Below, piece by piece: positions 1-64,000 of a stretch of DNA of 64,000 bases. A program made the position numbers and the translations under genes. Below the pieces are notes generated by a model. The model did no database searches. It worked only from the letters and a program-made list of their open reading frames with translations, and was not told the origin of the DNA. This DNA comes from Alphaproteobacteria bacterium (GTDB taxonomy: Bacteria > Pseudomonadota > Alphaproteobacteria > Rhizobiales > Rhizobiaceae), in NCBI GenBank assembly GCA_024742485.1, contig JANSYK010000002.1, positions 310,001 to 374,000 on the forward strand. Direction: 5' to 3'. Within the stretch, counting starts at the first letter, position 1. Every line of letters begins with the position of its first letter.

Positions 1-2
1 AG

Positions 3-425
3 CGGCCCGCCGGCCATGGCGTCAGTGACATAGACCTTCTGTATTTCAATGCGCAGGATCTGTCCTGGGACGCGGAGAATGCGGTCATTCAGCAAAGCCG
101 GCATGTCTTTGATAATTCGCCGCTACCGGTCGAGATCCGTAATCAGGCGCGCGTTCATCTCTGGTTTCCGGAAAAATTCGGCCAAGCCGTAGATCCGCTG
201 ACCTCGACCGATGAGTCACTGCGCCGGTTTGCCGCCAAAACCCATGCGGTTGGCCTTCGGCTCGAACCCGATGACAGGCTTGATATGTGCGCGCCCTTTG
301 GGCTCGACAGCATCTTTTCCTTTCATATTCTGCCCAATCGTGCGCTCGACAATGAAGCCGGCTACCGAAAAAAGGCCAAACGGGCACAGGAAATGTGGCC
401 TGAGCTGACCGTCGAGCCCTGGTAG
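3..425 (+). CDS. Nucleotidyltransferase family protein (DUF925-like), 5' truncated by window edge
   Basis: The frame is open from the window edge and ends at TAG 423-425, giving 140 visible residues. The motif SDIDLLYFN near the visible start fits the acidic D-x-D element of the nucleotidyltransferase superfamily. The rest (a VEIRNQARVHLWF segment, then a segment beginning PLTSTDESLRRF and a FGLDSIFSFHILPN segment) resembles the nucleotidyltransferase-like DUF925 family (PF06042), whose members have about 190 residues, so roughly the first quarter is missing. The cellular substrate of this family is not established. It converges on the GtrA gene, and repeat copy A lies in the gap. The family call is from memory of these motifs. 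Confidence 0.75.
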   Translation, partial: RPAGHGVSDIDLLYFNAQDLSWDAENAVIQQSRHVFDNSPLPVEIRNQARVHLWFPEKFGQAVDPLTSTDESLRRFAAKTHAVGLRLEPDDRLDMCAPFGLDSIFSFHILPNRALDNEAGYRKKAKRAQEMWPELTVEPW

Positions 426-481
426 GCTCTGGTTTGCCGTCTTCAGCTTTCGCCGGATCCGTAGAGCCCCGTGCTTCCAGT

Positions 482-580
482 TCGTTTCCCGTTTTGTCAG
501 AAACGGGACAACGGTGTCGGTCTTTGATTTTGTTGATGTATTCAGGTTTTGCCGATTCCGTCAAATCTTGAATTGCTTTA
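482..580 (+). repeat. Dispersed intergenic hairpin repeat, copy A
   Basis: This stretch matches 15692-15794 (opposite orientation) and 27012-27078 (same orientation, lacking the second half). It holds a hairpin with arms TCCCGTTT (487-494) and AAACGGGA (501-508), then a second weaker inverted repeat beginning ATTCAGG at about 540. It fills most of the gap between two convergent genes, and its distal end supplies the TAA stop codon (complement 578-580) of the GtrA gene. A role as a bidirectional terminator or mRNA 3'-end element is inferred; no clear U-tract is present. Confidence 0.8.
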
Positions 581-955
581 GCGGCCGAACACCAGCTTTG
601 CATATCCCGTGTAGGAAAACACGGTTGCGGTGGCCGAGCCGATCGTTAGTGCGACGATGGGTGGCAGGGATGTGATGAAGACGAGCAATCCGGAATAAAC
701 CAGATAGTTCAGGATTGCCGAAGCGATGCCTACGCCGCCATAGCGCATGCCCTCCACCGCCGCGTGGCGGGTGCTTTTGCCAAATGTGAAGTTGCGGTTC
801 AGCAGCCAGGTGACCTGAAGCGCAACGGCAATGGCCAGCAGTCGGGCGGTAAAGGGGTCAACTTCGGTCCATCGCAGCAGTCCGAGCAAGACGCCGGCAT
901 CGGCAAGAAACCCAATTCCGCCGACGATGACGAAACTCAACAGACGTTTTTTCAT
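578..955 (-). CDS. GtrA-like membrane protein
   Basis: A 125-residue protein with about four hydrophobic segments; it begins MKKRLLSFVIVGGIGFLADA, and a WLLNRNFTFG motif sits near residue 50. Both the size and the WxxNRxFTF motif are characteristic of the GtrA family, small polytopic proteins thought to help move or handle undecaprenyl-phosphate-linked sugars during surface polysaccharide or lipid glycosylation. Its ATG overlaps the stop of the upstream GT2 gene (ATGA, 952-955), so the two are translationally coupled. This is the usual GtrA plus GT2 (DPM1-like) pairing. The acceptor is unknown. Confidence 0.85.
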   Translation of the reverse strand: MKKRLLSFVIVGGIGFLADAGVLLGLLRWTEVDPFTARLLAIAVALQVTWLLNRNFTFGKSTRHAAVEGMRYGGVGIASAILNYLVYSGLLVFITSLPPIVALTIGSATATVFSYTGYAKLVFGR

Positions 956-1968
956 GCAGCAATCGGTTTCCTTGCCTTGCCGCTGGAGCGGCCCTGGTCG
1001 TCACCGGAAACACGGGGTCCTGTGCGGTTACCACGTGTGGCCGGGAGTCCCATATACAGCATCCTTTTGTGTTCTGCACGGCTTCGCGCCAAAGAATCGA
1101 GAATTACGCCTGAAACAAAAAACAGCATCGAAATCATCAGCAATGCGACCGACAGAATCCATGTCGGCATTCGCAGCACAAGGCCGGTTTCGAAATATTC
1201 CGCCAGCACCGGCGCCATGAACACCAGGCTTACCATCAGGAACATCGCACTGATCCCGGAAAAAAAAGAAAACGGCCGTGTTTCCTTCATCAGCATCATC
1301 AGGGTCCAGAGGATTTTGACACCGTCCTTGTAGGTCGACAGCTTGCTGCTCGATCCCTCCGGCCGCCGGCCATAATCAAGCGTCAACTCACTGACAGGCA
1401 TCCGCAGCATGGACGCATGAACCGACATTTCGGTCTCGATCTCAAAGCCGCCGGAAAGCGCCGGGAAGCTTTTGATGAAGCGCCGGTTGAAGACCCGGTA
1501 TCCGGAAAAAATGTCCGTGAAATCATTGCCGAACATCGTTTTGTAGAGGCGGTTGAACAATTTGTTCCCAAATGCATGTCCGGTCCGGCCGGCATCATCC
1601 GTCACGCCGCGGCGTGTTCCCACGACCATGTCGCTTCGCTCGGTGACCAATGTGCGGATCAGATCGGGCGCGTCTTCGGGCGCATAGGTTCCGTCGCCAT
1701 CCGCCATCACGTAGATATCGGCTTCGATATCGGCGAACATGCGGCGCACGACATGTCCCTTGCCCTGTCGCGGTTCGCGAATGACGGTCGCCCCGGCCCG
1801 GGCCGCCAAAATGGCCGTTCGGTCGGTGGAATTATTGTCGTAAACGAAGATCCGCGCCTGTGGCAGTTCGCGCCGAAATCCGAGGACCACATCGGCGATC
1901 GTCTGTTCTTCATTATAGCATGGCAGCAGCACTGCGATCTCGAGCTCGTCGAACAATTGGTCTGGCAT
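952..1968 (-). CDS. Family 2 glycosyltransferase (polyprenyl-phosphate sugar transferase type)
   Basis: A 338-residue protein with an N-terminal GT-A domain: LLPCYNEE at about residues 14-21, a NNSTDRT nucleotide-binding segment at 45-51 and the metal-binding DGD at 90-92. Two hydrophobic helices lie at roughly 230-290. This matches DPM1/ArnC-type enzymes that move a sugar from a nucleotide donor to undecaprenyl phosphate on the cytoplasmic face. The C-terminal tail (about residues 300-338) is polar and rich in Arg, Gly and Lys. It is coupled by a 4-nt overlap to a GtrA gene, and the divergent gene beginning near 2128 encodes a GT-C-like membrane protein that could use the lipid-linked sugar. 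The donor sugar cannot be inferred. Confidence 0.88.
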   Translation of the reverse strand: MPDQLFDELEIAVLLPCYNEEQTIADVVLGFRRELPQARIFVYDNNSTDRTAILAARAGATVIREPRQGKGHVVRRMFADIEADIYVMADGDGTYAPEDAPDLIRTLVTERSDMVVGTRRGVTDDAGRTGHAFGNKLFNRLYKTMFGNDFTDIFSGYRVFNRRFIKSFPALSGGFEIETEMSVHASMLRMPVSELTLDYGRRPEGSSSKLSTYKDGVKILWTLMMLMKETRPFSFFSGISAMFLMVSLVFMAPVLAEYFETGLVLRMPTWILSVALLMISMLFFVSGVILDSLARSRAEHKRMLYMGLPATRGNRTGPRVSGDDQGRSSGKARKPIAA

Positions 1969-2127
1969 GGCGCCCTCACGGTTTACGCAAAATTGGTCCC
2001 GAAGCGGGTCCCTTTACTATTTCTTGGGAAGGTTAAGGCTAGGTTGCTTTTGCGGAATTACGCCAAAGGAACCCGGTATCGCGTCGCGCCCGGGATCCGC
2101 TGGTATGGTTTGGACTGGAGTATTGCG

Positions 2128-3939
2128 TTGAGCGTATCGGGTACCGTGAACGATCAAGTGGTCGGGCAGCGTCGAAAGAACGATGTCCTCATACCGGTGG
2201 TTCTGACAGCATTGGTGACGGCCCTCGTGCTTGCCGCTCTGCATCTCGTCAATGGAACCGACTATGTCGGCCGCGACAATGACGACGTCATGCGGCTGGT
2301 GCAGATTCGCGATCTCATGGCGGGTCAGAACTGGTTTGATCTCACACAATATCGTCTTGGCCTTGAGGGCGGCACCGCGATGCACTGGTCTCGGCTGATC
2401 GATGTTCCGATCGCCAACCTGATCGGGTTCTTCTCGATGTTCATGGATACGCGACAGGCCGAAGCCGCAGCGCTTTTCATCTGGCCGTTGATCCTGTTGC
2501 TGCCGCTTTTTGCCGGCACGGCCATCGCAGCCAATCATCTTGGTGGCCGCCATGCCATGCTGGTCGCGCTTTTGTTGACGGCGCTGTTTGCCATCACCCA
2601 CCAGCGGTTCAGGCCCGGTGCGATCGATCATCACAATGTGCAATTGGCGCTGATGGCGCTGGTGCTGGCCGGCTTGACCGACCCGCGCTTCAGCCGGTTC
2701 TGGTTTTCGCTCGCCGGCGTGTCGGCGGCTTTGGCCGTCGCGATCGGTGCCGAAACCGTTCCGGTCATTGCGGTCACCGGCGTCGCCGTTGCAATTCTGT
2801 GGGCGGCCATTGGCCGGCGGGCAAATGGCGGTACACGCGCCTTCGGGCTGACCTTTGGCGCGACCCTGACAGCATGTTTCTACACGCTTGTCGCACCGGC
2901 GAACTATCAGAATGTCGTGTGCGACAGCTTTTCGACCGGCTTCTACTTTCTGGGAACGGTTGGTGGCGGTGTCGTTTTTCTCCTGGCCGCGTTTTTCAGC
3001 GACAAACCCGGGCCGGTCCGGTTCGCTTTGCTGGGCGCCGGCGGTGCCGTCATGGCACTTGCAGCGTTTTTGACCGCGCCTCAGTGCCTGCAAAGTCCGC
3101 TGGCCGATCTCGATCCACTGCTGAGAACTCTCTGGCTCGACAAGGTCGCAGAGGCGCAATCGGTCGTCAGTCTGGCGCTCACGAAGCCTGAATCGGTCGG
3201 TGCCCACTTCGCTGTGCCCTTGTTGGCGCTGATCATTTGTGGCTGGCAGGCCATTCGATCCGACCGCAGGCCGCAATATCTGATCCTGATGGCGGTGATC
3301 GCTTTGGCCTTTGGGATTTCACTGGTGCAGGTTCGCGGGTCGGTTTTCGCCAACCTGCTGGCCATCATTCCGTTTGCGGCCCTGATTGGCGAAAAACGGG
3401 CCATCATGCACGGCAAGAAGAAACCGGGTCTCGGACTGGCACTGCAATTCATTGTGCTTGTGTTTATATCTGTGCAGATCATCTGGTCGATGGCCGGACT
3501 GCTTGTTTTTGAGGGCGTTGCGTCAGCCGGTACAGCCGTCAGCAATGCAACCCCACCGACCGAAAAATGCGCCACCCAGACCAATCTGGCGGGGCTCGCA
3601 TCCGAACCGCCCGGTGTTGTCTCGGCCGTTTCGAATATCGGGTCCGATATTTTGCGTTTCACCCCGCACCGGGTGCTGGCGGCCCCCTATCATCGCAACC
3701 AGGGCGGGATGTTGACCCAGCTCCATATCGCCATGGCCACCGAAAAGGAAGCCGAAGCCTTTCTGCGCGGCGCTGGCGTCACACTGGTGGCGTTTTGCCG
3801 GACCGATCCCGAAGCGATCAGCCTGGCCGGCGGTTATGAGAACAGTTTCTATGCGGCTTTGATGAACAACCAGGTACCGGCATACCTTCAGCCGGTTGCC
3901 AGCGACGGTCCGGTTGAACTGTTCCGCGTCCTGCCGTAA
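2128..3939 (+). CDS. Large polytopic membrane protein, possible GT-C/STT3-like glycosyltransferase
   Basis: The reading frame is open far upstream, but the hydrophobic protein begins only after about 2128, where TTG follows a GGAG at 2117-2120 with 7-nt spacing; GTG 2146 is an alternative. From the TTG the protein has 603 residues. A first membrane helix is followed by a loop with GRDNDDVMRL and then HWSRLIDVPIA. After that come roughly ten hydrophobic segments and a soluble C-terminal part of about 150 residues. The early acidic DNDD loop after helix 1 resembles the catalytic DxD loop of STT3/AglB and other GT-C enzymes. That resemblance, and the divergent GT2/GtrA pair, suggest a role in glycan transfer, but no specific family is certain. 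Confidence 0.6.
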   Translation: MSVSGTVNDQVVGQRRKNDVLIPVVLTALVTALVLAALHLVNGTDYVGRDNDDVMRLVQIRDLMAGQNWFDLTQYRLGLEGGTAMHWSRLIDVPIANLIGFFSMFMDTRQAEAAALFIWPLILLLPLFAGTAIAANHLGGRHAMLVALLLTALFAITHQRFRPGAIDHHNVQLALMALVLAGLTDPRFSRFWFSLAGVSAALAVAIGAETVPVIAVTGVAVAILWAAIGRRANGGTRAFGLTFGATLTACFYTLVAPANYQNVVCDSFSTGFYFLGTVGGGVVFLLAAFFSDKPGPVRFALLGAGGAVMALAAFLTAPQCLQSPLADLDPLLRTLWLDKVAEAQSVVSLALTKPESVGAHFAVPLLALIICGWQAIRSDRRPQYLILMAVIALAFGISLVQVRGSVFANLLAIIPFAALIGEKRAIMHGKKKPGLGLALQFIVLVFISVQIIWSMAGLLVFEGVASAGTAVSNATPPTEKCATQTNLAGLASEPPGVVSAVSNIGSDILRFTPHRVLAAPYHRNQGGMLTQLHIAMATEKEAEAFLRGAGVTLVAFCRTDPEAISLAGGYENSFYAALMNNQVPAYLQPVASDGPVELFRVLP

Positions 3940-3996
3940 ATTTGAACCAGATGGCACATTTTTCTTTCAATATCAGGTGAATTCGGAGCGACCGAC

Positions 3997-5049
3997 ATGG
4001 CGGGTTTAATGGCTGCAGCAAAAACCGCCGGACGACTGATTGCCGCATTGCTGCTCGGATTGGCCGCGGTCAGCCAGGTTGTCGCATCGGATACCACACC
4101 TGCCAAGCAACTGTTCGGAAACAAGAAACTACCAGCACAATTACCGCCGCAGGTGCACGGTTTCTATTCCAAGGGCTGTTTTTCGGGGGGCATCGCCATT
4201 CCGACCGACGGACCGCACTGGCAGGCCATGCGGCTGTCGCGCAATCGTCGCTGGGGGCATCCGCAGCTCATAAAGACAATTGAAAAACTGTCCCGGGAAG
4301 CGGCTGAAAAAGATGGTTGGCCCGGCTTGCTGGTCGGCGACCTGTCGCAACCGCGCGGCGGTCCGATGCTGACCGGTCACGCCTCGCACCAGATCGGGCT
4401 GGATGCCGACATCTGGCTGACGCCGATGCCCAACCGGCGCTTTACCGCCGCCGAGCGCGAAAGCACCAGCGCCATTTCCGTGTTGAAAGTGAAATCCGTC
4501 GTCACCGACCCGGTGATCTGGACGGATGCCCATGGCCGTCTGATCATGCGTGCGGCCGGATATCCCGAAGTTCAGCGAATTCTGGTTCATCCGGGTATCA
4601 AGAAGAAACTGTGCGATAGCTGGAAGGGTGACCGCTCGGCGCTCAACAAGGTCCGGCCCTATTACGGCCACCACTACCACATGCATATCAGGCTGCGCTG
4701 TCCAAAAGGATCGCCCAATTGCAAGCCGCAAAATGCCGTCCCGTCGGATTCAGGTTGTGGCAAGGCGCTCGATTGGTGGTTCGATGTCGCGCTGAAGCCG
4801 AAAAAGGCGGCAAAGCCCAAGAAGAAAGCCGAGAAGCCGAAAAAACCGAGGAAGCCGAAACACACCCTGTTGAGCGACCTGCCGGCCGCCTGTGCCCTGG
4901 TGCTGGACGCGCCATCTCCATCGTCGGAGGCGGAGGCGACGCTCAAGGTCAGCGGCACAATGACGGCTTTCGCACCGGTCAAGGCCATCCGGTCACCCTT
5001 TTCCATGCCGGCGCTTGTCCCGGTGCCGAAACCGCGTCCGCTCAACTGA
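3997..5049 (+). CDS. mepA: Penicillin-insensitive murein endopeptidase MepA (peptidase M74)
   Basis: A 350-residue secreted protein with an N-terminal hydrophobic signal segment (about 10-30). The zinc-site motif GHASHQIGLDADIW lies at 127-140 (His131 and Asp138 correspond to the LAS-type ligand pair), and HHYHMH at 225-230 supplies the third ligand and the active-site His. MepA cleaves D-alanyl-meso-diaminopimelate cross-links in periplasmic peptidoglycan. Cysteines at about 61 and 205-260 fit the family's disulfides. After the catalytic domain there is a Lys/Pro-rich stretch (about 266-288) and a tail of about 60 residues, making it longer than the E. coli enzyme (274 residues). ATG 3997 follows a CGGAG Shine-Dalgarno. 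Confidence 0.93.
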   Translation: MAGLMAAAKTAGRLIAALLLGLAAVSQVVASDTTPAKQLFGNKKLPAQLPPQVHGFYSKGCFSGGIAIPTDGPHWQAMRLSRNRRWGHPQLIKTIEKLSREAAEKDGWPGLLVGDLSQPRGGPMLTGHASHQIGLDADIWLTPMPNRRFTAAERESTSAISVLKVKSVVTDPVIWTDAHGRLIMRAAGYPEVQRILVHPGIKKKLCDSWKGDRSALNKVRPYYGHHYHMHIRLRCPKGSPNCKPQNAVPSDSGCGKALDWWFDVALKPKKAAKPKKKAEKPKKPRKPKHTLLSDLPAACALVLDAPSPSSEAEATLKVSGTMTAFAPVKAIRSPFSMPALVPVPKPRPLN

Positions 5050-5225
5050 TTTTCAGCCACCAGGCCGAATGAAAGGCGAATACAAGCGGAATTGACGCAA
5101 GAGGCCGCTTTCCTTTGCCGTCCGGATTTTCTATAGGATGAAATCAAATCGATTAAACCCGACAGCGTGAACGCGATGCGGTGAGCGTCGCGCGTCCTTG
5201 CGCCGAGTATCGGAGACCGACCGCC

Positions 5226-6251
5226 ATGCCAAATATTATGGACCAGGAAGCCGTTATCCATTTTCCGATCCTGATCGGTGACATTGGCGGAACCAATGCC
5301 CGGTTCGCGATCCTCGTTGACGCCTACGCGCAGGCCAAGGAATTTCCGATTCTGGCGACGGCCGACTACGAAACGATCGATGAAGCCATACAGCTCAATG
5401 TTCTGGACAAGACATCGGTCCAGCCGCGCTCGGCCATATTTGCCATTGCCGGCCCGGTCGACGGTGATGAAATTGAACTGACGAACTGCCCCTGGGTGGT
5501 GCGCCCCAAAAAGATGATCACTGACTTTGCCCTTGATGATGTCATTGTCCTCAATGATTTTGAGGCCCAGGCACTTGCAGCGGCATCCGTTGAACCGGAG
5601 AACCGTCACAGCATTGGCGGCGGCGAAATTGAACACAATGCTTCCCGCGTCGTTCTGGGGCCTGGAACCGGTCTTGGTGTTTCCGGTCTGGTCTATTCCA
5701 ACCACAATTGGATTCCGGTTCCCGGCGAAGGCGGCCATGTGGACCTTGGCCCACGCACCGAACGCGATCACGCAATTTTTCCGCATCTCGAACCGATCGA
5801 AGGACGGATTTCCGCCGAACAGGTGCTGTGCGGCAGGGGAATGGTCAATCTCTACCGGGCGATCTGCACGGCCGATGGCGTGAAGCCGGACTTTTCGACA
5901 CCGAAGGAAATCACCACGGCGGGCCTTGAGGGATCCGATGCATCATCGGTTGAAACCCTGTCCCTGTTCGCGACCTATCTTGGCCGTGTTGCCGGCGATC
6001 TGGCGCTGGTCTTCATGGCAAGGGGTGGTGTCTTTCTCTCCGGCGGCATTGCCCAGAAAATCATCCCGGTGCTGGAACAGCCGGAATTTCGAGCCGCATT
6101 TGAGGACAAGGCGCCGCACAGTGCGCTTCTGGCCTCCATCCCGACCTGTGTGATGACCCATCCGCTGGCGGCGCTGGTGGGCCTTGCCTCCTATGCCCGT
6201 ACGCCTGTCCGTTTCGGCGTTTCGACCGAAGGTCGGCGCTGGAAGGCATAG
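5226..6251 (+). CDS. glk: Glucokinase (Glk family)
   Basis: A 341-residue cytoplasmic kinase that phosphorylates glucose to glucose-6-phosphate with ATP. The phosphate-binding motif [11 protein letters not shown] is at 19-29, [15 protein letters not shown] marks the central nucleotide-binding loop, and [16 protein letters not shown] carries the sugar-contacting residues typical of bacterial Glk (PF02685). The frame is open back to GTG 5181, but ATG 5226 has a GGAG about 10 nt upstream and gives the usual N-terminus. It is followed, 57 nt downstream, by an ABC exporter gene; this order is common in Hyphomicrobiales, though a functional link is unclear. Confidence 0.95.
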
Positions 6252-6308
6252 GCAAAGCGCTGCGAAGCGTATATAGAGCCGCTGACAATCGAAACGAACA
6301 GGCATTCA

Positions 6309-8135
6309 GTGGCGAATTCGGACGAACAACGGGTTGATCCCGGCACGATCTGGGCTGTGCTTCGGCGCATCCTGTCGGAAAACGGCCGGGACTATGTCGG
6401 CACCTATGCGATCGCCATTTCCTGTCTTGTCGTTGTCGCGCTGACGACGGCCTTTATGGCCTGGATCATGCGTGACGTGGTCGATGAGGCGCTCGCCAAG
6501 CAACGCGGCGAGGTGATCTGGTCGATTGCAGGCGCAATATTTCTGGCGTTTTTCCTGCGTGGACTGGCCACCTACGGCCAGGCGGTCGCACTGGCCAAAA
6601 TCAGCAACAATGTCGTCGCGCGCTATCAGCGCCGGCTGTTCAGTCATCTGATGGAGCTCGGGGTCGGATTTCTGGGTGAAACCCGCTCGGCCCATCTGGC
6701 TGCGCAGATCAGCCAGAACACCACCGGTATCCGCGATGTGCTGAATCTGACAATTACGTCACTGGCCCGCGATACGCTGACACTGATCGCCCTTCTGGGC
6801 GTGATGATTTACCACGACGCGATGCTGACCATGCTGACCTTTCTCGCCGGTCCGCCTTTGATTCTGGCCCTGCGATACATCTCCAGGCGCCTGCGCAGCG
6901 TCACCCGGGAGGTTGTCAATGTGAACAGCCGGGTCTATGGCGTCATGCAGGAAACCCTGCAGGGTATTTCCATCGTCAAGGCCTTCACCATGGAAGACCA
7001 GTTGCGGGACCGAATCGACCACCTCGTCTCCGAGGCCGAGAGTCGCTCCAACCGCATTGCCCGCCTGACAGAACGCACCAGTCCGCTGACCGATACATTG
7101 GCCGGGATCGCCATCGCCGGTATTCTCGCCTATGCGGCTTATCAGGCGGTCTACAACAACGTGCTGCCAGGCGCGCTGATCTCCTTTATCACTGCCCTTT
7201 TGCTCGCCTATGATCCGGCGCGCCGCCTGGCGCGGCTGCAGGTCAATCTGGAACGGGCCGTCGTCAACGCCCGGATGATTTATGAAATTCTCGACGTGGT
7301 GCCGCACCAGCCCGATGTCGTCGATGCCGCCGATCTGAAGGTGACCGACGCCCGGATTGTCTTTGAAAACCTCAGTTTCGGCTATGGGGAAACGAGCCCG
7401 GTGCTGCACGATGTCAGTTTTGTGGCCGAAGGCGGCAGGACAACGGCGCTGGTTGGCCCGTCCGGCGCCGGAAAGACGACGATCGTCAGCCTGCTGCCGC
7501 GGTTTTATGACCCGACCGGCGGGCGCATCCTGATCGATGGCCAGGACATTGCCAAGGTGACAAAAAGCTCCCTGCGCCATGCGATCGCCTATGTTTCTCA
7601 GCATCCCTATCTCTTCGAGGGCACAATCGCCGATAACATTCGCTATGGCCGTCCGGATGCCACCGATGACGAGGTCAAGGAGGCTGCAAAGCTCGCCTAT
7701 GCCGACGAGTTCATTCTTGAGCAGCCGCAGGGCTATGAAACACCCGTTGCCGATGGCGGTTCGTCGCTGTCGGGTGGTCAACGCCAGCGCCTGTCCATTG
7801 CACGTGCATTGATCCGTCAGGCGCCGATCCTGCTGCTCGACGAAGCGACGTCGGCGCTCGATACCGAATCCGAAGTGCTGGTCCAAAAGGCGCTTGATAC
7901 GGCGATGGAGGGCCGGACGGTTCTGGTGATCGCCCATCGCCTGTCAACCATCGCCCGCGCCCAGAAGATTATTGTCATGCTGCGCGGCCGCGTCGCAGAA
8001 GAGGGCGAACATGGTGAGCTGGCGGGCCGCAAGGATGGGATCTATGCACGGTTTCTCAAGATGCAGGCCCTCGGGCTGGACGGGGATGCCGCGCTTGAAC
8101 TGAACACGGTGCACGCCGGCAAGGGAGACGCATGA
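6309..8135 (+). CDS. ABC exporter, fused permease and ATPase (MsbA-like half transporter)
   Basis: A 608-residue protein with six predicted membrane helices in the first 320 residues and a C-terminal ATPase domain. Walker A is GPSGAGKT at 383-390, the signature LSGGQ at 487-491, Walker [12 protein letters not shown] follows, and the H-loop His is in IAHRLSTI. Type IV half-exporters of this kind dimerise and move lipids, lipopolysaccharide intermediates or drugs out of the inner leaflet. The start is GTG 6309 with only a weak upstream Shine-Dalgarno. Its TGA overlaps the ATG of dapB (ATGA, 8132-8135). The substrate is not identifiable; MsbA-type lipid transport is the default guess. Confidence 0.9.
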
Positions 8136-8947
8136 TGGCGGATATGGGACTTGTGGTGGTCGGCGCGGCCGGCCGCATGGGACAGGCACTCATTCGGGCA
8201 ATTGATGCCATAGATGGGGCGCAGCTGGCCGCCGCCGTTGAGCGTCCGGGCGCCGATGAGCTGGGCCGGGATGCCGGTGAGTTGGCAGGTCTCGGCCGCC
8301 TGAATGTGCCGATCACCGATGATGCCGAAGCGGCATTCTCCAGGGCATCCGGTGTTCTCGATTTCACCGCACCGGCGGTTTCCGTCGGCTTTGCCGAAAT
8401 GGCTGCGAATGCCGGTATTGTCCATGTCATCGGAACGACCGGCTGCACACCGGAGCAGGACCGGGAAATTGCAATGAGCGCGGAGCGCGGCACCATTGTC
8501 AAATCCGGCAATATGAGCCTCGGTGTCAATCTTTTGGGTGTGCTGGTCGAGCAGGCCGCAAGGGCGCTGGAGGCAGCCGACTGGGACATTGAGGTCCTGG
8601 AGATGCATCACAGGCACAAGGTGGATGCGCCCTCCGGAACCGCCTATCTTCTGGGTGAGGCCGCTGCGCGGGGACGGGGGATCGATCTACGATCCGAGAG
8701 TGTTCGCGTTCGGGACGGGCAGACCGGTCCGCGCCCTCGCGGAACGGTCGGCTTTGCAACATTGCGCGGTGGCTCGGTGGTCGGTGAACATTCCGTCATC
8801 ATTGCCGGCGAGGGGGAATCGATCGAACTGACGCACCGGGCGCTCGACCGGTCGATCTTTGCCCGTGGTGCGGTCAAGGCAGCCCTGTGGGCCAATGGTC
8901 GCCCGCCGGGTCTCTATTCCATGCTCGATGTGCTCGGGCTGACTTGA
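8132..8947 (+). CDS. dapB: 4-hydroxy-tetrahydrodipicolinate reductase
   Basis: A 271-residue NAD(P)H-dependent enzyme of the diaminopimelate/lysine pathway, making tetrahydrodipicolinate. The dinucleotide-binding loop GAAGRMG is at 11-17, and the catalytic segment [13 protein letters not shown] begins at 159 with the His-His and Lys residues conserved in DapB. The cell supplies both lysine and the cross-linking amino acid of peptidoglycan through this step. It overlaps the upstream ABC exporter by 4 nt and is followed 20 nt later by gpmA, so exporter, dapB, gpmA and the acetyltransferase gene form one probable operon. Confidence 0.96.
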
Positions 8948-8967
8948 ATCGAAAACAAGGAGCGATC

Positions 8968-9603
8968 ATGTCCGGAACTCTTGTGCTTGTGCGCCACGGC
9001 CAAAGCGAATGGAACCTGAAAAATCTGTTTACCGGGTGGAAGAACCCGGATCTGACGGAGAAGGGTGTTGTCGAAGCCAACGAGGGCGCGGTGGCCCTCA
9101 AGGATTACGGCGTCCACTTCGACATCGCCTTTACATCGGTTCTGATACGGGCCGAGCGCACCTGCCAGATCATCCTCGACGTCATTGGCCAGAGCGATCT
9201 GGAGACGATCCATGATCAGGCGCTCAATGAACGGGACTATGGTGACCTCGCCGGTCTCAACAAGGATGACGCCCGCGCCAAATGGGGCGAAGAGCAGGTT
9301 CACATCTGGCGCCGTTCCTATGACACGCCACCACCGGGCGGCGAAAGCCTCAAGGACACCGGGGCGCGGGTCTGGCCCTATTACATGATGGAAATCCTGC
9401 CACGGGTCCTGGCTGGTCAGAATGTTCTGGTCGCTGCCCACGGAAATTCGCTGCGTTCGCTGGTCATGATACTGGACCGGATGACGCAGGCCGATATCAC
9501 CGGCCTCAACCTCGCGACCGGGGTGCCCATGGTCTACAGGTTGAATGCCGATTCCACGGTTGCCTCAAAGGAGGTACTGGGGGATATGTCCAAGGCCCAT
9601 TGA
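8968..9603 (+). CDS. gpmA: 2,3-bisphosphoglycerate-dependent phosphoglycerate mutase
   Basis: A 211-residue histidine phosphatase-superfamily enzyme that interconverts 3- and 2-phosphoglycerate in glycolysis and gluconeogenesis. The RHG signature is [10 protein letters not shown] with the phospho-acceptor His at 10. LIRAERTC and [11 protein letters not shown] follow, and the second His is in [10 protein letters not shown]. It is shorter than the roughly 250-residue enterobacterial enzyme, as is usual in rhizobia and relatives. ATG 8968 follows AAGGAG at 8957-8962. The frame is open upstream to 8887, but that part lies inside dapB. It belongs to the exporter-dapB-gpmA-GNAT operon. Confidence 0.95.
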
Positions 9604-9609
9604 ACTGCC

Positions 9610-10074
9610 GTGGACCAGGTGGTGACAATTCGCCCCGCCAGGGCAGGCGAAGCAGCGCCGCTCAGCGATCTGTGCTGGCGCTCCAAGGCCCATTGGGGAT
9701 ACGATCCGCAATTCATGAATGCCTGCCGGGAGGCATTGACGGTCCACGATGAATGGATCGGCCGAAACTGGGTCATCGTTGCCGAGATGGGCGGCGATCT
9801 GGCCGGCGTGGCAGCCATTGCGCCCGATGGCTCCCAATTCGAAGTGGCGTTGTTTTTCGTTGATCCGCCTTATATGGGCAAAGGTGTTGGCGGCGCCCTT
9901 TTTGATGCGATGGTGGCCCGCGCCCGTCAGGAAGATATTGGCACGCTCCGCATCTTGTCCGACCCCAATGCCGTTGAGTTCTACCGGAAAATGGGTGCGC
10001 GCAGCATTGGAACGGAGCCGTCCGATGCCATTCCCGGCCGAAGCCTGCCTCTCATGGAAATCGATCTGACCTGA
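9610..10074 (+). CDS. GNAT family N-acetyltransferase
   Basis: A 154-residue protein with the GNAT fold: an N-terminal strand TIRPARAGEAAPL, a central beta strand VALFFVDPPYMGKGVGGALF that carries the acetyl-CoA pyrophosphate loop (GKGVGGAL, the R/Q-x-x-G-x-G/A pattern), and a C-terminal FYRKMGA segment. Such enzymes acetylate amines using acetyl-CoA in the cytoplasm; the acceptor is not predictable. The start is taken as GTG 9610, 6 nt after the gpmA stop, so translation is probably coupled. It converges on hemW, with a small inverted repeat in the gap. Confidence 0.82.
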   Translation: MDQVVTIRPARAGEAAPLSDLCWRSKAHWGYDPQFMNACREALTVHDEWIGRNWVIVAEMGGDLAGVAAIAPDGSQFEVALFFVDPPYMGKGVGGALFDAMVARARQEDIGTLRILSDPNAVEFYRKMGARSIGTEPSDAIPGRSLPLMEIDLT

Positions 10075-10076
10075 CA

Positions 10077-10104
10077 GTCACGGATCACAACGCAGGGCCG
10101 TGAC
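10077..10104. terminator. Inverted repeat between convergent genes
   Basis: GTCACGG (10077-10083) and CCGTGAC (10098-10104) form perfect 7-bp arms around a 14-nt loop, between the ends of the acetyltransferase gene (10074) and hemW (10115). There is no U-tract on either side, so a weak bidirectional transcription end is possible but unproven. Confidence 0.3.
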
Positions 10105-10114
10105 CTCAAAGGCA

Positions 10115-11284
10115 TCAGGCAACGAGATCCGCCACCACGGCATCCAACACCATCATGCCGGAGGCGGTGCAGCGCAGCCGATCCTTGTCCAGCCGCTCGA
10201 TCAACCCGTGAGAGACCAGAAACGTTACCTTGTCGGTGGAAATGGTCCGTCCAGCCAGGTCCTCCCACCGGCCAAGGTCGATTCCTTCGCGCAGTCTGAG
10301 ACCCATGAGCATCAATTCATCGGCCTGTGCGCCTGCGGTCAGCCATTCCTCGCTCTCCATGCCGTGTCCGACCGTTTCAACATGGTTGAGCCAGTCTTCC
10401 GGTCCGCGGTGATTGGCGGTTGCGGCTTTTCCTCGATCCCCGGAGATGCGGCCATGGGCGCCGGCTCCAAGACCGACATAGTCACCATAGCGCCAATAGG
10501 TCAGGTTGTGACGGCTTTCCGAGCCGGGCATCGCATGGTTCGAGACTTCATAGGCCGGAAGCCCCTGTCTTCCCGTCAGCGCCTGTGTCGCCTCGTAGAG
10601 ATCCGCGGCCCTGTCACCGTCAGGAACCGTCAATTTGCCGCTCTGGTGAAGGTTGAAAAACGGCGTCCCCGGTTCGATGGTCAACTGGTAGAGCGACAGA
10701 TGGTCTGCCGCATGGCCAATGGCCTCCGTCAGTTCCTGTTCCCACGCTTCGACGCCCTGTCCGGGGCGGGCATAGATCAGGTCGAATGACAGGCGCGGGA
10801 AGGTCGAGCGTGCCAGTTCGATCGCGGTCAGCGCCTCGCCGGCGGTATGCAAACGGCCCAGAAACTTCAGGTCACGATCATTGAGGGCCTGGACACCGAG
10901 CGAAACCCGGTTGACACCGGCTGCACGATAGCCCCGGAACCGGTCGGCCTCGACACTGCTGGGATTGGCCTCGAGCGTGATTTCCGCATTCTCGTCCATT
11001 TCCCAGGCATCGCCAATTGCCATCAGGATGTTTTCGACCGTATCGGGCAGCATCAGCGATGGTGTGCCGCCGCCGAAAAACACGCTTGTGACACGCCTGG
11101 CACCGGTTCGTTGCCGCATGAACGCGATCTCTCGGCGAAAGGCTTCGACGAAACGCGGCTGATCGATGGCATGATGGCGCACATGGCTGTTGAAGTCGCA
11201 ATAGGGGCATTTGGCCGCGCAAAACGGCCAATGGACATAGATGCCGAAACCCGGTTCGCCGGGGCCGCCGGGCGGTCCGCTCAT
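10115..11284 (-). CDS. hemW: Radical SAM protein HemW (heme chaperone, formerly HemN-like)
   Basis: A 389-residue protein from the ATG at complement 11282-11284. The radical-SAM cluster motif CAAKCPYC (Cys22, Cys26, Cys29) follows YVHWPF, as in HemW, which differs from coproporphyrinogen dehydrogenase HemN in lacking its N-terminal extension. The segment FFGGGTPSL is the SAM-binding GGE-like loop. HemW binds heme and is thought to deliver it to respiratory enzymes. An upstream in-frame start at 11317 exists, but the ATG chosen overlaps the rdgB stop by ATGA, the pattern seen through this whole minus-strand operon. No HemN-type enzyme lies in the window. Confidence 0.92.
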
Positions 11285-11928
11285 TGCGGTTGATCGCTGT
11301 TCGGCATCACGAGGCATTGCTCAGCGAACAATTTGAACGCCCGGGCGCGGTGCGAAAGAGCGACGCTGTCACCATGTGTCCAACCGTGCTTTTCCTCTGC
11401 CGCCATTTCACCGAAGGTTGTTTCATAGCCCTCCGGCTGAAAGATCGGATCATAACCAAAGCCCTGGTCACCGCGCGGGGGATGAACGATCGTGCCGGCC
11501 ACCTCGCCGCGAAAGAACTCCCGGTGGCCGTCCGGCCAGGCCACGCAGATGACGGAAACGAAGCGGGCTGTCCGGTTGCCGTCGTCCTGTTTTTCAAGTG
11601 CGGTCTCGACCAGCGACATGGCCATGTCGAAATCCTTGTCCGGCCCTGCCCAGCGTGCCGAATAAATGCCCGGTGCTCCGTCCAGAGCGTCGACAGCGAG
11701 TCCCGAATCATCAGACATGGCGGGCAGTCCGGCCGCTTTCGCCGCCGCCAGAGCCTTGAGTTCGGCATTGGCTTCAAATGTCAGACCGGTCTCTTCGGGT
11801 TCGGAAAGATCGAGTTCGCCTGCGGTCTTGAGATCATAGCCAAGCGGTTGCAGCAGATCCCGCAACTCGCGGATCTTGCCCTGGTTGTGACTGGCGATGA
11901 CCAGCGGTCCTTGTTCAAGTTTTCTCAA
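11281..11928 (-). CDS. rdgB: Non-canonical purine NTP pyrophosphatase (dITP/XTP diphosphatase)
   Basis: A 215-residue HAM1-family enzyme that removes dITP and XTP from the nucleotide pool by hydrolysis to monophosphates. The motif [10 protein letters not shown] at 13-22 is the family's nucleotide-binding signature, and [20 protein letters not shown] is the central active-site segment. The start is taken as TTG (complement 11926-11928), which gives the usual [15 protein letters not shown] beginning and overlaps the stop of the upstream VOC gene as TTGA; an open upstream extension to 11961 lies within that gene. It overlaps hemW at its 3' end by 4 nt. Confidence 0.94.
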
Positions 11929-12359
11929 CGCAGATCCTTTGTCGGGTCGTCGAATCCCCACAGGCCGGGTTCGGCGAATTCGATGCTGTTGCCGGCCGGG
12001 TCACGCACATAGATCGACCGGGCACCGCCCGGCCAGTGAAAATCGGCTTCTATCGTCACGCCGGCATCGATCATCGTGCCTGAAATGGCGTCAAGTTCGG
12101 CGGCCGATGCACCAAAACACATATGTCCCGGACCGTGACTGCCATGGGGTGGCACCGGCAATGCGGGATTGGAGGATGGTCGGGTGGTTTCCTTCGCATT
12201 GAAGATCAGCAGAACGCCCTCGCCACAGCGGTAGAACACATGCCGGTCGCCAACCCGGGTGATTTTCTCAAGGTGCAGAATGCCGCCGTAAAACCCTTCG
12301 GCAGCGTCGAGGTCATCGGCGTAAAGCGCCGTTTCCAGAACGCGTCTCGGGGCTTTCAT
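11925..12359 (-). CDS. Glyoxalase/VOC superfamily protein
   Basis: A 144-residue protein starting at ATG complement 12357-12359, preceded by an AGGA Shine-Dalgarno. It has two beta-alpha-beta-beta-beta halves: [20 protein letters not shown], then [13 protein letters not shown] and [19 protein letters not shown]. The pattern of a metal-binding His and a final Glu (SIEFAEP) fits vicinal-oxygen-chelate proteins such as glyoxalases, dioxygenases and fosfomycin resistance enzymes; the reaction cannot be chosen. It sits between rph and rdgB, which are often adjacent in related genomes, and overlaps the rdgB start by TTGA, 7 nt downstream of rph on the other side. Confidence 0.85.
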
Positions 12360-12366
12360 TTCGATT

Positions 12367-13083
12367 TTATCCTGTTGCCTGTTTTTGCATGGCGACCAGA
12401 TCACCGATACCGGCCTTTGCCAGGCCGAGCAGGGTTGTGAATTCATCCTCCGAAAACGGTACGCCCTCGGCGGTTCCTTGAATCTCGACAATCCCGCCGG
12501 TGCCCGTCATGACGAAATTGGCGTCGGTTTCAGCCGCCGAATCCTCCAGATAGTCGAGATCGAGCACCGGCTGGCCGGCGAAGATGCCACAGGATATGGC
12601 AGCGATGTGATCTTTCATCACCCGGTCTGCCTTGACCATCTGCCGTTCATCCATCCATTTCAGGCAATCATGCAGGGCAACCCACGCGCCGGTAATCGAT
12701 GCGGTCCGCGTGCCGCCATCGGCCTGAATGACATCGCAATCGACGGATATCTGGCGCTCACCGAGCGCTTCCAGATCGACGACTGCACGCAGGGAACGGC
12801 CGATCAGGCGCTGGATTTCCTGTGTACGTCCGCTTTGTTTGCCCGAGGACGCCTCGCGTCGCATGCGTTCACCCGTGGCTCGCGGCAACATGCCATATTC
12901 GGCGGTCACCCAGCCCTTCCCGGCGTTGCGCAGCCATGGTGGCACCCGTTCCTCGAGGCTTGCCGTGCAAAGAACGTGGGTATCGCCAAACTTGACGAGG
13001 CATGACCCCTCTGCATGTTTGGAAAACCCTCGTTCAAACGAGACATCCCTCATCTGATCGGTTTTTCTGCCTGATGGGCGCAT
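12367..13083 (-). CDS. rph: Ribonuclease PH
   Basis: A 238-residue phosphorolytic exoribonuclease that trims tRNA 3' ends. It begins [20 protein letters not shown], has the phosphate-binding [12 protein letters not shown] segment and the RIMKDH-type AVSCG region (here [14 protein letters not shown]), and ends within the usual length of 238-240 residues. ATG complement 13081-13083 follows AGGAG with 7-nt spacing, which excludes the open upstream extension to 13188. It is the first gene of a minus-strand operon (rph, VOC, rdgB, hemW) and is divergent from hrcA, the classical alphaproteobacterial layout. Confidence 0.96.
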
Positions 13084-13152
13084 GGAAATACTCCTGTTGA
13101 TTTGGCGGCGTTCTAACCCTCCTGACCGGCGCATGCAAAGGGAAATGCCACC

Positions 13153-13180
13153 ATTGGACAAACTGAGCATACCCTTATGT
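13153..13180 (+). promoter_or_regulatory. Candidate sigma-32 (RpoH) promoter for hrcA
   Basis: ATTG at 13153-13156 and CTTATGT at 13174-13180 are separated by 17 nt. The latter matches the alphaproteobacterial RpoH -10 pattern CYTATNT, and the former differs by one base from the CTTG -35 core. It lies about 65 nt upstream of the hrcA start. No CIRCE element (TTAGCACTC with its inverted partner) is visible here. Confidence 0.45.
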
Positions 13181-13244
13181 CTTTTCACGGGTCGGTATCG
13201 CCACTATGTTTGGACTATGGACGGTCAACTCCGAGTAACGCGGT

Positions 13245-14321
13245 ATGAGTGACACGACACGATTGGAGCAATCGGCATCGGTTCCGCTTGATGAGCGGAC
13301 CCGCGAGATATTCAGGAGCATCGTCGAATCCTATCTGGATTCCGGCGAACCGGTCGGATCGCGCAATTTGTCCCGGATCCTGCCGATGGCCCTGTCGCCG
13401 GCCTCCGTCCGCAATGTGATGAGCGATCTGGAGGAACTCGGCCTTATCTATGCGCCACATATCAGCGCCGGCCGGCTTCCCACGCAGCAGGGTTTGCGGT
13501 TCTTTGTCGACGCTTTCATGGAATCGGGCGATCTGTCGACCGAAGAACGTGAGATGATCGACCGGCAGGTCAGCGGTGTGGAGCGCAATCAGACAGTCGA
13601 ATCGGTCCTGACCGAGGCAAGTCAGCTGCTCTCGGGCATGTCCCGCGGTGCGGGCCTTGTGATCACCCACAAGAACGACGCAGTGGTCAAACACATCGAG
13701 TTTGTCCGGCTTGAGCCGACCCGCGCGCTGGTGGTTCTTGTGGGCGAGAACGATCAGGTTGAAAACCGCATCATCGATCTTCCGGCGGGTGTAACGGCTT
13801 CGCAGCTCACGGAAGCCGCAAATTTTCTCAATGCCCACATTGCCGGCCGGACACTGGCGGAACTGCGTGGGGAACTCCGCGCCCTCAAAAACGATATTCG
13901 AGTGGAACTGGACAGTCTTTCACAGGCGCTGGTCGAACGCGGCCTGGCGGTGTGGTCCGGCACCGCTGATGGGCATCCGACTCAGCTGATCGTCCGCGGT
14001 CGGGCCAATCTGCTCGAAACCCTTTCCGATCTCGATGAAATCGAGCGATTGCGGCTGCTGTTTGATGATCTGGAGAAAAAGGACGGGCTGATTGAATTGC
14101 TGGAGCTGGCCGAAGCCGGTTCCGGCGTGCGTATTTTCATCGGTTCTGAAAACAAACTCTTTTCCCTTTCGGGATCGTCCCTGATCGTTGCACCCTATCG
14201 TGACAGCGAAGAACGGGTGATCGGCGCTGTCGGTGTCATTGGGCCAACCCGGCTCAATTATGCGCGGATCGTTCCGATGGTCGACTACACGGCTCAGATG
14301 GTCTCCCGCATGATCCGGTAA
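13245..14321 (+). CDS. hrcA: Heat-inducible transcription repressor HrcA
   Basis: A 358-residue repressor that, in known species, binds CIRCE elements upstream of groESL or dnaK and is kept active by GroEL. Residues about 14-85 form the winged-helix DNA-binding part ([20 protein letters not shown], then [13 protein letters not shown] and [18 protein letters not shown]). The rest is the GAF-like dimerisation domain ending in [20 protein letters not shown], the conserved HrcA C-terminus. It is followed by grpE 87 nt downstream, with its own promoter candidate, and is divergent from rph. The Shine-Dalgarno is weak. Confidence 0.96.
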
Positions 14322-14336
14322 AAGCGCTGGCTTTCC

Positions 14337-14365
14337 CTTGATTTTTTGTCGCGAAACCTCGATAT
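14337..14365 (+). promoter_or_regulatory. Candidate sigma-32 promoter for grpE
   Basis: CTTGATT at 14337-14343 and CTCGATAT at 14358-14365, with a 14-nt spacer, resemble the heat-shock consensus CTTGAAA / CCCCATNT. It lies 43 nt upstream of the grpE start, in the short gap after hrcA, so grpE may be induced by heat separately from hrcA read-through. Confidence 0.45.
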
Positions 14366-14408
14366 GCGGGTCAATCATATAAAAACCCAATGAAGGATAA
14401 GTCGCGTC

Positions 14409-15071
14409 ATGACCGATGAGCCGAAGAATAACGGTATTGGCGAACAACACACGGCGAAACCGGCTGAAGCCGACCCAGCCCAGACGATAAATGCCGCACC
14501 GGGCGCCGGTGAGGCTGACAATGCAGGGGAAAGCGGGCCGGACCCGATGGAACTGCTGGTTGCCGAGCGGGACGATCTGAAGGACAAATATCTGCGTCTC
14601 GCCGCTGAAATGGACAATCTGCGCCGTCGCACGGCTCGTGACGTGCGGGATGCCCGTTCCTATTCTGTGTCGAATTTTGCCCGTGACATGCTGGCAGTGT
14701 CGGACAATCTTCGCCGTGCCCTGGACGCCATCCCGGCGGAGGCACTGGAAGCCGGCGAGGCCGGCCTGAAGGCGCTTGCCGAAGGTGTCGAACTGACTGA
14801 AAGATCCATGCTTTCGGCACTGGAGCGGCACGGTGTGAAAAAACTGACACCGACCGGTCAGAAATTCGATCCGAATTTCCACCAGGCCATGTTCGAAGTT
14901 CCCAATCCCGATGTTCCGAACAACACGATCGTCGAGGTTGTGCAGGATGGCTTCGTCATTGCGGACCGGGTGTTGCGGCCGGCCATGGTCGGGGTTGCCA
15001 AGGGCGGACCGAAACAGGCCGCTGAGGCAGTCTCCGAGCCGCAGGAAACGTCCGAGGACGCTGAACAATAG
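14409..15071 (+). CDS. grpE: Nucleotide exchange factor GrpE
   Basis: A 220-residue homodimeric cochaperone that releases ADP from DnaK. The first 45 residues are acidic and disordered. Residues about 47-100 form the long dimerisation coiled coil ([20 protein letters not shown] and [10 protein letters not shown]). The C-terminal beta domain contains [20 protein letters not shown] and ends [14 protein letters not shown], the standard GrpE signatures. ATG 14409 follows AAGGA. It lies downstream of hrcA on the same strand. dnaK is not in the window. Confidence 0.97.
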
Positions 15072-15129
15072 ATCGGGATCGAACTTTGCCGCGGTCGATG
15101 CCTATCTGTCCGCCGGCATGGCGTCTTGG

Positions 15130-15158
15130 TTGACCCACGCGATAATAATCGCTTTACT
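15130..15158 (+). promoter_or_regulatory. Candidate sigma-70-type promoter
   Basis: TTGACC (15130-15135) and TTTACT (15153-15158) are separated by 17 nt, 43 nt upstream of the small membrane-protein gene at 15202. Five of six -35 bases and four of six -10 bases match the consensus. Confidence 0.4.
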
Positions 15159-15201
15159 GCGCCGCAGGGTGATACGACAGTATTGAGCATCGCATAAGGA
15201 C

Positions 15202-15690
15202 ATGATCGCTGTGGGTTGGGGCGCATATTTCGTCAGGCTGATCATCAACTCGATCGTGGCAGCGGGCATTTTGTTTGGCATCGCCCTTTTTGCCACGAAC
15301 CGGTATATGGTGACGGTCCAGATGTCGGCCAACCGGCTGGCGAACAATGTCCAGACATTGACCGAGACCGTTGCGCGCGTCGATGCGGATCTGACGGCAT
15401 CCGTCGAACGGCTGAACAACAATGTTTCCCGCATTGACCGGGAACTGTCATCCCTGCAGGCAAAAAGCGGTCGGCTGGCCGCTCAGATAACGCAGATTGA
15501 GTCCGGAACTGCGCCAGCGCAGCCCGCGTCGGACCAAACGACTGCGACCGTATCCGAGACGACCGAAACGGAAACGGCCGAGGAAGCGCCAGAGGCGGCT
15601 GCCGAGGAGGCGACACCGGACACAGCAGGTTCGCCGGTTCCTCAGCCCTCGCAAACACTTCCGGTTCCGACTTCAAAACCGCAACAATGA
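15202..15690 (+). CDS. Small membrane-anchored coiled-coil protein, function unknown
   Basis: A 162-residue protein with one N-terminal membrane helix (about 8-32). A periplasmic or cytoplasmic heptad-rich stretch follows (about 40-100, with repeated V-x-x-L spacing such as LTETVARVDADLTASVERL). The C-terminal tail of about 60 residues is disordered, rich in Thr, Glu, Ala and Pro, and ends PVPTSKPQQ. I do not recognise a family. The start ATG 15202 has AAGGA only 2-3 nt upstream, so the true start could be slightly later. It is separated from a convergent PfkB kinase gene only by repeat copy B. The gene is probably real because of its compositional pattern and the promoter candidate upstream. 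Confidence 0.7.
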   Translation: MIAVGWGAYFVRLIINSIVAAGILFGIALFATNRYMVTVQMSANRLANNVQTLTETVARVDADLTASVERLNNNVSRIDRELSSLQAKSGRLAAQITQIESGTAPAQPASDQTTATVSETTETETAEEAPEAAAEEATPDTAGSPVPQPSQTLPVPTSKPQQ

Positions 15691-15691
15691 C

Positions 15692-15794
15692 GGACCAGAG
15701 CGATTCAGGTTTTGACGGAATCGGCAAAACCTGAATACATCAGCAAAATCGAAGGCCGATACCGCTGTCCCGTTTCTGGCAAAGCGTGAAACGG
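15692..15794 (-). repeat. Dispersed intergenic hairpin repeat, copy B
   Basis: The reverse complement of this stretch aligns over its whole length with copy A (482-580). It includes a perfect 11-bp inverted repeat, ATTCAGGTTTT and AAAACCTGAAT, at 15703-15736. It fills the 105-nt gap between two convergent stop codons (TGA 15688-15690 and complement TAG 15796-15798) almost exactly. The first hairpin of the element is degraded in this copy. Confidence 0.8.
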
Positions 15795-15795
15795 T

Positions 15796-16791
15796 CTACG
15801 TTCCCAGTCCCGTATCGATCGCCGCCTGGCGCAGCGAGCCGTGCGGTCGCGGACCGATCTGCTGAATGACCAATCCGGCGGCAAGGCTGCCGAGATTGGC
15901 GCAATCCTCCATCGAACGATTGTTCGTATAGCCGTGCAGGAAGCCGGCCGCGTACAGGTCGCCTGCTCCGGTGGTGTCCACCAGCTCGGCTATGTCGATG
16001 GCCGAAACGGACACCCGCTCGCCCTTGCGCGCGACGATCGATCCATTTTCACCCCGAGTGACGATAGCGAGACGGCAATCCGCCTCCAGGGCGTCGACAG
16101 CGGCCTCCAGCGAGGAGGTCTGATAGAGGGACATGGCCTCGTGCTCATTGGCAAAAACAATGTCCACTGTGCCGCTGCGCATCAGATCCAGAAACTCGTC
16201 GCGGTACCGGTCCACGCAGAAGGGATCGGACAGGGTCATCGAGACCTCACGGCCATTGGCATGGGCAATATTCGCGCTGTTTCGAATGGCTTCCTTGGCG
16301 CGCGGCGGGTCCCACAGATAGCCTTCGAAATAAGTGACTTTCGAGGCCGCGACGATCTGCGCATCCACATCCTCGGGACCAAGCTCGACGCAGGCGCCAA
16401 GATAGGTGTTCATCGAGCGCTCTCCGTCCGGCGTGACGAAGATCATTGAGCGCGCGGTCGGTGGAGGTCCGTCCAGGGGCCGGGTGTTGAAGACGACGCC
16501 CTGTGCCTTGATATCGTGATCGTAGATCTTTCCGAGCTGGTCGTGGGCGACTTTGCCGAAAAAGGCGGCTTTTCCGCCGAAACTGGCAATGCCGGCGGCG
16601 GTGTTGCCGGCACTCCCGCCAGATGCCTCGATCGCCGGCCCCATTCGGCTGTAAAGCAATTCGGCGCGATCGGCATCGATGAGGTTCATCGCGCCTTTCG
16701 TGATGGCGTTTTCAACGAGGAAATTCTCCTCGCACCGTGCAATGATGTCGACAATTGCATTGCCGACACAAAGAACATCCAGTTCATCCAT
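15796..16791 (-). CDS. PfkB family carbohydrate/nucleoside kinase (adenosine kinase-like)
   Basis: A 331-residue ribokinase-fold kinase. The N-terminus DVLCVGNAIVDIIA and the GGSAGNTAAGIASFGGKAAFFGKV loop (substrate binding) are typical. The C-terminal VDTTGAGDLYAAGFLHGYTN contains the DTxGAGD anion hole and catalytic Asp. In Hyphomicrobiales this position is commonly held by a protein annotated as adenosine kinase; ribokinase or fructokinase activity cannot be excluded. The start is ATG complement 16789-16791 (MDELDVLCVG), preceded by CGGAG; an in-frame ATG at 16815 is the alternative. It converges on the coiled-coil gene, with repeat B in between. Confidence 0.88.
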   Translation of the reverse strand: MDELDVLCVGNAIVDIIARCEENFLVENAITKGAMNLIDADRAELLYSRMGPAIEASGGSAGNTAAGIASFGGKAAFFGKVAHDQLGKIYDHDIKAQGVVFNTRPLDGPPPTARSMIFVTPDGERSMNTYLGACVELGPEDVDAQIVAASKVTYFEGYLWDPPRAKEAIRNSANIAHANGREVSMTLSDPFCVDRYRDEFLDLMRSGTVDIVFANEHEAMSLYQTSSLEAAVDALEADCRLAIVTRGENGSIVARKGERVSVSAIDIAELVDTTGAGDLYAAGFLHGYTNNRSMEDCANLGSLAAGLVIQQIGPRPHGSLRQAAIDTGLGT

Positions 16792-17033
16792 AGAATAGCA
16801 GGCTCCGGGTTGCATTCTTGATCCCGGTCACTGGTGGTAACGGCGTTTGCGCGCTTTGAAAAGCTGAAACAACGGGACCACCTGTATTAATGGTCGGTTC
16901 CCATGGTTTTGTGCTTTTTCAACGACATCAGAACCCGAATCGGCTGCTGAATACCCACCCAATGGGGCGCCATCCGTTGAATCCATGGATGTCATCCCTA
17001 TCTGCATTCCATGGTCCACGGAACAAAAATTCA

Positions 17034-17765
17034 ATGATTGTCGACGCCGCGCGGCTGGCCGGCCGCAATCTGTTCGCCCCTGAGAGCCGATCCGCCTTTT
17101 GGAAGATACTCGGCATTACGATCCTTCTTCTGATTGGCGCCTGGCTGCTCGTGCGCAATCTGTTCATTGCCCTCGCATTGCCCTGGCTGGATGCTCTCAT
17201 ACCCGGCATTCCCGACTGGGCGGGCTGGCTCGGCTTTGTTTTCGGTTTGATTGCCAGCCTGGGACTGGCGCTGGGTCTGGCGCTCCTCGTCGCACCGGTG
17301 ACTGCGGTCATTGCAGGCTTCTTTTTGGATGGTGTGGCCGAAATCATCGAGAAGCGGGATTACCCGCATGACCCGGTCGGTACGTCGGTTCCCATGGGGC
17401 AGGCGATCATCTACACCGCCAAATTTTTGGGCGTCGTCATCGTTGGCAACATATTTGCCCTGTTGTTGTTGCTGATACCCGGTGTCAATGTCGCCGCATT
17501 CCTTCTGGTCAATGGCTATCTGTTCGGCCGTGAGTTTTTCGAATTCGCAGCGATGCGTTATCGGTCGGAAGGCGAAGTTCGGCAGATGCGGTCCAGACAC
17601 AGCGGAATCATCTTCATGGCCGGTCTGTTGATCGCAGCTTTCCTTTCAATTCCGATCGTCAACCTGTTGACGCCGCTCTTTGCCGCCGGCCTCATGGTGC
17701 ACCTGCATAAGATGCTGTCGGAACGGGACGACGAATTCTCCCTTTCGTCTCGTCAGCCTGTCTGA
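17034..17765 (+). CDS. EI24/CysZ-like membrane protein
   Basis: A 243-residue polytopic protein with about five or six hydrophobic segments. It contains the EI24-family features LVAPVTAVIAGFFLDGVAEIIE after the second helix and NGYLFGREFFEFAAMR before the last helices (PF07264). The family includes CysZ, a sulfate permease-like protein, and many members of unknown role. ATG 17034 is chosen because the upstream open extension (to 16890) is polar and unlike the family. It is divergent from the PfkB kinase and convergent with nth. Sulfate transport is only a family-level possibility here. Confidence 0.8.
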   Translation: MIVDAARLAGRNLFAPESRSAFWKILGITILLLIGAWLLVRNLFIALALPWLDALIPGIPDWAGWLGFVFGLIASLGLALGLALLVAPVTAVIAGFFLDGVAEIIEKRDYPHDPVGTSVPMGQAIIYTAKFLGVVIVGNIFALLLLLIPGVNVAAFLLVNGYLFGREFFEFAAMRYRSEGEVRQMRSRHSGIIFMAGLLIAAFLSIPIVNLLTPLFAAGLMVHLHKMLSERDDEFSLSSRQPV

Positions 17766-17787
17766 TTCGGAAGCCGCCAATCCGGTT

Positions 17788-17802
17788 GCCGCCACGGGCG
17801 GC
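17788..17802. terminator. Short GC hairpin between convergent genes
   Basis: GCCGCC (17788-17793) and GGCGGC (17797-17802) form a 6-bp stem with a 3-nt loop in the 40-nt gap between the EI24 gene and nth. No U-tract is seen, so termination is only a possibility. Confidence 0.3.
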
Positions 17803-17805
17803 TGA

Positions 17806-18564
17806 TCAGTCCAGCGGCACCAGGGCGGCTGGGATATCGCAGGTCTTTTCGGGCGATTTGCAGATATCGGCCAGCACACAGGCCGGGCAATCCGGCTTTC
17901 GTGCCTTGCACACATAGCGTCCATGCAGAATCAGCCAGTGATGGGCATGAAACAGGTGGTTTTCCGGAATCGTGCGCAGCAGATTGGCTTCGACATCGTC
18001 GACCGTTTTACCCGGCGCCAGACGCATTCGATTGGCGATCCGGTAGATATGGGTGTCGACTGCCATGGTCGATTGGCCAAAGGCCATGTTGAGAACCACA
18101 TTGGCCGTCTTGCGCCCGACACCGGGCAGGGCAACCAGCGCGTCGCGGTCCCCCGGCACCTCTCCGCCATGATTTTCCAGCAGTGCCTGCGACAGCAAAA
18201 TGACGTTTTTGGCCTTGTTGCGGTAGAGGCCGATGGTCCGGATATGCTCTCGAACCCGGTCTTCGCCGAGGGCGAGCATCTTCTGTGGTGTATCCGCCTT
18301 GGCAAACAATACGCGGGTCGCCTTGTTGACACCCGCATCAGTGGCTTGCGCTGAAAGCACCACCGCGACCAGCAATGTATAGGCGTTGACATGTTCCAAT
18401 TCACCCTTCGGCTCGGGTCGAAGAATGGAGAGGCGTTGAAAGATCTCGTTCAGTTCGTCCGGCGTGTAGGCGCTTTTTGGCAGCCGTTTGCGTTTTTTGG
18501 CTGGGCGCTTCGCCGGCGTCTTTTCCGAAGATGGGTTTGTGGTTTTTGATTGGGCCTTTTGCAT
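17806..18564 (-). CDS. nth: Endonuclease III (DNA glycosylase/AP lyase)
   Basis: A 252-residue base-excision repair enzyme that removes oxidised pyrimidines and nicks the abasic site. The helix-hairpin-helix LPGVGRKTA carries the catalytic Lys152. Asp170 in VDTHIYR is the second catalytic residue. The iron-sulfur cluster ligands are Cys219, 226, 229 and 235. The first 30 residues are a Lys-rich extension (repeated PAKR, PAKKRKR) beyond the E. coli enzyme, common in rhizobial Nth. ATG complement 18562-18564 is used. The divergent DUF2244 gene begins only 22 nt away, so their promoters must overlap the coding ends or the transcripts be nearly leaderless. Confidence 0.95.
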   Translation of the reverse strand: MQKAQSKTTNPSSEKTPAKRPAKKRKRLPKSAYTPDELNEIFQRLSILRPEPKGELEHVNAYTLLVAVVLSAQATDAGVNKATRVLFAKADTPQKMLALGEDRVREHIRTIGLYRNKAKNVILLSQALLENHGGEVPGDRDALVALPGVGRKTANVVLNMAFGQSTMAVDTHIYRIANRMRLAPGKTVDDVEANLLRTIPENHLFHAHHWLILHGRYVCKARKPDCPACVLADICKSPEKTCDIPAALVPLD

Positions 18565-18586
18565 AACATCTCTATATTCTGTGCGT

Positions 18587-19105
18587 ATGAAACAAAGCAA
18601 TGCCGCGATCGCTTCCCATGAGGATAATCAGGCGACCAATGAATCGCCTGTTTTCGAAGCACTTTTGACGCCGCATCGTTCGCTTGGTCGCAATGGCTTC
18701 GTGGTTCTCATATGTATTGCTTCAGTTGTTACCATTGCCCATGGTGTGGTCTTTGCCATGGCCGGAGCCTGGCCGGTCGCCGGTTTTTTTGGTCTCGACC
18801 TGATCCTCCTGTTCGGGGCATTCGCGCTTAATTACCGTGCCGCCCGCGCCCGGGAAATTGTCAGCGTATCGCGAACCAGGCTGTCGATATCAAAGATTGC
18901 GCCATCCGGGCAAACCCGGGATTACCGCTTCAACCCCTTCTGGGCGCGTTTCCGTGTGTCCAGGCACGATGAGATCGGGATCACGCGCATGAACATATCG
19001 GGTGGCGGCCGATCGACTGATATTGGCGGTTTCTTGAATCCGGATGATCGCGAAAGCTTTGCCAGGGCCTTTTCCGGAGCGCTGGCGACCGTTCGACGCC
19101 GATAG
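18587..19105 (+). CDS. DUF2244 domain membrane protein
   Basis: A 172-residue protein with two adjacent membrane helices (about 40-80) and a C-terminal soluble part containing ISVSRTRLSI-type beta strands and FWARFRVSR, then GFLNPDDRESFARAFSGAL. This matches the DUF2244 family of integral membrane proteins found in alphaproteobacteria; its function is not known. DUF2244 genes are often next to nth in this group, as here (divergent, 22 nt apart). ATG 18587 begins MKQSNAAIAS; the upstream extension lies inside nth. Confidence 0.82.
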   Translation: MKQSNAAIASHEDNQATNESPVFEALLTPHRSLGRNGFVVLICIASVVTIAHGVVFAMAGAWPVAGFFGLDLILLFGAFALNYRAARAREIVSVSRTRLSISKIAPSGQTRDYRFNPFWARFRVSRHDEIGITRMNISGGGRSTDIGGFLNPDDRESFARAFSGALATVRRR

Positions 19106-19110
19106 ACGAC

Positions 19111-20343
19111 TCAGAATCGAGCGTTCGAAACCGGTTCGAAATATTGCGGTGCCGGCTCCAGAACGACCACCTGACCCTCTTGAATCTGGTAGACTGCCAG
19201 GCCGCGCTGCGTCTTGCCGTCGGGAAGGAAACGGTAATTGCCTGTCACCCCCTTGAAACCCGTCGGGTTCTCCAGGCTCTTCTTGGTGAACGCGGCGGGA
19301 TTGCCGGTGGATAGCAGTTCTGCGGTCATGTTGACGGCGTCAAAGCCAAGGCCGCCATTCACGGTCGGATCGGCATTGTACCGGGCTTTATAAAGAGATT
19401 TGAACGTTTCGAACCGGGTCTGGTCCATATCCGCGAAAATGGCGCCCTGCAGATAGGCCGAAGACAGTTTCGACGATCGCCATTGTCCGGTGCCGATCAG
19501 CCGCTTGTCCCGCAACTTGATGCCCTCGCTTTGCATGACCCGTGCAATCGCGGTTGGTGCAGTTCCGCCATCGGGGATGAATATCGCGTCCGATTCCTGT
19601 ATCGCGGGAAGGATTTCCTGGACCGCGGCCACCACCGAATCATTGGAATACTGATAACGGGAAACGCCATTCAATGTCGCGCCGCGGGCGGCGAGTGTGA
19701 GGCGCAACTGACGTTCCACAAGGGCACCATAGGCACCCTGCGGCAAGATCGCCGAAAAGGAGCTCAGCCCGATCCCGGTCGCATAGGAAATGGTACGATC
19801 GACGACCTGGTCCGGCAGGAACGACATCAAAAAGACCCCGTCGGACGCCGCGGACTGATCCGATGAGAACGCGATGATCGACCGGTTGTTCGGGCGCGCA
19901 ACCGATGCGGCCGAGGTGACACTGCCGGAAAAGACCGGGCCCAAAATGACCGCAGATCCTTCCCGCACGGCTTCCTCGGAACGGGCAATCGCGCCGGCAG
20001 CCGTGCCGCCGGTGTCCTTGATGACGAGTTCCATTGCCGACGGGCCGCGCATTTCAAGCGCCAGTTCCGCCGCATTCCGGTATTCCGCCGCGATGGTGCC
20101 GCCATTGCCAGGCGCTGTCAGCGGCAGCAGCAGCGCAACCCGTGTCTGGCCGGTGCCCAGGACTTCGCCAGCCGCCGGTCCGGTCTTGACCGGAAGACTG
20201 GTCGGCACCGGTTGGATGGTTCCGGTGTTTCCTTGATTCGGCAGGCCGTAATTGACCGACTGGCAGGCTGACAGGACCGATAGTCCGGTCAACAGGACGG
20301 TCGTCGCGAAAGCGCGCCGTCCCTTTGCAATAAATCCTGCCAT
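19111..20343 (-). CDS. LpoA/YraM-like lipoprotein with periplasmic-binding fold
   Basis: A 410-residue protein with a lipoprotein signal peptide: a hydrophobic segment ending in the lipobox LSAC, with Cys27 as the lipidated residue. The mature part has the type 1 periplasmic-binding fold: TRVALLLPLTAPGNGG, then AVILGPVFSGSVTSAASVAR and FIPDGG. Its position, divergent from rsmI (yraL) with yraN downstream, matches the conserved yraL-yraM-yraN neighbourhood, in which YraM (LpoA) activates a penicillin-binding protein from the outer membrane. Rhizobial members lack the E. coli N-terminal TPR domain, as here, so a role in peptidoglycan synthesis is inferred. ATG complement 20341-20343 follows AGGAG. 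Confidence 0.82.
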   Translation of the reverse strand: MAGFIAKGRRAFATTVLLTGLSVLSACQSVNYGLPNQGNTGTIQPVPTSLPVKTGPAAGEVLGTGQTRVALLLPLTAPGNGGTIAAEYRNAAELALEMRGPSAMELVIKDTGGTAAGAIARSEEAVREGSAVILGPVFSGSVTSAASVARPNNRSIIAFSSDQSAASDGVFLMSFLPDQVVDRTISYATGIGLSSFSAILPQGAYGALVERQLRLTLAARGATLNGVSRYQYSNDSVVAAVQEILPAIQESDAIFIPDGGTAPTAIARVMQSEGIKLRDKRLIGTGQWRSSKLSSAYLQGAIFADMDQTRFETFKSLYKARYNADPTVNGGLGFDAVNMTAELLSTGNPAAFTKKSLENPTGFKGVTGNYRFLPDGKTQRGLAVYQIQEGQVVVLEPAPQYFEPVSNARF

Positions 20344-20548
20344 ACTCAGCCCATCTCCTGCCACATGGCGTCCCCCGACGGCCCTGCCGCGGCGCGACTC
20401 GCGCTCCTTGGCGTTCATATTGCCAAATGACGCATCCGTAAAGGGTTTGGCCAGCCTTCAGCGCTCCACAAAATTGCGGGATGAACCCGGCAGGCGAATG
20501 CAATAGAGTGGGTGCAGATCGCCCGATTCACGAACAACGCGCGGCCGA

Positions 20549-21439
20549 ATGCCCATGGACAAAACCTATCAGATCGGCAGGACGAAGTTCGACGCCGGCC
20601 CCCTTGAGTCGGCGCTGTATCTGGTCGCGACCCCCATTGGCAATCTGTCCGATATGACCATTCGTGGCCTCGAAACGCTGGCCGCCGCCGACATTCTTGC
20701 CTGCGAGGATACGCGGGTCACCCGGGTTCTGTTGTCGCGCTTCGGCATTCAGTCGCGGCCCTTTGCCTATCATGAGCACAATGCGAATCGCGCCGGGCCC
20801 ACGCTGCTGGATGCGCTTGCGGAGGGCAAGAGTGTGGCATTGGTGAGCGATGCGGGGACCCCGCTGATCTCCGATCCGGGATTTCGGCTGGTCGAGCAGG
20901 CCGTCGAAGCCGGCATCCGGATCATTCCCATTCCGGGTGCTTCGGCGCCGATGGCGGCGCTTGTGGCGTCCGGTCTTCCCAGCGACAGTTTTTTCTTTGC
21001 CGGTTTTCTGCCCAATCGGGACAAGGCCCGGCAAGACCGTCTGTCCCGGTTGAGCGGCGTTCCGGCGACTTTGCTGTTTTTTGAATCGCCGCGCCGCCTG
21101 CAAAAGAGCCTGCACGCCTGCTGTGATCAATTGGGGCCGGATCGGCGGGCTGCTGTCTGCCGCGAAATGACCAAACGCTATGAGGAAGTCCGACGCGGAT
21201 CACTGCGTGATCTGGCGCAGCATTTCGACGGGCGGGACAATCTCAAGGGTGAGATCGTTCTGGCCATCGCGCCGCCGTCCAACGGTCCGGCCAGTCAGGA
21301 GGATGCGGAGGACCTGCTGCGCACCCTTGTACAAAGTCAATCGCCGGCAAAGGCCGCGACCGAAGCGGCCAGACGGACCGGTTTGCCGCGCAAGGAGCTC
21401 TATCAGCGGCTCCTTGCCATGAAGGCGGACGAGAAGTGA
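20549..21439 (+). CDS. rsmI: 16S rRNA (cytidine(1402)-2'-O)-methyltransferase RsmI
   Basis: A 296-residue tetrapyrrole-methylase-fold enzyme that 2'-O-methylates C1402 in the ribosomal P site using SAM. It has [20 protein letters not shown] at about 14-34, [12 protein letters not shown], and the SAM-binding [14 protein letters not shown] at about 99-112, then [18 protein letters not shown]; all are hallmarks of YraL/RsmI. The first ATG is used; ATG 20555 is equally possible. Its stop overlaps the GTG start of yraN (GTGA, 21436-21439). Confidence 0.96.
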
Positions 21440-21801
21440 AAGGCAGCGACCGCATCGCACGACAGCGTGCCGAACGCCGTGGCCATTCGGCGGAATGGCT
21501 CGCCGCCATCGCCCTGACATTGAAGGGCTATCGGATCGTCGCCCGCCGGTTCAAGACGAAAACCGGGGAAATCGACCTGATTGCCCGCAAGGCAAACCTG
21601 GTGGCGCTGATTGAAGTCAAGGCACGCGGCACAGAGGCTGCTGCGCTCGACGCGGTGACCGGAACCGCCGCCATGCGCATCTCGGCAGCCGGTGACATCT
21701 GGCTTGCCCGGCAAAAGGATCGCGAGGTGTTGTCGATCAGGCGGGATATTGTGGCCGTGATACCCTGGCGCTGGCCGAAACACTACCCCGATGCGTTTTG
21801 A
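21436..21801 (+). CDS. yraN: YraN / UPF0102 nuclease-like protein
   Basis: A 121-residue protein of the UPF0102 family with the restriction-endonuclease-like core: [20 protein letters not shown] (with the E-x-D acidic pair) followed by [11 protein letters not shown] (the E-x-K motif). Members have been proposed to be Holliday-junction-resolvase-like nucleases, but the physiological role is unsettled. The GTG start overlaps the rsmI stop by 4 nt, giving a two-gene operon. gshB, which often follows in rhizobia, is absent; a terminator and a minus-strand BMP gene follow instead. Confidence 0.9.
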
Positions 21802-21840
21802 TATGGGACGACGGGCACCTGGATTGCCGGCACAAAAAAA

Positions 21841-21863
21841 CCGCCGGGTGAAAAACCCGGCGG
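21841..21863 (-). terminator. Strong rho-independent terminator of the BMP gene
   Basis: CCGCCGGGT and ACCCGGCGG form a perfect 9-bp stem with a GAAAA loop. On the minus strand the stem is followed by seven T residues (positions 21840-21834). It lies 27 nt past the stop of the BMP-family gene and 39 nt past yraN, so it mainly ends minus-strand transcription. Confidence 0.9.
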
Positions 21864-21889
21864 CTGGTATGGGTGAATGATCGACGGTA

Positions 21890-22882
21890 TCAGTAAGGGC
21901 AGTTTTCGTCGGACATATAGTCATGAACGACGATCTTGCCGGCAATGATGTCGGCTTTCAGCTGTTCGACCGTATCGCGCATGTCCTGATCGACCAGCTT
22001 GGCGTTGTTGTCATCCATCGCATAGTCGACGCCGTTTTCGGCAAGACCCAGCGAATTGAAGCCATAGGTGAACTTGCCGTCTTGGGCATCCTTGAATGCA
22101 TTGTACACGGCAACATCCACGCGCTTCAGCATGGAGGTCAGAACCGAGCCCGGCTGAATGCCGTTCTGGTTTGAATCGACACCAATGCTCAATTTGCCTT
22201 CATCGGCCGCGGCCTGAAGCACGCCAATGCCGGTGCCGCCGGCTGCTGCATAGACAACATCGGAGCCCTGAGCGATCTGTGATTTGGCGATTTCACCGCC
22301 TTTGACCGGGTCGTTCCAGGCATCCGGCGTTGTGCCGGTCATGGCTTCAAGAACCGTGGCATCCGGGTTGACGGCCTTCACGCCACCGGCATAGCCGCAG
22401 GAAAATTTGCGGATCAGCGGAATGTCCATGCCGCCGACAAAGCTGACGGTTCCGGATTCGGAGGCCTTGGCAGCCATCGCACCGACCAGGAACGAGCCTT
22501 CCTGTTCCTTGTAGACAACCGAACGCACATTCGGCAGGTCAACGACCATGTCGATGATGGCGAAATCGGTGTCCGGATACTCGGCGCCAACCTTTTCCAG
22601 AGCGGCGGCCCAGGAGAATCCGGCCATCACGATCGGATTGTTGCCGTCACGGGCGAATTTGCGCAGAGCCTGCTCGCGCTGTGCGTCGTTCTGAATCTCG
22701 AAATCACGATATTCAATGCCGGTGTCGGCCTTGAATTTCTCGGCGCCATTATAGGCGGATTCATTGAATGATTTGTCGAACTTTCCGCCGAGGTCATAGA
22801 TGATCGCCGGCTTGATATCTGCAGCCAGCGATGTCGCCGTCATGGCGGCCATGGCAAGAATGCTGAGGAGTGTACGCTTCAT
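21890..22882 (-). CDS. BMP family ABC transporter substrate-binding protein
   Basis: A 330-residue periplasmic protein with a signal peptide ending near TSLAADIK. The mature part has AIIYDLGGKFDKSFNESAYNGAEKF, MAGFSWAAALEKVGAEYPDTDFAIID and FVGGMDIPLIRKFSCGYAGGV, all typical of the basic membrane protein (BMP/PnrA/Med) family (PF02608), whose characterised members bind purine nucleosides. The usual partner genes (an RbsA-like double ATPase and two permeases) are not within the window, so it is an orphan or works with a distant transporter. ATG complement 22880-22882 gives the MKRTLLSILAM signal peptide. It is followed by a strong terminator. Confidence 0.92.
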   Translation of the reverse strand: MKRTLLSILAMAAMTATSLAADIKPAIIYDLGGKFDKSFNESAYNGAEKFKADTGIEYRDFEIQNDAQREQALRKFARDGNNPIVMAGFSWAAALEKVGAEYPDTDFAIIDMVVDLPNVRSVVYKEQEGSFLVGAMAAKASESGTVSFVGGMDIPLIRKFSCGYAGGVKAVNPDATVLEAMTGTTPDAWNDPVKGGEIAKSQIAQGSDVVYAAAGGTGIGVLQAAADEGKLSIGVDSNQNGIQPGSVLTSMLKRVDVAVYNAFKDAQDGKFTYGFNSLGLAENGVDYAMDDNNAKLVDQDMRDTVEQLKADIIAGKIVVHDYMSDENCPY

Positions 22883-23056
22883 ATTCACAACCCTGTGTTT
22901 GTTTCGTTTTTGTCCTTTACGCTGCAATGGATTGGCAGCGTTTTGAAAGCCTTTTTACCGGATACGGCAAGGCTTGGCGATATCCTTGCACGGCTCATTG
23001 CAAATATCACGCATAAAATGAAAGCCTTGCGCGGGAACGCAACAGGTCAAAAGGTC

Positions 23057-23707
23057 CTAGGCAATCGCACAAGCAACGCCGGTGCCCTTGATTCCGCAAT
23101 AGCCATTCGGGTTCTTGGCCAGATATTGCTGATGATAATCCTCGGCAAAGTAAAACTCCGGTGCCCGTGCGATCTCGGTGGTAATGGCCTGGCCGAGACC
23201 GGCCTTGTCGAGCGCCTGTTGATAGATGCTTCTGCTGTGTTTCGCTTCGGCAAGCTGGATATCGTCAAAAGCGTAGATCGCGGAGCGATACGTCGTGCCG
23301 ACATCATTGCCCTGCCGCATGCCCTGGGTCGGATCATGCCCCTCCCAGAAGATCGTCAGCAGGTCGCCATAGGACACGACGTTCGGATCATAGACGACGA
23401 GCACGACCTCGGCATGCCCCGTCCGCCCGGTCACGGTTTCCTCATAGGTCGGGTTGGGCGTGAAGCCACCGGCATAGCCGGCCGCCGTCACCCATACGCC
23501 CTGACGTTGCCAGAACAGCCGCTCGACACCCCAGAAACAGCCCATGGCAAACAGTGCCTTGGCGTGGCCATCGGGATAGGGTCCCTTCAGCGGATTGCCA
23601 TTGACGAAATGATCAGTGGCGGTTGCCAGTGCCTCGCTGCGGCCAGGAAGCGCTTCATCGATGCTTGGCATCTGTGTCTTTTTGGAAAACATGTCGAGAC
23701 CGAACAT
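23057..23707 (-). CDS. msrA: Peptide methionine sulfoxide reductase MsrA
   Basis: A 216-residue enzyme that reduces the S-epimer of methionine sulfoxide in proteins. The active-site motif AMGCFWGVE has Cys57 as nucleophile. The segments [23 protein letters not shown] (split) and [12 protein letters not shown] are the standard substrate-binding parts. A C-terminal GYCG and a further Cys near the end can serve as resolving cysteines. ATG complement 23705-23707 follows GGGAGA; a TTG six bases upstream (23713) is less likely. MsrA lies alone, 95 nt from a small membrane-protein gene in the same orientation. Confidence 0.96.
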
Positions 23708-23801
23708 CGTCAATTCTCCCCTGTGGTTGGCTCATTCGGATCATTCGGATCCTTGCGTTCGAATGGTAGATAGGGCGCTGAGGCGGTCCTGCAATCACCC
23801 T

Positions 23802-24122
23802 TTAGCGGGCAGCAAAGCGACCGGCCGGTTTTGGCCGGCGCCAGGCGATCAGATAGAAAAACAGCGACAGCACCAGGAACACGGCCCAGGCCGGCTGCAG
23901 CAGAATCCACTGCATGATCGGGTCCCAGAGATAGGGGTGCACATTACGCTGGATGACCGCTTGCGCCAGATTGAGCGAGTCGGGGCTGAGTCCGAACCAG
24001 ACGGCACCAAGCGGCGAAATCACCACTTCCGAAGCGGCAACCGATTTGATCGCATCAATGACACCGGCGATCACGGCCAAGGCAAGCGCAATCATGCTGA
24101 TCGCGCGCAACAGGAATCTCAT
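23802..24122 (-). CDS. Small conserved membrane protein, function unknown
   Basis: A 106-residue protein starting at ATG complement 24120-24122. An N-terminal membrane helix (MRFLLRAISMIALALAVIAG) is followed by an amphipathic or periplasmic segment with WFGLSPDSLNLAQAVIQRNVHPYLWDP. A second helix (AWAVFLVLSLFFYLIAW) comes next, and the protein ends in a basic RRPKPAGRF tail. The pattern of an N-terminal helix, SPDSLNLAQAVIQR and a C-terminal helix recurs in Hyphomicrobiales hypothetical proteins, to my recollection, but no role is known. It is downstream of nothing obvious and precedes msrA on the same strand. Confidence 0.7.
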   Translation of the reverse strand: MRFLLRAISMIALALAVIAGVIDAIKSVAASEVVISPLGAVWFGLSPDSLNLAQAVIQRNVHPYLWDPIMQWILLQPAWAVFLVLSLFFYLIAWRRPKPAGRFAAR

Positions 24123-24332
24123 GGTGACCTTGCACTCCCGGCCCATGCAAAAAATTTGCACCGTCCCTCACGGTTCGTTTCGGGATCCACACCGACAAAC
24201 CGTTCCCCAAGAGGCGGCAGATACCCTTCATAGCGCATATACGCCTCACGGGGAAATCACTTGAGTGAAAGCCGGCTCATCCGGCCGTGGGCAGGGTGCG
24301 CGCAGCTTTCTCGCCGATCCGTCAGTTTGTGG

Positions 24333-24360
24333 TTGATCCCGCAACGGTCTTGACTATAGT
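24333..24360 (+). promoter_or_regulatory. Promoter for tRNA-Ser
   Basis: TTGATC (24333-24338) and TATAGT (24355-24360) with a 16-nt spacer make a good sigma-70-type promoter; the transcription start would be near 24367, about 35 nt before the tRNA. Confidence 0.65.
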
Positions 24361-24401
24361 GCGCGCCGGTTCGGGCCTCTTTGCAGCGCCCGACTGTTGA
24401 C

Positions 24402-24491
24402 GGAGAGGTGGCCGAGTGGTCGAAGGCGCACGCCTGGAAAGTGTGTAGGCGGGAGACCGTCTCGAGGGTTCGAATCCCTCTCTCTCCGCCA
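24402..24491 (+). tRNA. tRNA-Ser (anticodon GGA)
   Basis: A 90-nt class II tRNA with a long variable arm. The acceptor arm pairs GGAGAGG (24402-24408) with TCTCTCC (24481-24487). The D-arm region GTGGCCGAGTGGTCGAAGG follows, then an anticodon loop with GGA between CT and AA (reads UCC codons, and UCU by wobble), then the T-arm GGTTCGAATCC. The discriminator G is followed by an encoded CCA (24489-24491). A minus-strand reading frame across it encoding [11 protein letters not shown] is the familiar artefact antisense to serine tRNAs and is not a gene. Confidence 0.97.
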
Positions 24492-24928
24492 TAGACATTT
24501 CGCAAAGCGAAATGTCATCAGAGCCGGCAAAACTGGAAGAAGTCAGCAGCGGCAGTCGTTTCAGGGAAACGACGAGAGCCTTCACCTTGGAAATTCGCGT
24601 CTCAATCGAACTCTCCGCATCCGGCGGATAAGTCCTCGCTGAAACGCCACCGGAAGTGAGTGGTCCCGGCAAATTCCTTGCAGCCGATATTGATACGGAC
24701 TCCCGATCAGCTGACGGATCTCAAACGGGTTGATGACGGGATATCTGGCCTCAATCTGGCGGGAGACCCCTGGCGCCAGCCGAGCATGTTGACGAAATGA
24801 CAGGACCGGTTTTTGATGCGACGGCCTGCGGGATTTCTGGCATCTGCTTAGTGATGATTTCCGAGGCCGAATGAGATTTGAACCAGTGGCGAGGCTTTGG
24901 TGTTGATACAGATTCAGGGAAGGGCTTT
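24492..24928. other. Gene-free stretch after the tRNA with two perfect hairpins
   Basis: This stretch of 437 nt has no convincing gene. Right after the tRNA is a perfect 10-bp hairpin (GACATTTCGC at 24494-24503 and GCGAAATGTC at 24507-24516, loop AAA) that could end or process the tRNA transcript. A second perfect hairpin has GTCGTTTC (24555-24562) and GAAACGAC (24566-24573). On the minus strand between about 24590 and 24790 a stop-free stretch has protein-like composition (for example SRQIEARYPVINPFEI), which may be a gene remnant that I cannot identify. No second copy of the tRNA 3' end was found by eye. Confidence 0.5.
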
Positions 24929-26386
24929 ATGAAAGCTTCCAAAAATGCGGCCATTTCTCTGATCTTCGCTCTCGGACTGTTGACTGGCGCGGCGCATGCT
25001 CAGTCGGGAGATGCCTGTTACACGAAAAGCGACTGTGAATGTGCTGCAGAAGGTGGCCACCTGCAAAACGGCGCCTGGGTAGCGACCGTGGAGCCCGGGG
25101 TCTTTCAAAGCAGTTCAGGCACTGTGTTTCCTCTCAATGCGGGAGAAGGCCCGTTGGATATCGCCGGCTATTGCGATGGTCGGTTGTACATTCGTTACAC
25201 AGACCAGGAGGTCGGCCCGATTGAATGGCATTTAAACCGGGTCAGCAAGCAGCCGACCTCCGTGACGCCATTCGTTGACGAACTGTACCTTGAGGAAATT
25301 CAGAACGACGTCTGGGACGAATTCAAAGCCATAAGTCCTGAGTTGGAAGAATTCGCAGAGGACAATCTATTCTTTACAGGCAATCAAATACTGACCGTGC
25401 AAGGCCAGCCGATGCCTGCAACAATGCTGTTTTCCTATTCCGGTACGCACGACAGGGGCGCCGCTTCGCTCACCATCAAGCTGGGTCCGTTCCAGGGCTT
25501 TACGTTCTGGGCTCGCACCGGCAAGGCGAAATTCGAGAGAGTGGGCTCGAACAACGTGTCACAGGTGTATGTGGAGCGAGTTTGCCGGTGCAACGAAGTC
25601 GAATACCAGCTGGGAACCTATCGATCTGCGCTCCGCCAGATGCAGTTGATGGCGGATGCCACGCGCGGGCCTGGCATGCAGCGTGTCGGTCAGGGAAATA
25701 CGGTCGCGCAGGAAGCGACGGACGACAATCCTGAGAACAATTTGATGATGTCACAAGGTTTTGATCCGACGCAAAATTGGGTGGAACCGGGCACTGCCGG
25801 TGAACAGACGAACTGGCCCTGTGTTGCGGATGGCCGGAAGGTCAAAGAGGCCGGTGTCGCCTATGTGGAGTTCATTGAAAAGGTTGATGTCGCCGCCATT
25901 CAGGCGGAAGTCGATAAACGCTATCTTCACTTGACCGAGGACGCGGAGCAGGGGGCCGAATCCACCAAAGTCAAACCGGATGAAAACACGGGACGCCGGA
26001 CTGCGGCGGCGGCCTTTACACATCCGGGCAAATGTACGGTTGATTTGGGCGACAGCACCGACATCTGCAAGTATCCGGACGTCGTTCGCGAGGCGATTGC
26101 AAAACACGAAGCCGTTCACAGCGCCACATGTGTTCAGGACAAGACGACCGCAGAGAAGATGTTCAAGCTCATCAAAGACCATGTCGTGGCCGGCAGAATT
26201 CCGGAGAATTCGAGGCTCATGTCAAGTCAGCTGGCCAAAAAGGCGCAGGAGCAAAATGTGCACCAGTGTTTTGGCTACAAGGCGCGAACACGCAATGCGT
26301 TTCACTTGGCCAATGACGAGATAAAAGCGTACAAACGCGCGATCTCGCTTCTCGAGCCCTTCGTGAAGAGATATTGCAGCCAGTAA
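24929..26386 (+). CDS. Secreted cysteine-containing protein with an HExxH zinc-protease motif, family unknown
   Basis: A 485-residue protein starting at ATG 24929 after GGGAAGGG, with a clear signal peptide ending GAAHAQSG. The mature part begins with a Cys-rich segment (CYTKSDCEC), and further cysteines are spread along the chain, fitting a disulfide-stabilised exported protein. Near the C-terminus, AIAKHEAVHSATC contains HEAVH at 393-397, the HExxH zincin motif, and the segment NDEIKAYKRAISLL places a Glu (464) downstream as a possible third ligand (gluzincin arrangement). I do not recognise the family, and the motif alone does not prove protease activity. It lies next to tRNA-Ser in a strip of unusual genes. 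Confidence 0.7.
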   Translation: MKASKNAAISLIFALGLLTGAAHAQSGDACYTKSDCECAAEGGHLQNGAWVATVEPGVFQSSSGTVFPLNAGEGPLDIAGYCDGRLYIRYTDQEVGPIEWHLNRVSKQPTSVTPFVDELYLEEIQNDVWDEFKAISPELEEFAEDNLFFTGNQILTVQGQPMPATMLFSYSGTHDRGAASLTIKLGPFQGFTFWARTGKAKFERVGSNNVSQVYVERVCRCNEVEYQLGTYRSALRQMQLMADATRGPGMQRVGQGNTVAQEATDDNPENNLMMSQGFDPTQNWVEPGTAGEQTNWPCVADGRKVKEAGVAYVEFIEKVDVAAIQAEVDKRYLHLTEDAEQGAESTKVKPDENTGRRTAAAAFTHPGKCTVDLGDSTDICKYPDVVREAIAKHEAVHSATCVQDKTTAEKMFKLIKDHVVAGRIPENSRLMSSQLAKKAQEQNVHQCFGYKARTRNAFHLANDEIKAYKRAISLLEPFVKRYCSQ

Positions 26387-26697
26387 CGGCGCCTTTCGTC
26401 GGTTGGAATTTCGACGACTTTGACGTTTTGCGCGGCAACGCGGCAATGCCCATAGTGTCGGGCAGGTTTGGGACCAGATTGTCCAAAAAGTCGAATAGCC
26501 AATATTTTCTGCGCACAATCAGATTTACTATACAAGAGCGACCAGACCGCAAACAGGGATTGCGTGTGGATGCTTTCCTGGAGCGGACTTCTTCGAGTTC
26601 CTCCCTTCAGTGCCAGCCACAGACATTTTTGCCAAAGTCCGGCCAATGCTGACATCACCGGTCGTTTGAATTAAGCTCCCGGCAGGGTGGTTACGAG

Positions 26698-26853
26698 ATG
26701 GTTGACCAGGTTCAAGGTGGGTGCAAGTGTGGCTTGGTTCGATACACTGGAACTCCTGCCGATGCGCCGATGTTTCGCTGCCACTTTCGAGATTGCCAAC
26801 AGCTTGGCGCAACGACCATGCCCGACAGACGGGCGCAAGAACAGCCGTTCTGA
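26698..26853 (+). pseudogene. Fragment of a GFA-family (CENP-V/GFA) protein
   Basis: An ATG opens 51 codons that include GGCKCGLVRYTGTPADAP and CHFRDCQQLGATTM. This matches the N-terminal zinc-binding core of GFA-domain proteins, which have G-G-C-x-C-G-x-x-R-Y and then C-H-C-x-x-C-Q. The second motif has lost its middle Cys (CHF instead of CHC). The frame then stops at TGA 26851, whereas full-length members have about 120-150 residues with a second CxxC. So it is a truncated, decayed copy; the rest is not recognisable downstream in any frame. Confidence 0.65.
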
Positions 26854-27011
26854 CAGCCGTGCCTTGGCGCGTTACCATTTGCGAGCGGGATGGATTTGAG
26901 ATGGTGGGATCGATTGCACCGGAGCAACACAGACATTTTGACCAGCCTCTCTACCTGATGTCCCAAACACTCGCAAATCGGTAATACGAGGTAACGTTCC
27001 GGGTGACTGGA

Positions 27012-27078
27012 TCGTTTCACGTTTTGTCAGAAACGTGACAACGGTGTCGGTATTTGATTTTGTTGAATTGCTCTAGCC
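27012..27078 (+). repeat. Dispersed intergenic hairpin repeat, copy C (short form)
   Basis: This copy matches the first half of copy A, then jumps over about 33 nt (the second inverted repeat) to the common end GAATTGCTCTAG. Its first hairpin has arms TCACGTTT (27017-27024) and AAACGTGA (27031-27038), perfect over 8 bp. Relative to copy A, one base pair has changed on both sides (C-G to A-T), keeping the pairing. It lies 92 nt past the stop of the sulfotransferase gene on its transcribed side. Confidence 0.75.
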
Positions 27079-27169
27079 AAAGGGTTGGCATTTCAACAAC
27101 CTGAACATCATCTGGAGCATTGGGCGCATCCATCTCATCAGCGGAATTCTTCGAGATTGCTGGGGGTCT

Positions 27170-27982
27170 TCAGAACCTTCCTTTGATCCGAGAAAGCATT
27201 GCACCGATGGCGCTGCGAAATGACGAACTGGAAGCCGGGCTGGTTTGCGCAGGTTTTCCATTTTGGTCAATTGGTCGCCTGGATTGAAGACCCAACTGCG
27301 AAAGCAAGGCGTAGTCCTCCCGGTAAATGTCTCTCACCCTGCTTTCATATTGTCTGAATTCCCACAGTCGATCCTTTGCATTTGTGGCATGCCGCATTCC
27401 GTTTGTCGCAAGGAATTCTCCGGCCCGGTCAGGTCCCCAACCCGATGCGCCGTGCTCTTCCCAGGCTCCGATTTTTTTCACAAACATCTGACCCTGACTT
27501 CTCAATTGTCTGAAGTCGATAACATGGTTGAACACATCGATGGAGGGGAAAAACTCGACCTGTGGATTCCAATGAGGGTTTCCCTGACAAATGCCGTCGG
27601 AATTTGTGATCAGGTCCAGAAAGGAGCCAAGGTCCCGCGGATAATGTCCCTCAACTTCGCCCTTCACCTTGATCCGATAGGGTGGGTCGGCGTCGATTTT
27701 ATGCAGATAGGCCGAAATCAGGCGTTCGAATGGATCGCGAAGTACGATCGCGCGGACCCAATCGGGATCTTCAAGGAGCTTCTGTGCCTGATCCAATGAG
27801 TATTCTGACAGGCTCACAATTCCCGGCTTGTGCCACGGGTCTGCATCATAATCCGGATCACCGGAAAACTTGAGAAACAGTTGTTGAAATACGCTGGATG
27901 CGGATTTGGGAATGCGACAGAAAATCGCTCGATATTCTTCAGCCACCCAGAAATTATGGAGCACATGTTTCCGCAACAGCAT
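27170..27982 (-). CDS. Sulfotransferase family 2-like protein
   Basis: A 270-residue protein from ATG complement 27980-27982 (open upstream to 28057, so up to 295 residues). The segment YRAIFCRIPKSASSVFQQLF carries the PAPS 5'-phosphosulfate loop, and IVLRDPFERLISAYLHK is the 3'-phosphate-binding RDPxxRxxSxY motif of carbohydrate sulfotransferases (HNK-1/chondroitin type, PF03567). Such enzymes transfer sulfate from PAPS to glycans or, in bacteria, to surface polysaccharides and signal molecules. The coding sequence looks clearly richer in A and T than its neighbours, a sign of transfer. No glycan cluster is adjacent. Repeat copy C lies just past its end. Confidence 0.82.
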   Translation of the reverse strand: MLLRKHVLHNFWVAEEYRAIFCRIPKSASSVFQQLFLKFSGDPDYDADPWHKPGIVSLSEYSLDQAQKLLEDPDWVRAIVLRDPFERLISAYLHKIDADPPYRIKVKGEVEGHYPRDLGSFLDLITNSDGICQGNPHWNPQVEFFPSIDVFNHVIDFRQLRSQGQMFVKKIGAWEEHGASGWGPDRAGEFLATNGMRHATNAKDRLWEFRQYESRVRDIYREDYALLSQLGLQSRRPIDQNGKPAQTSPASSSSFRSAIGAMLSRIKGRF

Positions 27983-28186
27983 TTGTCCCTGTGAAATGTG
28001 GAGAATTCGAACGCCGATGGCGCGTGGTTCGCCGAAAGATGACCAAATGGAACACAATTGTAAACATCGTGCATACCCACGCGAAGTGAGACGATTCGGG
28101 TTGCCGCATCAATGGTGCTCATCCCTTTCGTACCCGTCCCATGTTACGTTGCCGACCGGGATCAGACACCACAGTGGAGCCTCATC

Positions 28187-29572
28187 ATGACATGGCAAAC
28201 CTATCTGGACGATCAACAACAGCGATTTGTCGACGAGCTGCTGGAGTTCATAAGTATTCCATCGGTCTCCGCCGCCGGGAAATACGCTGCGGATGTGCAA
28301 AGGGCCGCTGAATGGGTTGCCGGTCGTCTGCAGTCTGCCGGCGCGCAGACTGTTGCGGTCATGCCCACCGGCGGGCATCCGGTCGTCTATGGTGACTGGC
28401 TGCATGCCGGGCCCGACAAGCCCACAGTGCTGATTTACGGCCATTTCGATGTCCAACCCGCGGAGCCTTTCGAGCTTTGGCAAAGTCCGGCCTTTGAACC
28501 GGAAATTCGCGATGGATGCGTGTTCGGACGCGGCGCGTCGGATGACAAGGGCGGCATGCTGATCCCGATCGTGGCCTTTGAAGCGCTGTTGAAGGGACAG
28601 TCCTCTGTCCCGGTCAATGTCAAATTCCTGTTTGAGGGGCAGGAGGAAATCGGTTCCCCCGAACTGCCGGACTTCGTTGCCGCCAATCGCGCGCTGCTGT
28701 CCTGCGATATGATCTTTTCCTCGGACGGGCTGCAATGGAGCGCCGACGAGGCCAACCTTGTCACCGGCCTGAAGGGGCTGGTTGGCCTGGAGGTAACCGT
28801 CACCGGACCGACCGCCGACCAGCATTCGGGTCTGCATGGCGGTGGGATCGCCAATCCGCTCCAGGCGTTGAGCCAGCTGCTGTCGTCCCTTAAAGATACT
28901 GATGGCCGCATCACGGTCGATGGTTTCTACGATCCGGTGGTCGAGCTGACCGAAGAAGACCGCGCCGAGATTGCAAAAGTCCCGTGGGACGAGGCGGCCT
29001 ATGTCGCGGAGCTTGGTGTGCCAGACGTCTTCGGCGAAGCCGGATATACGACACGCGAACGGCTATGGGCACGGCCGACACTGGAGATCAACGGCATCAC
29101 CGGAGGCTATCAGGGCGGTGGGTCGAAAACCGTCCTGCCGGCAAAGGCCAGCGCCAAGATCACCTGCCGGTTGGTCGCCAATCAGCAGCCCGATGCGATT
29201 TTCGACTGCATCCGCGACCATATTCAACGGCATTTGCCACCCGGCGTGCGGGCAAGCGTCGACCGATTGCAGGGCAGCGCCGACCCCTATCTGATGCCTC
29301 GTGGCCACAATGCCAGCCAGGTCGCCGGCGAGACGTTGAGAGAAATCTACGGCAAAGCGCCCTACGTGACCCGGTTGGGCGGGTCAATTCCGGTCATGTC
29401 GGTGTTTCTCAAGGAGCTTGGGGTGCACACAACCATGTTCGGCTTTTCGGTTGGCGACGAGAACCTGCACGCCCCGAACGAGTTTTTCCGGTTGGCCAAT
29501 TTCCGCCGCGGACAGCAGGCCTATTGCCGTCTGCTGGAGCGCTTGGGTGGCAACGGCTCCTCCCCATCCTGA
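28187..29572 (+). CDS. M20 family metallopeptidase (dipeptidase-like)
   Basis: A 461-residue di-zinc hydrolase. The metal-site motifs are LIYGHFDVQPAEP (His86, Asp88), GRGASDDKGGM (bridging Asp), EGQEEIGSP (catalytic and ligand Glu) and, near the end, NLHAPNEFF (last His). The middle contains the lid domain with VTGPTADQHSGLHGG. This fits ArgE/DapE/CPG2-related cytosolic dipeptidases (carnosinase/PepV-like group), which cleave dipeptides or N-acylated amino acids. ATG 28187 is chosen over the open extension to 28112, because MTWQTYLDDQQQRFVDELLEF is the family's start. It converges on the RidA gene, with 15 nt between. Confidence 0.9.
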   Translation: MTWQTYLDDQQQRFVDELLEFISIPSVSAAGKYAADVQRAAEWVAGRLQSAGAQTVAVMPTGGHPVVYGDWLHAGPDKPTVLIYGHFDVQPAEPFELWQSPAFEPEIRDGCVFGRGASDDKGGMLIPIVAFEALLKGQSSVPVNVKFLFEGQEEIGSPELPDFVAANRALLSCDMIFSSDGLQWSADEANLVTGLKGLVGLEVTVTGPTADQHSGLHGGGIANPLQALSQLLSSLKDTDGRITVDGFYDPVVELTEEDRAEIAKVPWDEAAYVAELGVPDVFGEAGYTTRERLWARPTLEINGITGGYQGGGSKTVLPAKASAKITCRLVANQQPDAIFDCIRDHIQRHLPPGVRASVDRLQGSADPYLMPRGHNASQVAGETLREIYGKAPYVTRLGGSIPVMSVFLKELGVHTTMFGFSVGDENLHAPNEFFRLANFRRGQQAYCRLLERLGGNGSSPS

Positions 29573-29587
29573 CGGGCCACCCGGCGA

Positions 29588-30076
29588 TCAATCGATCAGA
29601 ACCTCGCCTTCGATTTCGACCGCAATGCCGGCGCCGAACGGCAGGGCCGCCATGCCGACGGCGGACCGGGCGTGTCGCCCGGTATCCGGACCGAAGACCT
29701 CCAATATGAGATCCGAACACCCGTTGATCACGGCTGGTTGCTCGGTGAAATCGGGTGTGGAATTGACCATGCCGAACAGTTTTCCCCAGCCGCTGATCCG
29801 ATCGAGATCGCCAAGCTCCCGCTTGAGGCTTGCCAGGATGGAAAGGCCGGTCTTGCGCGCCAGCGCATAACCCTCCTCGACGCTTATCGTGTCGCCCAGG
29901 CGGCCGAACGGGGCCGACAGTGAACCATCCTCCTCCTGCGGTCCGTGTCCGGAGATGAAGGCGCGTTTGCCGCGTATATTGACCGTTGCAAAGGGCAGGC
30001 GCACGCCGGGGGGCAGGATCGGGGGCTGCGGCAGAATCAGGCCCAATTCGTTCATTTTCGCTTCGATGCGCGACAT
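29588..30076 (-). CDS. RidA family protein (YjgF-like)
   Basis: A 162-residue member of the YjgF/YER057c/UK114 family in its longer bacterial form: LPFATVNIRGKRAFISGHGP, then the long helix with ALARKTGLSILASLKRELGDLDRI, then VVNGCSDLILEVFGP-type strand and RSAVGMAALPFGAGIAVEIEGEV. The last segment carries the substrate-site Arg (HARSAVG) and Glu. RidA enzymes hydrolyse reactive enamines/imines made by PLP enzymes, but this subgroup is uncharacterised to my knowledge. ATG complement 30074-30076 is used. It is convergent with the M20 gene and divergent from the MscS channel. Confidence 0.88.
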   Translation of the reverse strand: MSRIEAKMNELGLILPQPPILPPGVRLPFATVNIRGKRAFISGHGPQEEDGSLSAPFGRLGDTISVEEGYALARKTGLSILASLKRELGDLDRISGWGKLFGMVNSTPDFTEQPAVINGCSDLILEVFGPDTGRHARSAVGMAALPFGAGIAVEIEGEVLID

Positions 30077-30270
30077 GCGGTATTTCCTCGCTGGCTGGCT
30101 CTTTACGGCATCCCTATCGAAATTTCGGCGTCAGTTCCACGGGCCATCCGGTCCACAGCGCTCCAATCGGTGTACAACCTGCCAATCCTTGTACGGTGGA
30201 TGGCAATTTGTACCGTTTTCTGCTTGCATCAAGGGCAATCGACACACTGGATGATGCGAGGAGTGGATTT

Positions 30271-31077
30271 ATGAACGAGATGGTCACCCAGATGGGCGCA
30301 TTCGGCCCGTTGATCTATAGCGCGATCAAGGCGCTGATCTTTCTGGTTGTCGGATATATGGTCGCCGGGGTCGTCGAGCGCTATGTGCGCCGGCGCGTCA
30401 ACGCCAGTGAAACACTGGACAACACGCTCGGCAATTTCTTCGCATCGATTGCCAAATGGCTGATCCTGGCGGTGGTCGTCATCGCTGTCCTGCAGGTTTT
30501 CGGTTTCCAGGCCACGAGCCTGGTCGCCGTTCTCGGCGCGGCCACCCTCGCCATCGGGCTGGCGCTGCAGGGCACTTTGGCCGATATCGCCGCCGGCGTC
30601 ATGCTCATCGTCTTCCGGCCGTTCAAGCTTGGTGACTATGTTGATATCGACGGCACGTCAGGGACAGTGCGGCTGCTCAACCTGTTTGTCACCGAACTGG
30701 TCACGCCGGACAATGTCCAGATCGTTGCGCCCAATGGCAAGGTATGGGGCGCGATCATCACCAATTACTCGGCGCATGATACACGTCGTCTGGATCTGAC
30801 TTTCGGGATCGACTACGGCGATGACGCAGACAAGGCCATTGCCCTGATCCTCGGTTGTGCTCAAAAGGATGACCGTGTCCTGTCGGATCCCGAACCCTGG
30901 GTTCGGGTGGTCAATCTGAACGATTCTTCGGTTGATCTCGGTGTGCGCCTGTGGTGCAAGTCCGCCGATTACTGGGAACTCAAATTTGCCATGACCAAGG
31001 TCGTCAAGGAGAGCTTTGACAAGGAAGGGGTGTCCATTCCCTATCCGCATCAGGTCGAAATTCAGAAGAGCGCATGA
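30271..31077 (+). CDS. Small-conductance mechanosensitive channel (MscS family)
   Basis: A 268-residue membrane protein. Three helices lie in the first 130 residues; the pore-lining third helix contains VAVLGAATLAIGLALQGTLADIAAGVML, with the Gly/Ala packing typical of MscS TM3. The beta domain FRPFKLGDYVDIDGTSGTV follows and then the cytoplasmic cage domain ending VSIPYPHQVE, the standard C-terminal signature. Such channels open under membrane tension to release solutes on hypo-osmotic shock. ATG 30271 follows GAGGAG. It stands alone between a RidA gene and a convergent GGDEF-EAL gene. Confidence 0.94.
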   Translation: MNEMVTQMGAFGPLIYSAIKALIFLVVGYMVAGVVERYVRRRVNASETLDNTLGNFFASIAKWLILAVVVIAVLQVFGFQATSLVAVLGAATLAIGLALQGTLADIAAGVMLIVFRPFKLGDYVDIDGTSGTVRLLNLFVTELVTPDNVQIVAPNGKVWGAIITNYSAHDTRRLDLTFGIDYGDDADKAIALILGCAQKDDRVLSDPEPWVRVVNLNDSSVDLGVRLWCKSADYWELKFAMTKVVKESFDKEGVSIPYPHQVEIQKSA

Positions 31078-31125
31078 CGACGACAATTCCCGTCGCCCGC
31101 GTGAGGGGGCCAGGGCACTGCGTGA

Positions 31126-33651
31126 CTATGCGGTTCCGGTGCCCTTTGCCTCGGCAAAGAAAGTGTCGTGAATATCGGTTGCCGGCCGGGCCGGACTGAA
31201 CAGGAATCCCTGCATCTCGGTATAGCCGGCGGCACGCACCCGGGTGCGCTGAATTTCCGTCTCCACGCCTTCGGCGGTGGCCGTCATGCCGAGATTCTGG
31301 CTGAGGCTGGCAACGGCATTGACGATAATGGCCGCTTCCTCCTGTTCGGACAGATCGTTGATGAATGACCGGTCGATCTTGATTTTGTCGAACGGAAAGC
31401 TGCGCAAATAGCTGAGCGACGAATATCCGGTTCCGAAGTCATCCATGGCAATGCGAACCCCCATGTCTCGCAGGGCATGCAGGGTCTCAATCGTGGTTTC
31501 GCTGTGCTGAAGCAGAACCCGTTCTGTGATTTCCAGTTCGAGACGCTGCGCACTCAATCGCGACGACGCCAGTGCATTGAAAACAGTCTGAACAAGATTT
31601 CCGCCATGAAACTGAACCGGTGAAAGATTGACGGCGACGCGGATATGCGATGGCCATCGTGCAGCATCCAGACAGGCTTGATTGATGATCCACTCACCGA
31701 GTGGCATGATCAGGCCGATCTCCTCGGTAACCGGAATGAAGTCCGCCGGTGAGACGAAGCCCCGCTTGGGATGAGACCATCGCAGCAGCGCTTCGAAACC
31801 GGTGATTTCATTGTCGGTAAGGCTGACGAGCGGTTGATAGTGAAGCTCGAATTCGTTCCGTTCAAAGGCCGCGCGCAATTCCTCTTCCAGGCTGCGCCGC
31901 GCCTGGATCTTCGTGTCCATGTCGGTCTCGAACGAGCGGTAGATACCGCGACCTTCATCCTTCGCCCTGTAGAGCGCCAGGTCGGCGTTTTTGAGCAACA
32001 CGTCGGTGTCGGCGCCATTCTCGGGTGCGATGGCAATGCCGACACTGGCCCCGACGACCACTTGGTGGCCGTCCAGGTCGAAGGGTTGCGAAAGAACGTC
32101 ACAGATGCGTGCCGCTGTCACGGTGGCTGCTTTCGGCTGATGGCCGCTTACCTGCAATACGGCGAATTCGTCGCCGCCCAGGCGGGCAATCGTATCCGTC
32201 TCGCGGACGCAGTTGGTCAATCTTTCAGCCGCCGCTTGCAGGAGTTTGTCACCCATCGGGTGGCCGATTGTGTCGTTGACGTTTTTGAACCGGTCAAGAT
32301 CGATACACAGAATGGCGAATGGCTGTTGGCTGTTTCGCTTGCAAACGACTTGTTCCATCCGCTCACGCAACAGGGTCCTGTTCGGCAGCCCGGTCAGATC
32401 GTCATGGTGCGCCATATGGGCGACAAGGGCCTGAACGCGCTGAAGCTCCGTTACATCTTCATGGGTTGCCACCCAGCCGCCATTGGCCATCGGTTGGTGG
32501 ACGACCGCGATCGAACGTCCATCCGAAAGAGACTGGATTTTGCTCGCCGGTTCGTTCCGAACGATCATCGCCAGCCGTCCTTCCAGAAGTGTTTCCGGAT
32601 GCTCCCCGGCATAGTCGCCCCGCTCCAGAAGCAATTGCACGATGTCCTGATGGCGGGTTCCCGGCAGGGCAAATTGTGCGGGCAGTTTGTAAATCTCCAG
32701 ATAACGCCTGTTGCAGACCAGAAGCCGCCGGTCCTTGTCGAACATGGAAAGGCCCTGTGACATGTTGTCGAGCGCTGCGTTGAAACGCTGGTTCTGTTCC
32801 GTCAGTTCACGGTCCCGCGCGAGGACGGCCTCTTCGGCTTTCTTGCGTTCGGTGATGTCCGTGTAGGTCGTGACAATCCCGCCATTGGGGATGGGCTTGC
32901 CGACAATCTCCATGATTGTTCCATCGGGGCGCGTCCGTTCGAAGCGGTGGGGTTCGAAACGCGATGCCAGTTCCACCCGTTCCTGCACGAGTGTTTCTAT
33001 TTCGCCCTCGCCATACTCGCCACGTTCTGCGTTGTGGCGCACGAATTCCGCAAAGGGCGTCCCGGGTTGGCCGAGTTTTTCCGGAAACTCCAACAGGTCC
33101 ATGAAATGCTGGTTGAATGCGACGGCGTTGAGGTCGTTGTCGACCATACTGACGCCCTGATCGATGGATTCCAGCACCACTTGCAGTTCATCGGATTTTT
33201 GCTGCGCGGCGACCCGCTGTCGATCGAGCTCCGTGATGTCCGTGTGGACGCTGATGATGCATCCGTCGCTGGTGCGGCTTTCGACCGTGCGCAGGATGCG
33301 CCCATCCTGAAGACGGTGCCGAAAGGGTTCTCCCGGATTGCTGTGGCAGTGCAGCCGCTTCTCAATCCACTCGGGATCGTCACAACCGTCGACGCTCAGG
33401 CCACTTGCGACAAAGGCGCGGAGAAGATCGGCATAGGCAAGACCCGGGACGACGATGTTTCCGTGATCGGGAAAAAACCAGGCCTTGTAGAGCGAATTGC
33501 ACGCAAGGACGCAATCATCGCTGTCGCATATCAAAAACCCGACCGGAAGGCTCTCGATGATGTCCGTCAGGCGCAGATCGAACATGGCTTCCGCCAATTC
33601 TGCTGCCGGATTTTTGTCGTGCACATGATTTTCTGGATTTTTTGCAACCAT
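31126..33651 (-). CDS. PAS-GGDEF-EAL c-di-GMP turnover protein
   Basis: An 841-residue cytoplasmic protein (no membrane helix visible). Three PAS-like sensor segments occupy about residues 25-400 (for example DIIESLPVGFLICDSDD and VVLESIDQGVSMVDND). A diguanylate cyclase domain follows, with the active-site GGDEF at 492-496 and NDTIGHPMGDKLL upstream. Last is a phosphodiesterase domain with EAL at 620-622, VNLSPVQF, LEITERVL, DDFGTGYSS, IKIDRSFI and AEGVET, all intact. Both activities could therefore be present, with the PAS domains setting the balance. ATG complement 33649-33651 is used. It is divergent from the SUOX-like gene across a 360-nt gap holding two hairpins. Confidence 0.92.
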   Translation of the reverse strand: MVAKNPENHVHDKNPAAELAEAMFDLRLTDIIESLPVGFLICDSDDCVLACNSLYKAWFFPDHGNIVVPGLAYADLLRAFVASGLSVDGCDDPEWIEKRLHCHSNPGEPFRHRLQDGRILRTVESRTSDGCIISVHTDITELDRQRVAAQQKSDELQVVLESIDQGVSMVDNDLNAVAFNQHFMDLLEFPEKLGQPGTPFAEFVRHNAERGEYGEGEIETLVQERVELASRFEPHRFERTRPDGTIMEIVGKPIPNGGIVTTYTDITERKKAEEAVLARDRELTEQNQRFNAALDNMSQGLSMFDKDRRLLVCNRRYLEIYKLPAQFALPGTRHQDIVQLLLERGDYAGEHPETLLEGRLAMIVRNEPASKIQSLSDGRSIAVVHQPMANGGWVATHEDVTELQRVQALVAHMAHHDDLTGLPNRTLLRERMEQVVCKRNSQQPFAILCIDLDRFKNVNDTIGHPMGDKLLQAAAERLTNCVRETDTIARLGGDEFAVLQVSGHQPKAATVTAARICDVLSQPFDLDGHQVVVGASVGIAIAPENGADTDVLLKNADLALYRAKDEGRGIYRSFETDMDTKIQARRSLEEELRAAFERNEFELHYQPLVSLTDNEITGFEALLRWSHPKRGFVSPADFIPVTEEIGLIMPLGEWIINQACLDAARWPSHIRVAVNLSPVQFHGGNLVQTVFNALASSRLSAQRLELEITERVLLQHSETTIETLHALRDMGVRIAMDDFGTGYSSLSYLRSFPFDKIKIDRSFINDLSEQEEAAIIVNAVASLSQNLGMTATAEGVETEIQRTRVRAAGYTEMQGFLFSPARPATDIHDTFFAEAKGTGTA

Positions 33652-34011
33652 GATCAATCCCACCAACTGGCTAGTTGTGTCAGCGAATCATGAGCGGCCC
33701 CCACCCTCATCGGTTGCAGATTAGTGCGCGAACCCTTCGAATCCGTTGAGGAGCACGGTTAAGGGTTCGTTTCGATGCATCCCAAAATTCAGTCTTTGTG
33801 GGGTTAATCTCAGCCGGGATATGCCGCGATCTGAAGTTGCATGATCGCGCTTGAATCATCGGACACAGGCCAGCGTTGAATGGCTGTGGGTGCGTGCGAA
33901 AACCCAGTCGGCGGATTCGATCGTTAAAGCTTCGTAAACGCTTTGAAAGCAAAGTGTTGCCGGATTTCAGGCGGGGACTCGATTCCGCCTGAAACGGACC
34001 TGGGGGAACCG
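33652..34011. other. Divergent intergenic region with two inverted repeats
   Basis: A 360-nt gap between two c-di-GMP-linked transcription units, without a gene. One inverted repeat is GAACCCTT (33730-33737) with AAGGGTTC (33761-33768), enclosing CCGT (33743-33746) and ACGG (33755-33758). The other, right before the plus-strand gene, is described separately at 33965-33994. The middle part contains promoters for both directions that I could not assign. Confidence 0.5.
33965..33994 (+). promoter_or_regulatory. Perfect 10-bp hairpin in the leader of the SUOX-like gene
   Basis: TTTCAGGCGG (33965-33974) and CCGCCTGAAA (33985-33994) are perfect arms with a 10-nt loop. The second arm ends 17 nt before ATG 34012 and just before the GGGGGA Shine-Dalgarno, so it could be an operator or a translation-control hairpin. 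Confidence 0.5.
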
Positions 34012-34542
34012 ATGACCAACTGCCAAACACACGCTTCATACCGTTTGATTTTCCTGTTCGCGGCCGCACTTGCATTGATTGCCACGATCGTGCCCGCTGG
34101 TGCCGTGGAACGATTGCAGGATCAGCCAGTCACCTCTGGACGGGCATTTTCAGTGGTGCGTGATGCCGGCAAGATTGAAGTGGACCTGGCGGAACTCAGC
34201 ACCTTGCCGCGTTACAGGCTGTTGACCGACAGCCCGTGGGAGGAAGGACGGCAGGAATTCGAGGGCGTGCTTTTGCGCGATGTTCTGGACATGCTGAAAA
34301 TGTCTGATGCCAGCGCTGTCATCATACATGCCGTCGACAATTACTCACAACGCATTCCGCGCGAAGATTGGCAGGATTACCCGACGCTTCTGGCGCTGCG
34401 GGCGGACGGTGCCTTCCTCGGGCGCCGTGAACAGGGACCGACACGATTGGTCTATCCGGTCCTCGATCATCCCGAACTTGACAATCCGGTGCACAAGAAC
34501 CGTTGGGTCTGGCTGATCGAGACCGTGGAACGGGTCGATTAG
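34012..34542 (+). CDS. Periplasmic SUOX-like (molybdopterin-domain fold) protein
   Basis: A 176-residue exported protein with a signal peptide (hydrophobic 12-32, ending VPAGAVERL). The mature part has DLAELSTLPRYRL, GVLLRDVLDMLKM and YPVLDHPELDNPVHKNRWVWLIETVERV, the pattern of small proteins related to the oxidoreductase molybdopterin-binding domain (PF00174) that end in NRWVWQI/L-type segments. No Cys is present to ligand molybdenum, so it may be a ligand-binding or sensory derivative instead of an enzyme. It lies 31 nt upstream of a membrane GGDEF-EAL gene on the same strand, suggesting it senses something in the periplasm for that protein. Confidence 0.72.
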   Translation: MTNCQTHASYRLIFLFAAALALIATIVPAGAVERLQDQPVTSGRAFSVVRDAGKIEVDLAELSTLPRYRLLTDSPWEEGRQEFEGVLLRDVLDMLKMSDASAVIIHAVDNYSQRIPREDWQDYPTLLALRADGAFLGRREQGPTRLVYPVLDHPELDNPVHKNRWVWLIETVERVD

Positions 34543-34573
34543 TGACGTCGCCCGGCGCCCGGGTTTCAAGAAG

Positions 34574-36553
34574 ATGATAAAGCTGATCTCGCGGGCCCGC
34601 GCCCGTGAAACGCTTGCGGTGTTGGTGGCCGTCAGCCTTTCGGCTGTGATCATCACCACGATCTACAGCAATATCCGGTCGGTCGAAGAGGCGCTTCCCC
34701 GGTTCGGATTTCTGTCCTTTCGCGAACTTCACGCGCATATCAGAGATGTTGACCGGCTCAGGGACATGGTGCTCCTGGTTCGCGCCGATCCGGGGAGCGC
34801 CGAAGGTCGCGCCTTTCTTTCGGAGGCCGCGGACCTTGCCTATATCCGCTTTGCCAAGGTGGACCGAAGCCGTATCACGGCGGAGCTGGAGGTTTATGCC
34901 GGGCTACGTGACCGGGTCCTGACCATTGTCCGAACAATTGATGACATGCTGTCAGGCACAAACACGCCCGACCAGACCGTATTGAGGGCGCTGACGGCGG
35001 AACTGGAAGAAGTCGAGATCGAGTTGAACCGGCAATATTACAGTGTCGGTGAAGAATCCAATGAAGGCCTTTATGCGGCCCAGAGGGCGCTGGGGACCTT
35101 GAATGCACAGGTGCTCGCCATTCTGTTGATCCTTTCGACATTGCTCATTGGCGTTGCTCTGCTTCTCGTGCAGCGCCAGCGTGCTGCAAAGAATCTCAGG
35201 AGACTTGCCTGGCACGATTCGGTGACGGATCTGAAGAACCGTGCATGGTTGATGGAAAAGAGTGGGAAGTTCATTCTCGATGCCAAGGCAGCGAACAAGT
35301 ATCTCGGGATGTATCTCATCGATCTCGATCACTTCAAACAGGTTAATGACACGTTCGGCCATCACGTTGGCGACAGGATGCTGCAGGTGGTCTCCGAGCG
35401 CTTGAAAGCGCATAACCTGCACCGCTCGGCCGCTGCTGTTCGTCTGGGCGGTGATGAGTTCGCATTCGTCAAGGCCGCCGATAGCCCTGAAGAATTTGTA
35501 GAACTTGGTGAAACCCTCTGCCGCGAGCTGTCGGGTTATCTCGAACTTGACGGGCATCCGGTCAGATTGGCCGCCAGCATCGGCCTGTCCTGGTACCCCG
35601 ATCATGGTCAGGATATCAGTCTGTTGCTGAAACGTGCCGATCTGGCGCTTTATGCCGCGAAAGCCGATGGTCGGCAACGCATGGTGACCTATTCATCGGC
35701 GCTCAAGGCCCACTCGGACACCCGTCTCGAGATGGAGGAACGCATCCGCAAGGGGCTCGAGAACGATGAATTTTCATTGGTCTGGCAACCGCAATTGTCC
35801 GTTTCGACCGGTCGACTGACCGGTGCCGAAGCACTCCTGCGGTGGAATGACCGCCAATCTGCATCGACAATACAGCCGCCTGAATTCCTGCCGGTGGCCC
35901 GGAAGTCCGATCTGATTGTCGAAATCGACAGGATGGTTCTCCGCAAGGCCTGCCAGCAGGCGGCCGGCTGGATGCCCCATTTCCCGGATGGGTTCTCGAT
36001 CAGTGTGAACATATCCGACCGGCAACTGGAGGATCAAAATCTCTGCGCCCAACTGGCCGGACTGCTGAAGGAGACGGGCCTGCCCGCAAAGGCCCTTGAA
36101 CTTGATGTGACCCAGCATGTGTTTGCTCAGGGAACGGAGACAGTTGAAACCACGCTGGCGCAAATCAGGCGTCTCGGTGTCAGCATCGCACTGGATGATT
36201 TCGGCACCGGTCATACGGACCTTGCCGGCGTGGCCGAAATGGCGATCGATCGCATCAAGATCGACAGCACCTTCCTCAGCAAGCTTCGTGAACTGCCGCG
36301 AGGCCACAGAATGGTGAATTCGATCCTGAGCATGTGTGAGGCGCTTGAACTGAAGACGCTGGCAAAGGGTGTCGAGTGCGCCGACCAGCTGGATTTTCTG
36401 GCTGAAACAAACTGTATCTCTGCGCAGGGTTTTTACATATCGCAACCCATGTCAGCATCCGTCTTCAGCAACTACATCCTGCGTCATGGACCCGGCCATG
36501 AAGCGGCGTCTTCAGACAACCGCAACGTGCGCCTGCATTCAGGATCTCAATAG
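34574..36553 (+). CDS. Membrane GGDEF-EAL protein with degenerate EAL domain
   Basis: A 659-residue protein. A membrane helix at about 12-32 and another at about 176-200 frame a periplasmic sensor domain. The GGDEF domain follows, with intact GGDEF at 292-296 and NDTFGHHVGDRML. The EAL domain starts with EALLRW at 419, VNISDRQL, DDFGTGH and IKIDSTFL, but the LExTE motif reads DVTQ (Gln514 for Glu) and AEGVE reads AKGVE (Lys598 for Glu). Both are usually acidic catalytic or metal residues, so the phosphodiesterase is probably dead and the protein acts as a diguanylate cyclase or binds c-di-GMP. It pairs with the periplasmic SUOX-like gene upstream. Confidence 0.9.
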   Translation: MIKLISRARARETLAVLVAVSLSAVIITTIYSNIRSVEEALPRFGFLSFRELHAHIRDVDRLRDMVLLVRADPGSAEGRAFLSEAADLAYIRFAKVDRSRITAELEVYAGLRDRVLTIVRTIDDMLSGTNTPDQTVLRALTAELEEVEIELNRQYYSVGEESNEGLYAAQRALGTLNAQVLAILLILSTLLIGVALLLVQRQRAAKNLRRLAWHDSVTDLKNRAWLMEKSGKFILDAKAANKYLGMYLIDLDHFKQVNDTFGHHVGDRMLQVVSERLKAHNLHRSAAAVRLGGDEFAFVKAADSPEEFVELGETLCRELSGYLELDGHPVRLAASIGLSWYPDHGQDISLLLKRADLALYAAKADGRQRMVTYSSALKAHSDTRLEMEERIRKGLENDEFSLVWQPQLSVSTGRLTGAEALLRWNDRQSASTIQPPEFLPVARKSDLIVEIDRMVLRKACQQAAGWMPHFPDGFSISVNISDRQLEDQNLCAQLAGLLKETGLPAKALELDVTQHVFAQGTETVETTLAQIRRLGVSIALDDFGTGHTDLAGVAEMAIDRIKIDSTFLSKLRELPRGHRMVNSILSMCEALELKTLAKGVECADQLDFLAETNCISAQGFYISQPMSASVFSNYILRHGPGHEAASSDNRNVRLHSGSQ

Positions 36554-36566
36554 ACCCTCATCGGAT

Positions 36567-37247
36567 CTAAGCGCCAACCATCTCGGCCACCACATGCGCG
36601 GTTGCGCTGGAAGCAACGATGGTCGGCGCGTCACAGGCGTCGGCAACCCGCTTCCGAGTGGAATGCCGGTAGCTGATGCAGTCATAGACCACGAGGACCG
36701 GTGCGTGCTGACTCATTTGCCGGGCGGCACCATCGATTTGTGAATCGGAGGCATCCGGCGCCAAGGGTACGACAGCCGGCTCAAAACCGTTCTTGCGCCA
36801 GCGTTCGGTTGCATGTGCGACCTGTTGCCGTTTCGGGATGAAAACACCGAGTGTCTTGTCGGGAGCGCCGGCGGCACGCGCGAAATTCAACATGACGCTG
36901 GAGGCCGTGATGATCTGCTGTTCCGCGAGTTCCGGAAAATATCCGGTGCAGCACATCACGTTGACGTGGCCCCCATCTGCGCGCAGCTCGGATATCCGGC
37001 TGCTCAGTTTCCCGGTCACGAACGCTTTCGACAGCAAGGTGGACCGACCGTCCGGCATGATGCTGAAAAGCGTATCGGCATCCGACAGCGGCCTGTTTGC
37101 ACCGACCTCTTCGTCCGGCACGCCATCGAGCGCGCCAACCATGCGGATCTCGCAGCGATTGCCAAGCACACGGCGGAACTCGGTTTCCAGATCCTCGCGT
37201 GGCGATCGGCCGATAACCATCAGGCCGATGAGTGGTTTGCGGGTCAT
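36567..37247 (-). CDS. AroM family protein
   Basis: A 226-residue cytoplasmic protein whose N-terminus (KPLIGLMVIGRSPREDLETEF) and middle (VMCCTGYFPELAEQQIITAS, GVFIPKRQQ) match the AroM family (PF07302). The name comes from E. coli aroM, which lies in an aroL operon, but the molecular function is unknown; the fold is related to Asp/Glu racemase-like proteins, with the CCTG segment in the position of an active-site Cys. Its ATG overlaps the stop of the HyuA-like gene (ATGA, 37244-37247). AroM as third gene after DUF917 and HyuA suggests a role in the same small-molecule pathway. Confidence 0.82.
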   Translation of the reverse strand: MTRKPLIGLMVIGRSPREDLETEFRRVLGNRCEIRMVGALDGVPDEEVGANRPLSDADTLFSIMPDGRSTLLSKAFVTGKLSSRISELRADGGHVNVMCCTGYFPELAEQQIITASSVMLNFARAAGAPDKTLGVFIPKRQQVAHATERWRKNGFEPAVVPLAPDASDSQIDGAARQMSQHAPVLVVYDCISYRHSTRKRVADACDAPTIVASSATAHVVAEMVGA

Positions 37248-38791
37248 GACGCGTTTCCGATGGACGCCTCACCGACAACCCGGACCCGGGTCCTGATGGC
37301 GTGTCCAGGCAGGTAGCTCAATGGCAGGTCCTCCACTTCGATGACCTTGATCGTTTCCCTGTCGGCGCCGGATCGGACGGCGCTTTCGATCGCCCCGGCC
37401 TTGGCCGCTTCGATCGCATCCTCTCGTGACATATCCCGATAGATTTTGTCGGTCTCACCGCTGATTTGCGCGATGGCCGCACCGACGGCATTGGCGACGG
37501 CCTCATGCTCCACATGGACAACCTCGGAGATTCCGGGGATCGTGTCGGGGATCAGCATGGCGCCGCCGCCGACGGCGAGCAGCGGCACCGGTTCGGCATC
37601 GGTCTTCATCCGGTCGACGCTGTCGGCGATCTCGCCATATATTGTGGTCAGCGTTGAATCGATGAAGTGCCGGTCGAGCCCGGCCACCCGGGCTCTGTCG
37701 CCGAGATCGATCAGGCCGGCGGCGACCGCGATATCGGTGCAGGTGACGGTCGAGCCGCCAAACACCATCGCCTCGTCCGCAAGCCGGTAGCCGACACTGA
37801 CAGGTCCGACCTTATGCGGTTCGCGCTGCACGATGGTGCCGCCGCCGATGGCGATCGACAGCAAGTCGGGCATGCGAAACAGGGTGCGCACGCCACCGAC
37901 TTCAACAACATTGTTGGCTTCGCGAGGAAAGCCCTGGATCAGGCAGCCTATATCGGCCGTCGTGCCACCGACATCGCAAACCATAGCATCGTCAATGCCT
38001 GCCAGAAGAGCGGCGCCACGCATCGAGTTGGTCGGGCCGGAAGCGAATGAATAGACCGGATAGTCGCGCGCTTCCTCCGCAACCACCACGGTGCCGTCAT
38101 TTTGGGTAATGAACAGTTTGGCCTTCAGGCCGCTTTCGGCCACCGCATCGACAAAGGACTGGGTGATTTCATCGGCAAGGCCGACCAGAGATGCGTTCAT
38201 CAGCGCGACATTTTCACGCTCCAGCAGGCCGATGCGGCCAAGCTTGCTTGACAGCGTGATGCGGGCATCGGGATGTTCGTTGCGCACAATGTCCGCCGCC
38301 TGTTGTTCGCACTCTGACGTCAGCGGTGAAAACGTCGCTGAGATGGCAATGGCATCGACACCGTTTTGCCTGATGCTGCGCGCTGCCTGTGCGATTTCCC
38401 GGCCATTCATCGGCACCAGCGGACGTCCGTCATATTCATGCCCGCCATGGACCATGTGAACGCCGCCATTGACCTCGGCGGCCAGATCAGACGGCCAGTC
38501 GCAAAACGGCAGCAGGCTCGCGGAGGCCGGCAACGATATCCGGATTGCCGCCGCGCGCCCGAGATTGCGGCGCTGCACCACCGCATTGGTATAATGGGTC
38601 GTGCCGATCATCACCGCCTCGACAATGCGGGCGGCGTCACCGGCCTGCGTGACGATCTCTTTCAGCGCGGCGCGCACGCCGGAAGTGACATCCTCCGTTG
38701 TGAACGTCTTGACCGCCGCGACCACTTTGTTGCCGTCAATCAAAACCGCGTCGGTGTTGGTGCCGCCGACATCGATGCCAATGCGCCTCAT
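37244..38791 (-). CDS. Hydantoinase/oxoprolinase family protein (short HyuA-like), set 1
   Basis: A 515-residue ASKHA-fold protein. The phosphate-1 loop is RIGIDVGGTNTDAV at 3-16. GTTHYTNAVVQRR follows at about 64-76, the second ATP loop is MVCDVGGTTADIG, and GGVRTLFRMPDLLSIAIGGGTIV is near the middle. This is the N-terminal plus central part of ATP-dependent N-methylhydantoinase/5-oxoprolinase alpha subunits. It is shorter than HyuA proper (about 690 residues), because the C-terminal domain is absent, and no HyuB gene is nearby. It is coupled by overlaps to AroM and, at the other end, to a DUF917 gene (38788-38791). ATP-driven opening of a cyclic amide is the family-level inference. Confidence 0.88.
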   Translation of the reverse strand: MRRIGIDVGGTNTDAVLIDGNKVVAAVKTFTTEDVTSGVRAALKEIVTQAGDAARIVEAVMIGTTHYTNAVVQRRNLGRAAAIRISLPASASLLPFCDWPSDLAAEVNGGVHMVHGGHEYDGRPLVPMNGREIAQAARSIRQNGVDAIAISATFSPLTSECEQQAADIVRNEHPDARITLSSKLGRIGLLERENVALMNASLVGLADEITQSFVDAVAESGLKAKLFITQNDGTVVVAEEARDYPVYSFASGPTNSMRGAALLAGIDDAMVCDVGGTTADIGCLIQGFPREANNVVEVGGVRTLFRMPDLLSIAIGGGTIVQREPHKVGPVSVGYRLADEAMVFGGSTVTCTDIAVAAGLIDLGDRARVAGLDRHFIDSTLTTIYGEIADSVDRMKTDAEPVPLLAVGGGAMLIPDTIPGISEVVHVEHEAVANAVGAAIAQISGETDKIYRDMSREDAIEAAKAGAIESAVRSGADRETIKVIEVEDLPLSYLPGHAIRTRVRVVGEASIGNAS

Positions 38792-39909
38792 GACGAATGC
38801 TCCCCGAAGACCGATTTGAAGTCGAGATCGAACCCGAAAGCCCGTGGACCGACATTGGCCAAGCCCAACTCCGACAGGAAGACCGGCGGCGCCGGCAGCG
38901 CCACCACCGACACCCGCTGGCCGAAGCGCAGAATATCGGTTCCGATCCCCTCGCCGCTGACCGAATCGAGCACGCAGATCAGGTCCGGCGTCATCACCAC
39001 CGGATCTGCGTTACGATAGGCGACGGAATATTCATTCTGGAAATGCACGATCATCTCGGCTCCCAGGTCATCGTCCAGCCCCTCGATGATCGATTTGCCG
39101 CGCAGGAAACCTTCAGCGGCCCGCCGTTCCACATCGATGACCTTTCCGGTGAAGATTTTCTTGCCGCGCCCCGCCTGCAAAACCGCATCAATCGGGTCTG
39201 CGTGGTCGCGCTTGGCCTGAAGGATGGTCTCGCCCAGCCGGATTGCCTTGCTGACGGAATAGAGAATGCCGTGCTGCTTTATTTCGGCGCCGCTGCGCGG
39301 CGCCTTGCAGGTGGCCGCGATCGATCCGAATTCGGTGCACGCCTTGCGGCTGATCCGCTCCATCCACCGCCAGCTTGCGGCCCGTGGGACAATCAGTTCA
39401 TTGTCGCGGATATCGGCCATGGTCAGCGGATAACAGCGAAGATTGGCGATGGCTACGGATGTCATCTGGGCTTCCGGATAGGCGCGGCCCATCGTGTCGG
39501 CATCGACCACCGGATACCCGGTCAGGGCACCCACCTGCATGGGATGCACGCCATTGCCGCCGCCGATCTCCAGCGCCATGACCGCATCGAATTTGCGGCC
39601 GATATATTCTTCCATCATTCGCACCGGCTTGATTGCGAATCGCGGATCGGCGAGACGTTCCTGGCCGACCAGCGGGGCGCCCATATTGGACAGCACAGCC
39701 ACCAGCGCGTCATCGGCAAGGGCCATCGGATCGATCAGGGAGACCGTGTGACCCGCCGCGTAGAGCTGCCGCATATTGAGCAGTTTGTGATAGGGGTCGC
39801 CCCCGCCACCGGTGCCGAGGATCCAGGCGCCCTTGGCGAGCGCCTCGATGTCTTCGCCAGTCAGGGTCCGCGTCGTTTGGCTTGGAGTCCTCTGTGCCAA
39901 TGTCGTCAT
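38788..39909 (-). CDS. DUF917 family protein (S-Me-THD-like), set 1
   Basis: A 373-residue protein of the DUF917 family (PF06032). The Gly-rich AWILGTGGGGDPYHKLL is at about 28-44, MALEIGGGNGVHPM and VDADTMGRAYPEAQM follow, and the C-terminal LANVGPRAFGFDLDF closes it. Pfam links this family to S-methyl-thiohydantoin desulfurase-like enzymes (from memory), consistent with its repeated pairing with hydantoinase-like HyuA proteins. Unlike the two paralogues in set 2, the C-terminal LPC segment reads LPAPP, lacking the Cys. It is the first gene of the minus-strand trio and is divergent from a Dpp-type ABC operon. Confidence 0.88.
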   Translation of the reverse strand: MTTLAQRTPSQTTRTLTGEDIEALAKGAWILGTGGGGDPYHKLLNMRQLYAAGHTVSLIDPMALADDALVAVLSNMGAPLVGQERLADPRFAIKPVRMMEEYIGRKFDAVMALEIGGGNGVHPMQVGALTGYPVVDADTMGRAYPEAQMTSVAIANLRCYPLTMADIRDNELIVPRAASWRWMERISRKACTEFGSIAATCKAPRSGAEIKQHGILYSVSKAIRLGETILQAKRDHADPIDAVLQAGRGKKIFTGKVIDVERRAAEGFLRGKSIIEGLDDDLGAEMIVHFQNEYSVAYRNADPVVMTPDLICVLDSVSGEGIGTDILRFGQRVSVVALPAPPVFLSELGLANVGPRAFGFDLDFKSVFGEHSS

Positions 39910-40263
39910 ACTGTCATCCTGTAGCGGTCACACGGCGCGTCTGGACGGGCCGGTGGGAGTGGTGTGCGCCAGAATTTCGACGCCGGGACAGCAATTGGCA
40001 AATAGAATTATCAAATGTCCCGAATAATCCGTGCCTATGCCGGAAAAATGGTCTTAAAGCATTGAAAAATAACAGATTACAACCGAAATAGCGTCGCGTT
40101 ATAAACCCCATGAATAACCTCTATGGGGGTTCTGGCGCAAAGATAGTTTCAGCCAATATCAACCATTGACAATAACGAATTTCCACCGCCGCGCATGCCT
40201 GCAATTTTGTCACGACCCATAAGGCCCGGTTGGGCATGACAAAGACGAAAGAGGAGAACGGCA
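39910..40263. promoter_or_regulatory. Divergent promoter region between the DUF917 trio and the Dpp operon
   Basis: A 354-nt gap without genes that must hold promoters in both directions. Its centre (about 40000-40190) is AT-rich. The best feature is a T-N11-A dyad at 40105-40130. The plus-strand gene has an AGGAG Shine-Dalgarno at 40252-40256. A TTGACA at 40166-40171 lacks a good -10 partner. Confidence 0.5.
40105..40130. promoter_or_regulatory. LysR-type (T-N11-A) operator candidate
   Basis: ACCCCAT (40105-40111) and ATGGGGGT (40123-40130) are dyad arms (6 bp exact) exactly 11 nt apart between the inner T and A, the classical LysR-type T-N11-A box. It lies between the two divergent operons, and a LysR gene is the last gene of the plus-strand operon. 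Confidence 0.6.
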
Positions 40264-41853
40264 ATGCGTATTGACTGGAACTGGTTGCGATCAGCGGTGC
40301 TGGGCGTTGTGCTGGCGGTGACCGCCATCGCCGGTGCCGGGGCGGTCGAGAAGCTCGACGGCAAACTTTATCTCGTAATAGCCGGGCGTCAGCCGGTCTC
40401 GACGCTCGATCCGGCGCAGAAATACGATTACGCCATCCGTATGATGGAGCAGGCGCTCTATGACGGTCTGGTCAAATATGAAGGCAATCCGCCCGAGGTC
40501 AAACCCTGGCTCGCCGAGAGTTGGGAGGTGTCCGACGATGGTCTCGTGTGGACATTCCATCTCGTCGACAACGCCAAATTCCACAATGGCGATCCGGTGA
40601 ATGCAGAGGCTGTCCGCTATTCTTTCGTGCGGACATTGGAACTGAACAAGGGTCCGGCCTGGATGTTGCAGGATTTCCTGGCACCCGAGGGCATCGAAGC
40701 CGTCGATGACCGGACTGTGCGCTTTACCCTCAAAAAGCCCTATGCGCCGTTCCTGTCCTTTCTGCCCTGGTGGTTCATCGTCAATCCGGCGATTGTCGAG
40801 GCCAATTCCGTGGATGGCGACCGCGCTCAGACCTGGCTGAACGAAAATGCCGCCGGCTCGGGCCCGTTCAAACTCGCCAAATTCGAACAAGGCAAAGCCT
40901 ACTGGCTCGAGGTCAACAAGGACTACTGGAAGGGCTTCCCCTATGAGGCTGACAATTTCGGCGGGATTATCTACAAGCTCGTTCGTGAGAGTGCCGGACA
41001 GCGCGCCGCCCTGATCAAGGGTGAGGCAGACATCGTCGGTGGTCTGACGCCCGAGGAGATGGAAAAGATTGCCGAGCGTGAGGGCATCCACACCACAACC
41101 TTGCCGGCGCTCACGGCGTTTGGCCTCAAATTCAACACCCAGAACGAGCACATGTCCGACATCAATGTGCGCAAGGCCATCGCGCACGCATTCGACTATG
41201 ACGGCCTTGTCAAGATCTTCAACGGTGAAGCCAAACTGCAGACAAGTCCCTTTGGCGATGCCATCAAAGGCAAGATCGATGTCGCCGGCATTCCGCGCCG
41301 CGATCTGCAAATGGCCAAGGACTATCTGGCGAAATCCGCATGGCCGGATGGCGGATTCGATGTTGAATATGTCTATGTCCAGGGTTTCGAAGAAGAGCGC
41401 CAGATGGGTCTGCTTCTGATCGATGCCCTCAAGGATCTCAACATCGACGTCAAGATGACGCCCCTGACCTGGCCCAATATGGTCGGCAGAGCAGCCGAGG
41501 TCGACACTGCACCGGACATCATCGCGATCTTCGCGACACCTGTCTCGACCGATCCCGATGCCGTTGCGATCCAGTATCACCCGACATCCTTCGGCAAATA
41601 TTACGGCTCTCATTTCCTCGAAGACGAAGAATTGAAGGGGATGATCGAAAAGGCGCGCAATGAGACGGACTGGTCGAAGCGGCAGCCGATTTACGCCGAG
41701 ATCCAGGAACGCATCGTCGAGCTCCAGCCGGAAATTTTCGGCATGATGCGCAATCGCCGCTTTGCGTTCCGTGATTGGGTCAAGGGGTTCCAGGACAGTC
41801 CGATCCGCATGACCGAGGAGATCGACCTCTATCCTCTCCATATCGCGAAGTAG
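40264..41853 (+). CDS. Peptide-type ABC transporter substrate-binding protein, set 1
   Basis: A 529-residue periplasmic protein of the SBP_bac_5 family, with a signal peptide ending AGAVEKL. Typical parts are VSTLDPAQKYDYAIRMMEQALYDGL, the LAESWEVSDDGLVWTFHLVDNAKFHNGDPVNAEAV segment (split here in description) and PYAPFLSF. Such proteins bind di- or oligopeptides, opines, glutathione or other small polar molecules and deliver them to DppBC permeases. The motif LELNKGPAWML recurs as LSLNEGPAFLF in the set 2 binding protein (47634-49232), suggesting related ligands. It is the first gene of the operon, and a hairpin follows it. Confidence 0.92.
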   Translation: MRIDWNWLRSAVLGVVLAVTAIAGAGAVEKLDGKLYLVIAGRQPVSTLDPAQKYDYAIRMMEQALYDGLVKYEGNPPEVKPWLAESWEVSDDGLVWTFHLVDNAKFHNGDPVNAEAVRYSFVRTLELNKGPAWMLQDFLAPEGIEAVDDRTVRFTLKKPYAPFLSFLPWWFIVNPAIVEANSVDGDRAQTWLNENAAGSGPFKLAKFEQGKAYWLEVNKDYWKGFPYEADNFGGIIYKLVRESAGQRAALIKGEADIVGGLTPEEMEKIAEREGIHTTTLPALTAFGLKFNTQNEHMSDINVRKAIAHAFDYDGLVKIFNGEAKLQTSPFGDAIKGKIDVAGIPRRDLQMAKDYLAKSAWPDGGFDVEYVYVQGFEEERQMGLLLIDALKDLNIDVKMTPLTWPNMVGRAAEVDTAPDIIAIFATPVSTDPDAVAIQYHPTSFGKYYGSHFLEDEELKGMIEKARNETDWSKRQPIYAEIQERIVELQPEIFGMMRNRRFAFRDWVKGFQDSPIRMTEEIDLYPLHIAK

Positions 41854-41863
41854 CGCGAAACCG

Positions 41864-41892
41864 GCGACCGGCGGGCTCTTTCTGCCGGTCGC
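41864..41892 (+). terminator. Intercistronic hairpin after the substrate-binding protein gene
   Basis: GCGACCGGC (41864-41872) and GCCGGTCGC (41884-41892) are perfect 9-bp arms around an 11-nt loop, 10 nt past the stop of the binding-protein gene and 27 nt before the permease start. It probably acts as a partial terminator or 3' stabiliser to raise binding-protein expression above that of the permeases. Confidence 0.6.
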
Positions 41893-41919
41893 CCTTTCCT
41901 CGACTGAACGGATGGGCCG

Positions 41920-42930
41920 ATGCTCAAGTTGATCTACCGCCGCCTGCTGATGATGGTCGTGATGCTGCTCGGCCTGCTGGCGATCATGTTTGTAGTTGCC
42001 AATGTGGCGCCTGGAGATCCGGCCCGCCTCGCTGCCGGCCCCGATGCGACCCGCGACATGGTGGAAACCATTCGCGTCGAGCGTGGTCTCGACAAGCCGC
42101 TTCCGCAGCGCTTCGTGATTTATCTGGGCAGTGTCGTCACAGGCGATCTTGGAACATCGATCCATACCGGCCGGGCAGTGCTGCACGACCTTGCGATCTA
42201 TTTTCCGGCCACATTGGAGCTGGTTCTGTTCTCGATCGGCCTGGCCATTGTTCTGGGCATTCCGCTCGGGGTCATCGCCGCCGTCAATCACAACCAACTG
42301 GCCGATCACATCATCCGCATTTTCGCCGTATCAGGCGTCGCCATGCCGATGTTCTGGCTCGGCCTCATGCTGCAATGGTACCTGGCGCTGGAGTTGAACT
42401 GGTTCCCCCTGGGCGGGCAGCTTGATCTGATGAGCGACCCGCCGACCCGCATCACCGGCATGCTCACGGTGGATGCGCTGCTGACCGGCAATTTCGCGAT
42501 CTTTCTCGGGGCGGTGGCGCATCTGTTCCTGCCGGCCCTGTCTTTGAGCTTTCCGGCGCTTGCCTCGATCATCCGCGTCAACCGGGCCGAGATGCTGGAA
42601 ACGCTCAACCGCGATTACATCACCAATGCCCGGGCGCAGGGGATCGGCCCGTTGCGCATCGTCGCCGCTTACGCGCTGAAAAATGCCCTGCTGCCGACGC
42701 TCGCGATGATCGGATTGCGCTTTGGCTGGATGCTCGGCGGCACCGTTCTGGTGGAGGGTGTCTTCGACTGGCCCGGTGTTGGTCTTTATGCCGCCAAGGC
42801 GGCAATCAGTTCCGATTTCGAGCCGATCATGGCCGTTACCCTGGTCCTCGGCGCAAGCTTCATGCTGGCGAATCTGCTCATCGATCTGACCTATGCCGCG
42901 CTGGATCCGCGCGTGCGGGCGCAAGTGTGA
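41920..42930 (+). CDS. DppB-like ABC transporter permease, set 1
   Basis: A 336-residue inner-membrane protein with six predicted helices. MLKLIYRRLLMMVVMLLGLL is the first, a periplasmic loop with PGDPARLAAGPDAT follows, and the EAA loop is NRDYITNARAQGIGPLRIVAAYALKNALLP, which contacts the ATPase. This matches the DppB/OppB group. It pairs with the permease gene 7 nt downstream to form the channel. The ATG at 41920 is the first in frame after the hairpin. Confidence 0.94.
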   Translation: MLKLIYRRLLMMVVMLLGLLAIMFVVANVAPGDPARLAAGPDATRDMVETIRVERGLDKPLPQRFVIYLGSVVTGDLGTSIHTGRAVLHDLAIYFPATLELVLFSIGLAIVLGIPLGVIAAVNHNQLADHIIRIFAVSGVAMPMFWLGLMLQWYLALELNWFPLGGQLDLMSDPPTRITGMLTVDALLTGNFAIFLGAVAHLFLPALSLSFPALASIIRVNRAEMLETLNRDYITNARAQGIGPLRIVAAYALKNALLPTLAMIGLRFGWMLGGTVLVEGVFDWPGVGLYAAKAAISSDFEPIMAVTLVLGASFMLANLLIDLTYAALDPRVRAQV

Positions 42931-42937
42931 GGCAGCC

Positions 42938-43825
42938 ATGACGGACGTGACATTCTCTGAACGACACGAAAGCTCGATCCGCGAATACAGGCGAATGGCA
43001 GCCACGTTCCGACGGTCCTCGTCGGCCATGTTCGGGCTGGTCATTGTCCTTGTCTTTTTATTAATGGCCCTGATCGGCCCATGGATCGCCCCCTTCCCGG
43101 AGGACGCGCTCGGTGCGGTCCATCTGGACAACAAACTCCAACCGCCGAGCGCCGCGCACTGGTTCGGGACCGACGAGGTGGGTCTCGATATCTTTTCCCG
43201 GGTCCTGATCGGTGCCCGTGTCTCGCTTCAGATCGGCCTGATCGTCACCGGCGTTGCCATGTTGATCGGCGTGCCGTTGGGCATGCTGGCGGGCATGTCG
43301 GGCGGCTGGATGCGAGAGACGATCATGCGGGTAACGGATATTTTTCTGTCGATTCCGGGTCTGATCCTGGCGATTGCCATCGTCGGGGCGCTCGGGCCCG
43401 GCATCATCAATGCGATGATCGCGCTCTCGCTTGTCTGGTGGCCCGGCTATGTCCGGCTGGTCGAGGCCAAGACGCTGTCGTTGAGAAACGAGACCTATGT
43501 GGATGCGGCGCGCGCGCTGGGCGCGCCGATGCACCGGATCCTGTTTGTCCATATCCTGCCCAACTGCCTGTCGCCCATCGTCGTCAAGGCGAGCATGGAT
43601 ATGGGCATGGCGATCCTTGGCGCGGCGAGCCTCGGTTTCCTTGGCCTCGGCGCCCAGCCGCCCTATCCCGAATGGGGCGCGATGATCTCCATCGGGCGCA
43701 ACTATATGCCGGATTGGTGGTGGTACTCGTTTTTCCCGGGCCTGGCGATTTATCTGACCGTTCTCGGCTTCAATCTTCTTGGAGACGGGCTGCGTGACGT
43801 GCTCGACCCGAGGCAGCGCTCATGA
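42938..43825 (+). CDS. DppC-like ABC transporter permease, set 1
   Basis: A 295-residue permease: cytoplasmic N-terminus to about 33, first helix MFGLVIVLVFLLMALIGPWI, the FGTDEVGLDIFSRVLIGARVSL segment typical of DppC/OppC, an EAA loop in ETYVDAARALGAPMHRILFVHILPN, and the terminal GDGLRDVLDPRQR. ATG 42938 is used; the upstream open extension overlaps the previous gene. Its stop overlaps the start of the ATPase gene (ATGA, 43822-43825). Confidence 0.94.
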   Translation: MTDVTFSERHESSIREYRRMAATFRRSSSAMFGLVIVLVFLLMALIGPWIAPFPEDALGAVHLDNKLQPPSAAHWFGTDEVGLDIFSRVLIGARVSLQIGLIVTGVAMLIGVPLGMLAGMSGGWMRETIMRVTDIFLSIPGLILAIAIVGALGPGIINAMIALSLVWWPGYVRLVEAKTLSLRNETYVDAARALGAPMHRILFVHILPNCLSPIVVKASMDMGMAILGAASLGFLGLGAQPPYPEWGAMISIGRNYMPDWWWYSFFPGLAIYLTVLGFNLLGDGLRDVLDPRQRS

Positions 43826-44814
43826 GCGATCCCATCCTCTCGATCCGCGATATGCGGCTGGAGTTCGACACGTTCGACGGCGTCTACAAGGCCATCGACG
43901 GGGTCAGCCTGAATGTTGCGCCCGGCGAGGCGCTGGGGCTTGTCGGCGAGACCGGTTGCGGAAAGTCCGTGCTGACCCGGGCCGCCTTCGGGCTGGTTCC
44001 CAGCCCGCCGGCGCGGATCACCTCGGGAGAGGTCCTGTTCGGTGGCCGCGATCTTCTGTCACTCCGCGAAAAACAGCTGCGCTCCATTCGCGGTGCGCAG
44101 GTGGCGATGATCTTCCAGGATCCGATGACCTATCTCAACCCGGTTTTCAAGGTCGGAACCCAACTGGTCGATGCCATCATCGCCCAGCAGAAAGGGGCCA
44201 TCGCACGGCGGGCGGCACGTGATCTGGCGCTTGAAATGCTCGACAAGGTGCACCTTCCGAACCCGCAGCGGCAATTCGACAGCTATCCGCATGAGCTTTC
44301 CGGCGGCATGCGCCAGCGTGTGCTGATCGCCATGGCGCTGGCAGCAAAACCGAAACTGTTGATTGCCGACGAACCGACAACAGCACTGGACGTCACGGTG
44401 CAGGCACAGATCCTCGATCTGATCGCCGAACTGGTCAGCGAGCTGGGTCTGTCGGTTATCATGATTTCGCACGATCTTGGCGTCGTCGCCCAGGTCTGCA
44501 ACCGCGTTGCCGTCATGTATGCCGGACAGATTGTCGAGGACGCACCGGTTGCCGACATATTCGACAATCCGAAGCATCCCTATACGCTCGGCCTGCTGAA
44601 GGCCATTCCGCATCCGCTCAGACCAGTGGAGCATCTGGCCGGGATTCCCGGTTCCCTGCCGAATCTGTATACTCCGCCGACCGGCTGCCGGTTCGCCGAC
44701 CGGTGTTCCCATGCGGTTCCGGTCTGCACCGATGGCAAACCACCGCTGATGGATCTTGGCGCCGGCCATCGGGTTGCCTGTACCTTGTACCGGAAGGAGC
44801 ACGTCGATGCTTGA
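43822..44814 (+). CDS. DppD-like ABC ATPase, set 1
   Basis: A 330-residue ATPase with Walker A GETGCGKS at 42-49, signature LSGGMRQR, Walker B LLIADEPTTALDV and the H-loop ISHDLGVV. The C-terminal oligopeptide/dipeptide domain contains CRFADRCSHAVPVC, the Cys pattern that in DppD/OppD homologues can bind an iron-sulfur cluster. It energises import through the two permeases together with the next ATPase. It overlaps DppC by 4 nt and the following ATPase start by 8 nt. Confidence 0.95.
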   Translation: MSDPILSIRDMRLEFDTFDGVYKAIDGVSLNVAPGEALGLVGETGCGKSVLTRAAFGLVPSPPARITSGEVLFGGRDLLSLREKQLRSIRGAQVAMIFQDPMTYLNPVFKVGTQLVDAIIAQQKGAIARRAARDLALEMLDKVHLPNPQRQFDSYPHELSGGMRQRVLIAMALAAKPKLLIADEPTTALDVTVQAQILDLIAELVSELGLSVIMISHDLGVVAQVCNRVAVMYAGQIVEDAPVADIFDNPKHPYTLGLLKAIPHPLRPVEHLAGIPGSLPNLYTPPTGCRFADRCSHAVPVCTDGKPPLMDLGAGHRVACTLYRKEHVDA

Positions 44815-45763
44815 AATCGAGGACTTGAAGGTGCACTTCCCGATCGGCCGGGACTCGGCCGTGCGGGCCGTGGACGGCATATCGCTATCTCTGGGGGCTG
44901 GTGAAAGAGTCGGACTGGTGGGCGAATCAGGCTCCGGCAAATCGACCGTCGGCAAGGCGGCGCTACGCCTGTTGAGCCCCACATCCGGCCGGATCAAAAT
45001 TGCCGGCGTCGACATCACGAAGGCACAGGGCAAGGCGCTTCGGCACGTCCGCCGCAAGGCCCAGATGATTTTCCAGGATCCGCACTCCTCGCTCAATCCG
45101 CGTATGACGATCTTTCGGTCCGTCGCCGAGCCGTTGATTCTGCACACCAGAATTCGAGGTCGCGCGCTGAACGGCCAGGTTGCCGCTCTCCTTGAGCGCG
45201 TCGGCCTGCCCGGGCAGTTCCTGCATCGTTTCCCGCATGAACTGTCCGGCGGCCAAAAACAGCGGGTCTGTATCGCTCGGGCCCTGGCCCTCGATCCGAC
45301 CCTGCTGGTGCTTGATGAACCGACCTCGGCACTCGATGTTTCGGTTCAGGCCCAGATCCTTGAATTCCTGAAGGAGCTGCATGGGCAAAGGCCCGACATG
45401 ACCTCGCTGTTCATCTCCCACGATCTTGCTGTCGTCCGCTTTCTGTGCAGCCGGGTGGCGGTCATGTATCTCGGGCGGATTGTCGAGGAAGGCACAACCG
45501 AGCAGGTATTCGCCGCGCCGCAACATCCCTATACGCGGGCATTGCTGAGTGCCGTTCCGCTGCCGCAGGGCAGGCAATCGGGCAACCGCATTCGTCTGAC
45601 CGGCGACATTCCGAGCCCGGCCAATCCGCCCTCCGGCTGTCCTTTTCATCCGCGCTGTCCGGAGGCAATCGCCGGCGTTTGCGACGTGATGGAGCCGGTC
45701 TTTGAACAATCGGGCGCGGGAACCTCCGTGCGGTGCCACTTGCTGACACGGAACGCGGCATGA
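44807..45763 (+). CDS. DppF-like ABC ATPase, set 1
   Basis: A 318-residue ATPase: Walker A GESGSGKS at 39-46, the Q-loop region MIFQDPHSSLNPRM, signature LSGGQKQR, Walker [14 protein letters not shown] and the C-terminal CPFHPRCPEAIAGVC segment. The start ATG 44807 has GGAAGGAGC upstream and overlaps the end of the previous gene by 8 nt. Together with the DppD-like protein it forms the heterodimeric motor of a type I peptide importer. Its TGA overlaps the ATG of the LysR gene. Confidence 0.95.
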   Translation: MLEIEDLKVHFPIGRDSAVRAVDGISLSLGAGERVGLVGESGSGKSTVGKAALRLLSPTSGRIKIAGVDITKAQGKALRHVRRKAQMIFQDPHSSLNPRMTIFRSVAEPLILHTRIRGRALNGQVAALLERVGLPGQFLHRFPHELSGGQKQRVCIARALALDPTLLVLDEPTSALDVSVQAQILEFLKELHGQRPDMTSLFISHDLAVVRFLCSRVAVMYLGRIVEEGTTEQVFAAPQHPYTRALLSAVPLPQGRQSGNRIRLTGDIPSPANPPSGCPFHPRCPEAIAGVCDVMEPVFEQSGAGTSVRCHLLTRNAA

Positions 45764-46710
45764 GCGTCCGTCTCGACCGGCTGGCCAACCAGCTCGACTG
45801 GAACCTGCTGCGCACCTTCATGGTCATCGTTCAGGAGCGTTCGATCACCGGCGCCTCGCAGCGGCTCAATGTGACCCAGCCTTCCGTCAGCGCGGCACTG
45901 CGGCGGCTGGAAGAGCGCCTCGGCCATCGGCTGATCGAGCGCGGGTCCGGCCAGGGATTCGCCATTACCCGCGCCGGCGAAGCGGTCTATCGCGAGGCAG
46001 TGGAAATCTATGGCGGCGTCCTGCGTCTCAATGATCTGGCCGCCCATGCGGAAAAAGCCATCACCGGTAATCTCGTTCTGCATCGCTCCAATCACCTCGA
46101 TACCGGATTTCTCAACACATTGCTCTCGGATTTTCGCCGCCGCTATCCCGGCGTCACCTATGCTATCCGCTCATCACCCTGTTTCGAGGTCAATCAGGCC
46201 CTGTTGCAGCGGGTTTCGTCAATCGGGTTCTGTACCCGGGTCGAGCCCTCGCCGCGGCTTCAGCAAAAGGCGCTGGAGCCGCTGGAATTCGGTTTCTATT
46301 GTGGCCCCAATTGCTCACTCTTCGGCATCGATCGTCCGGATGCCGAGGCCCTGGCACGCACTGATATTGTCGGGTTCGAGGAAGATCACATCGCCGGAGC
46401 CCTGTCAGCGGTGACGGTCTATCGGGTGCGCAACGGGATCGGCGACCAGATGGTCGCCGCAACCACCGGCATAGTCGACCTGCTCAACATCATCCGGCAT
46501 GGCGATGCGGTGGGTGCGGTCCCGATCCCGTTGGCCCGCGACTACGGCTCGGACCTTTGGCAGATTCCGCTGGAAGAGGCGGCGCCATGCGTCGATGTCT
46601 ATGCGGTGATCGACGCGGACCGGCATTTAACGCCGGCCGAAAGCGCATTCCTCGAACATCTCGTCGACAATGGAATCGTCGCCCAGCCCAGCCGGCGCAG
46701 CGAGGTATAG
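45760..46710 (+). CDS. LysR family transcriptional regulator, set 1
   Basis: A 316-residue regulator. The winged helix-turn-helix lies at about 14-72 (LDWNLLRTFMVIVQERSITGAS, then QRLNVTQPSVSAALRRLEERLG and an ITRAGEAVY wing). The rest is the inducer-binding substrate domain, beginning near LVLHRSNHLDTGF. It is the last gene of the set 1 Dpp operon (overlap ATGA, 45760-45763), so it probably regulates that operon and the divergent DUF917-HyuA-AroM trio through the T-N11-A dyad at 40105-40130, in response to the imported or processed compound. Confidence 0.9.
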   Translation: MSVRLDRLANQLDWNLLRTFMVIVQERSITGASQRLNVTQPSVSAALRRLEERLGHRLIERGSGQGFAITRAGEAVYREAVEIYGGVLRLNDLAAHAEKAITGNLVLHRSNHLDTGFLNTLLSDFRRRYPGVTYAIRSSPCFEVNQALLQRVSSIGFCTRVEPSPRLQQKALEPLEFGFYCGPNCSLFGIDRPDAEALARTDIVGFEEDHIAGALSAVTVYRVRNGIGDQMVAATTGIVDLLNIIRHGDAVGAVPIPLARDYGSDLWQIPLEEAAPCVDVYAVIDADRHLTPAESAFLEHLVDNGIVAQPSRRSEV

Positions 46711-46721
46711 TCCGCCTGCAT

Positions 46722-47126
46722 TCAGGATCCGGCGGCAGCTTCCCGCCTTGATGCGGAGGTTTCGCCAGAAAAAATCATGTAGGCGAACAGCAGCACGCCG
46801 GCGAAACTGATGAGGGACCCGATGGCAACGAGCGGCTCGAGGGCCTCGTTTCCAAGCAGCATGAAATACAGTGACGGGGTAATGATCACCACTCCGGCCG
46901 TGTAGACGTAATACTGGATCATGGCGAGCCGCCCCTCGGCTTTGGCGGGCGCTATGGCAAGATAGGATCCAAACAGCGCCATGGTGACCCAGCCGAGAAG
47001 ATTGACGTGGGCATGGGCGCCGATGACATTGTGATTTCCGCCGATTGACATCTGCAGTCCCATGCAGATGCCGATGATCAGAAAGACGATTGCGGTCTTG
47101 AAATAATACTGCGCCACTTTCGGCAT
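46722..47126 (-). CDS. Small four-helix membrane protein related to heme-copper oxidase subunit I
   Basis: A 134-residue protein with four hydrophobic segments. The motif GAHAHVNLLGWVTMALFG after the first helix resembles the heme-ligand region of heme-copper oxidase/NorB-like subunit I (xHxHxNLLGW), and small stand-alone proteins of this type are common in Hyphomicrobiales. The His residues could bind heme, but a complete oxidase would need about twelve helices, so it is not an oxidase by itself. The upstream Shine-Dalgarno AAGAGGGG precedes the ATG at complement 47124-47126. It lies between the two DUF917/HyuA sets with no obvious link to them. Confidence 0.7.
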   Translation of the reverse strand: MPKVAQYYFKTAIVFLIIGICMGLQMSIGGNHNVIGAHAHVNLLGWVTMALFGSYLAIAPAKAEGRLAMIQYYVYTAGVVIITPSLYFMLLGNEALEPLVAIGSLISFAGVLLFAYMIFSGETSASRREAAAGS

Positions 47127-47633
47127 GATGGTGTACCCCTCTTATATGCTAGCCTGGAGACCGGTAAAAAGCGCGGTCTCGAACACGTTCTCAGGCGAAC
47201 GCGGTAAAGACCATAACACAAGAGCCGCCTTGGGCCTGTTCCCGCCTCGGCAGTTTTCCCTTCCCGTGAGCTATCGGTCGACACTTTGACAGGCAATGAC
47301 GGCATCCCTCGCCGTCTCACAAGGCTCACGAGGCCGGCTCCGAAAGGATGCTCGATTGGGATTATGTCCGGGCAGGCATGATCCGGGTCGGGTCCGATGA
47401 TCTGCTGATCGAAATTGGCGAGCCAGTGAGCAGTCTACTCCTGACCCCAGGCAATGGCAGCGCTGGCTTTCGGGTCAACGGCCGAGATTGCATCGATACC
47501 GGGCTCATGTCCAAGATCGACCTTGACCGACGTGCCGCAAATCAGCTCCGCGGAGATCATCAAATTTGGAAATTGAGGAAAGGCAGATGGTTGACCGGAG
47601 GCCGGGCTTGCGGCCTCCGGTTGGATCACAAGG
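47127..47633. other. Gap between the two sets, possible gene remnant
   Basis: A 507-nt stretch with the promoter of the small membrane protein at its left end and the terminator hairpin (47595-47620) at its right end. On the minus strand at about 47435-47557 there is a short protein-like frame (VDLGHEPGIDAISAVDP) ending in TAG; its base use looks coding, but I recognise no family and it lacks a clear start, so it may be a remnant. Nothing else is evident. Confidence 0.4.
47595..47620 (-). terminator. Hairpin after the set 2 operon
   Basis: CCGGAGGCC (47595-47603) and GGCCTCCGG (47612-47620) are perfect 9-bp arms with an 8-nt loop, 14 nt past the stop of the last gene of the minus-strand operon. 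There is no good U-tract, so it may stabilise the 3' end or be a rho-assisted terminator. Confidence 0.6.
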
Positions 47634-49232
47634 TTACTTGCAGACCCATTTCATGTTGTAGAAATTGAACTCGAAGCTCTGCATGGGAACCCATGAAAAG
47701 CCGTCCAGACACTTGTTGAAGGCCTGCTGGCTGCGCTGTGTCAGCAGGAAGACATCCGATTGCTGGTCGACGAGGCGAGCCTGAATTTCCTTGTAGATCC
47801 GGTTCTGCTCGGCAATGTCGGCAGTGCCGCGTGCCGCATCGATCATGGCATCAAGTTCCGGATCCAGAACCCACTCCATCGATGCCCAGGTTCCCTTCGC
47901 ATTGGAATGATACTGGGTATAGAAGAAGCTGTCCGGTGAAGGATAGGTGGCGCCGTAGAACACCTCGTTGATGGCCGGTGTCGTCTCCGGCTTGCCGGCA
48001 AGCTCGGTCATCCGGTTCCATGGCTCGGGCTTCAGGATGGTGTTGAAGCCGATCTGGTCGAGATTGGATTTCATCAAAAGCGCGATCTCTTCCTCGAAGG
48101 CCAGTCCGGCGACGAACATGATTTCGACCGGGATGGGATCACCGCCGGCATATTTGCTTTTCGCCACATGGGCACGCGCGGCTTCCAGATCGAATGTCGG
48201 CTCGGCCAGATCATTGTTGTAGGCGTCGGCGAAAACCGACGGCATCGGACCGGCAAGCGGTTCTCCCGGCAGCAGGGCTGAGCGGATCGTGTTGTAATCC
48301 GTTGCGCTGGCGATGGCGCGGCGAATGTTCACGTCATCCGTCGGCGCAACCTGGTGATTGAGCTTGAGATAGAAATTCGTCGCGGTCGGATAGGATATGA
48401 TCCGATAATCCGGCAGCTTGCCAATCGAATCGTAGGTTTCCTGCGCCTGCGCATCACTGGACATGGAAAGTTCACCGGATGCCGCCAGCGCCTTCACGGT
48501 GGCTTCTTCATTGGTCACGACGAACCGAACCGTGTCGATCGCCTCGTCGGTCCAGCCGAGATGGTAGCCGTCATAGCGCTTGATCGTCATGTTGGCGCCA
48601 CGGTTCCAGCTATCCAGCATATAGGCGCCGGCGCCGGCGCTGTTATTGGCGAGATATTCGGCGGCCCAGGGATCCGCATCGGTATTGTTCGCTTCGGCCA
48701 GATCGCTGTTGACGACAAAGAGGATCGGCGTATTCGTCAAAAACGGCGAATAGACCTTGTTCAGCTTGAACTGGACCGTCTTGTCGTCAATGGCCGACAC
48801 GGATTCGGTGTCGAGAACACCTTCGAACAGAAAGGCTGGCCCCTCATTGAGCGAAAGCAGCCTCTTGACGGAATAGACGACGTCCTTGGCTTCCACCGGA
48901 GAGCCGTCCTGAAAGGTCACGCCGTCCTTGAGGTGAAACGTATAGGTGAGTGTGTCGTCCGACACATCCCATTTCTCGGCGATCAACGGCAGAATATTGC
49001 CCTTTGAATCGAGCGTGGTCAGTGCCTCGTAAAGGTTCACCCCAGCCATATACTCGGTGTAGTCGTTGATCTTGGCCGGATCGATCGTCCCGAAGATCTG
49101 CACCACATTGACGGTGGCGACATTTTCGGCCGCTGCCGTTCCGGTCAACCCGCCAATGGCGCCGAGTGCCAGTGCAGCACCGAGGCCGGCGCCTGCCAGG
49201 CTTTGTCGAAGTCGATTTCTGGTCTTAAGCAT
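47634..49232 (-). CDS. Peptide-type ABC transporter substrate-binding protein, set 2
   Basis: A 532-residue SBP_bac_5 protein. A signal peptide (MLKTRNRLRQSLAGAGLGAA, then a hydrophobic run to TAAAENV) is followed by IFGTIDPAKINDYTEYMAGVNLYEAL, the IAEKWDVSDDTLTYTFHLKDGVTF region and RLLSLNEGPAFLF. It is the last gene of an operon that includes its own permeases and ATPase, an unusual position, since SBP genes usually come first. A 37-nt gap separates it from the preceding DUF917 gene. Its ligand is probably related to that of the set 1 protein (shared LxLNxGPA motif). Confidence 0.92.
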   Translation of the reverse strand: MLKTRNRLRQSLAGAGLGAALALGAIGGLTGTAAAENVATVNVVQIFGTIDPAKINDYTEYMAGVNLYEALTTLDSKGNILPLIAEKWDVSDDTLTYTFHLKDGVTFQDGSPVEAKDVVYSVKRLLSLNEGPAFLFEGVLDTESVSAIDDKTVQFKLNKVYSPFLTNTPILFVVNSDLAEANNTDADPWAAEYLANNSAGAGAYMLDSWNRGANMTIKRYDGYHLGWTDEAIDTVRFVVTNEEATVKALAASGELSMSSDAQAQETYDSIGKLPDYRIISYPTATNFYLKLNHQVAPTDDVNIRRAIASATDYNTIRSALLPGEPLAGPMPSVFADAYNNDLAEPTFDLEAARAHVAKSKYAGGDPIPVEIMFVAGLAFEEEIALLMKSNLDQIGFNTILKPEPWNRMTELAGKPETTPAINEVFYGATYPSPDSFFYTQYHSNAKGTWASMEWVLDPELDAMIDAARGTADIAEQNRIYKEIQARLVDQQSDVFLLTQRSQQAFNKCLDGFSWVPMQSFEFNFYNMKWVCK

Positions 49233-49269
49233 GCTTGTAGCTCCCTTAGTTATCGGTCAGGCGGCGTGC

Positions 49270-50367
49270 CTAACCATTGAGGGTCTCGATTGGCTGATAA
49301 TCCAGCTCGTAGCCGAAATATCGTGGACCCACCAATTCCAGCCCGTGTTTCGATCGCCACTGCGGATTGCAGGGAAGACCGAAGACAATGACACGGAATC
49401 CGTATCGGATCTGCTCCGTTGTAATGGGTTGCCCGGTTTCCAGATCGAGCAGGCAGATCAGATCAGGTGTCATGGCCAGCGGCGCGCCATCGGGCCGTCT
49501 GGCGATCAGAAATTCGTTTTGAAACTCCAGCGTAATGCTGGCGCCCTCATCGGGACCGAGGCCGGACAGCGTACAGGTTCCGCGGGCAAAACCACCCTCG
49601 GTGCGCCGGTCGACATCATGCACGCGGCCCTCGAAAAGCCGGTGGCCGTTCAATTGTGTCGACAATTCATGGACGGGGTTGCGATTGGCCTTCTGCTCGG
49701 CTTCGATGATTCGGCCGATCGACTTGATCAGCGACATCGAGCCTTTCAGGATGGCCTTCTTGGCGTCCCGGCCGCGCATCGGATAGAGTGCAATCAATGC
49801 GGCGCCGCCCATCTCCACGGTGGCCACCCGCGCAAATTTTTCCGTCGACAGATTGTCCACCGTGTTGATGACAAGGGAATTGCCCTTCTCGTCTGCCATG
49901 ACCATGGGTGTCGCCTGCAGGTCATGCATGGTCAGGGAGACCATCTGAAGCTCCGGAAACGCCCGGCCCATGCCGTCGCCGTCGACAATCGGCAAACCCG
50001 CAGCCGCAGCAACCGCGATCGGTATGGTCGAGTTCAGGCCGCCGGCTTCAATGCAAAACACCGCGTCGGCGGTCTTGCCGAGATAGGCTTCCAGGGCTTT
50101 CAGCGCGTTTCCGGCCTCCTTGCCATTGGGCAGTTTCTCGAGCATCACCGTCGGTGCACCCATCATGGCCACCGGAATGATGAGCGCATCATCGTCGAGC
50201 GTGTCGACGTCCACGACCCGTACCGGACCGTTTGCCTCGATCGCCTGCTCTGCCATCAGTTTGCCGATATAGGGATCGCCCCCACCACCGGTCCCCAGGA
50301 ACGCACCGCCGAGCGCGATGTCGGCCATGTCGGATGTGTGAATGATCTGGAGTGGGTCGATTGTCAT
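49270..50367 (-). CDS. DUF917 family protein, set 2 (second copy)
   Basis: A 365-residue DUF917 protein: GGAFLGTGGGGDPYIGKLMAE at about 16-35, FCIEAGGLNSTIPI, VDGDGMGRAFPELQM, and the C-terminal VFGLPCNPQWRSKHGLELVG then YFGYELDY. It differs from the set 1 protein by having Cys in the LPC element. Its ATG overlaps the stop of the adjacent DUF917 gene by 4 nt (50364-50367), so two paralogues are co-translated. They may form a hetero-oligomer or act on successive substrates. Confidence 0.88.
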   Translation of the reverse strand: MTIDPLQIIHTSDMADIALGGAFLGTGGGGDPYIGKLMAEQAIEANGPVRVVDVDTLDDDALIIPVAMMGAPTVMLEKLPNGKEAGNALKALEAYLGKTADAVFCIEAGGLNSTIPIAVAAAAGLPIVDGDGMGRAFPELQMVSLTMHDLQATPMVMADEKGNSLVINTVDNLSTEKFARVATVEMGGAALIALYPMRGRDAKKAILKGSMSLIKSIGRIIEAEQKANRNPVHELSTQLNGHRLFEGRVHDVDRRTEGGFARGTCTLSGLGPDEGASITLEFQNEFLIARRPDGAPLAMTPDLICLLDLETGQPITTEQIRYGFRVIVFGLPCNPQWRSKHGLELVGPRYFGYELDYQPIETLNG

Positions 50368-51473
50368 TGGACGCCTCCCGCCTTGTTGTTCCGGGGCATG
50401 GGTGAATAGACAAGATCCGTGTAGCCGAACGCTGCGGGTCCGATGACCTTCAGTGCTTCCTCGGACCGAAGAAGGTCGTGGCAGGGCAGTGCCAGAATGG
50501 CGATTCGCTGGCCGTATCTCAAAAGCTCCGTGGTGATCGGCAGGCCCGTGTCGGAATCAAGCACCACGATCAGGTCGGGTACACAGGTCTCCATCACGCC
50601 GTTGCGCCGAAACACCAGGAACTCGTTCTGCAGGTCGATCAGGCCTGTTTCGCCCTGATTGGGACCGAACCCTTCGACCTTGACCTCGCCAACGGCGAAG
50701 CCGCCCTTCAGATGCCGTTTGAGGTCGACGATCTTGGCTGTCATCAGCAGCCGGCCGTCCTCGTGCTCAAGAATGGCAGCGACAGGATCGCGGTGCTCGG
50801 CCTGGGCTTCGAACACTGCTTTGCCGAGCGACCATGCCTGCGTCACGGTGTCCGGAACGGCGTATTTCTTTATGAAGTCCCCACGCATTGGTGCCAGGGC
50901 TATGCCAGCCGCCGCGCCCATGGCAACGACGGAAGCGCGGGCCAGCCGTTCCAGCCAGACTTCCGATGCCGTGTTGCGGAAGACCACCACATTGCCTTTC
51001 TCGTCGGCCATCGCAGAGGGCGAGGATTTGTGTCCGTAGATCGACCATGTGCACATCTGCATCTCGGGGAACGCCCGGCCCATGCCGTCGCCGTCGACAA
51101 CGGGAATGCCGGCCTGAGCCGCCGTCAACATCGGCTCCATGGAGTTGGCGCCGCCGATCTCGGATGAAATCGTTGCATCGATTTTCTGTCCGAGCTCTTC
51201 CTCGAGCGCCTGCAGGGCCCGAAGACATTCTTCGCCCTGTTCGATCTTTTCAACGCCGACAACAGGTGCGCCAATACCGCCGAGCGAGACCACCAGGGCA
51301 TTGTCATCGAGTTCGCGCAGCGGAATGACGTCGATGCGCCGGCCCTTGCGCAACTCCTCGCGGCAACGCAGCTTGCCGATATAGGGATTGCCGCCGCCGC
51401 CGGTTCCCAGGATACCGGCGCCGACTTCGATGGCATCGAGTTCGGGCTCTCTAACATGTCTCAGACTATCCAT
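50364..51473 (-). CDS. DUF917 family protein, set 2 (first copy)
   Basis: A 369-residue DUF917 protein. From ATG complement 51471-51473 it begins MDSLRHVREPELDAIEVGAG, then GILGTGGGGNPYIGKL, ISSEIGGANSMEPM, VDGDGMGRAFPEMQM and the C-terminal ALPCHDLLRSEEALKVIGPAAFGY. A longer upstream frame (to 51752) lies inside the HyuA gene and is not used; the chosen start overlaps the HyuA stop by 8 nt (51466-51473), giving tight coupling to it. It retains the LPC Cys. Confidence 0.88.
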   Translation of the reverse strand: MDSLRHVREPELDAIEVGAGILGTGGGGNPYIGKLRCREELRKGRRIDVIPLRELDDNALVVSLGGIGAPVVGVEKIEQGEECLRALQALEEELGQKIDATISSEIGGANSMEPMLTAAQAGIPVVDGDGMGRAFPEMQMCTWSIYGHKSSPSAMADEKGNVVVFRNTASEVWLERLARASVVAMGAAAGIALAPMRGDFIKKYAVPDTVTQAWSLGKAVFEAQAEHRDPVAAILEHEDGRLLMTAKIVDLKRHLKGGFAVGEVKVEGFGPNQGETGLIDLQNEFLVFRRNGVMETCVPDLIVVLDSDTGLPITTELLRYGQRIAILALPCHDLLRSEEALKVIGPAAFGYTDLVYSPMPRNNKAGGVQ

Positions 51474-53007
51474 TGAGATCACCAACGACCTTGAGACGAA
51501 TACGGGTGGCATTGCCGGGCAGGTAGGCCAGAGGAACGTCTTCCTGATCGAGGATTTCGATCGTGTCGGCCTTGGCGCCGGCGGCGATCGCCTTTTCGGT
51601 GGCCTCCTTGCGGGCGCTTTCCAGCGCCTCGTCGCGGGAGATCTTTTCCAGACTGAAGATGCGGTCGACCTCGCCGCTGATCTGTCCGATCGCCGCGCCA
51701 ACGGCGTTGGCCACCGCGAAGTTTTCGGGCTTGACGACCGGCAGTTCACCAACCGTATCGCGCATCAGAATGCTGCCGCCGCCAACCGCCAGGACCGGGA
51801 TTTTGTCCGGAGATACGCGCATGCGTTCCACCGAATTGACAATCATTTCATCGATCATCGCCCACACCGTTTTGAGGCGGTCTTCGCCAATGGCACGTGC
51901 CGGTGCCGGATCGCCGAAATCGGCAAAGCCCAGGCCCGCGGCAATATCTGTCGTTGTGGTCGTTTTGCCGCCGAACAGCAGGCCCTCCGTATGGATGCGG
52001 TACCCGACGGATTTGGGTCCGACCGTTATCGGGTCACCAAGATCGACAATCGATCCGCCCCCCAGCGCGATCGAATAGACGTCCGGCATGCGGAAGTTCG
52101 TCCGCACGCCGCCAATGTCCACCGAGGTGCTGGCCTGCCGCGGAAATCCCTTGATGATCGAGCCGACATCGGTCGACGTACCGCCGATATCGACGACCAC
52201 CGCATCCTGCTCGCCGGTCAGAAACGACGCGCCGCGCATCGAATTGGTCGGGCCGCTGGCGAAGGTCAGGACCGGATAGGCGCGGACGAAATCGGCGCTC
52301 ATCAAGGTACCGTCGTTCTGGGTAATGTAGCAGGGACAGGAAAGTCCCGCCGATGCCAGAGCCTTGCCGAAGGCCTCCACGGTTTCCCCGCTGAGCTTGC
52401 GCAGGGACGCATTCATGATCGCGGCGTTTTCCCGCTCCAAAATTCCCAGGCGGCCGATATCGCTCGACAGGGTGAAATTGGCATGCGGCAGTCGTTCGGC
52501 CATGATCTTGTGTGCCCGGCTTTCCATCTCGTTGTTGACCGGGCTGAACACCGAACACAGGGCAATCGTGTCGATGTCCTTCTTGCCGATTTCATCGGCA
52601 ATGCCGCGCAATTCATCTTCGTCGATGGCTGAAATATCGCGTCCGTCGAATTCATTTCCGCCCTTGGCCAGCCAGAAATGGCCGCCGACTGTCTCACGGA
52701 TATCATCGGGCCAGTCGACCATTGGGGGCAGGCATTCAGCCGCGGGAAGACACAGGCGAACCGCCGCAGTCTTTGACATCCGCCGGCGTTCGACGACGGC
52801 ATTGGTGAAGTGCGTGGTGCCAATCATCACGGCGCTGATCTGATCGGCACCGATCCCGCTTTCGTCAAGAACCCGTGTCAGGCTGGCAATGATGCCGCCG
52901 GTCACATCTTCCGTTGTCGGAGACTTCACGCCGAGCACAAGCGTGTCGCCGTCCATAACAACCGCATCCGTATTGGTTCCGCCGACGTCTATTCCTATCC
53001 GGTACAT
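51466..53007 (-). CDS. Hydantoinase/oxoprolinase family protein (short HyuA-like), set 2
   Basis: A 513-residue paralogue of the set 1 HyuA-like protein. It has RIGIDVGGTNTDAV at 3-16, GTTHFTNAVVERRRM at about 65-79, VVVDIGGTSTDVGSIIKGFPRQ, and GGVRTNFRMPDVYSIALGGGSIV. Like set 1 it lacks the C-terminal domain of full-length HyuA, and no HyuB gene is nearby. It lies 10 nt downstream of the fused ATPase gene and overlaps the next DUF917 gene by 8 nt. ATP-dependent hydrolysis of a cyclic amide is the family-level prediction. Confidence 0.88.
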   Translation of the reverse strand: MYRIGIDVGGTNTDAVVMDGDTLVLGVKSPTTEDVTGGIIASLTRVLDESGIGADQISAVMIGTTHFTNAVVERRRMSKTAAVRLCLPAAECLPPMVDWPDDIRETVGGHFWLAKGGNEFDGRDISAIDEDELRGIADEIGKKDIDTIALCSVFSPVNNEMESRAHKIMAERLPHANFTLSSDIGRLGILERENAAIMNASLRKLSGETVEAFGKALASAGLSCPCYITQNDGTLMSADFVRAYPVLTFASGPTNSMRGASFLTGEQDAVVVDIGGTSTDVGSIIKGFPRQASTSVDIGGVRTNFRMPDVYSIALGGGSIVDLGDPITVGPKSVGYRIHTEGLLFGGKTTTTTDIAAGLGFADFGDPAPARAIGEDRLKTVWAMIDEMIVNSVERMRVSPDKIPVLAVGGGSILMRDTVGELPVVKPENFAVANAVGAAIGQISGEVDRIFSLEKISRDEALESARKEATEKAIAAGAKADTIEILDQEDVPLAYLPGNATRIRLKVVGDLNG

Positions 53008-53017
53008 CCGATGCCTC

Positions 53018-54721
53018 TCAATTCAGCGTTGTCGTTGATAACAGGACAGCGTTTCTCTCACTGGCCTCGATAATGGGTTTTTGCGCAGCTTCCTCGTCTG
53101 TCAGAACGGGAATCGCGCTCAAAAGCGCGCGCGTATACGGGTGTTGCGGATTGGCAAAGACATCCGGCGTCTCCCCCTGTTCGCAGATTTCACCCCGGAA
53201 CATGATGGCCACGCGGTTGCAGAAATTGCGCATCAGGCTCAAATCATGGCTGATGAACACATAGGTCAGATCGAGTTCCGACCGCAGGCGCTGCAAAAGA
53301 TCGATTACCACGTTTTGGATCAGCACATCGAGTGCCGAGGTTGGTTCGTCCAGCACCAGTATTTTCGGATCGACCGACAAGGCCCGGGCAATGGCGACGC
53401 GCTGTTTCTGTCCGCCCGAAAGCTCGTGTGGATACATCGAGGCGTAACGCGCCGGCAGATCCACCAGTTCGAGCAATTCACGAATCCGCGCGGCAATGGT
53501 CGATCGGTCGAAATCGGCAAAGATCAGCGGCACGGACAATTGATCGGCCACCGTTCGCTTCGGATTGAGCGACGATCCGGGATTCTGATAAACGATCTGG
53601 ACCAGTTTCCTGAAGTCGCGGCTTCCTGCGGCATCATGCACATTCAGTTTGTCCATTGTGATGGCGCCATCAGTGGCGTCGAACAGGCCGAGCATCATTT
53701 TGGCAAGGGTCGTTTTGCCGGAACCCGATTCACCGGCAATGCCGAAAATATCGCCGCGATTGATGGTCAGTTCCACATCCTTGACGGCGCGTGTGATGCC
53801 CACCTGTCGATTGAACAAACCACTGCGCAGCGGGAAATCCTTGCTGATGTCCCGGACTTTGATCATGGCATCTTCGGCCCGTTCATTCGTGACATCTGTC
53901 ACTCGGGACCCGTAGAGCGAGGGAACGGCCTCCATCAGGCGCCTGGTGTATCCGTGCTGCGGGTTATTGAAAATCTCGGCGCGGGTGCCGGTCTCGACAA
54001 TGCGGCCGCGCTCCATGACATAGACACGATCGGCCATTTCCCGCACGACCCCGAGATTGTGCGTGATCAGCATCAGCGACATGCCGGTTTCGTCCACCAG
54101 CCTGTTGAGCAGCACCAGGATTTCCTGCTGGGTCGTCACATCGAGCGCCGTACCCGGTTCATCCGCGATCAACAGGCGCGGGCTGTTGAGCAGGGCCATG
54201 CCGATCAGCACCCGCTGGCGCATGCCACCCGACAACATCATGGGATAGGCAGAGCAGATCCGTTCAGGGTCGGCCAGTTGCACGTTGCGCAACACCTCGT
54301 GGATGCGGGCCGTGCGATCAGCGCGGCGTCTTGATATGTTCAGCCTGATATCGGCAAACCGCACCACATCGTCCATCTGCCGGCCAATAGTGAGCAACGG
54401 GTTGAAGGACAGCATCGGATCCTGAAGAACGATCGATATTCCAGTGCCCTTCAGGCGGTTGCGCGCCCGCTTGTCCAGTGTCAGCAACTCGGTGCCTTCG
54501 AACCGGATGGATCCGCGTTCGATGATGGCGGGCGGCATGGGCAGCGTGCCGATAATCGTTCGCATCGTGACAGTTTTGCCGGATCCCGATTGTCCGATCA
54601 GCGAGACGCGCTCACCCTGATCGATATGCATGGACACGTCATGCAGGATCTGGCTCTTCTGGCCGTAGCTGGTAAACGAGATGTCCAGGCCGGATATGCC
54701 GAGAATGGGTTCGCCGGTCAT
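53018..54721 (-). CDS. Fused double ABC ATPase (DppD-DppF type), set 2
   Basis: A 567-residue protein carrying both motor domains in one chain. Domain 1 has Walker A GQSGSGKT at 43-50, signature LSGGMRQR and Walker [14 protein letters not shown]. Domain 2 has GESGSGKT at 330-337, signature LSGGQKQR and Walker [14 protein letters not shown]. Both have an H-loop (ITHNLGVV and ISHDLSLM). In set 1 the same functions are two separate genes. It overlaps the upstream permease gene by 4 nt (54718-54721) and sits in the minus-strand operon. Confidence 0.94.
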
Positions 54722-55605
54722 AACTCGACATCCATCATGTCGCGCAGCCCGTCACCCAGCAGGTTGAATCCCAATATCGCGTAGAGGATCGCCATGCCCG
54801 GCATGACGGCTTCCCACCAGAATTCCGGCAGATATTCCGATCCGGTGCTGACCATGGTGCCGAGGTCCGGTGTCGGCGGCTGCACGCCAAGCCCGAGAAA
54901 CGACAGGGCCGCGCCGAAAAGGATGACGAAGCCCGCGTCGAGGGAAACCTTGACCGAGATCGCCGAGACACAGTTGGGCAGCAATTCCCGGAACATGATG
55001 TGAAAATGACTGGCGCCGGCCACCTTCGCCGCCTCCACATAGTCTTCGCTCATCTGCGCCTTGACGATGCGGTAGATCAGCCGCGTGTGCCAGGTCCACC
55101 ACAGAAGCGTGATCGCGATCATCGCATTGATCAGATTGGGTGACAGGACAGCGGTGATGGCCAGAGCCATGGCAAGCGGCGGAACGGCCAGCATGATGTC
55201 GGTGAACCGCATGATGATGAACTCCACACGGCCGCCAAAATAGCCTGCCATCAGGCCGAGTGTGATGCCGAAGGGCACGGCGACACCGAGCACGCCGACC
55301 ACCAGGCCGAGTGAGATGCGATAGCCAAAGAGCGACCGGCTGAAGATGTCTCGCCCGACATTGTCGGTCCCGAACCAGAACTCCCAGCTCGGCGGTGAAT
55401 GCCGGTTGATGAAGTCCACATGGGCGCCGGCCGATTCGGGATGGGTGGCGAGATAGGGCGCGAAAATCGCGGCGACGAAAACCGAGATGACGATCAGCGA
55501 TCCGATGATCGCCGACGGATTGCGGGTGAAGCGGTACCAGGCCATCTGGCGGCTGGTGAGTGTTCGCTGCTGTCGGGCGTCGTCCAGTTGCGTGTGGCTG
55601 CTCAT
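54718..55605 (-). CDS. DppC-like ABC transporter permease, set 2
   Basis: A 295-residue permease. A cytoplasmic N-terminus is followed by the helix IIGSLIVISVFVAAIFAPYL, then the FGTDNVGRDIFSRSLFGYRISL segment, the EAA loop EDYVEAAKVAGASHFHIMFRELLPN, and the C-terminal [12 protein letters not shown]. Both ends overlap the neighbouring genes by 4 nt, as expected for a tightly translated operon. It pairs with the DppB-like protein to form the channel. Confidence 0.94.
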   Translation of the reverse strand: MSSHTQLDDARQQRTLTSRQMAWYRFTRNPSAIIGSLIVISVFVAAIFAPYLATHPESAGAHVDFINRHSPPSWEFWFGTDNVGRDIFSRSLFGYRISLGLVVGVLGVAVPFGITLGLMAGYFGGRVEFIIMRFTDIMLAVPPLAMALAITAVLSPNLINAMIAITLLWWTWHTRLIYRIVKAQMSEDYVEAAKVAGASHFHIMFRELLPNCVSAISVKVSLDAGFVILFGAALSFLGLGVQPPTPDLGTMVSTGSEYLPEFWWEAVMPGMAILYAILGFNLLGDGLRDMMDVEL

Positions 55606-56624
55606 GCCTTCTGCGCCCCGCGGATCCGGTGACGCGGATCGATGATGCCAAGCAGCACATCGATGGTCAGATTGGCAATCACGAAAAAGACGCCGGAGAC
55701 CAGCACCACACCAATGACGGCGTTGAGATCCTTCTGCAGGATCGTGCGCACGCCGTAGCTGGCAATACCGGGCCAGCTGAAGACGAACTCGACCACAAAG
55801 GCATTGCCGATCAGCGAGGCAAATTCGAGACCGAGAATGGTCAGGGGCGCGACACTGGCGACGCGCAGCATGTAGCGAAACGTGATGACCCGTTCAGGAA
55901 TGCCATAGGCGCGGGCGGCCTCGATGAAATCCCGCGATCCCACTTCAATCATCGCCGAACGGGTGATCCGCATCACCTGACCGATGCCACCGGCCGCGAG
56001 TGCGATGGCCGGCAGAAACAGGTAGCGCAGCGCATCGATAAACACGTCCGGACGGCCGGCGATCACCGAATCGATCAACAGGAGACCGGTCGTGTTGGCC
56101 TGAAAATCCAGACTCGGATCGAGCCGGCCCGTCACCGGGAAACTGGTGAAATAGTAGCTTGCCAGAAGCTGCAGGATAATCGCCAGAACGAACCCCGGGA
56201 TGACGACGCCCAACAGCGACAGGATGCGGGTGATGTTGTCGATCCAGCTGTCACGATAATAGGCGGCAAGCACGCCGAGCGGTATGGATATGCTGATTTG
56301 CAGGATGACTGTCGCCAGGACCAGTTCGAACGTCGCGGGCAGCGCTTGCAGAATGTCGCTCATGACGGGTCTGCTCGTCAGAAGCGACTTTCCCAGATCA
56401 CCCTGTGCCAGGCCGACCAGATAGTGCCAGAGTTGAACGTAGATGGGGTCGTTCAAACCCATTTCCTGCCGCAGTTCGGCGACCTGATTGGCCGTAGCCA
56501 GGGGCCCGAGGGCGATCCGCGCGGGATCACCGGGAACAATTCTCGCAATCACGAAAATCATCACCGCCAGTCCCAGCAGCACCATCAGGAGCGACAGGGC
56601 TCGCTTGGTCAGGTAAAACGCCAT
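55602..56624 (-). CDS. DppB-like ABC transporter permease, set 2
   Basis: A 340-residue permease: first helix LTKRALSLLMVLLGLAVMIFV, a periplasmic loop with VPGDPARIALGPLAT, GQVMRITRSAMIEV and the EAA loop FIEAARAYGIPERVITFRYMLRVA. It is the first structural gene of the set 2 operon, 88 nt downstream of the regulator gene at 56713. That gap is AT-rich and is the likely operon promoter region. Its last bases overlap the following DppC-like gene. Confidence 0.94.
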   Translation of the reverse strand: MAFYLTKRALSLLMVLLGLAVMIFVIARIVPGDPARIALGPLATANQVAELRQEMGLNDPIYVQLWHYLVGLAQGDLGKSLLTSRPVMSDILQALPATFELVLATVILQISISIPLGVLAAYYRDSWIDNITRILSLLGVVIPGFVLAIILQLLASYYFTSFPVTGRLDPSLDFQANTTGLLLIDSVIAGRPDVFIDALRYLFLPAIALAAGGIGQVMRITRSAMIEVGSRDFIEAARAYGIPERVITFRYMLRVASVAPLTILGLEFASLIGNAFVVEFVFSWPGIASYGVRTILQKDLNAVIGVVLVSGVFFVIANLTIDVLLGIIDPRHRIRGAQKA

Positions 56625-56712
56625 TCCGTACTCCCCGCGCGCATGCTGGCAGAACGCAAATCGATTCCCGACTCTTAAAGGGTATAAATTCGGATTTTAG
56701 CGTATAGTATTT

Positions 56713-58254
56713 TCAAGAATTTATAGATTCTTCAAATTTTTCAATCAATTGCCCTCGTTTGGATACCTCGAACGAGACAAAAAGTCGTCCAAGGTGATAC
56801 TTGATGGCGGCCTCGGAAAGCCCCAATTTGCGGGCGATCTGTTTGTTGCTTGCGCCTTCCCTCAAGGCGGACAGCACGCGCAATTGTTGTGCCGAAACGC
56901 CGCGATCGGACAGCGAGACGGGCGTCAGATAACTGGTTCGAACAAGGTTGTGAATTCGTCTTGCCATGCGGCCGAGCTGGATGTGACCGCGCGCGAACTT
57001 GCCGGAGGCCAGCTGAGAGGAGACCCCGATGACCAGATCACGATGTTCCAGAAACAGGCCGACCAAGCCCTCCCGCACCGCATGGCGCATCGCGTTCTGC
57101 ACATGTCGCCGCTGGCGCACCTTGTCGCGCTCCAGTTTGGCCTGTGTCGCTTTGCTCAGCTCACCCACGACGGCATGACGCGTCGAGACACCCGCATCCG
57201 GCAACGGCAACCATTCCGCGTCGGATTCGAGTTTCCCCAACACGCCGCCGAGAACGATCGCGCCCGTGGCGCCCAACGCTTTCCGGCTGGTCTCGGTTAT
57301 CGTCGCGTAGAGTTGTGCCCGCTCATGCCGACCGTCGAGCAGTTCAACCGCTGCGCCAATGACATCCAGTGCCTCCGAAAACTCGCCATGGCGGCGGTGG
57401 AAATCGGTCTGGCTGTCTTCCAGAAATGCCATTGCGCTTTCCAGCCCCTGTGCAAAATAGATCGACAGGGCGCCGACCCGGCACAATTCGACAAAGATCT
57501 CCGCCCAGCTGTCACCCGACAGCAACTGGCGTCGCAGGTAGACCACCCTCTCGGGAACGGAATCAAATCGGCCGGTCTCCCAGGCGATGGCACAATCCAG
57601 AATTTCAACAAGTGCAGCACCGGAAATATGCGCGGCATCTTCCTCGGCCAGCATCGCACGCGCCATGTCGGTTGCCCGGTGCGCGCTGCGGATATTGCCC
57701 TCCAGAATATCGATATGCGCAAGATGCAGGTGAATGAAGAATTCCAGTGCCGTGTGCTTGGCCTGACGGTAGCTTTCAAGCGACCGCAGCGCGATGATGC
57801 GTGCCTGGGACAGCCGGTTGAGCCGGACCAGAACAATGGCCATGCAATTGTAGTAAAGACCGTCATAGAGCGGCTGGTCGATAGGCAGCAGAACCTCAAG
57901 GTGTTTCCAGCGTTCGAACTGTTCATCTGTGACCGGATCGCTCATGTGAATGAAAACAACCAGTTCCATGAGGTCTCGCAGGAAAACCGAGCTGTAAATC
58001 TCCCGTTTGCTTGCCAACAGGGCGCTGGCTCGCCTTGCCCGACCTGCCTTCACCAATGAAAAACAATAGCAGGACAGCAGCATCTGGTTGTTGTTGAGTG
58101 CATCCTCGGTGGCTGACATGACCAGTTGGTTCAACGCTTCATAGCCATGCACGAAGCTGAAAAGCGGCCCGCCATTTGCCTCCAGCATTGCTTCCGCCTC
58201 GCCAATTGCACCTTCGTTGAGCAATTGGATGATCTGTTGCGGTGCGTCGCTCAT
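56713..58254 (-). CDS. LuxR-type HTH regulator with a long helical N-terminal region
   Basis: A 513-residue protein. The last 65 residues form a LuxR-type HTH (LRVLSALREGASNKQIARKL, then GLSEAAIKYHLGRLF), while residues about 1-430 are all alpha-helical with repeated A/L-rich pairs (for example LIFVELCRVGALSIYFAQGLESAM), as in TPR-type or MalT-like superhelices. A Walker A motif is not visible, so it is not a full MalT/LAL-type ATPase. It lies 39 nt downstream of the AHL-type LuxR gene and upstream of the set 2 operon in the same direction. It is probably a ligand- or protein-responsive activator of that operon. Confidence 0.75.
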   Translation of the reverse strand: MSDAPQQIIQLLNEGAIGEAEAMLEANGGPLFSFVHGYEALNQLVMSATEDALNNNQMLLSCYCFSLVKAGRARRASALLASKREIYSSVFLRDLMELVVFIHMSDPVTDEQFERWKHLEVLLPIDQPLYDGLYYNCMAIVLVRLNRLSQARIIALRSLESYRQAKHTALEFFIHLHLAHIDILEGNIRSAHRATDMARAMLAEEDAAHISGAALVEILDCAIAWETGRFDSVPERVVYLRRQLLSGDSWAEIFVELCRVGALSIYFAQGLESAMAFLEDSQTDFHRRHGEFSEALDVIGAAVELLDGRHERAQLYATITETSRKALGATGAIVLGGVLGKLESDAEWLPLPDAGVSTRHAVVGELSKATQAKLERDKVRQRRHVQNAMRHAVREGLVGLFLEHRDLVIGVSSQLASGKFARGHIQLGRMARRIHNLVRTSYLTPVSLSDRGVSAQQLRVLSALREGASNKQIARKLGLSEAAIKYHLGRLFVSFEVSKRGQLIEKFEESINS

Positions 58255-58293
58255 CGAAGTTTCCGGCAGGACTCTGTCAGCATGGGCGCCGGC

Positions 58294-59025
58294 TTATTGG
58301 ATCAGCCCATTGCGCAGTGCTTTCACTGCGGCATGGTGCTTGTTGAGACTGCCAAGTTTGCGCGACGCCGACGAGGCATGATGATTGACGGTCGACACGG
58401 ACAGACTGAGGATCGTCGCAATCTCGCCGGCTGTCTTGCCTTCGAGGGTCCAGGCAAGGCACTCGCGCTCGCGAATGGAAAGGGTGACAGCGCCCTCAGG
58501 GGCCCCGTGACGCTCGGCCATGTCCTGCAGCACCCGGTCATGCGTATCGAAAGCAGCGGCAAAGATCCGGCTGTGGGCGCCCCGTGTGACATCGCGAAGA
58601 TGGCGTTTGTCGGAAGATACCACGGTAAAGACGGATAGTTCTCCGTCGGTGCCGCGCACGGGGATCGACAGGCCATAGGTAATGCGAAACGCGCGCGCCT
58701 CGTCGAAGACCAGCCTTTGCGGTTTCTTGAAACCGCGCAGGAAACGCCCCTGCCCCCAATAGAAGGGTCGGATGGTCTTCAGCGCCAGGGTTGCCACCGG
58801 GTCGACCTCGAAATAGCGCAAAGCCATGTACCGGTTGATCCATGCATCCGGATAGCTGGTCCGAAATGTGTCGCCGATCTCGAAGGGTTTGCTTCGGGGC
58901 GGACGAAGCACCAGGAACGAATAGTGATCGAGGCCAAGCTCATCGACCATGGCGCCCATCCGCGTGTGGATATGGGCGCCGCCATCTTCGCTTTGATAAT
59001 CACTTTCCGTCAGCCACGGTGTCAT
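58294..59025 (-). CDS. AHL-type LuxR family regulator (LuxR solo)
   Basis: A 243-residue regulator with an N-terminal autoinducer-binding domain and C-terminal HTH. Aligned by eye to TraR, all six signal-domain residues are present: Trp62, Tyr66, Asp75, Pro76, Trp90 and Gly118 (TraR W57, Y61, D70, P71, W85, G113). So are the HTH residues Glu186, Leu190 and Gly196 (E178, L182, G188). It should therefore bind an N-acyl-homoserine lactone or a close mimic. No luxI-type synthase is visible in the window. It lies between the set 2 Dpp operon and a divergent Liv-type operon. Confidence 0.9.
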   Translation of the reverse strand: MTPWLTESDYQSEDGGAHIHTRMGAMVDELGLDHYSFLVLRPPRSKPFEIGDTFRTSYPDAWINRYMALRYFEVDPVATLALKTIRPFYWGQGRFLRGFKKPQRLVFDEARAFRITYGLSIPVRGTDGELSVFTVVSSDKRHLRDVTRGAHSRIFAAAFDTHDRVLQDMAERHGAPEGAVTLSIRERECLAWTLEGKTAGEIATILSLSVSTVNHHASSASRKLGSLNKHHAAVKALRNGLIQ

Positions 59026-59079
59026 CGGTGTCGTCCCCAGCGCGGGCAGTCAGCCCTTGCAACCTGTGGGTCTCCTAGA

Positions 59080-59095
59080 GCCGGTTTCAACCGGC
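59080..59095. promoter_or_regulatory. 16-bp palindrome upstream of the LuxR and Liv genes
   Basis: GCCGGTT (59080-59086) and AACCGGC (59089-59095) are perfect 7-bp arms around TC, 55 nt from the LuxR start. The size and symmetry fit a lux-box-like operator, but the sequence is not a match to a known one that I can name. Confidence 0.45.
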
Positions 59096-59116
59096 ACATG
59101 GACCCGCATGGGTGCA

Positions 59117-59188
59117 AAATCTACACCACGCGGCTCGATTTTAGCAAACCTTTGCAATTGAGCCGCAATCGGCAAGGCCTGTAGATTT
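59117..59188 (+). promoter_or_regulatory. Nested hairpin in the leader of the Liv-type operon
   Basis: Three nested inverted repeats: AAATCTACA (59117-59125) with TGTAGATTT (59180-59188); GCGGCTCGATT (59130-59140) with AATTGAGCCGC (59156-59166), fully paired in RNA if one G-U is allowed; and GCAAA (59144-59148) with TTTGC (59151-59155). It ends 44 nt before the binding-protein ATG. It could be a structured 5' leader or a regulator-binding site. Confidence 0.6.
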
Positions 59189-59232
59189 GGAGGCTGGACG
59201 GAATTGCATTTCAAGAGAACCGGGAGGCTCGC

Positions 59233-60465
59233 ATGAGCAAACTGACACGCATACTGGCACTGGCCACGGCCATGACGGCCTTCACATCGATCGCTTCCTT
59301 TGCGGACGTGGTCAAGATAGGGGTTCTGGCGCCGCTGACGGGCCCCACGGCCTCCGATGGCGAAGAGTTCGTCAAGGGCGTGGAGCTGGCCGTGAAGGAA
59401 GCCAATGCCAAGGGCGGTGTGGCCGGTCACACCTTCGAAGTGGTGACCGCCGATGTGGTCGATCATTCGGCCGCCAATGTTTCATCGGCTGCCGAGCGGC
59501 TCCTGTCCACCGACGGTGTCGAAGTGATCCTGACCGGCTATGCCAGCCTGTCCATGTTCGAGGTGGAACTGATGGCGGAGGCCAATATGCCCTACATTCC
59601 GGCCGGGCCATCGCCGCAATTTGCGGCCATCGTTTCACAGGACCCCGACGCCTATACGTGTTGCTGGTCCTTTACCGCCGATTTCAAAGGCTATGAAACC
59701 GACGTGACGCCGATGATCGAATCCCTGGCCGAGGCCGGCCACTTCTCCATCGACAACAAGACTGTTGCCATCATCTCTTCCGACAATCCCTATTCCAAGA
59801 CCATATCAGAGGGCATGAAAACCGCCTTTACCGACGCCGGGTGGACCATCACCACGGACGAGCTTGTGCCCTTCGGACCGGTCAGCGACTGGCGTCCCAT
59901 TTTGGCGAAAGTCCGCGAAAACGCACCCGATGTCGTCATCAACACGGACTATATTCCATCCAACGCGGCGCTCTTTACCAATCAGTTCCGGGAAAACCCC
60001 ACCAATTCGGTTGTCTTCCTGCAATATGCGCCCCTGGTGCCTGAATTTGTCGAACTGACCAAGGAAAACTCCAATGGCATCCTGTACAACGCGATCGGGG
60101 CGACGCTGGATGTACCCGGCCACCCGCGCGGCCAGGAGGTCGCCGCCACCTACCGCAATGAATATGGCGTAGATTCGGGTGCCTATGGCACGGGTCTTTA
60201 TGAGATGGCGAATGTCTATTTCGAAGCGCTTGAAAAGGTTGGCGACCCCAAGGACCACACGGCCATCGGCAAGGCGATTGGCGAGACCCGGCGTGCCGTC
60301 ACATCGGGCCATTTGGAGTTCGACCCGAAGACCCACGTAGCCCGGCAGGGCAATGACCACATCCCGGTCACGTTCTTTCAGATCCAGGATGGCAAGGGTG
60401 TCATGATCGGGCCGGAAAAGTACAAGGCCGGTGACTTCAAGACACCGGACTGGATGAGCAAGTAA
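59233..60465 (+). CDS. Branched-chain amino-acid-type ABC substrate-binding protein
   Basis: A 410-residue periplasmic protein of the Leu/Ile/Val-binding (Peripla_BP_6) family. The signal peptide MSKLTRILALATAMTAFTSI is followed by VVKIGVLAPLTGPTASDGEEFVKGVELAV, the family's opening, and VAIISSDNPYSKTISEGMKTAF. Such proteins bind amino acids, short-chain amides, urea or aromatic acids; the ligand is not predictable. ATG 59233 has GGGAGG six nt upstream. It opens a five-gene operon, divergent from the LuxR solo, with a large hairpin in its leader. Confidence 0.92.
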   Translation: MSKLTRILALATAMTAFTSIASFADVVKIGVLAPLTGPTASDGEEFVKGVELAVKEANAKGGVAGHTFEVVTADVVDHSAANVSSAAERLLSTDGVEVILTGYASLSMFEVELMAEANMPYIPAGPSPQFAAIVSQDPDAYTCCWSFTADFKGYETDVTPMIESLAEAGHFSIDNKTVAIISSDNPYSKTISEGMKTAFTDAGWTITTDELVPFGPVSDWRPILAKVRENAPDVVINTDYIPSNAALFTNQFRENPTNSVVFLQYAPLVPEFVELTKENSNGILYNAIGATLDVPGHPRGQEVAATYRNEYGVDSGAYGTGLYEMANVYFEALEKVGDPKDHTAIGKAIGETRRAVTSGHLEFDPKTHVARQGNDHIPVTFFQIQDGKGVMIGPEKYKAGDFKTPDWMSK

Positions 60466-60484
60466 GCCCGACGGCACGTCGACC

Positions 60485-61213
60485 ATGTCGTCCTTGCTGA
60501 AGGTCGCCGGATTGACAAAGTCATTTGGCGCACTCGTGGCGGTCAATGACCTGTCCTTTGAGGTGCAATCCGGAGAAATTCTGGGAATTGCCGGGCCCAA
60601 CGGGTCCGGCAAGTCCACAATGTTCAACCTGATCAGCCGCATTCCCTTTGGGGCCGATCGGGGCACTGTCGTTTTTGACGGCCAGGCGATCGAGCGCTGG
60701 TCCGATCATCAGATCACCCGGCATGGGGTCATCCGGACCTTTCAAAGGGAAGCTGTCTTTGCCTCGATGTCCTGCATCGACAACATCCTGGTGGCCATCG
60801 AACAGACCCTCGGCAAGCGCGGGCGGGAAGCCGAACGGCTGGCCGACGAGGCGTCGGAACTAGTCGGATTTCCACGCAACTTTCACAACATGCATGCCGC
60901 AACCATGCCGGTCTTTTACCAAAAGCAGTTGATGATGGCGACGGCGGTGGCTCAGAACCCCAGGATTCTCCTGCTCGATGAACCGGCCTCTTCGCTGGTG
61001 GAAAGCGAGATCGAATGGGTTCGAGAGACCATCTTGAACCTGAACCGGCGGGGGATAACAATTTTGCTCATCGAGCATGTGCTGCCGCTTCTGATGTCGG
61101 TGTCCACCCGCCTGCTGGTCATGGAGCAGGGGCGCATCATCGCGCTCGGCGACCCGGCCAAGGTGATCCGCGAAAAGCAGGTGATTGAAGCCTATCTGGG
61201 TGAGCCGGCGTGA
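60485..61213 (+). CDS. LivG-like ABC ATPase with degenerate signature motif
   Basis: A 242-residue ATPase with Walker A GPNGSGKST at 37-45, Walker B ILLLDEPASSL and an H-loop in IEHVLPLLM. The ABC signature expected between them (LSYGQQR-like in LivG) is replaced by MPVFYQKQ at 141-148, so the key Gly is missing. In heterodimeric ABC systems such changes leave one ATP site weak while the partner (LivF-like, canonical LSGGE) provides the active one. It follows the binding-protein gene by 19 nt and overlaps the next gene by 4 nt (GTGA). Confidence 0.85.
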   Translation: MSSLLKVAGLTKSFGALVAVNDLSFEVQSGEILGIAGPNGSGKSTMFNLISRIPFGADRGTVVFDGQAIERWSDHQITRHGVIRTFQREAVFASMSCIDNILVAIEQTLGKRGREAERLADEASELVGFPRNFHNMHAATMPVFYQKQLMMATAVAQNPRILLLDEPASSLVESEIEWVRETILNLNRRGITILLIEHVLPLLMSVSTRLLVMEQGRIIALGDPAKVIREKQVIEAYLGEPA

Positions 61214-61995
61214 GCACACCCCTGCTGGAATTGCGCAATCTGGGTGGTGGCTACCCACCTATATCCGTGTTTCGGAACATCAGTCTTTCGATTGGCAACC
61301 GGGAGTCCGTCGGCTTCTTCGGTCCCAATGGTCATGGCAAGACCACATTGCTCAAAACCGTCGCGGGGCTTCTTGACCCCTGGGAAGGTGATATCCTGTT
61401 TGCCGGCACCAGGCTGAATGCCGAGGGCAGGATGAGGGCCCGAACCTCCCGAAATCTCAATTATGATTTGTTTCGCCGGCGAAGAATCAGGGCGGAAACA
61501 GTTGTGCGTGCGGGGCTGATCTATGTCATGCAAGGCAATCTTCTGTTTCCCGAGATGACCGTCGAAGAGGTTCTCGACATTGCGCCGCGCGCAGCCGAGG
61601 GCCGTCAGGGCGTTGCAGAGATGCGCTTGCTGGTCGACGATCTTTTCCCGCGCTTGTGTGAGCGCCGCGATTCCAAGATCCGCTATCTGTCGGGTGGCGA
61701 ACGGCAAATGGTGTCGATTGCGGTCGGATTGCTGGCCTTGCCGCGAATGCTGATTCTGGACGAGCCGACCCTCGGCCTGTCGCCGAAGCTGCGGATCGAA
61801 CTGTCGCAGGCGGTCCGCAGGATCCGCGAAAGCAATGTGCCATTGGTCATCGTCGATCAGAATGTCGAATTTCTGACCAGCCTTGTCGATCGCCTGTTCC
61901 TGTTTGACCACGGATCGATCACCCGGGAAATCGATGCCGGCTCCATGCCGAGCCATGACGAAATCATGACCATGATGTTTGGAGAGACGCTGTGA
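61210..61995 (+). CDS. LivF-like ABC ATPase
   Basis: A 261-residue ATPase with Walker A GPNGHGKTT, the Q-loop region VMQGNLLFPEMTVEEVL, an intact signature LSGGERQM and Walker B MLILDEPTLGLSP. It has an extra segment of about 25 residues after the first strands (around residues 68-95, RMRARTSRNLNYDLFRRRRI), making it longer than typical LivF (about 235). The GTG start overlaps the LivG stop, and its own stop overlaps the LivH GTG (GTGA twice). It pairs with the LivG-like protein to drive import. Confidence 0.9.
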   Translation: MSTPLLELRNLGGGYPPISVFRNISLSIGNRESVGFFGPNGHGKTTLLKTVAGLLDPWEGDILFAGTRLNAEGRMRARTSRNLNYDLFRRRRIRAETVVRAGLIYVMQGNLLFPEMTVEEVLDIAPRAAEGRQGVAEMRLLVDDLFPRLCERRDSKIRYLSGGERQMVSIAVGLLALPRMLILDEPTLGLSPKLRIELSQAVRRIRESNVPLVIVDQNVEFLTSLVDRLFLFDHGSITREIDAGSMPSHDEIMTMMFGETL

Positions 61996-62882
61996 TTTCG
62001 CTGGACACGTTTTTCTTCATCCTGGCGTCGGGTATCTTGCTGGGCGGTCTCTATGCGCTGATGGCCACCGGACTGGCGGTGGTATGGACCACGCTGGGCG
62101 TCTTCAACTTTGCCCATGGCACCTTTGTGGCTCTGGGTGCCTATGTGGCCTGGCAGGTAACCCAGAGCATCGGCGGTGGAGCGGGCTTCCTTCTGGCCGC
62201 TGCCCTGTCGGTGATTGTCATGTTCGGCATTGGATTTGTCCTGCACTATGTGCTGGTCAAACCCTTTGAGCGCAACACCAACCTGGTTTTGCTGGCAGTG
62301 ATCACGACACTCGCCGCCGCTTCGATCATCGAAAATGGCATCCTGATTGGCTGGGGTCCGCGAGACAAGCAGATCACACCGCCCATCGAAGGATCCGTCG
62401 GGTTTTTCGGGGCCAGCATCAATCTCTACGACATCGTCATCCTGCTGGTCGCGCTGCTCACCCTGCTGGCCCTTGCACTGTTCCTGCGGCGCACGTCCCT
62501 CGGGCGTGCCATGCGGGCAGCGGCGCAGAACCGAGAAGCCGCCGAACTGATGGGCCTGAATGTGTCGATGCTGTTCGCCATCACCATCGGGCTGTCGGCT
62601 GCAACGGCTGCCCTGGCCGGCGTGTTCACCGGCTCGCTGAGGTTCATCAGCCCGACCTTCGGGGCGGACCCGTTGATGAAGGCGCTTGTGGTCGTGATCC
62701 TGGGCGGTGTGGCACGCTTCACAAGTCCGATCTACGCCGCCTTCATTGTCGGGATTGCCGAATCCTTCTCGGCCTATTTTCTGGGCCTTTATTGGGCGCC
62801 CGCTGTGTTGTTCGCCATGATGATCGCCGTTCTGTTGATCAAGCCGGAAGGCCTCTTCGGCCACCGGTCAAAGACACTGTAG
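61992..62882 (+). CDS. LivH-like ABC permease
   Basis: A 296-residue permease of the branched-chain amino acid family with about eight hydrophobic segments. It has LYALMATGLAVVWTTLGVFNFAHGTFVALGAY near residue 20 (the conserved N-F-A-H-G of LivH), SLGRAMRAAAQNREAAELMGLN (the EAA-like loop), and the terminal VLLIKPEGLFGHRS. GTG 61992 overlaps the LivF stop. Its partner LivM-like gene starts 12 nt after its stop. Confidence 0.94.
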   Translation: MISLDTFFFILASGILLGGLYALMATGLAVVWTTLGVFNFAHGTFVALGAYVAWQVTQSIGGGAGFLLAAALSVIVMFGIGFVLHYVLVKPFERNTNLVLLAVITTLAAASIIENGILIGWGPRDKQITPPIEGSVGFFGASINLYDIVILLVALLTLLALALFLRRTSLGRAMRAAAQNREAAELMGLNVSMLFAITIGLSAATAALAGVFTGSLRFISPTFGADPLMKALVVVILGGVARFTSPIYAAFIVGIAESFSAYFLGLYWAPAVLFAMMIAVLLIKPEGLFGHRSKTL

Positions 62883-62894
62883 CCGGGGGCAAAC

Positions 62895-64000
62895 TTGAAA
62901 TACGCACCCCCATTCCACCGCACAAACGGCTTCCTGCCCGTCCTTTTGGCGCTTTTTGCTCTGGCCGTAATCCCACTGGTCTTCACCGACACCTACATAC
63001 GTCACACACTGATCCTTGTGTTCATCTATGCCATCCTTGCCTCCAACTGGGATATTTCCCTGGGGCTCGGCGGTGTCGTCAATTTTGCCCATATGGCCTT
63101 CTTTGCCATTGGCCTCTACAGCTATGGGATCACAGTCAAGATATTTGGGGTCGATCCCTGGATCGCGCTCGCACTTGCGCCGGTTCTGGCGATCGTCTTC
63201 GCCGCATTGCTTGCCATACCAATCCTTCGGCTGGAAGGCATTTATGTCATCCTTGTCACCATTGCGGCGGCGCAATTGCTCCTGCAGATCGTCGTCAGCC
63301 AGTCGGACTATACTGGCGGCACCAGCGGCATGGTGCTGCTTCCCAGATTGACCCTGGGCGACTACCGGCTGAGCAGCGATGGCCGGATCGGCTATTTCTA
63401 CCTGGCACTGCTGCTGCTGGCCGCCTCGACAATCTTCCTCTACAAGCTGGAACGATCGGCGCTTGGGCGCGCCATCAAGGCTTTGAGGGACAACAAGTAC
63501 TACGCCATTGCGCGCGGTGTATCCGAAGGCCGGGTCCGGCTGCTGACCCTGTGTGCCTCAGCGCTCTTTCCGGGCTTGGCCGGAGGTTTCTACGGCGCCT
63601 ACCTGCGCGTCGCCTCCCCCGATGTGTTCGGTCTGGGCTTCCTGACCATGACCCTCTCGATCCTGCTTCTGGGCGGCATTTCGACCATCTGGGGGTCGCT
63701 GATCGCGGCCTTTGTCATCACCATACTGGCGCAACTTCTGGGCGATTACGGCTCGTGGCGCAGCATTATCATCGCCCTGCTCATCATCGCGGTGGTGGTG
63801 GTCTATCCCGGCGGCCTCTTTGCGGCCCTGCAGGAAGCATGGGGCGGGGCCAATCGCCTGAAAACCAACATGTTGGCCGGCTACCGGCGACGGGCGCAGG
63901 CGTCTGTTCGGGCCGCGGCGATGGGGGTGGAGGACCGGCTCGTCGAAACCCGCCACGGCAGGGTATCGGTGTGCGATACGCAGACGGGCGACAAGGCCAT
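62895..64000 (+). CDS. LivM-like ABC permease continuing in frame into an alpha/beta-hydrolase-like N-terminus (3' truncated)
   Basis: TTG 62895, with GGGGG six nt upstream, opens a frame that runs to the window edge (368 visible codons). Residues 1 to about 320 form a LivM-type permease: LILVFIYAILASNWDISLGLGGVVNFAHMAF, the SALGRAIKALRDN loop, and the final membrane helix before VYPGGLFAALQEAWGG. From about residue 343 (Met at 63921-63923) the frame continues without a stop into GVEDRLVETRHGRVSVCDT, which resembles the first strand of alpha/beta-hydrolases. It is either a fusion or two frames joined in frame; the rest lies outside the window. Confidence 0.85.
   Translation, partial: MKYAPPFHRTNGFLPVLLALFALAVIPLVFTDTYIRHTLILVFIYAILASNWDISLGLGGVVNFAHMAFFAIGLYSYGITVKIFGVDPWIALALAPVLAIVFAALLAIPILRLEGIYVILVTIAAAQLLLQIVVSQSDYTGGTSGMVLLPRLTLGDYRLSSDGRIGYFYLALLLLAASTIFLYKLERSALGRAIKALRDNKYYAIARGVSEGRVRLLTLCASALFPGLAGGFYGAYLRVASPDVFGLGFLTMTLSILLLGGISTIWGSLIAAFVITILAQLLGDYGSWRSIIIALLIIAVVVVYPGGLFAALQEAWGGANRLKTNMLAGYRRRAQASVRAAAMGVEDRLVETRHGRVSVCDTQTGDKA

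What the first reader, a model, noticed from the sequence alone, without database searches (positions are those of the whole stretch)
36567..58254. Two adjacent DUF917 + short HyuA + Dpp-importer gene sets, a candidate undescribed uptake and ring-opening system
Two sets with the same parts list but different layouts lie side by side. Set 1 is AroM-HyuA-DUF917 divergent from SBP-DppB-DppC-DppD-DppF-LysR. Set 2 is DppB-DppC-fused DppDF-HyuA-DUF917-DUF917-SBP preceded by LuxR-type regulators. Both HyuA-like proteins are about 515 residues and lack the C-terminal domain of N-methylhydantoinase A, and no HyuB gene is present. So the enzyme core is probably HyuA plus DUF917 (plus AroM in set 1), and the substrate comes in through a peptide-type importer. 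Seen: gene order, overlaps, motifs. Known: HyuA/oxoprolinase enzymes open cyclic amides with ATP; DUF917 has been linked (from memory) to thiohydantoin desulfurase-like proteins. Inferred: import and opening of a cyclic amide, thiohydantoin or cyclic-peptide-like compound.
Basis: partly seen in the sequence, partly recalled or inferred. Interest (0 to 1): 0.82.

Follow-up and report, generated by a model that had tools for sequence, protein, structure and literature searches.

The report
Paired HyuA–DUF917 ring-opening uptake systems
Two neighbouring gene sets probably let the bacterium take up and break open small ring-shaped amides such as cyclic dipeptides, using a widespread but unstudied enzyme pair that differs from the known ATP-driven ring openers.

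Summary
In detail: two sets of DUF917 + ~515-aa HyuA + Dpp-type importer lie at 36567-58254, and no HyuB was found. Each protein forms one clade and their distances mirror (r 0.895, 76 pairs). Members occur in Pseudomonadota, Chloroflexota, Bacilli and Haloferax. The one confirmed S-methyl thiohydantoin desulfurase examined lies outside this clade, without HyuA. The Dpp importer is exchangeable for Pot-type ABC or NCS1 permeases. Short HyuA keeps the kinase-like fold and phosphate motifs, but not the C-terminal barrel and, in 133 of 134, not the GxxPGP motif. Best reading: HyuA activates and DUF917 opens an amino-acid-derived cyclic amide, most likely a diketopiperazine, else a hydantoin. Clues: cyclodipeptide-oxidase genes beside DUF917 in Chloroflexota, isoaspartyl peptidase/M19 dipeptidase beside double sets in relatives, two-cysteine AroM, binding proteins without DppA Asp408. 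Activity and substrate are untested. Ten searches of the held library found no study of the pair.

The parts
36567..37247 (-). AroM-family protein (226 aa), two-cysteine racemase type (C100, C190)
   Evidence: PF07302 168.6 bits; cysteine pair
37244..38791 (-). short HyuA, set 1 (515 aa): ASKHA kinase-like subunit without the C-terminal barrel
   Evidence: PF05378 + partial PF01968; model pLDDT 87.8; fold; motifs
38788..39909 (-). DUF917 / S-Me-THD-like protein, set 1 (373 aa)
   Evidence: PF06032 + PF20906; model pLDDT 93.1; matches 2o3i
40264..41853 (+). substrate-binding protein SBP_bac_5, set 1 (529 aa); Val at the DppA Asp408 position
   Evidence: PF00496
41920..42930 (+). DppB-type permease, set 1
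   Evidence: open frame and its homologues in relatives; not scanned with Pfam here
42893..43825 (+). DppC-type permease, set 1 (start uncertain)
   Evidence: not scanned with Pfam here
43822..44814 (+). DppD-type ATPase, set 1
   Evidence: not scanned with Pfam here
44807..45763 (+). DppF-type ATPase, set 1 (likely ATG start at 44807)
   Evidence: not scanned with Pfam here
45733..46710 (+). LysR-family regulator
   Evidence: PF03466 + PF00126
47634..49232 (-). substrate-binding protein, set 2 (532 aa); Thr at the DppA Asp408 position
   Evidence: NCBIfam SBP matches; alignment to DppA
49270..50367 (-). second DUF917, set 2 (365 aa)
   Evidence: PF06032 + PF20906; NCBIfam
50364..51473 (-). 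first DUF917, set 2 (369 aa from the ATG at 51473)
   Evidence: PF06032 + PF20906; start read
51466..53007 (-). short HyuA, set 2 (513 aa), 50% identical to set 1 HyuA
53018..54721 (-). fused DppD-DppF ATPase (567 aa)
   Evidence: two ABC_tran and two oligo_HPY stretches
54718..55605 (-). DppC-type permease, set 2
   Evidence: not scanned with Pfam here
55602..56624 (-). DppB-type permease, set 2
   Evidence: not scanned with Pfam here
56713..58254 (-). GerE-type regulator (513 aa, N-terminal part without a Pfam match)
   Evidence: PF00196; similar proteins beside several relatives of set 2
58294..59025 (-). autoinducer-binding LuxR-type regulator; belonging to the system is doubtful
   Evidence: PF03472 + PF00196; not labelled in any relative

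Best explanation
Each set is an uptake-and-opening module for a small cyclic amide derived from amino acids. The binding protein and importer bring the ring in. AroM in set 1 presumably flips a stereocentre next to a ring carbonyl. Short HyuA, an ASKHA-fold kinase-like subunit, activates the ring carbonyl with ATP, as is proposed for the A subunits of caprolactamase and hydantoinases. DUF917, encoded beside it, completes water addition and ring opening where the known enzymes use HyuB. The likeliest substrates are 2,5-diketopiperazines (cyclic dipeptides), which would yield linear dipeptides for ordinary dipeptidases; 5-substituted hydantoins come second. Shown by sequence here: gene content, linkage, single clades, co-inheritance, predicted folds, kept and lost motifs. 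Inferred: ATP use, division of labour, ring opening, substrate.
Against: No activity was measured and no HyuA-DUF917 contact was modelled. The adenosine motif GxxPGP of the known family is in 1 of 134 short HyuAs against 7 of 7 full-length ones, so ATP use is not assured. In L184 and L185 pairs of high-scoring DUF917 lie beside full-length HyuA plus HyuB, so DUF917 is not simply a stand-in for HyuB. CDOB was found in 0 of 398 genomes of the window's phylum, its own included (nothing rang there, though the same query rang in Chloroflexota). NCS1 permeases in Bacilli and Sodalis, PucR regulators in two Bacilli and a carbon-nitrogen hydrolase in L186 fit hydantoins or ureides as well. The dipeptidase evidence comes from relatives, not from the window. 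Many solute-binding proteins of non-peptide ligands also lack that Asp (recalled).
Confidence: 0.5

Rival explanations
1. Same module, but the substrate is a 5-substituted hydantoin or similar ureide ring; the product is an N-carbamoyl amino acid. (This overlaps with the best explanation, which leaves it as second choice.)
For: Five of 16 plasmid regions read have a cytosine permease (NCS1) beside the pair; racemases annotated as aspartate/glutamate or allantoin racemase; CN_hydrolase in L186 and Amidohydro_1 in L187 and L189; an annotated N-carbamoyl-beta-alanine amidohydrolase on the other strand in L147.
Against: No carbamoylase was seen in the window sets; dipeptidases and isoaspartyl peptidases rather than carbamoylases accompany the double sets; cyclodipeptide-oxidase genes accompany some members.
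Confidence: 0.25
2. Short HyuA does not phosphorylate the substrate; it is an ATPase that activates or reactivates DUF917, which does the chemistry alone.
Against: The closest matches are the hydantoinase/carboxylase kinase subunits over the full length; a tightly coupled 1:1 pair is also what a two-step kinase-hydrolase predicts.
Confidence: 0.2
3. The pair desulfurates a thiohydantoin or S-methyl thiohydantoin, as characterised DUF917 proteins do, and HyuA then opens the hydantoin.
For: Family membership in PF06032/PF20906; a core of residues is shared with the non-HyuA branch: R142, R188, N292, E293, P308, P355.
Against: Window proteins score 100-115 bits against desulfurase cut-offs of 440-450, control 555; E84, D166 and R262 are in at least 142 of 143 clade members and in 1, 0 and 0 of 8 others; no urocanate-type pathway genes beside the window sets.
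Confidence: 0.08
4. The pair is a carboxylase-like enzyme related to acetone or acetophenone carboxylase rather than a hydrolase.
For: The HyuA model matches acetone and acetophenone carboxylase subunits as well as caprolactamase.
Against: No Hydantoinase_B-type subunit in the sets, which those carboxylases have; company of racemases, peptidases and amidases.
Confidence: 0.04

Closest known systems
ATP-dependent hydantoinase/oxoprolinase family (HyuAB, CapAB caprolactamase, N-methylhydantoinase)
   Same: Homologous A subunit with ASKHA fold and both phosphate motifs
   Different: A subunit lacks the C-terminal barrel and nearly always GxxPGP; HyuB mostly absent, DUF917 beside it instead
Thiohydantoin desulfurase / S-methyl thiohydantoin desulfurase (NF058529, NF058532)
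   Same: Same Pfam domains, fold (2o3i) and a shared residue core
   Different: Scores about a quarter of the family cut-off, separate clade, tied to HyuA
Non-CDPS cyclodipeptide-oxidase gene clusters (PMC11055893, passages read)
   Same: Share DUF917, AroM, racemases and dipeptide ABC transporters; in Chloroflexota the two systems meet in one gene run
   Different: The oxidase is absent from the window's genome sample; the passages I read do not name HyuA as a partner
Hydantoin utilisation operons (racemase, permease, HyuAB, HyuC; partly recalled)
   Same: Racemase + permease + HyuA-type opener logic
   Different: No HyuB, no carbamoylase; different importer in the window

Membership tests
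ATP-dependent hydantoinase/oxoprolinase (HyuAB) | A subunit of the HyuA family (PF05378 + PF01968) with ASKHA fold | tested here: met
   PF01968 matches only its first ~176 of 291 positions
ATP-dependent hydantoinase/oxoprolinase (HyuAB) | Phosphate motifs DxGGTxTD and DxGGT | tested here: met
   133 of 134 short HyuAs for each motif; both in the window copies
ATP-dependent hydantoinase/oxoprolinase (HyuAB) | Adenosine motif GxxPGP | tested here: not met
   1 of 134 short, 7 of 7 full-length; absent in both window HyuAs
ATP-dependent hydantoinase/oxoprolinase (HyuAB) | C-terminal domain of the A subunit | tested here: not met
   No PF19278, present in L184 HyuA; alignment ends at CapA 613 of 691
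ATP-dependent hydantoinase/oxoprolinase (HyuAB) | B subunit (PF02538) | tested here: not met
   No hit in the window with one HyuB query
ATP-dependent hydantoinase/oxoprolinase (HyuAB) | ATP-dependent ring opening | not testable with these tools
   Needs enzyme assays
Thiohydantoin / S-methyl thiohydantoin desulfurase | Score above the NCBIfam cut-off | tested here: not met
   All three window DUF917s 100-115 bits vs 440/450; control L140 555
Thiohydantoin / S-methyl thiohydantoin desulfurase | PF06032 + PF20906 domain pair | tested here: met
Cyclodipeptide-oxidase clusters | CDOA (PF00881) + CDOB (PF19585) | tested here: not met
   CDOB 0 of 398 genomes incl. own; present in Chloroflexota relatives
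Two-cysteine racemase superfamily (AroM) | Catalytic cysteine pair (role recalled) | tested here: met
   C100 and C190 in the window protein and all 56 complete stand-alone copies
DppA-type dipeptide-binding protein | Asp binding the free alpha-amino group (Asp408; role recalled) | tested here: not met
   Thr in SBP2, Val in SBP1

The most novel reading that the evidence does not exclude
Short HyuA plus DUF917 is a second architecture of ATP-dependent ring opener, in which an unrelated fold takes over the step known enzymes give to HyuB, and it is the unidentified bacterial hydrolase of cyclic dipeptides, found from archaea to Bacilli; catalytically dead AroM proteins fused to a LuxR-type DNA-binding domain sense its substrate.
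Probability: 0.27. Interest if true: 0.85.

Novelty: new variant of a known kind. Interest (0 to 1): 0.6.

Why it matters
The enzymes that open diketopiperazines in bacteria were called unclear in 2013 (PMC3852281, section 24 read), although Rhizobium sp. NA04-01 was shown there to degrade cyclo(Asp-Phe), cyclo(Gly-Phe) and cyclo(Asp-Asp). The HyuA-DUF917 pair gives a concrete, widespread candidate with its own importers, racemase and, in Rhizobium-type relatives, an isoaspartyl peptidase. If right, it would also show an ATP-dependent lactam opener that works without HyuB, and would give a role to a family annotated almost everywhere as DUF917.

Tried and rejected

Counting notes: the 80 loci are the best of 555 relatives, so they lean towards set 1; one search left out the short duplicate loci L090-L112 and L149-L183. 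Of 140 plasmid records I read 16 regions: 13 have an annotated hydantoinase/oxoprolinase gene next to DUF917, L148 has a frame-broken HyuA found only by my own search, and L140 and L146 have none. AroM count: L068 was put in the 'fusion' bin by its length alone but ends as a plain AroM; L081 is truncated and was dropped. SBP count: 52 relatives aligned, none with Asp in that column; 16 of them are divergent and their alignment is doubtful, hence 36.
Full report
What is there. The window lies at C102:310001-374000 of a 6.87-Mb draft genome. Two sets of genes occupy 36567-58254. Set 1 is AroM-HyuA-DUF917 divergent from SBP-DppB-DppC-DppD-DppF-LysR; set 2 is DppB-DppC-DppDF(fused)-HyuA-DUF917-DUF917-SBP with a GerE-type regulator upstream. 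The two HyuAs are 50% identical; the DUF917s of set 2 are 36-37% identical to that of set 1. A third set lies elsewhere in the genome: an ABC ATPase with TOBE_2, a MalT-like LuxR regulator, a flavodoxin/FMN-reductase-type protein, HyuA and DUF917 (L009). Of 17 HyuA matches in the genome, the three with short frames are those next to its four DUF917 genes.

Is the pairing general? I sampled 398 genomes of the phylum without regard to the finding. PF06032 rings in 20. Its 27 places fall into 18 of 170 bits or more, in 12 genomes, and 9 of 59-103 bits. I read 11 regions of the first kind outside this genome: 10 have a short HyuA beside DUF917, and the eleventh (L121) is a truncated DUF917. I read all 9 regions of the second kind: none has HyuA. 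The converse search with the short-HyuA profile gave 14 places in 11 of the same 12 genomes, all 14 next to DUF917 (only the three best candidates per genome were scored). In 251 Chloroflexota genomes, 27 have PF06032. Of 18 regions with a high-scoring copy, 14 have a short HyuA, two (L184, L185) have full-length HyuA with HyuB, and two are contigs of 5.0 and 6.4 kb without HyuA; of 11 regions with lower-scoring copies none has a HyuA. Sixteen plasmid regions add Bacilli, Haloferax and Sodalis, mostly with the same pair. By locus tags in a table passage of PMC12915319, Clostridioides difficile has the pair beside a permease; PMC7513527 lists the same three products in Lactobacillus rhamnosus (passages).

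One origin, inherited together. In trees of 191 DUF917 and 141 HyuA sequences, the high-scoring DUF917s form one clade (167 of 167, plus one further HyuA-linked copy, support 0.945) and the 134 short HyuAs form one clade apart from 7 full-length ones (support 1.0). Distances of 76 non-redundant pairs correlate at r = 0.895; the best of 1000 permutations reached 0.267. Shared descent of species and operon transfer contribute to such a figure. Set 1 is closest to copies with the same layout in Salipiger (L010, L133), an Oceanicola MAG (L011) and two sampled genomes (L118, L119); set 2 is closest to a Qingshengfaniella plasmid copy with the same layout (L141). So the two sets are not recent copies of each other. 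In 13 of 114 other loci with a short HyuA, a set-1-like and a set-2-like pair stand side by side with one importer, so the neighbourhood of the two types recurs.

Partners and what they hint. Importers vary: Dpp/Opp type, Pot-type ABC, and NCS1 cytosine-type permeases. AroM: all 56 complete stand-alone copies keep two cysteines at C100 and C190, the pattern of cofactor-free racemases (role recalled), whereas 9 of 9 copies with a C-terminal helix-turn-helix segment of the LuxR kind have lost both (Pfam GerE was confirmed on one further fusion, L013). I read these as sensors derived from the enzyme. In 10 of 13 double-set loci an isoaspartyl peptidase and/or M19 dipeptidase stands within the fetched flank (9 and 3 loci). 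In Chloroflexota both subunit families of cyclodipeptide oxidase (PF00881, PF19585; PMC11055893, passages) stand in gene runs with DUF917, in L186 and L187 together with short HyuA; 6 of the 8 CDOB places found in 251 genomes lie within 10 kb of DUF917. No CDOB was found in 398 genomes of the window's phylum, its own included. At the position of DppA Asp408, SBP2 has Thr and SBP1 has Val; none of 52 aligned relatives has Asp, and 36 of them have a clear motif. Since that Asp holds the free amino end of linear peptides (recalled), a ligand without a free amino end is likely.

Mechanism. Known family members phosphorylate the lactim or imidate form of the ring in the A subunit and hydrolyse it at a metal site in the B subunit (PMC8453981, passages). 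Here the A subunit is kept in reduced form and B is replaced, in most loci, by DUF917, a fold whose characterised cousins displace sulfur from the carbon of a related ring (from the family names in NCBIfam; papers on them were not found). I propose: import, optional epimerisation by AroM, activation by HyuA, opening by DUF917, then peptidases. Steps from activation on are inference. The L184/L185 exception shows DUF917 can also work beside a complete HyuAB, so its role may be a separate step on the same ring.

Substrate. Diketopiperazines are favoured by the oxidase link, dipeptidases, Dpp importers and SBP motif; hydantoins by NCS1 permeases, PucR regulators, the CN-hydrolase in L186 and racemases. 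PMC3852281 (passages and section 24) states that the enzymes hydrolysing diketopiperazines are unclear, and that a Rhizobium strain degrades rings with Asp or Phe, which fits the isoaspartyl peptidase beside Rhizobium-type double sets.

Novelty. Ten searches of the held library found four papers with DUF917, COG3535, PF06032 or S-Me-THD in the text, none studying the HyuA-DUF917 pair; subscription papers are mostly not held. I call it a new variant of a known kind: a HyuA-based ring opener with a different partner.

Noticed in passing
L016, L021, L023, L047, L080, L082, L085, L089, L148 (also L013:3408-4373): AroM domains fused to a LuxR-type DNA-binding segment; the nine aligned ones have lost both cysteines that all complete stand-alone AroMs keep, suggesting a sensor derived from a racemase.
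   Followed up: partly
L184, L185, L186, L187, L189, L203: Cyclodipeptide-oxidase genes (fused or separate) beside DUF917 in Chloroflexota; L184 and L185 combine a fused oxidase, two DUF917, full-length HyuA and HyuB.
   Followed up: partly
G000:C154:890000-909500 (L009): Third HyuA-DUF917 set of this genome, with a flavodoxin-type protein, a MalT-like LuxR regulator, and a nitroreductase-like protein 46% identical to one beside an R. leguminosarum set.
   Followed up: partly
58294-59025: LuxR-type regulator with an autoinducer-binding domain next to set 2; no LuxI was looked for.
   Followed up: no
59233-62882: Branched-chain-type ABC importer genes (SBP, two ATPases, permease) divergent from the LuxR gene.
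   Followed up: no
31126-36553: Two GGDEF-EAL proteins flank a small protein with a molybdopterin-binding oxidoreductase domain, just left of set 1.
   Followed up: no
24878-26386: 502-aa open frame without any Pfam match.
   Followed up: no
L202, L206, L207, L210: AroM also accompanies lower-scoring DUF917 copies that have no HyuA, so AroM and DUF917 may act on a ring without it.
   Followed up: no
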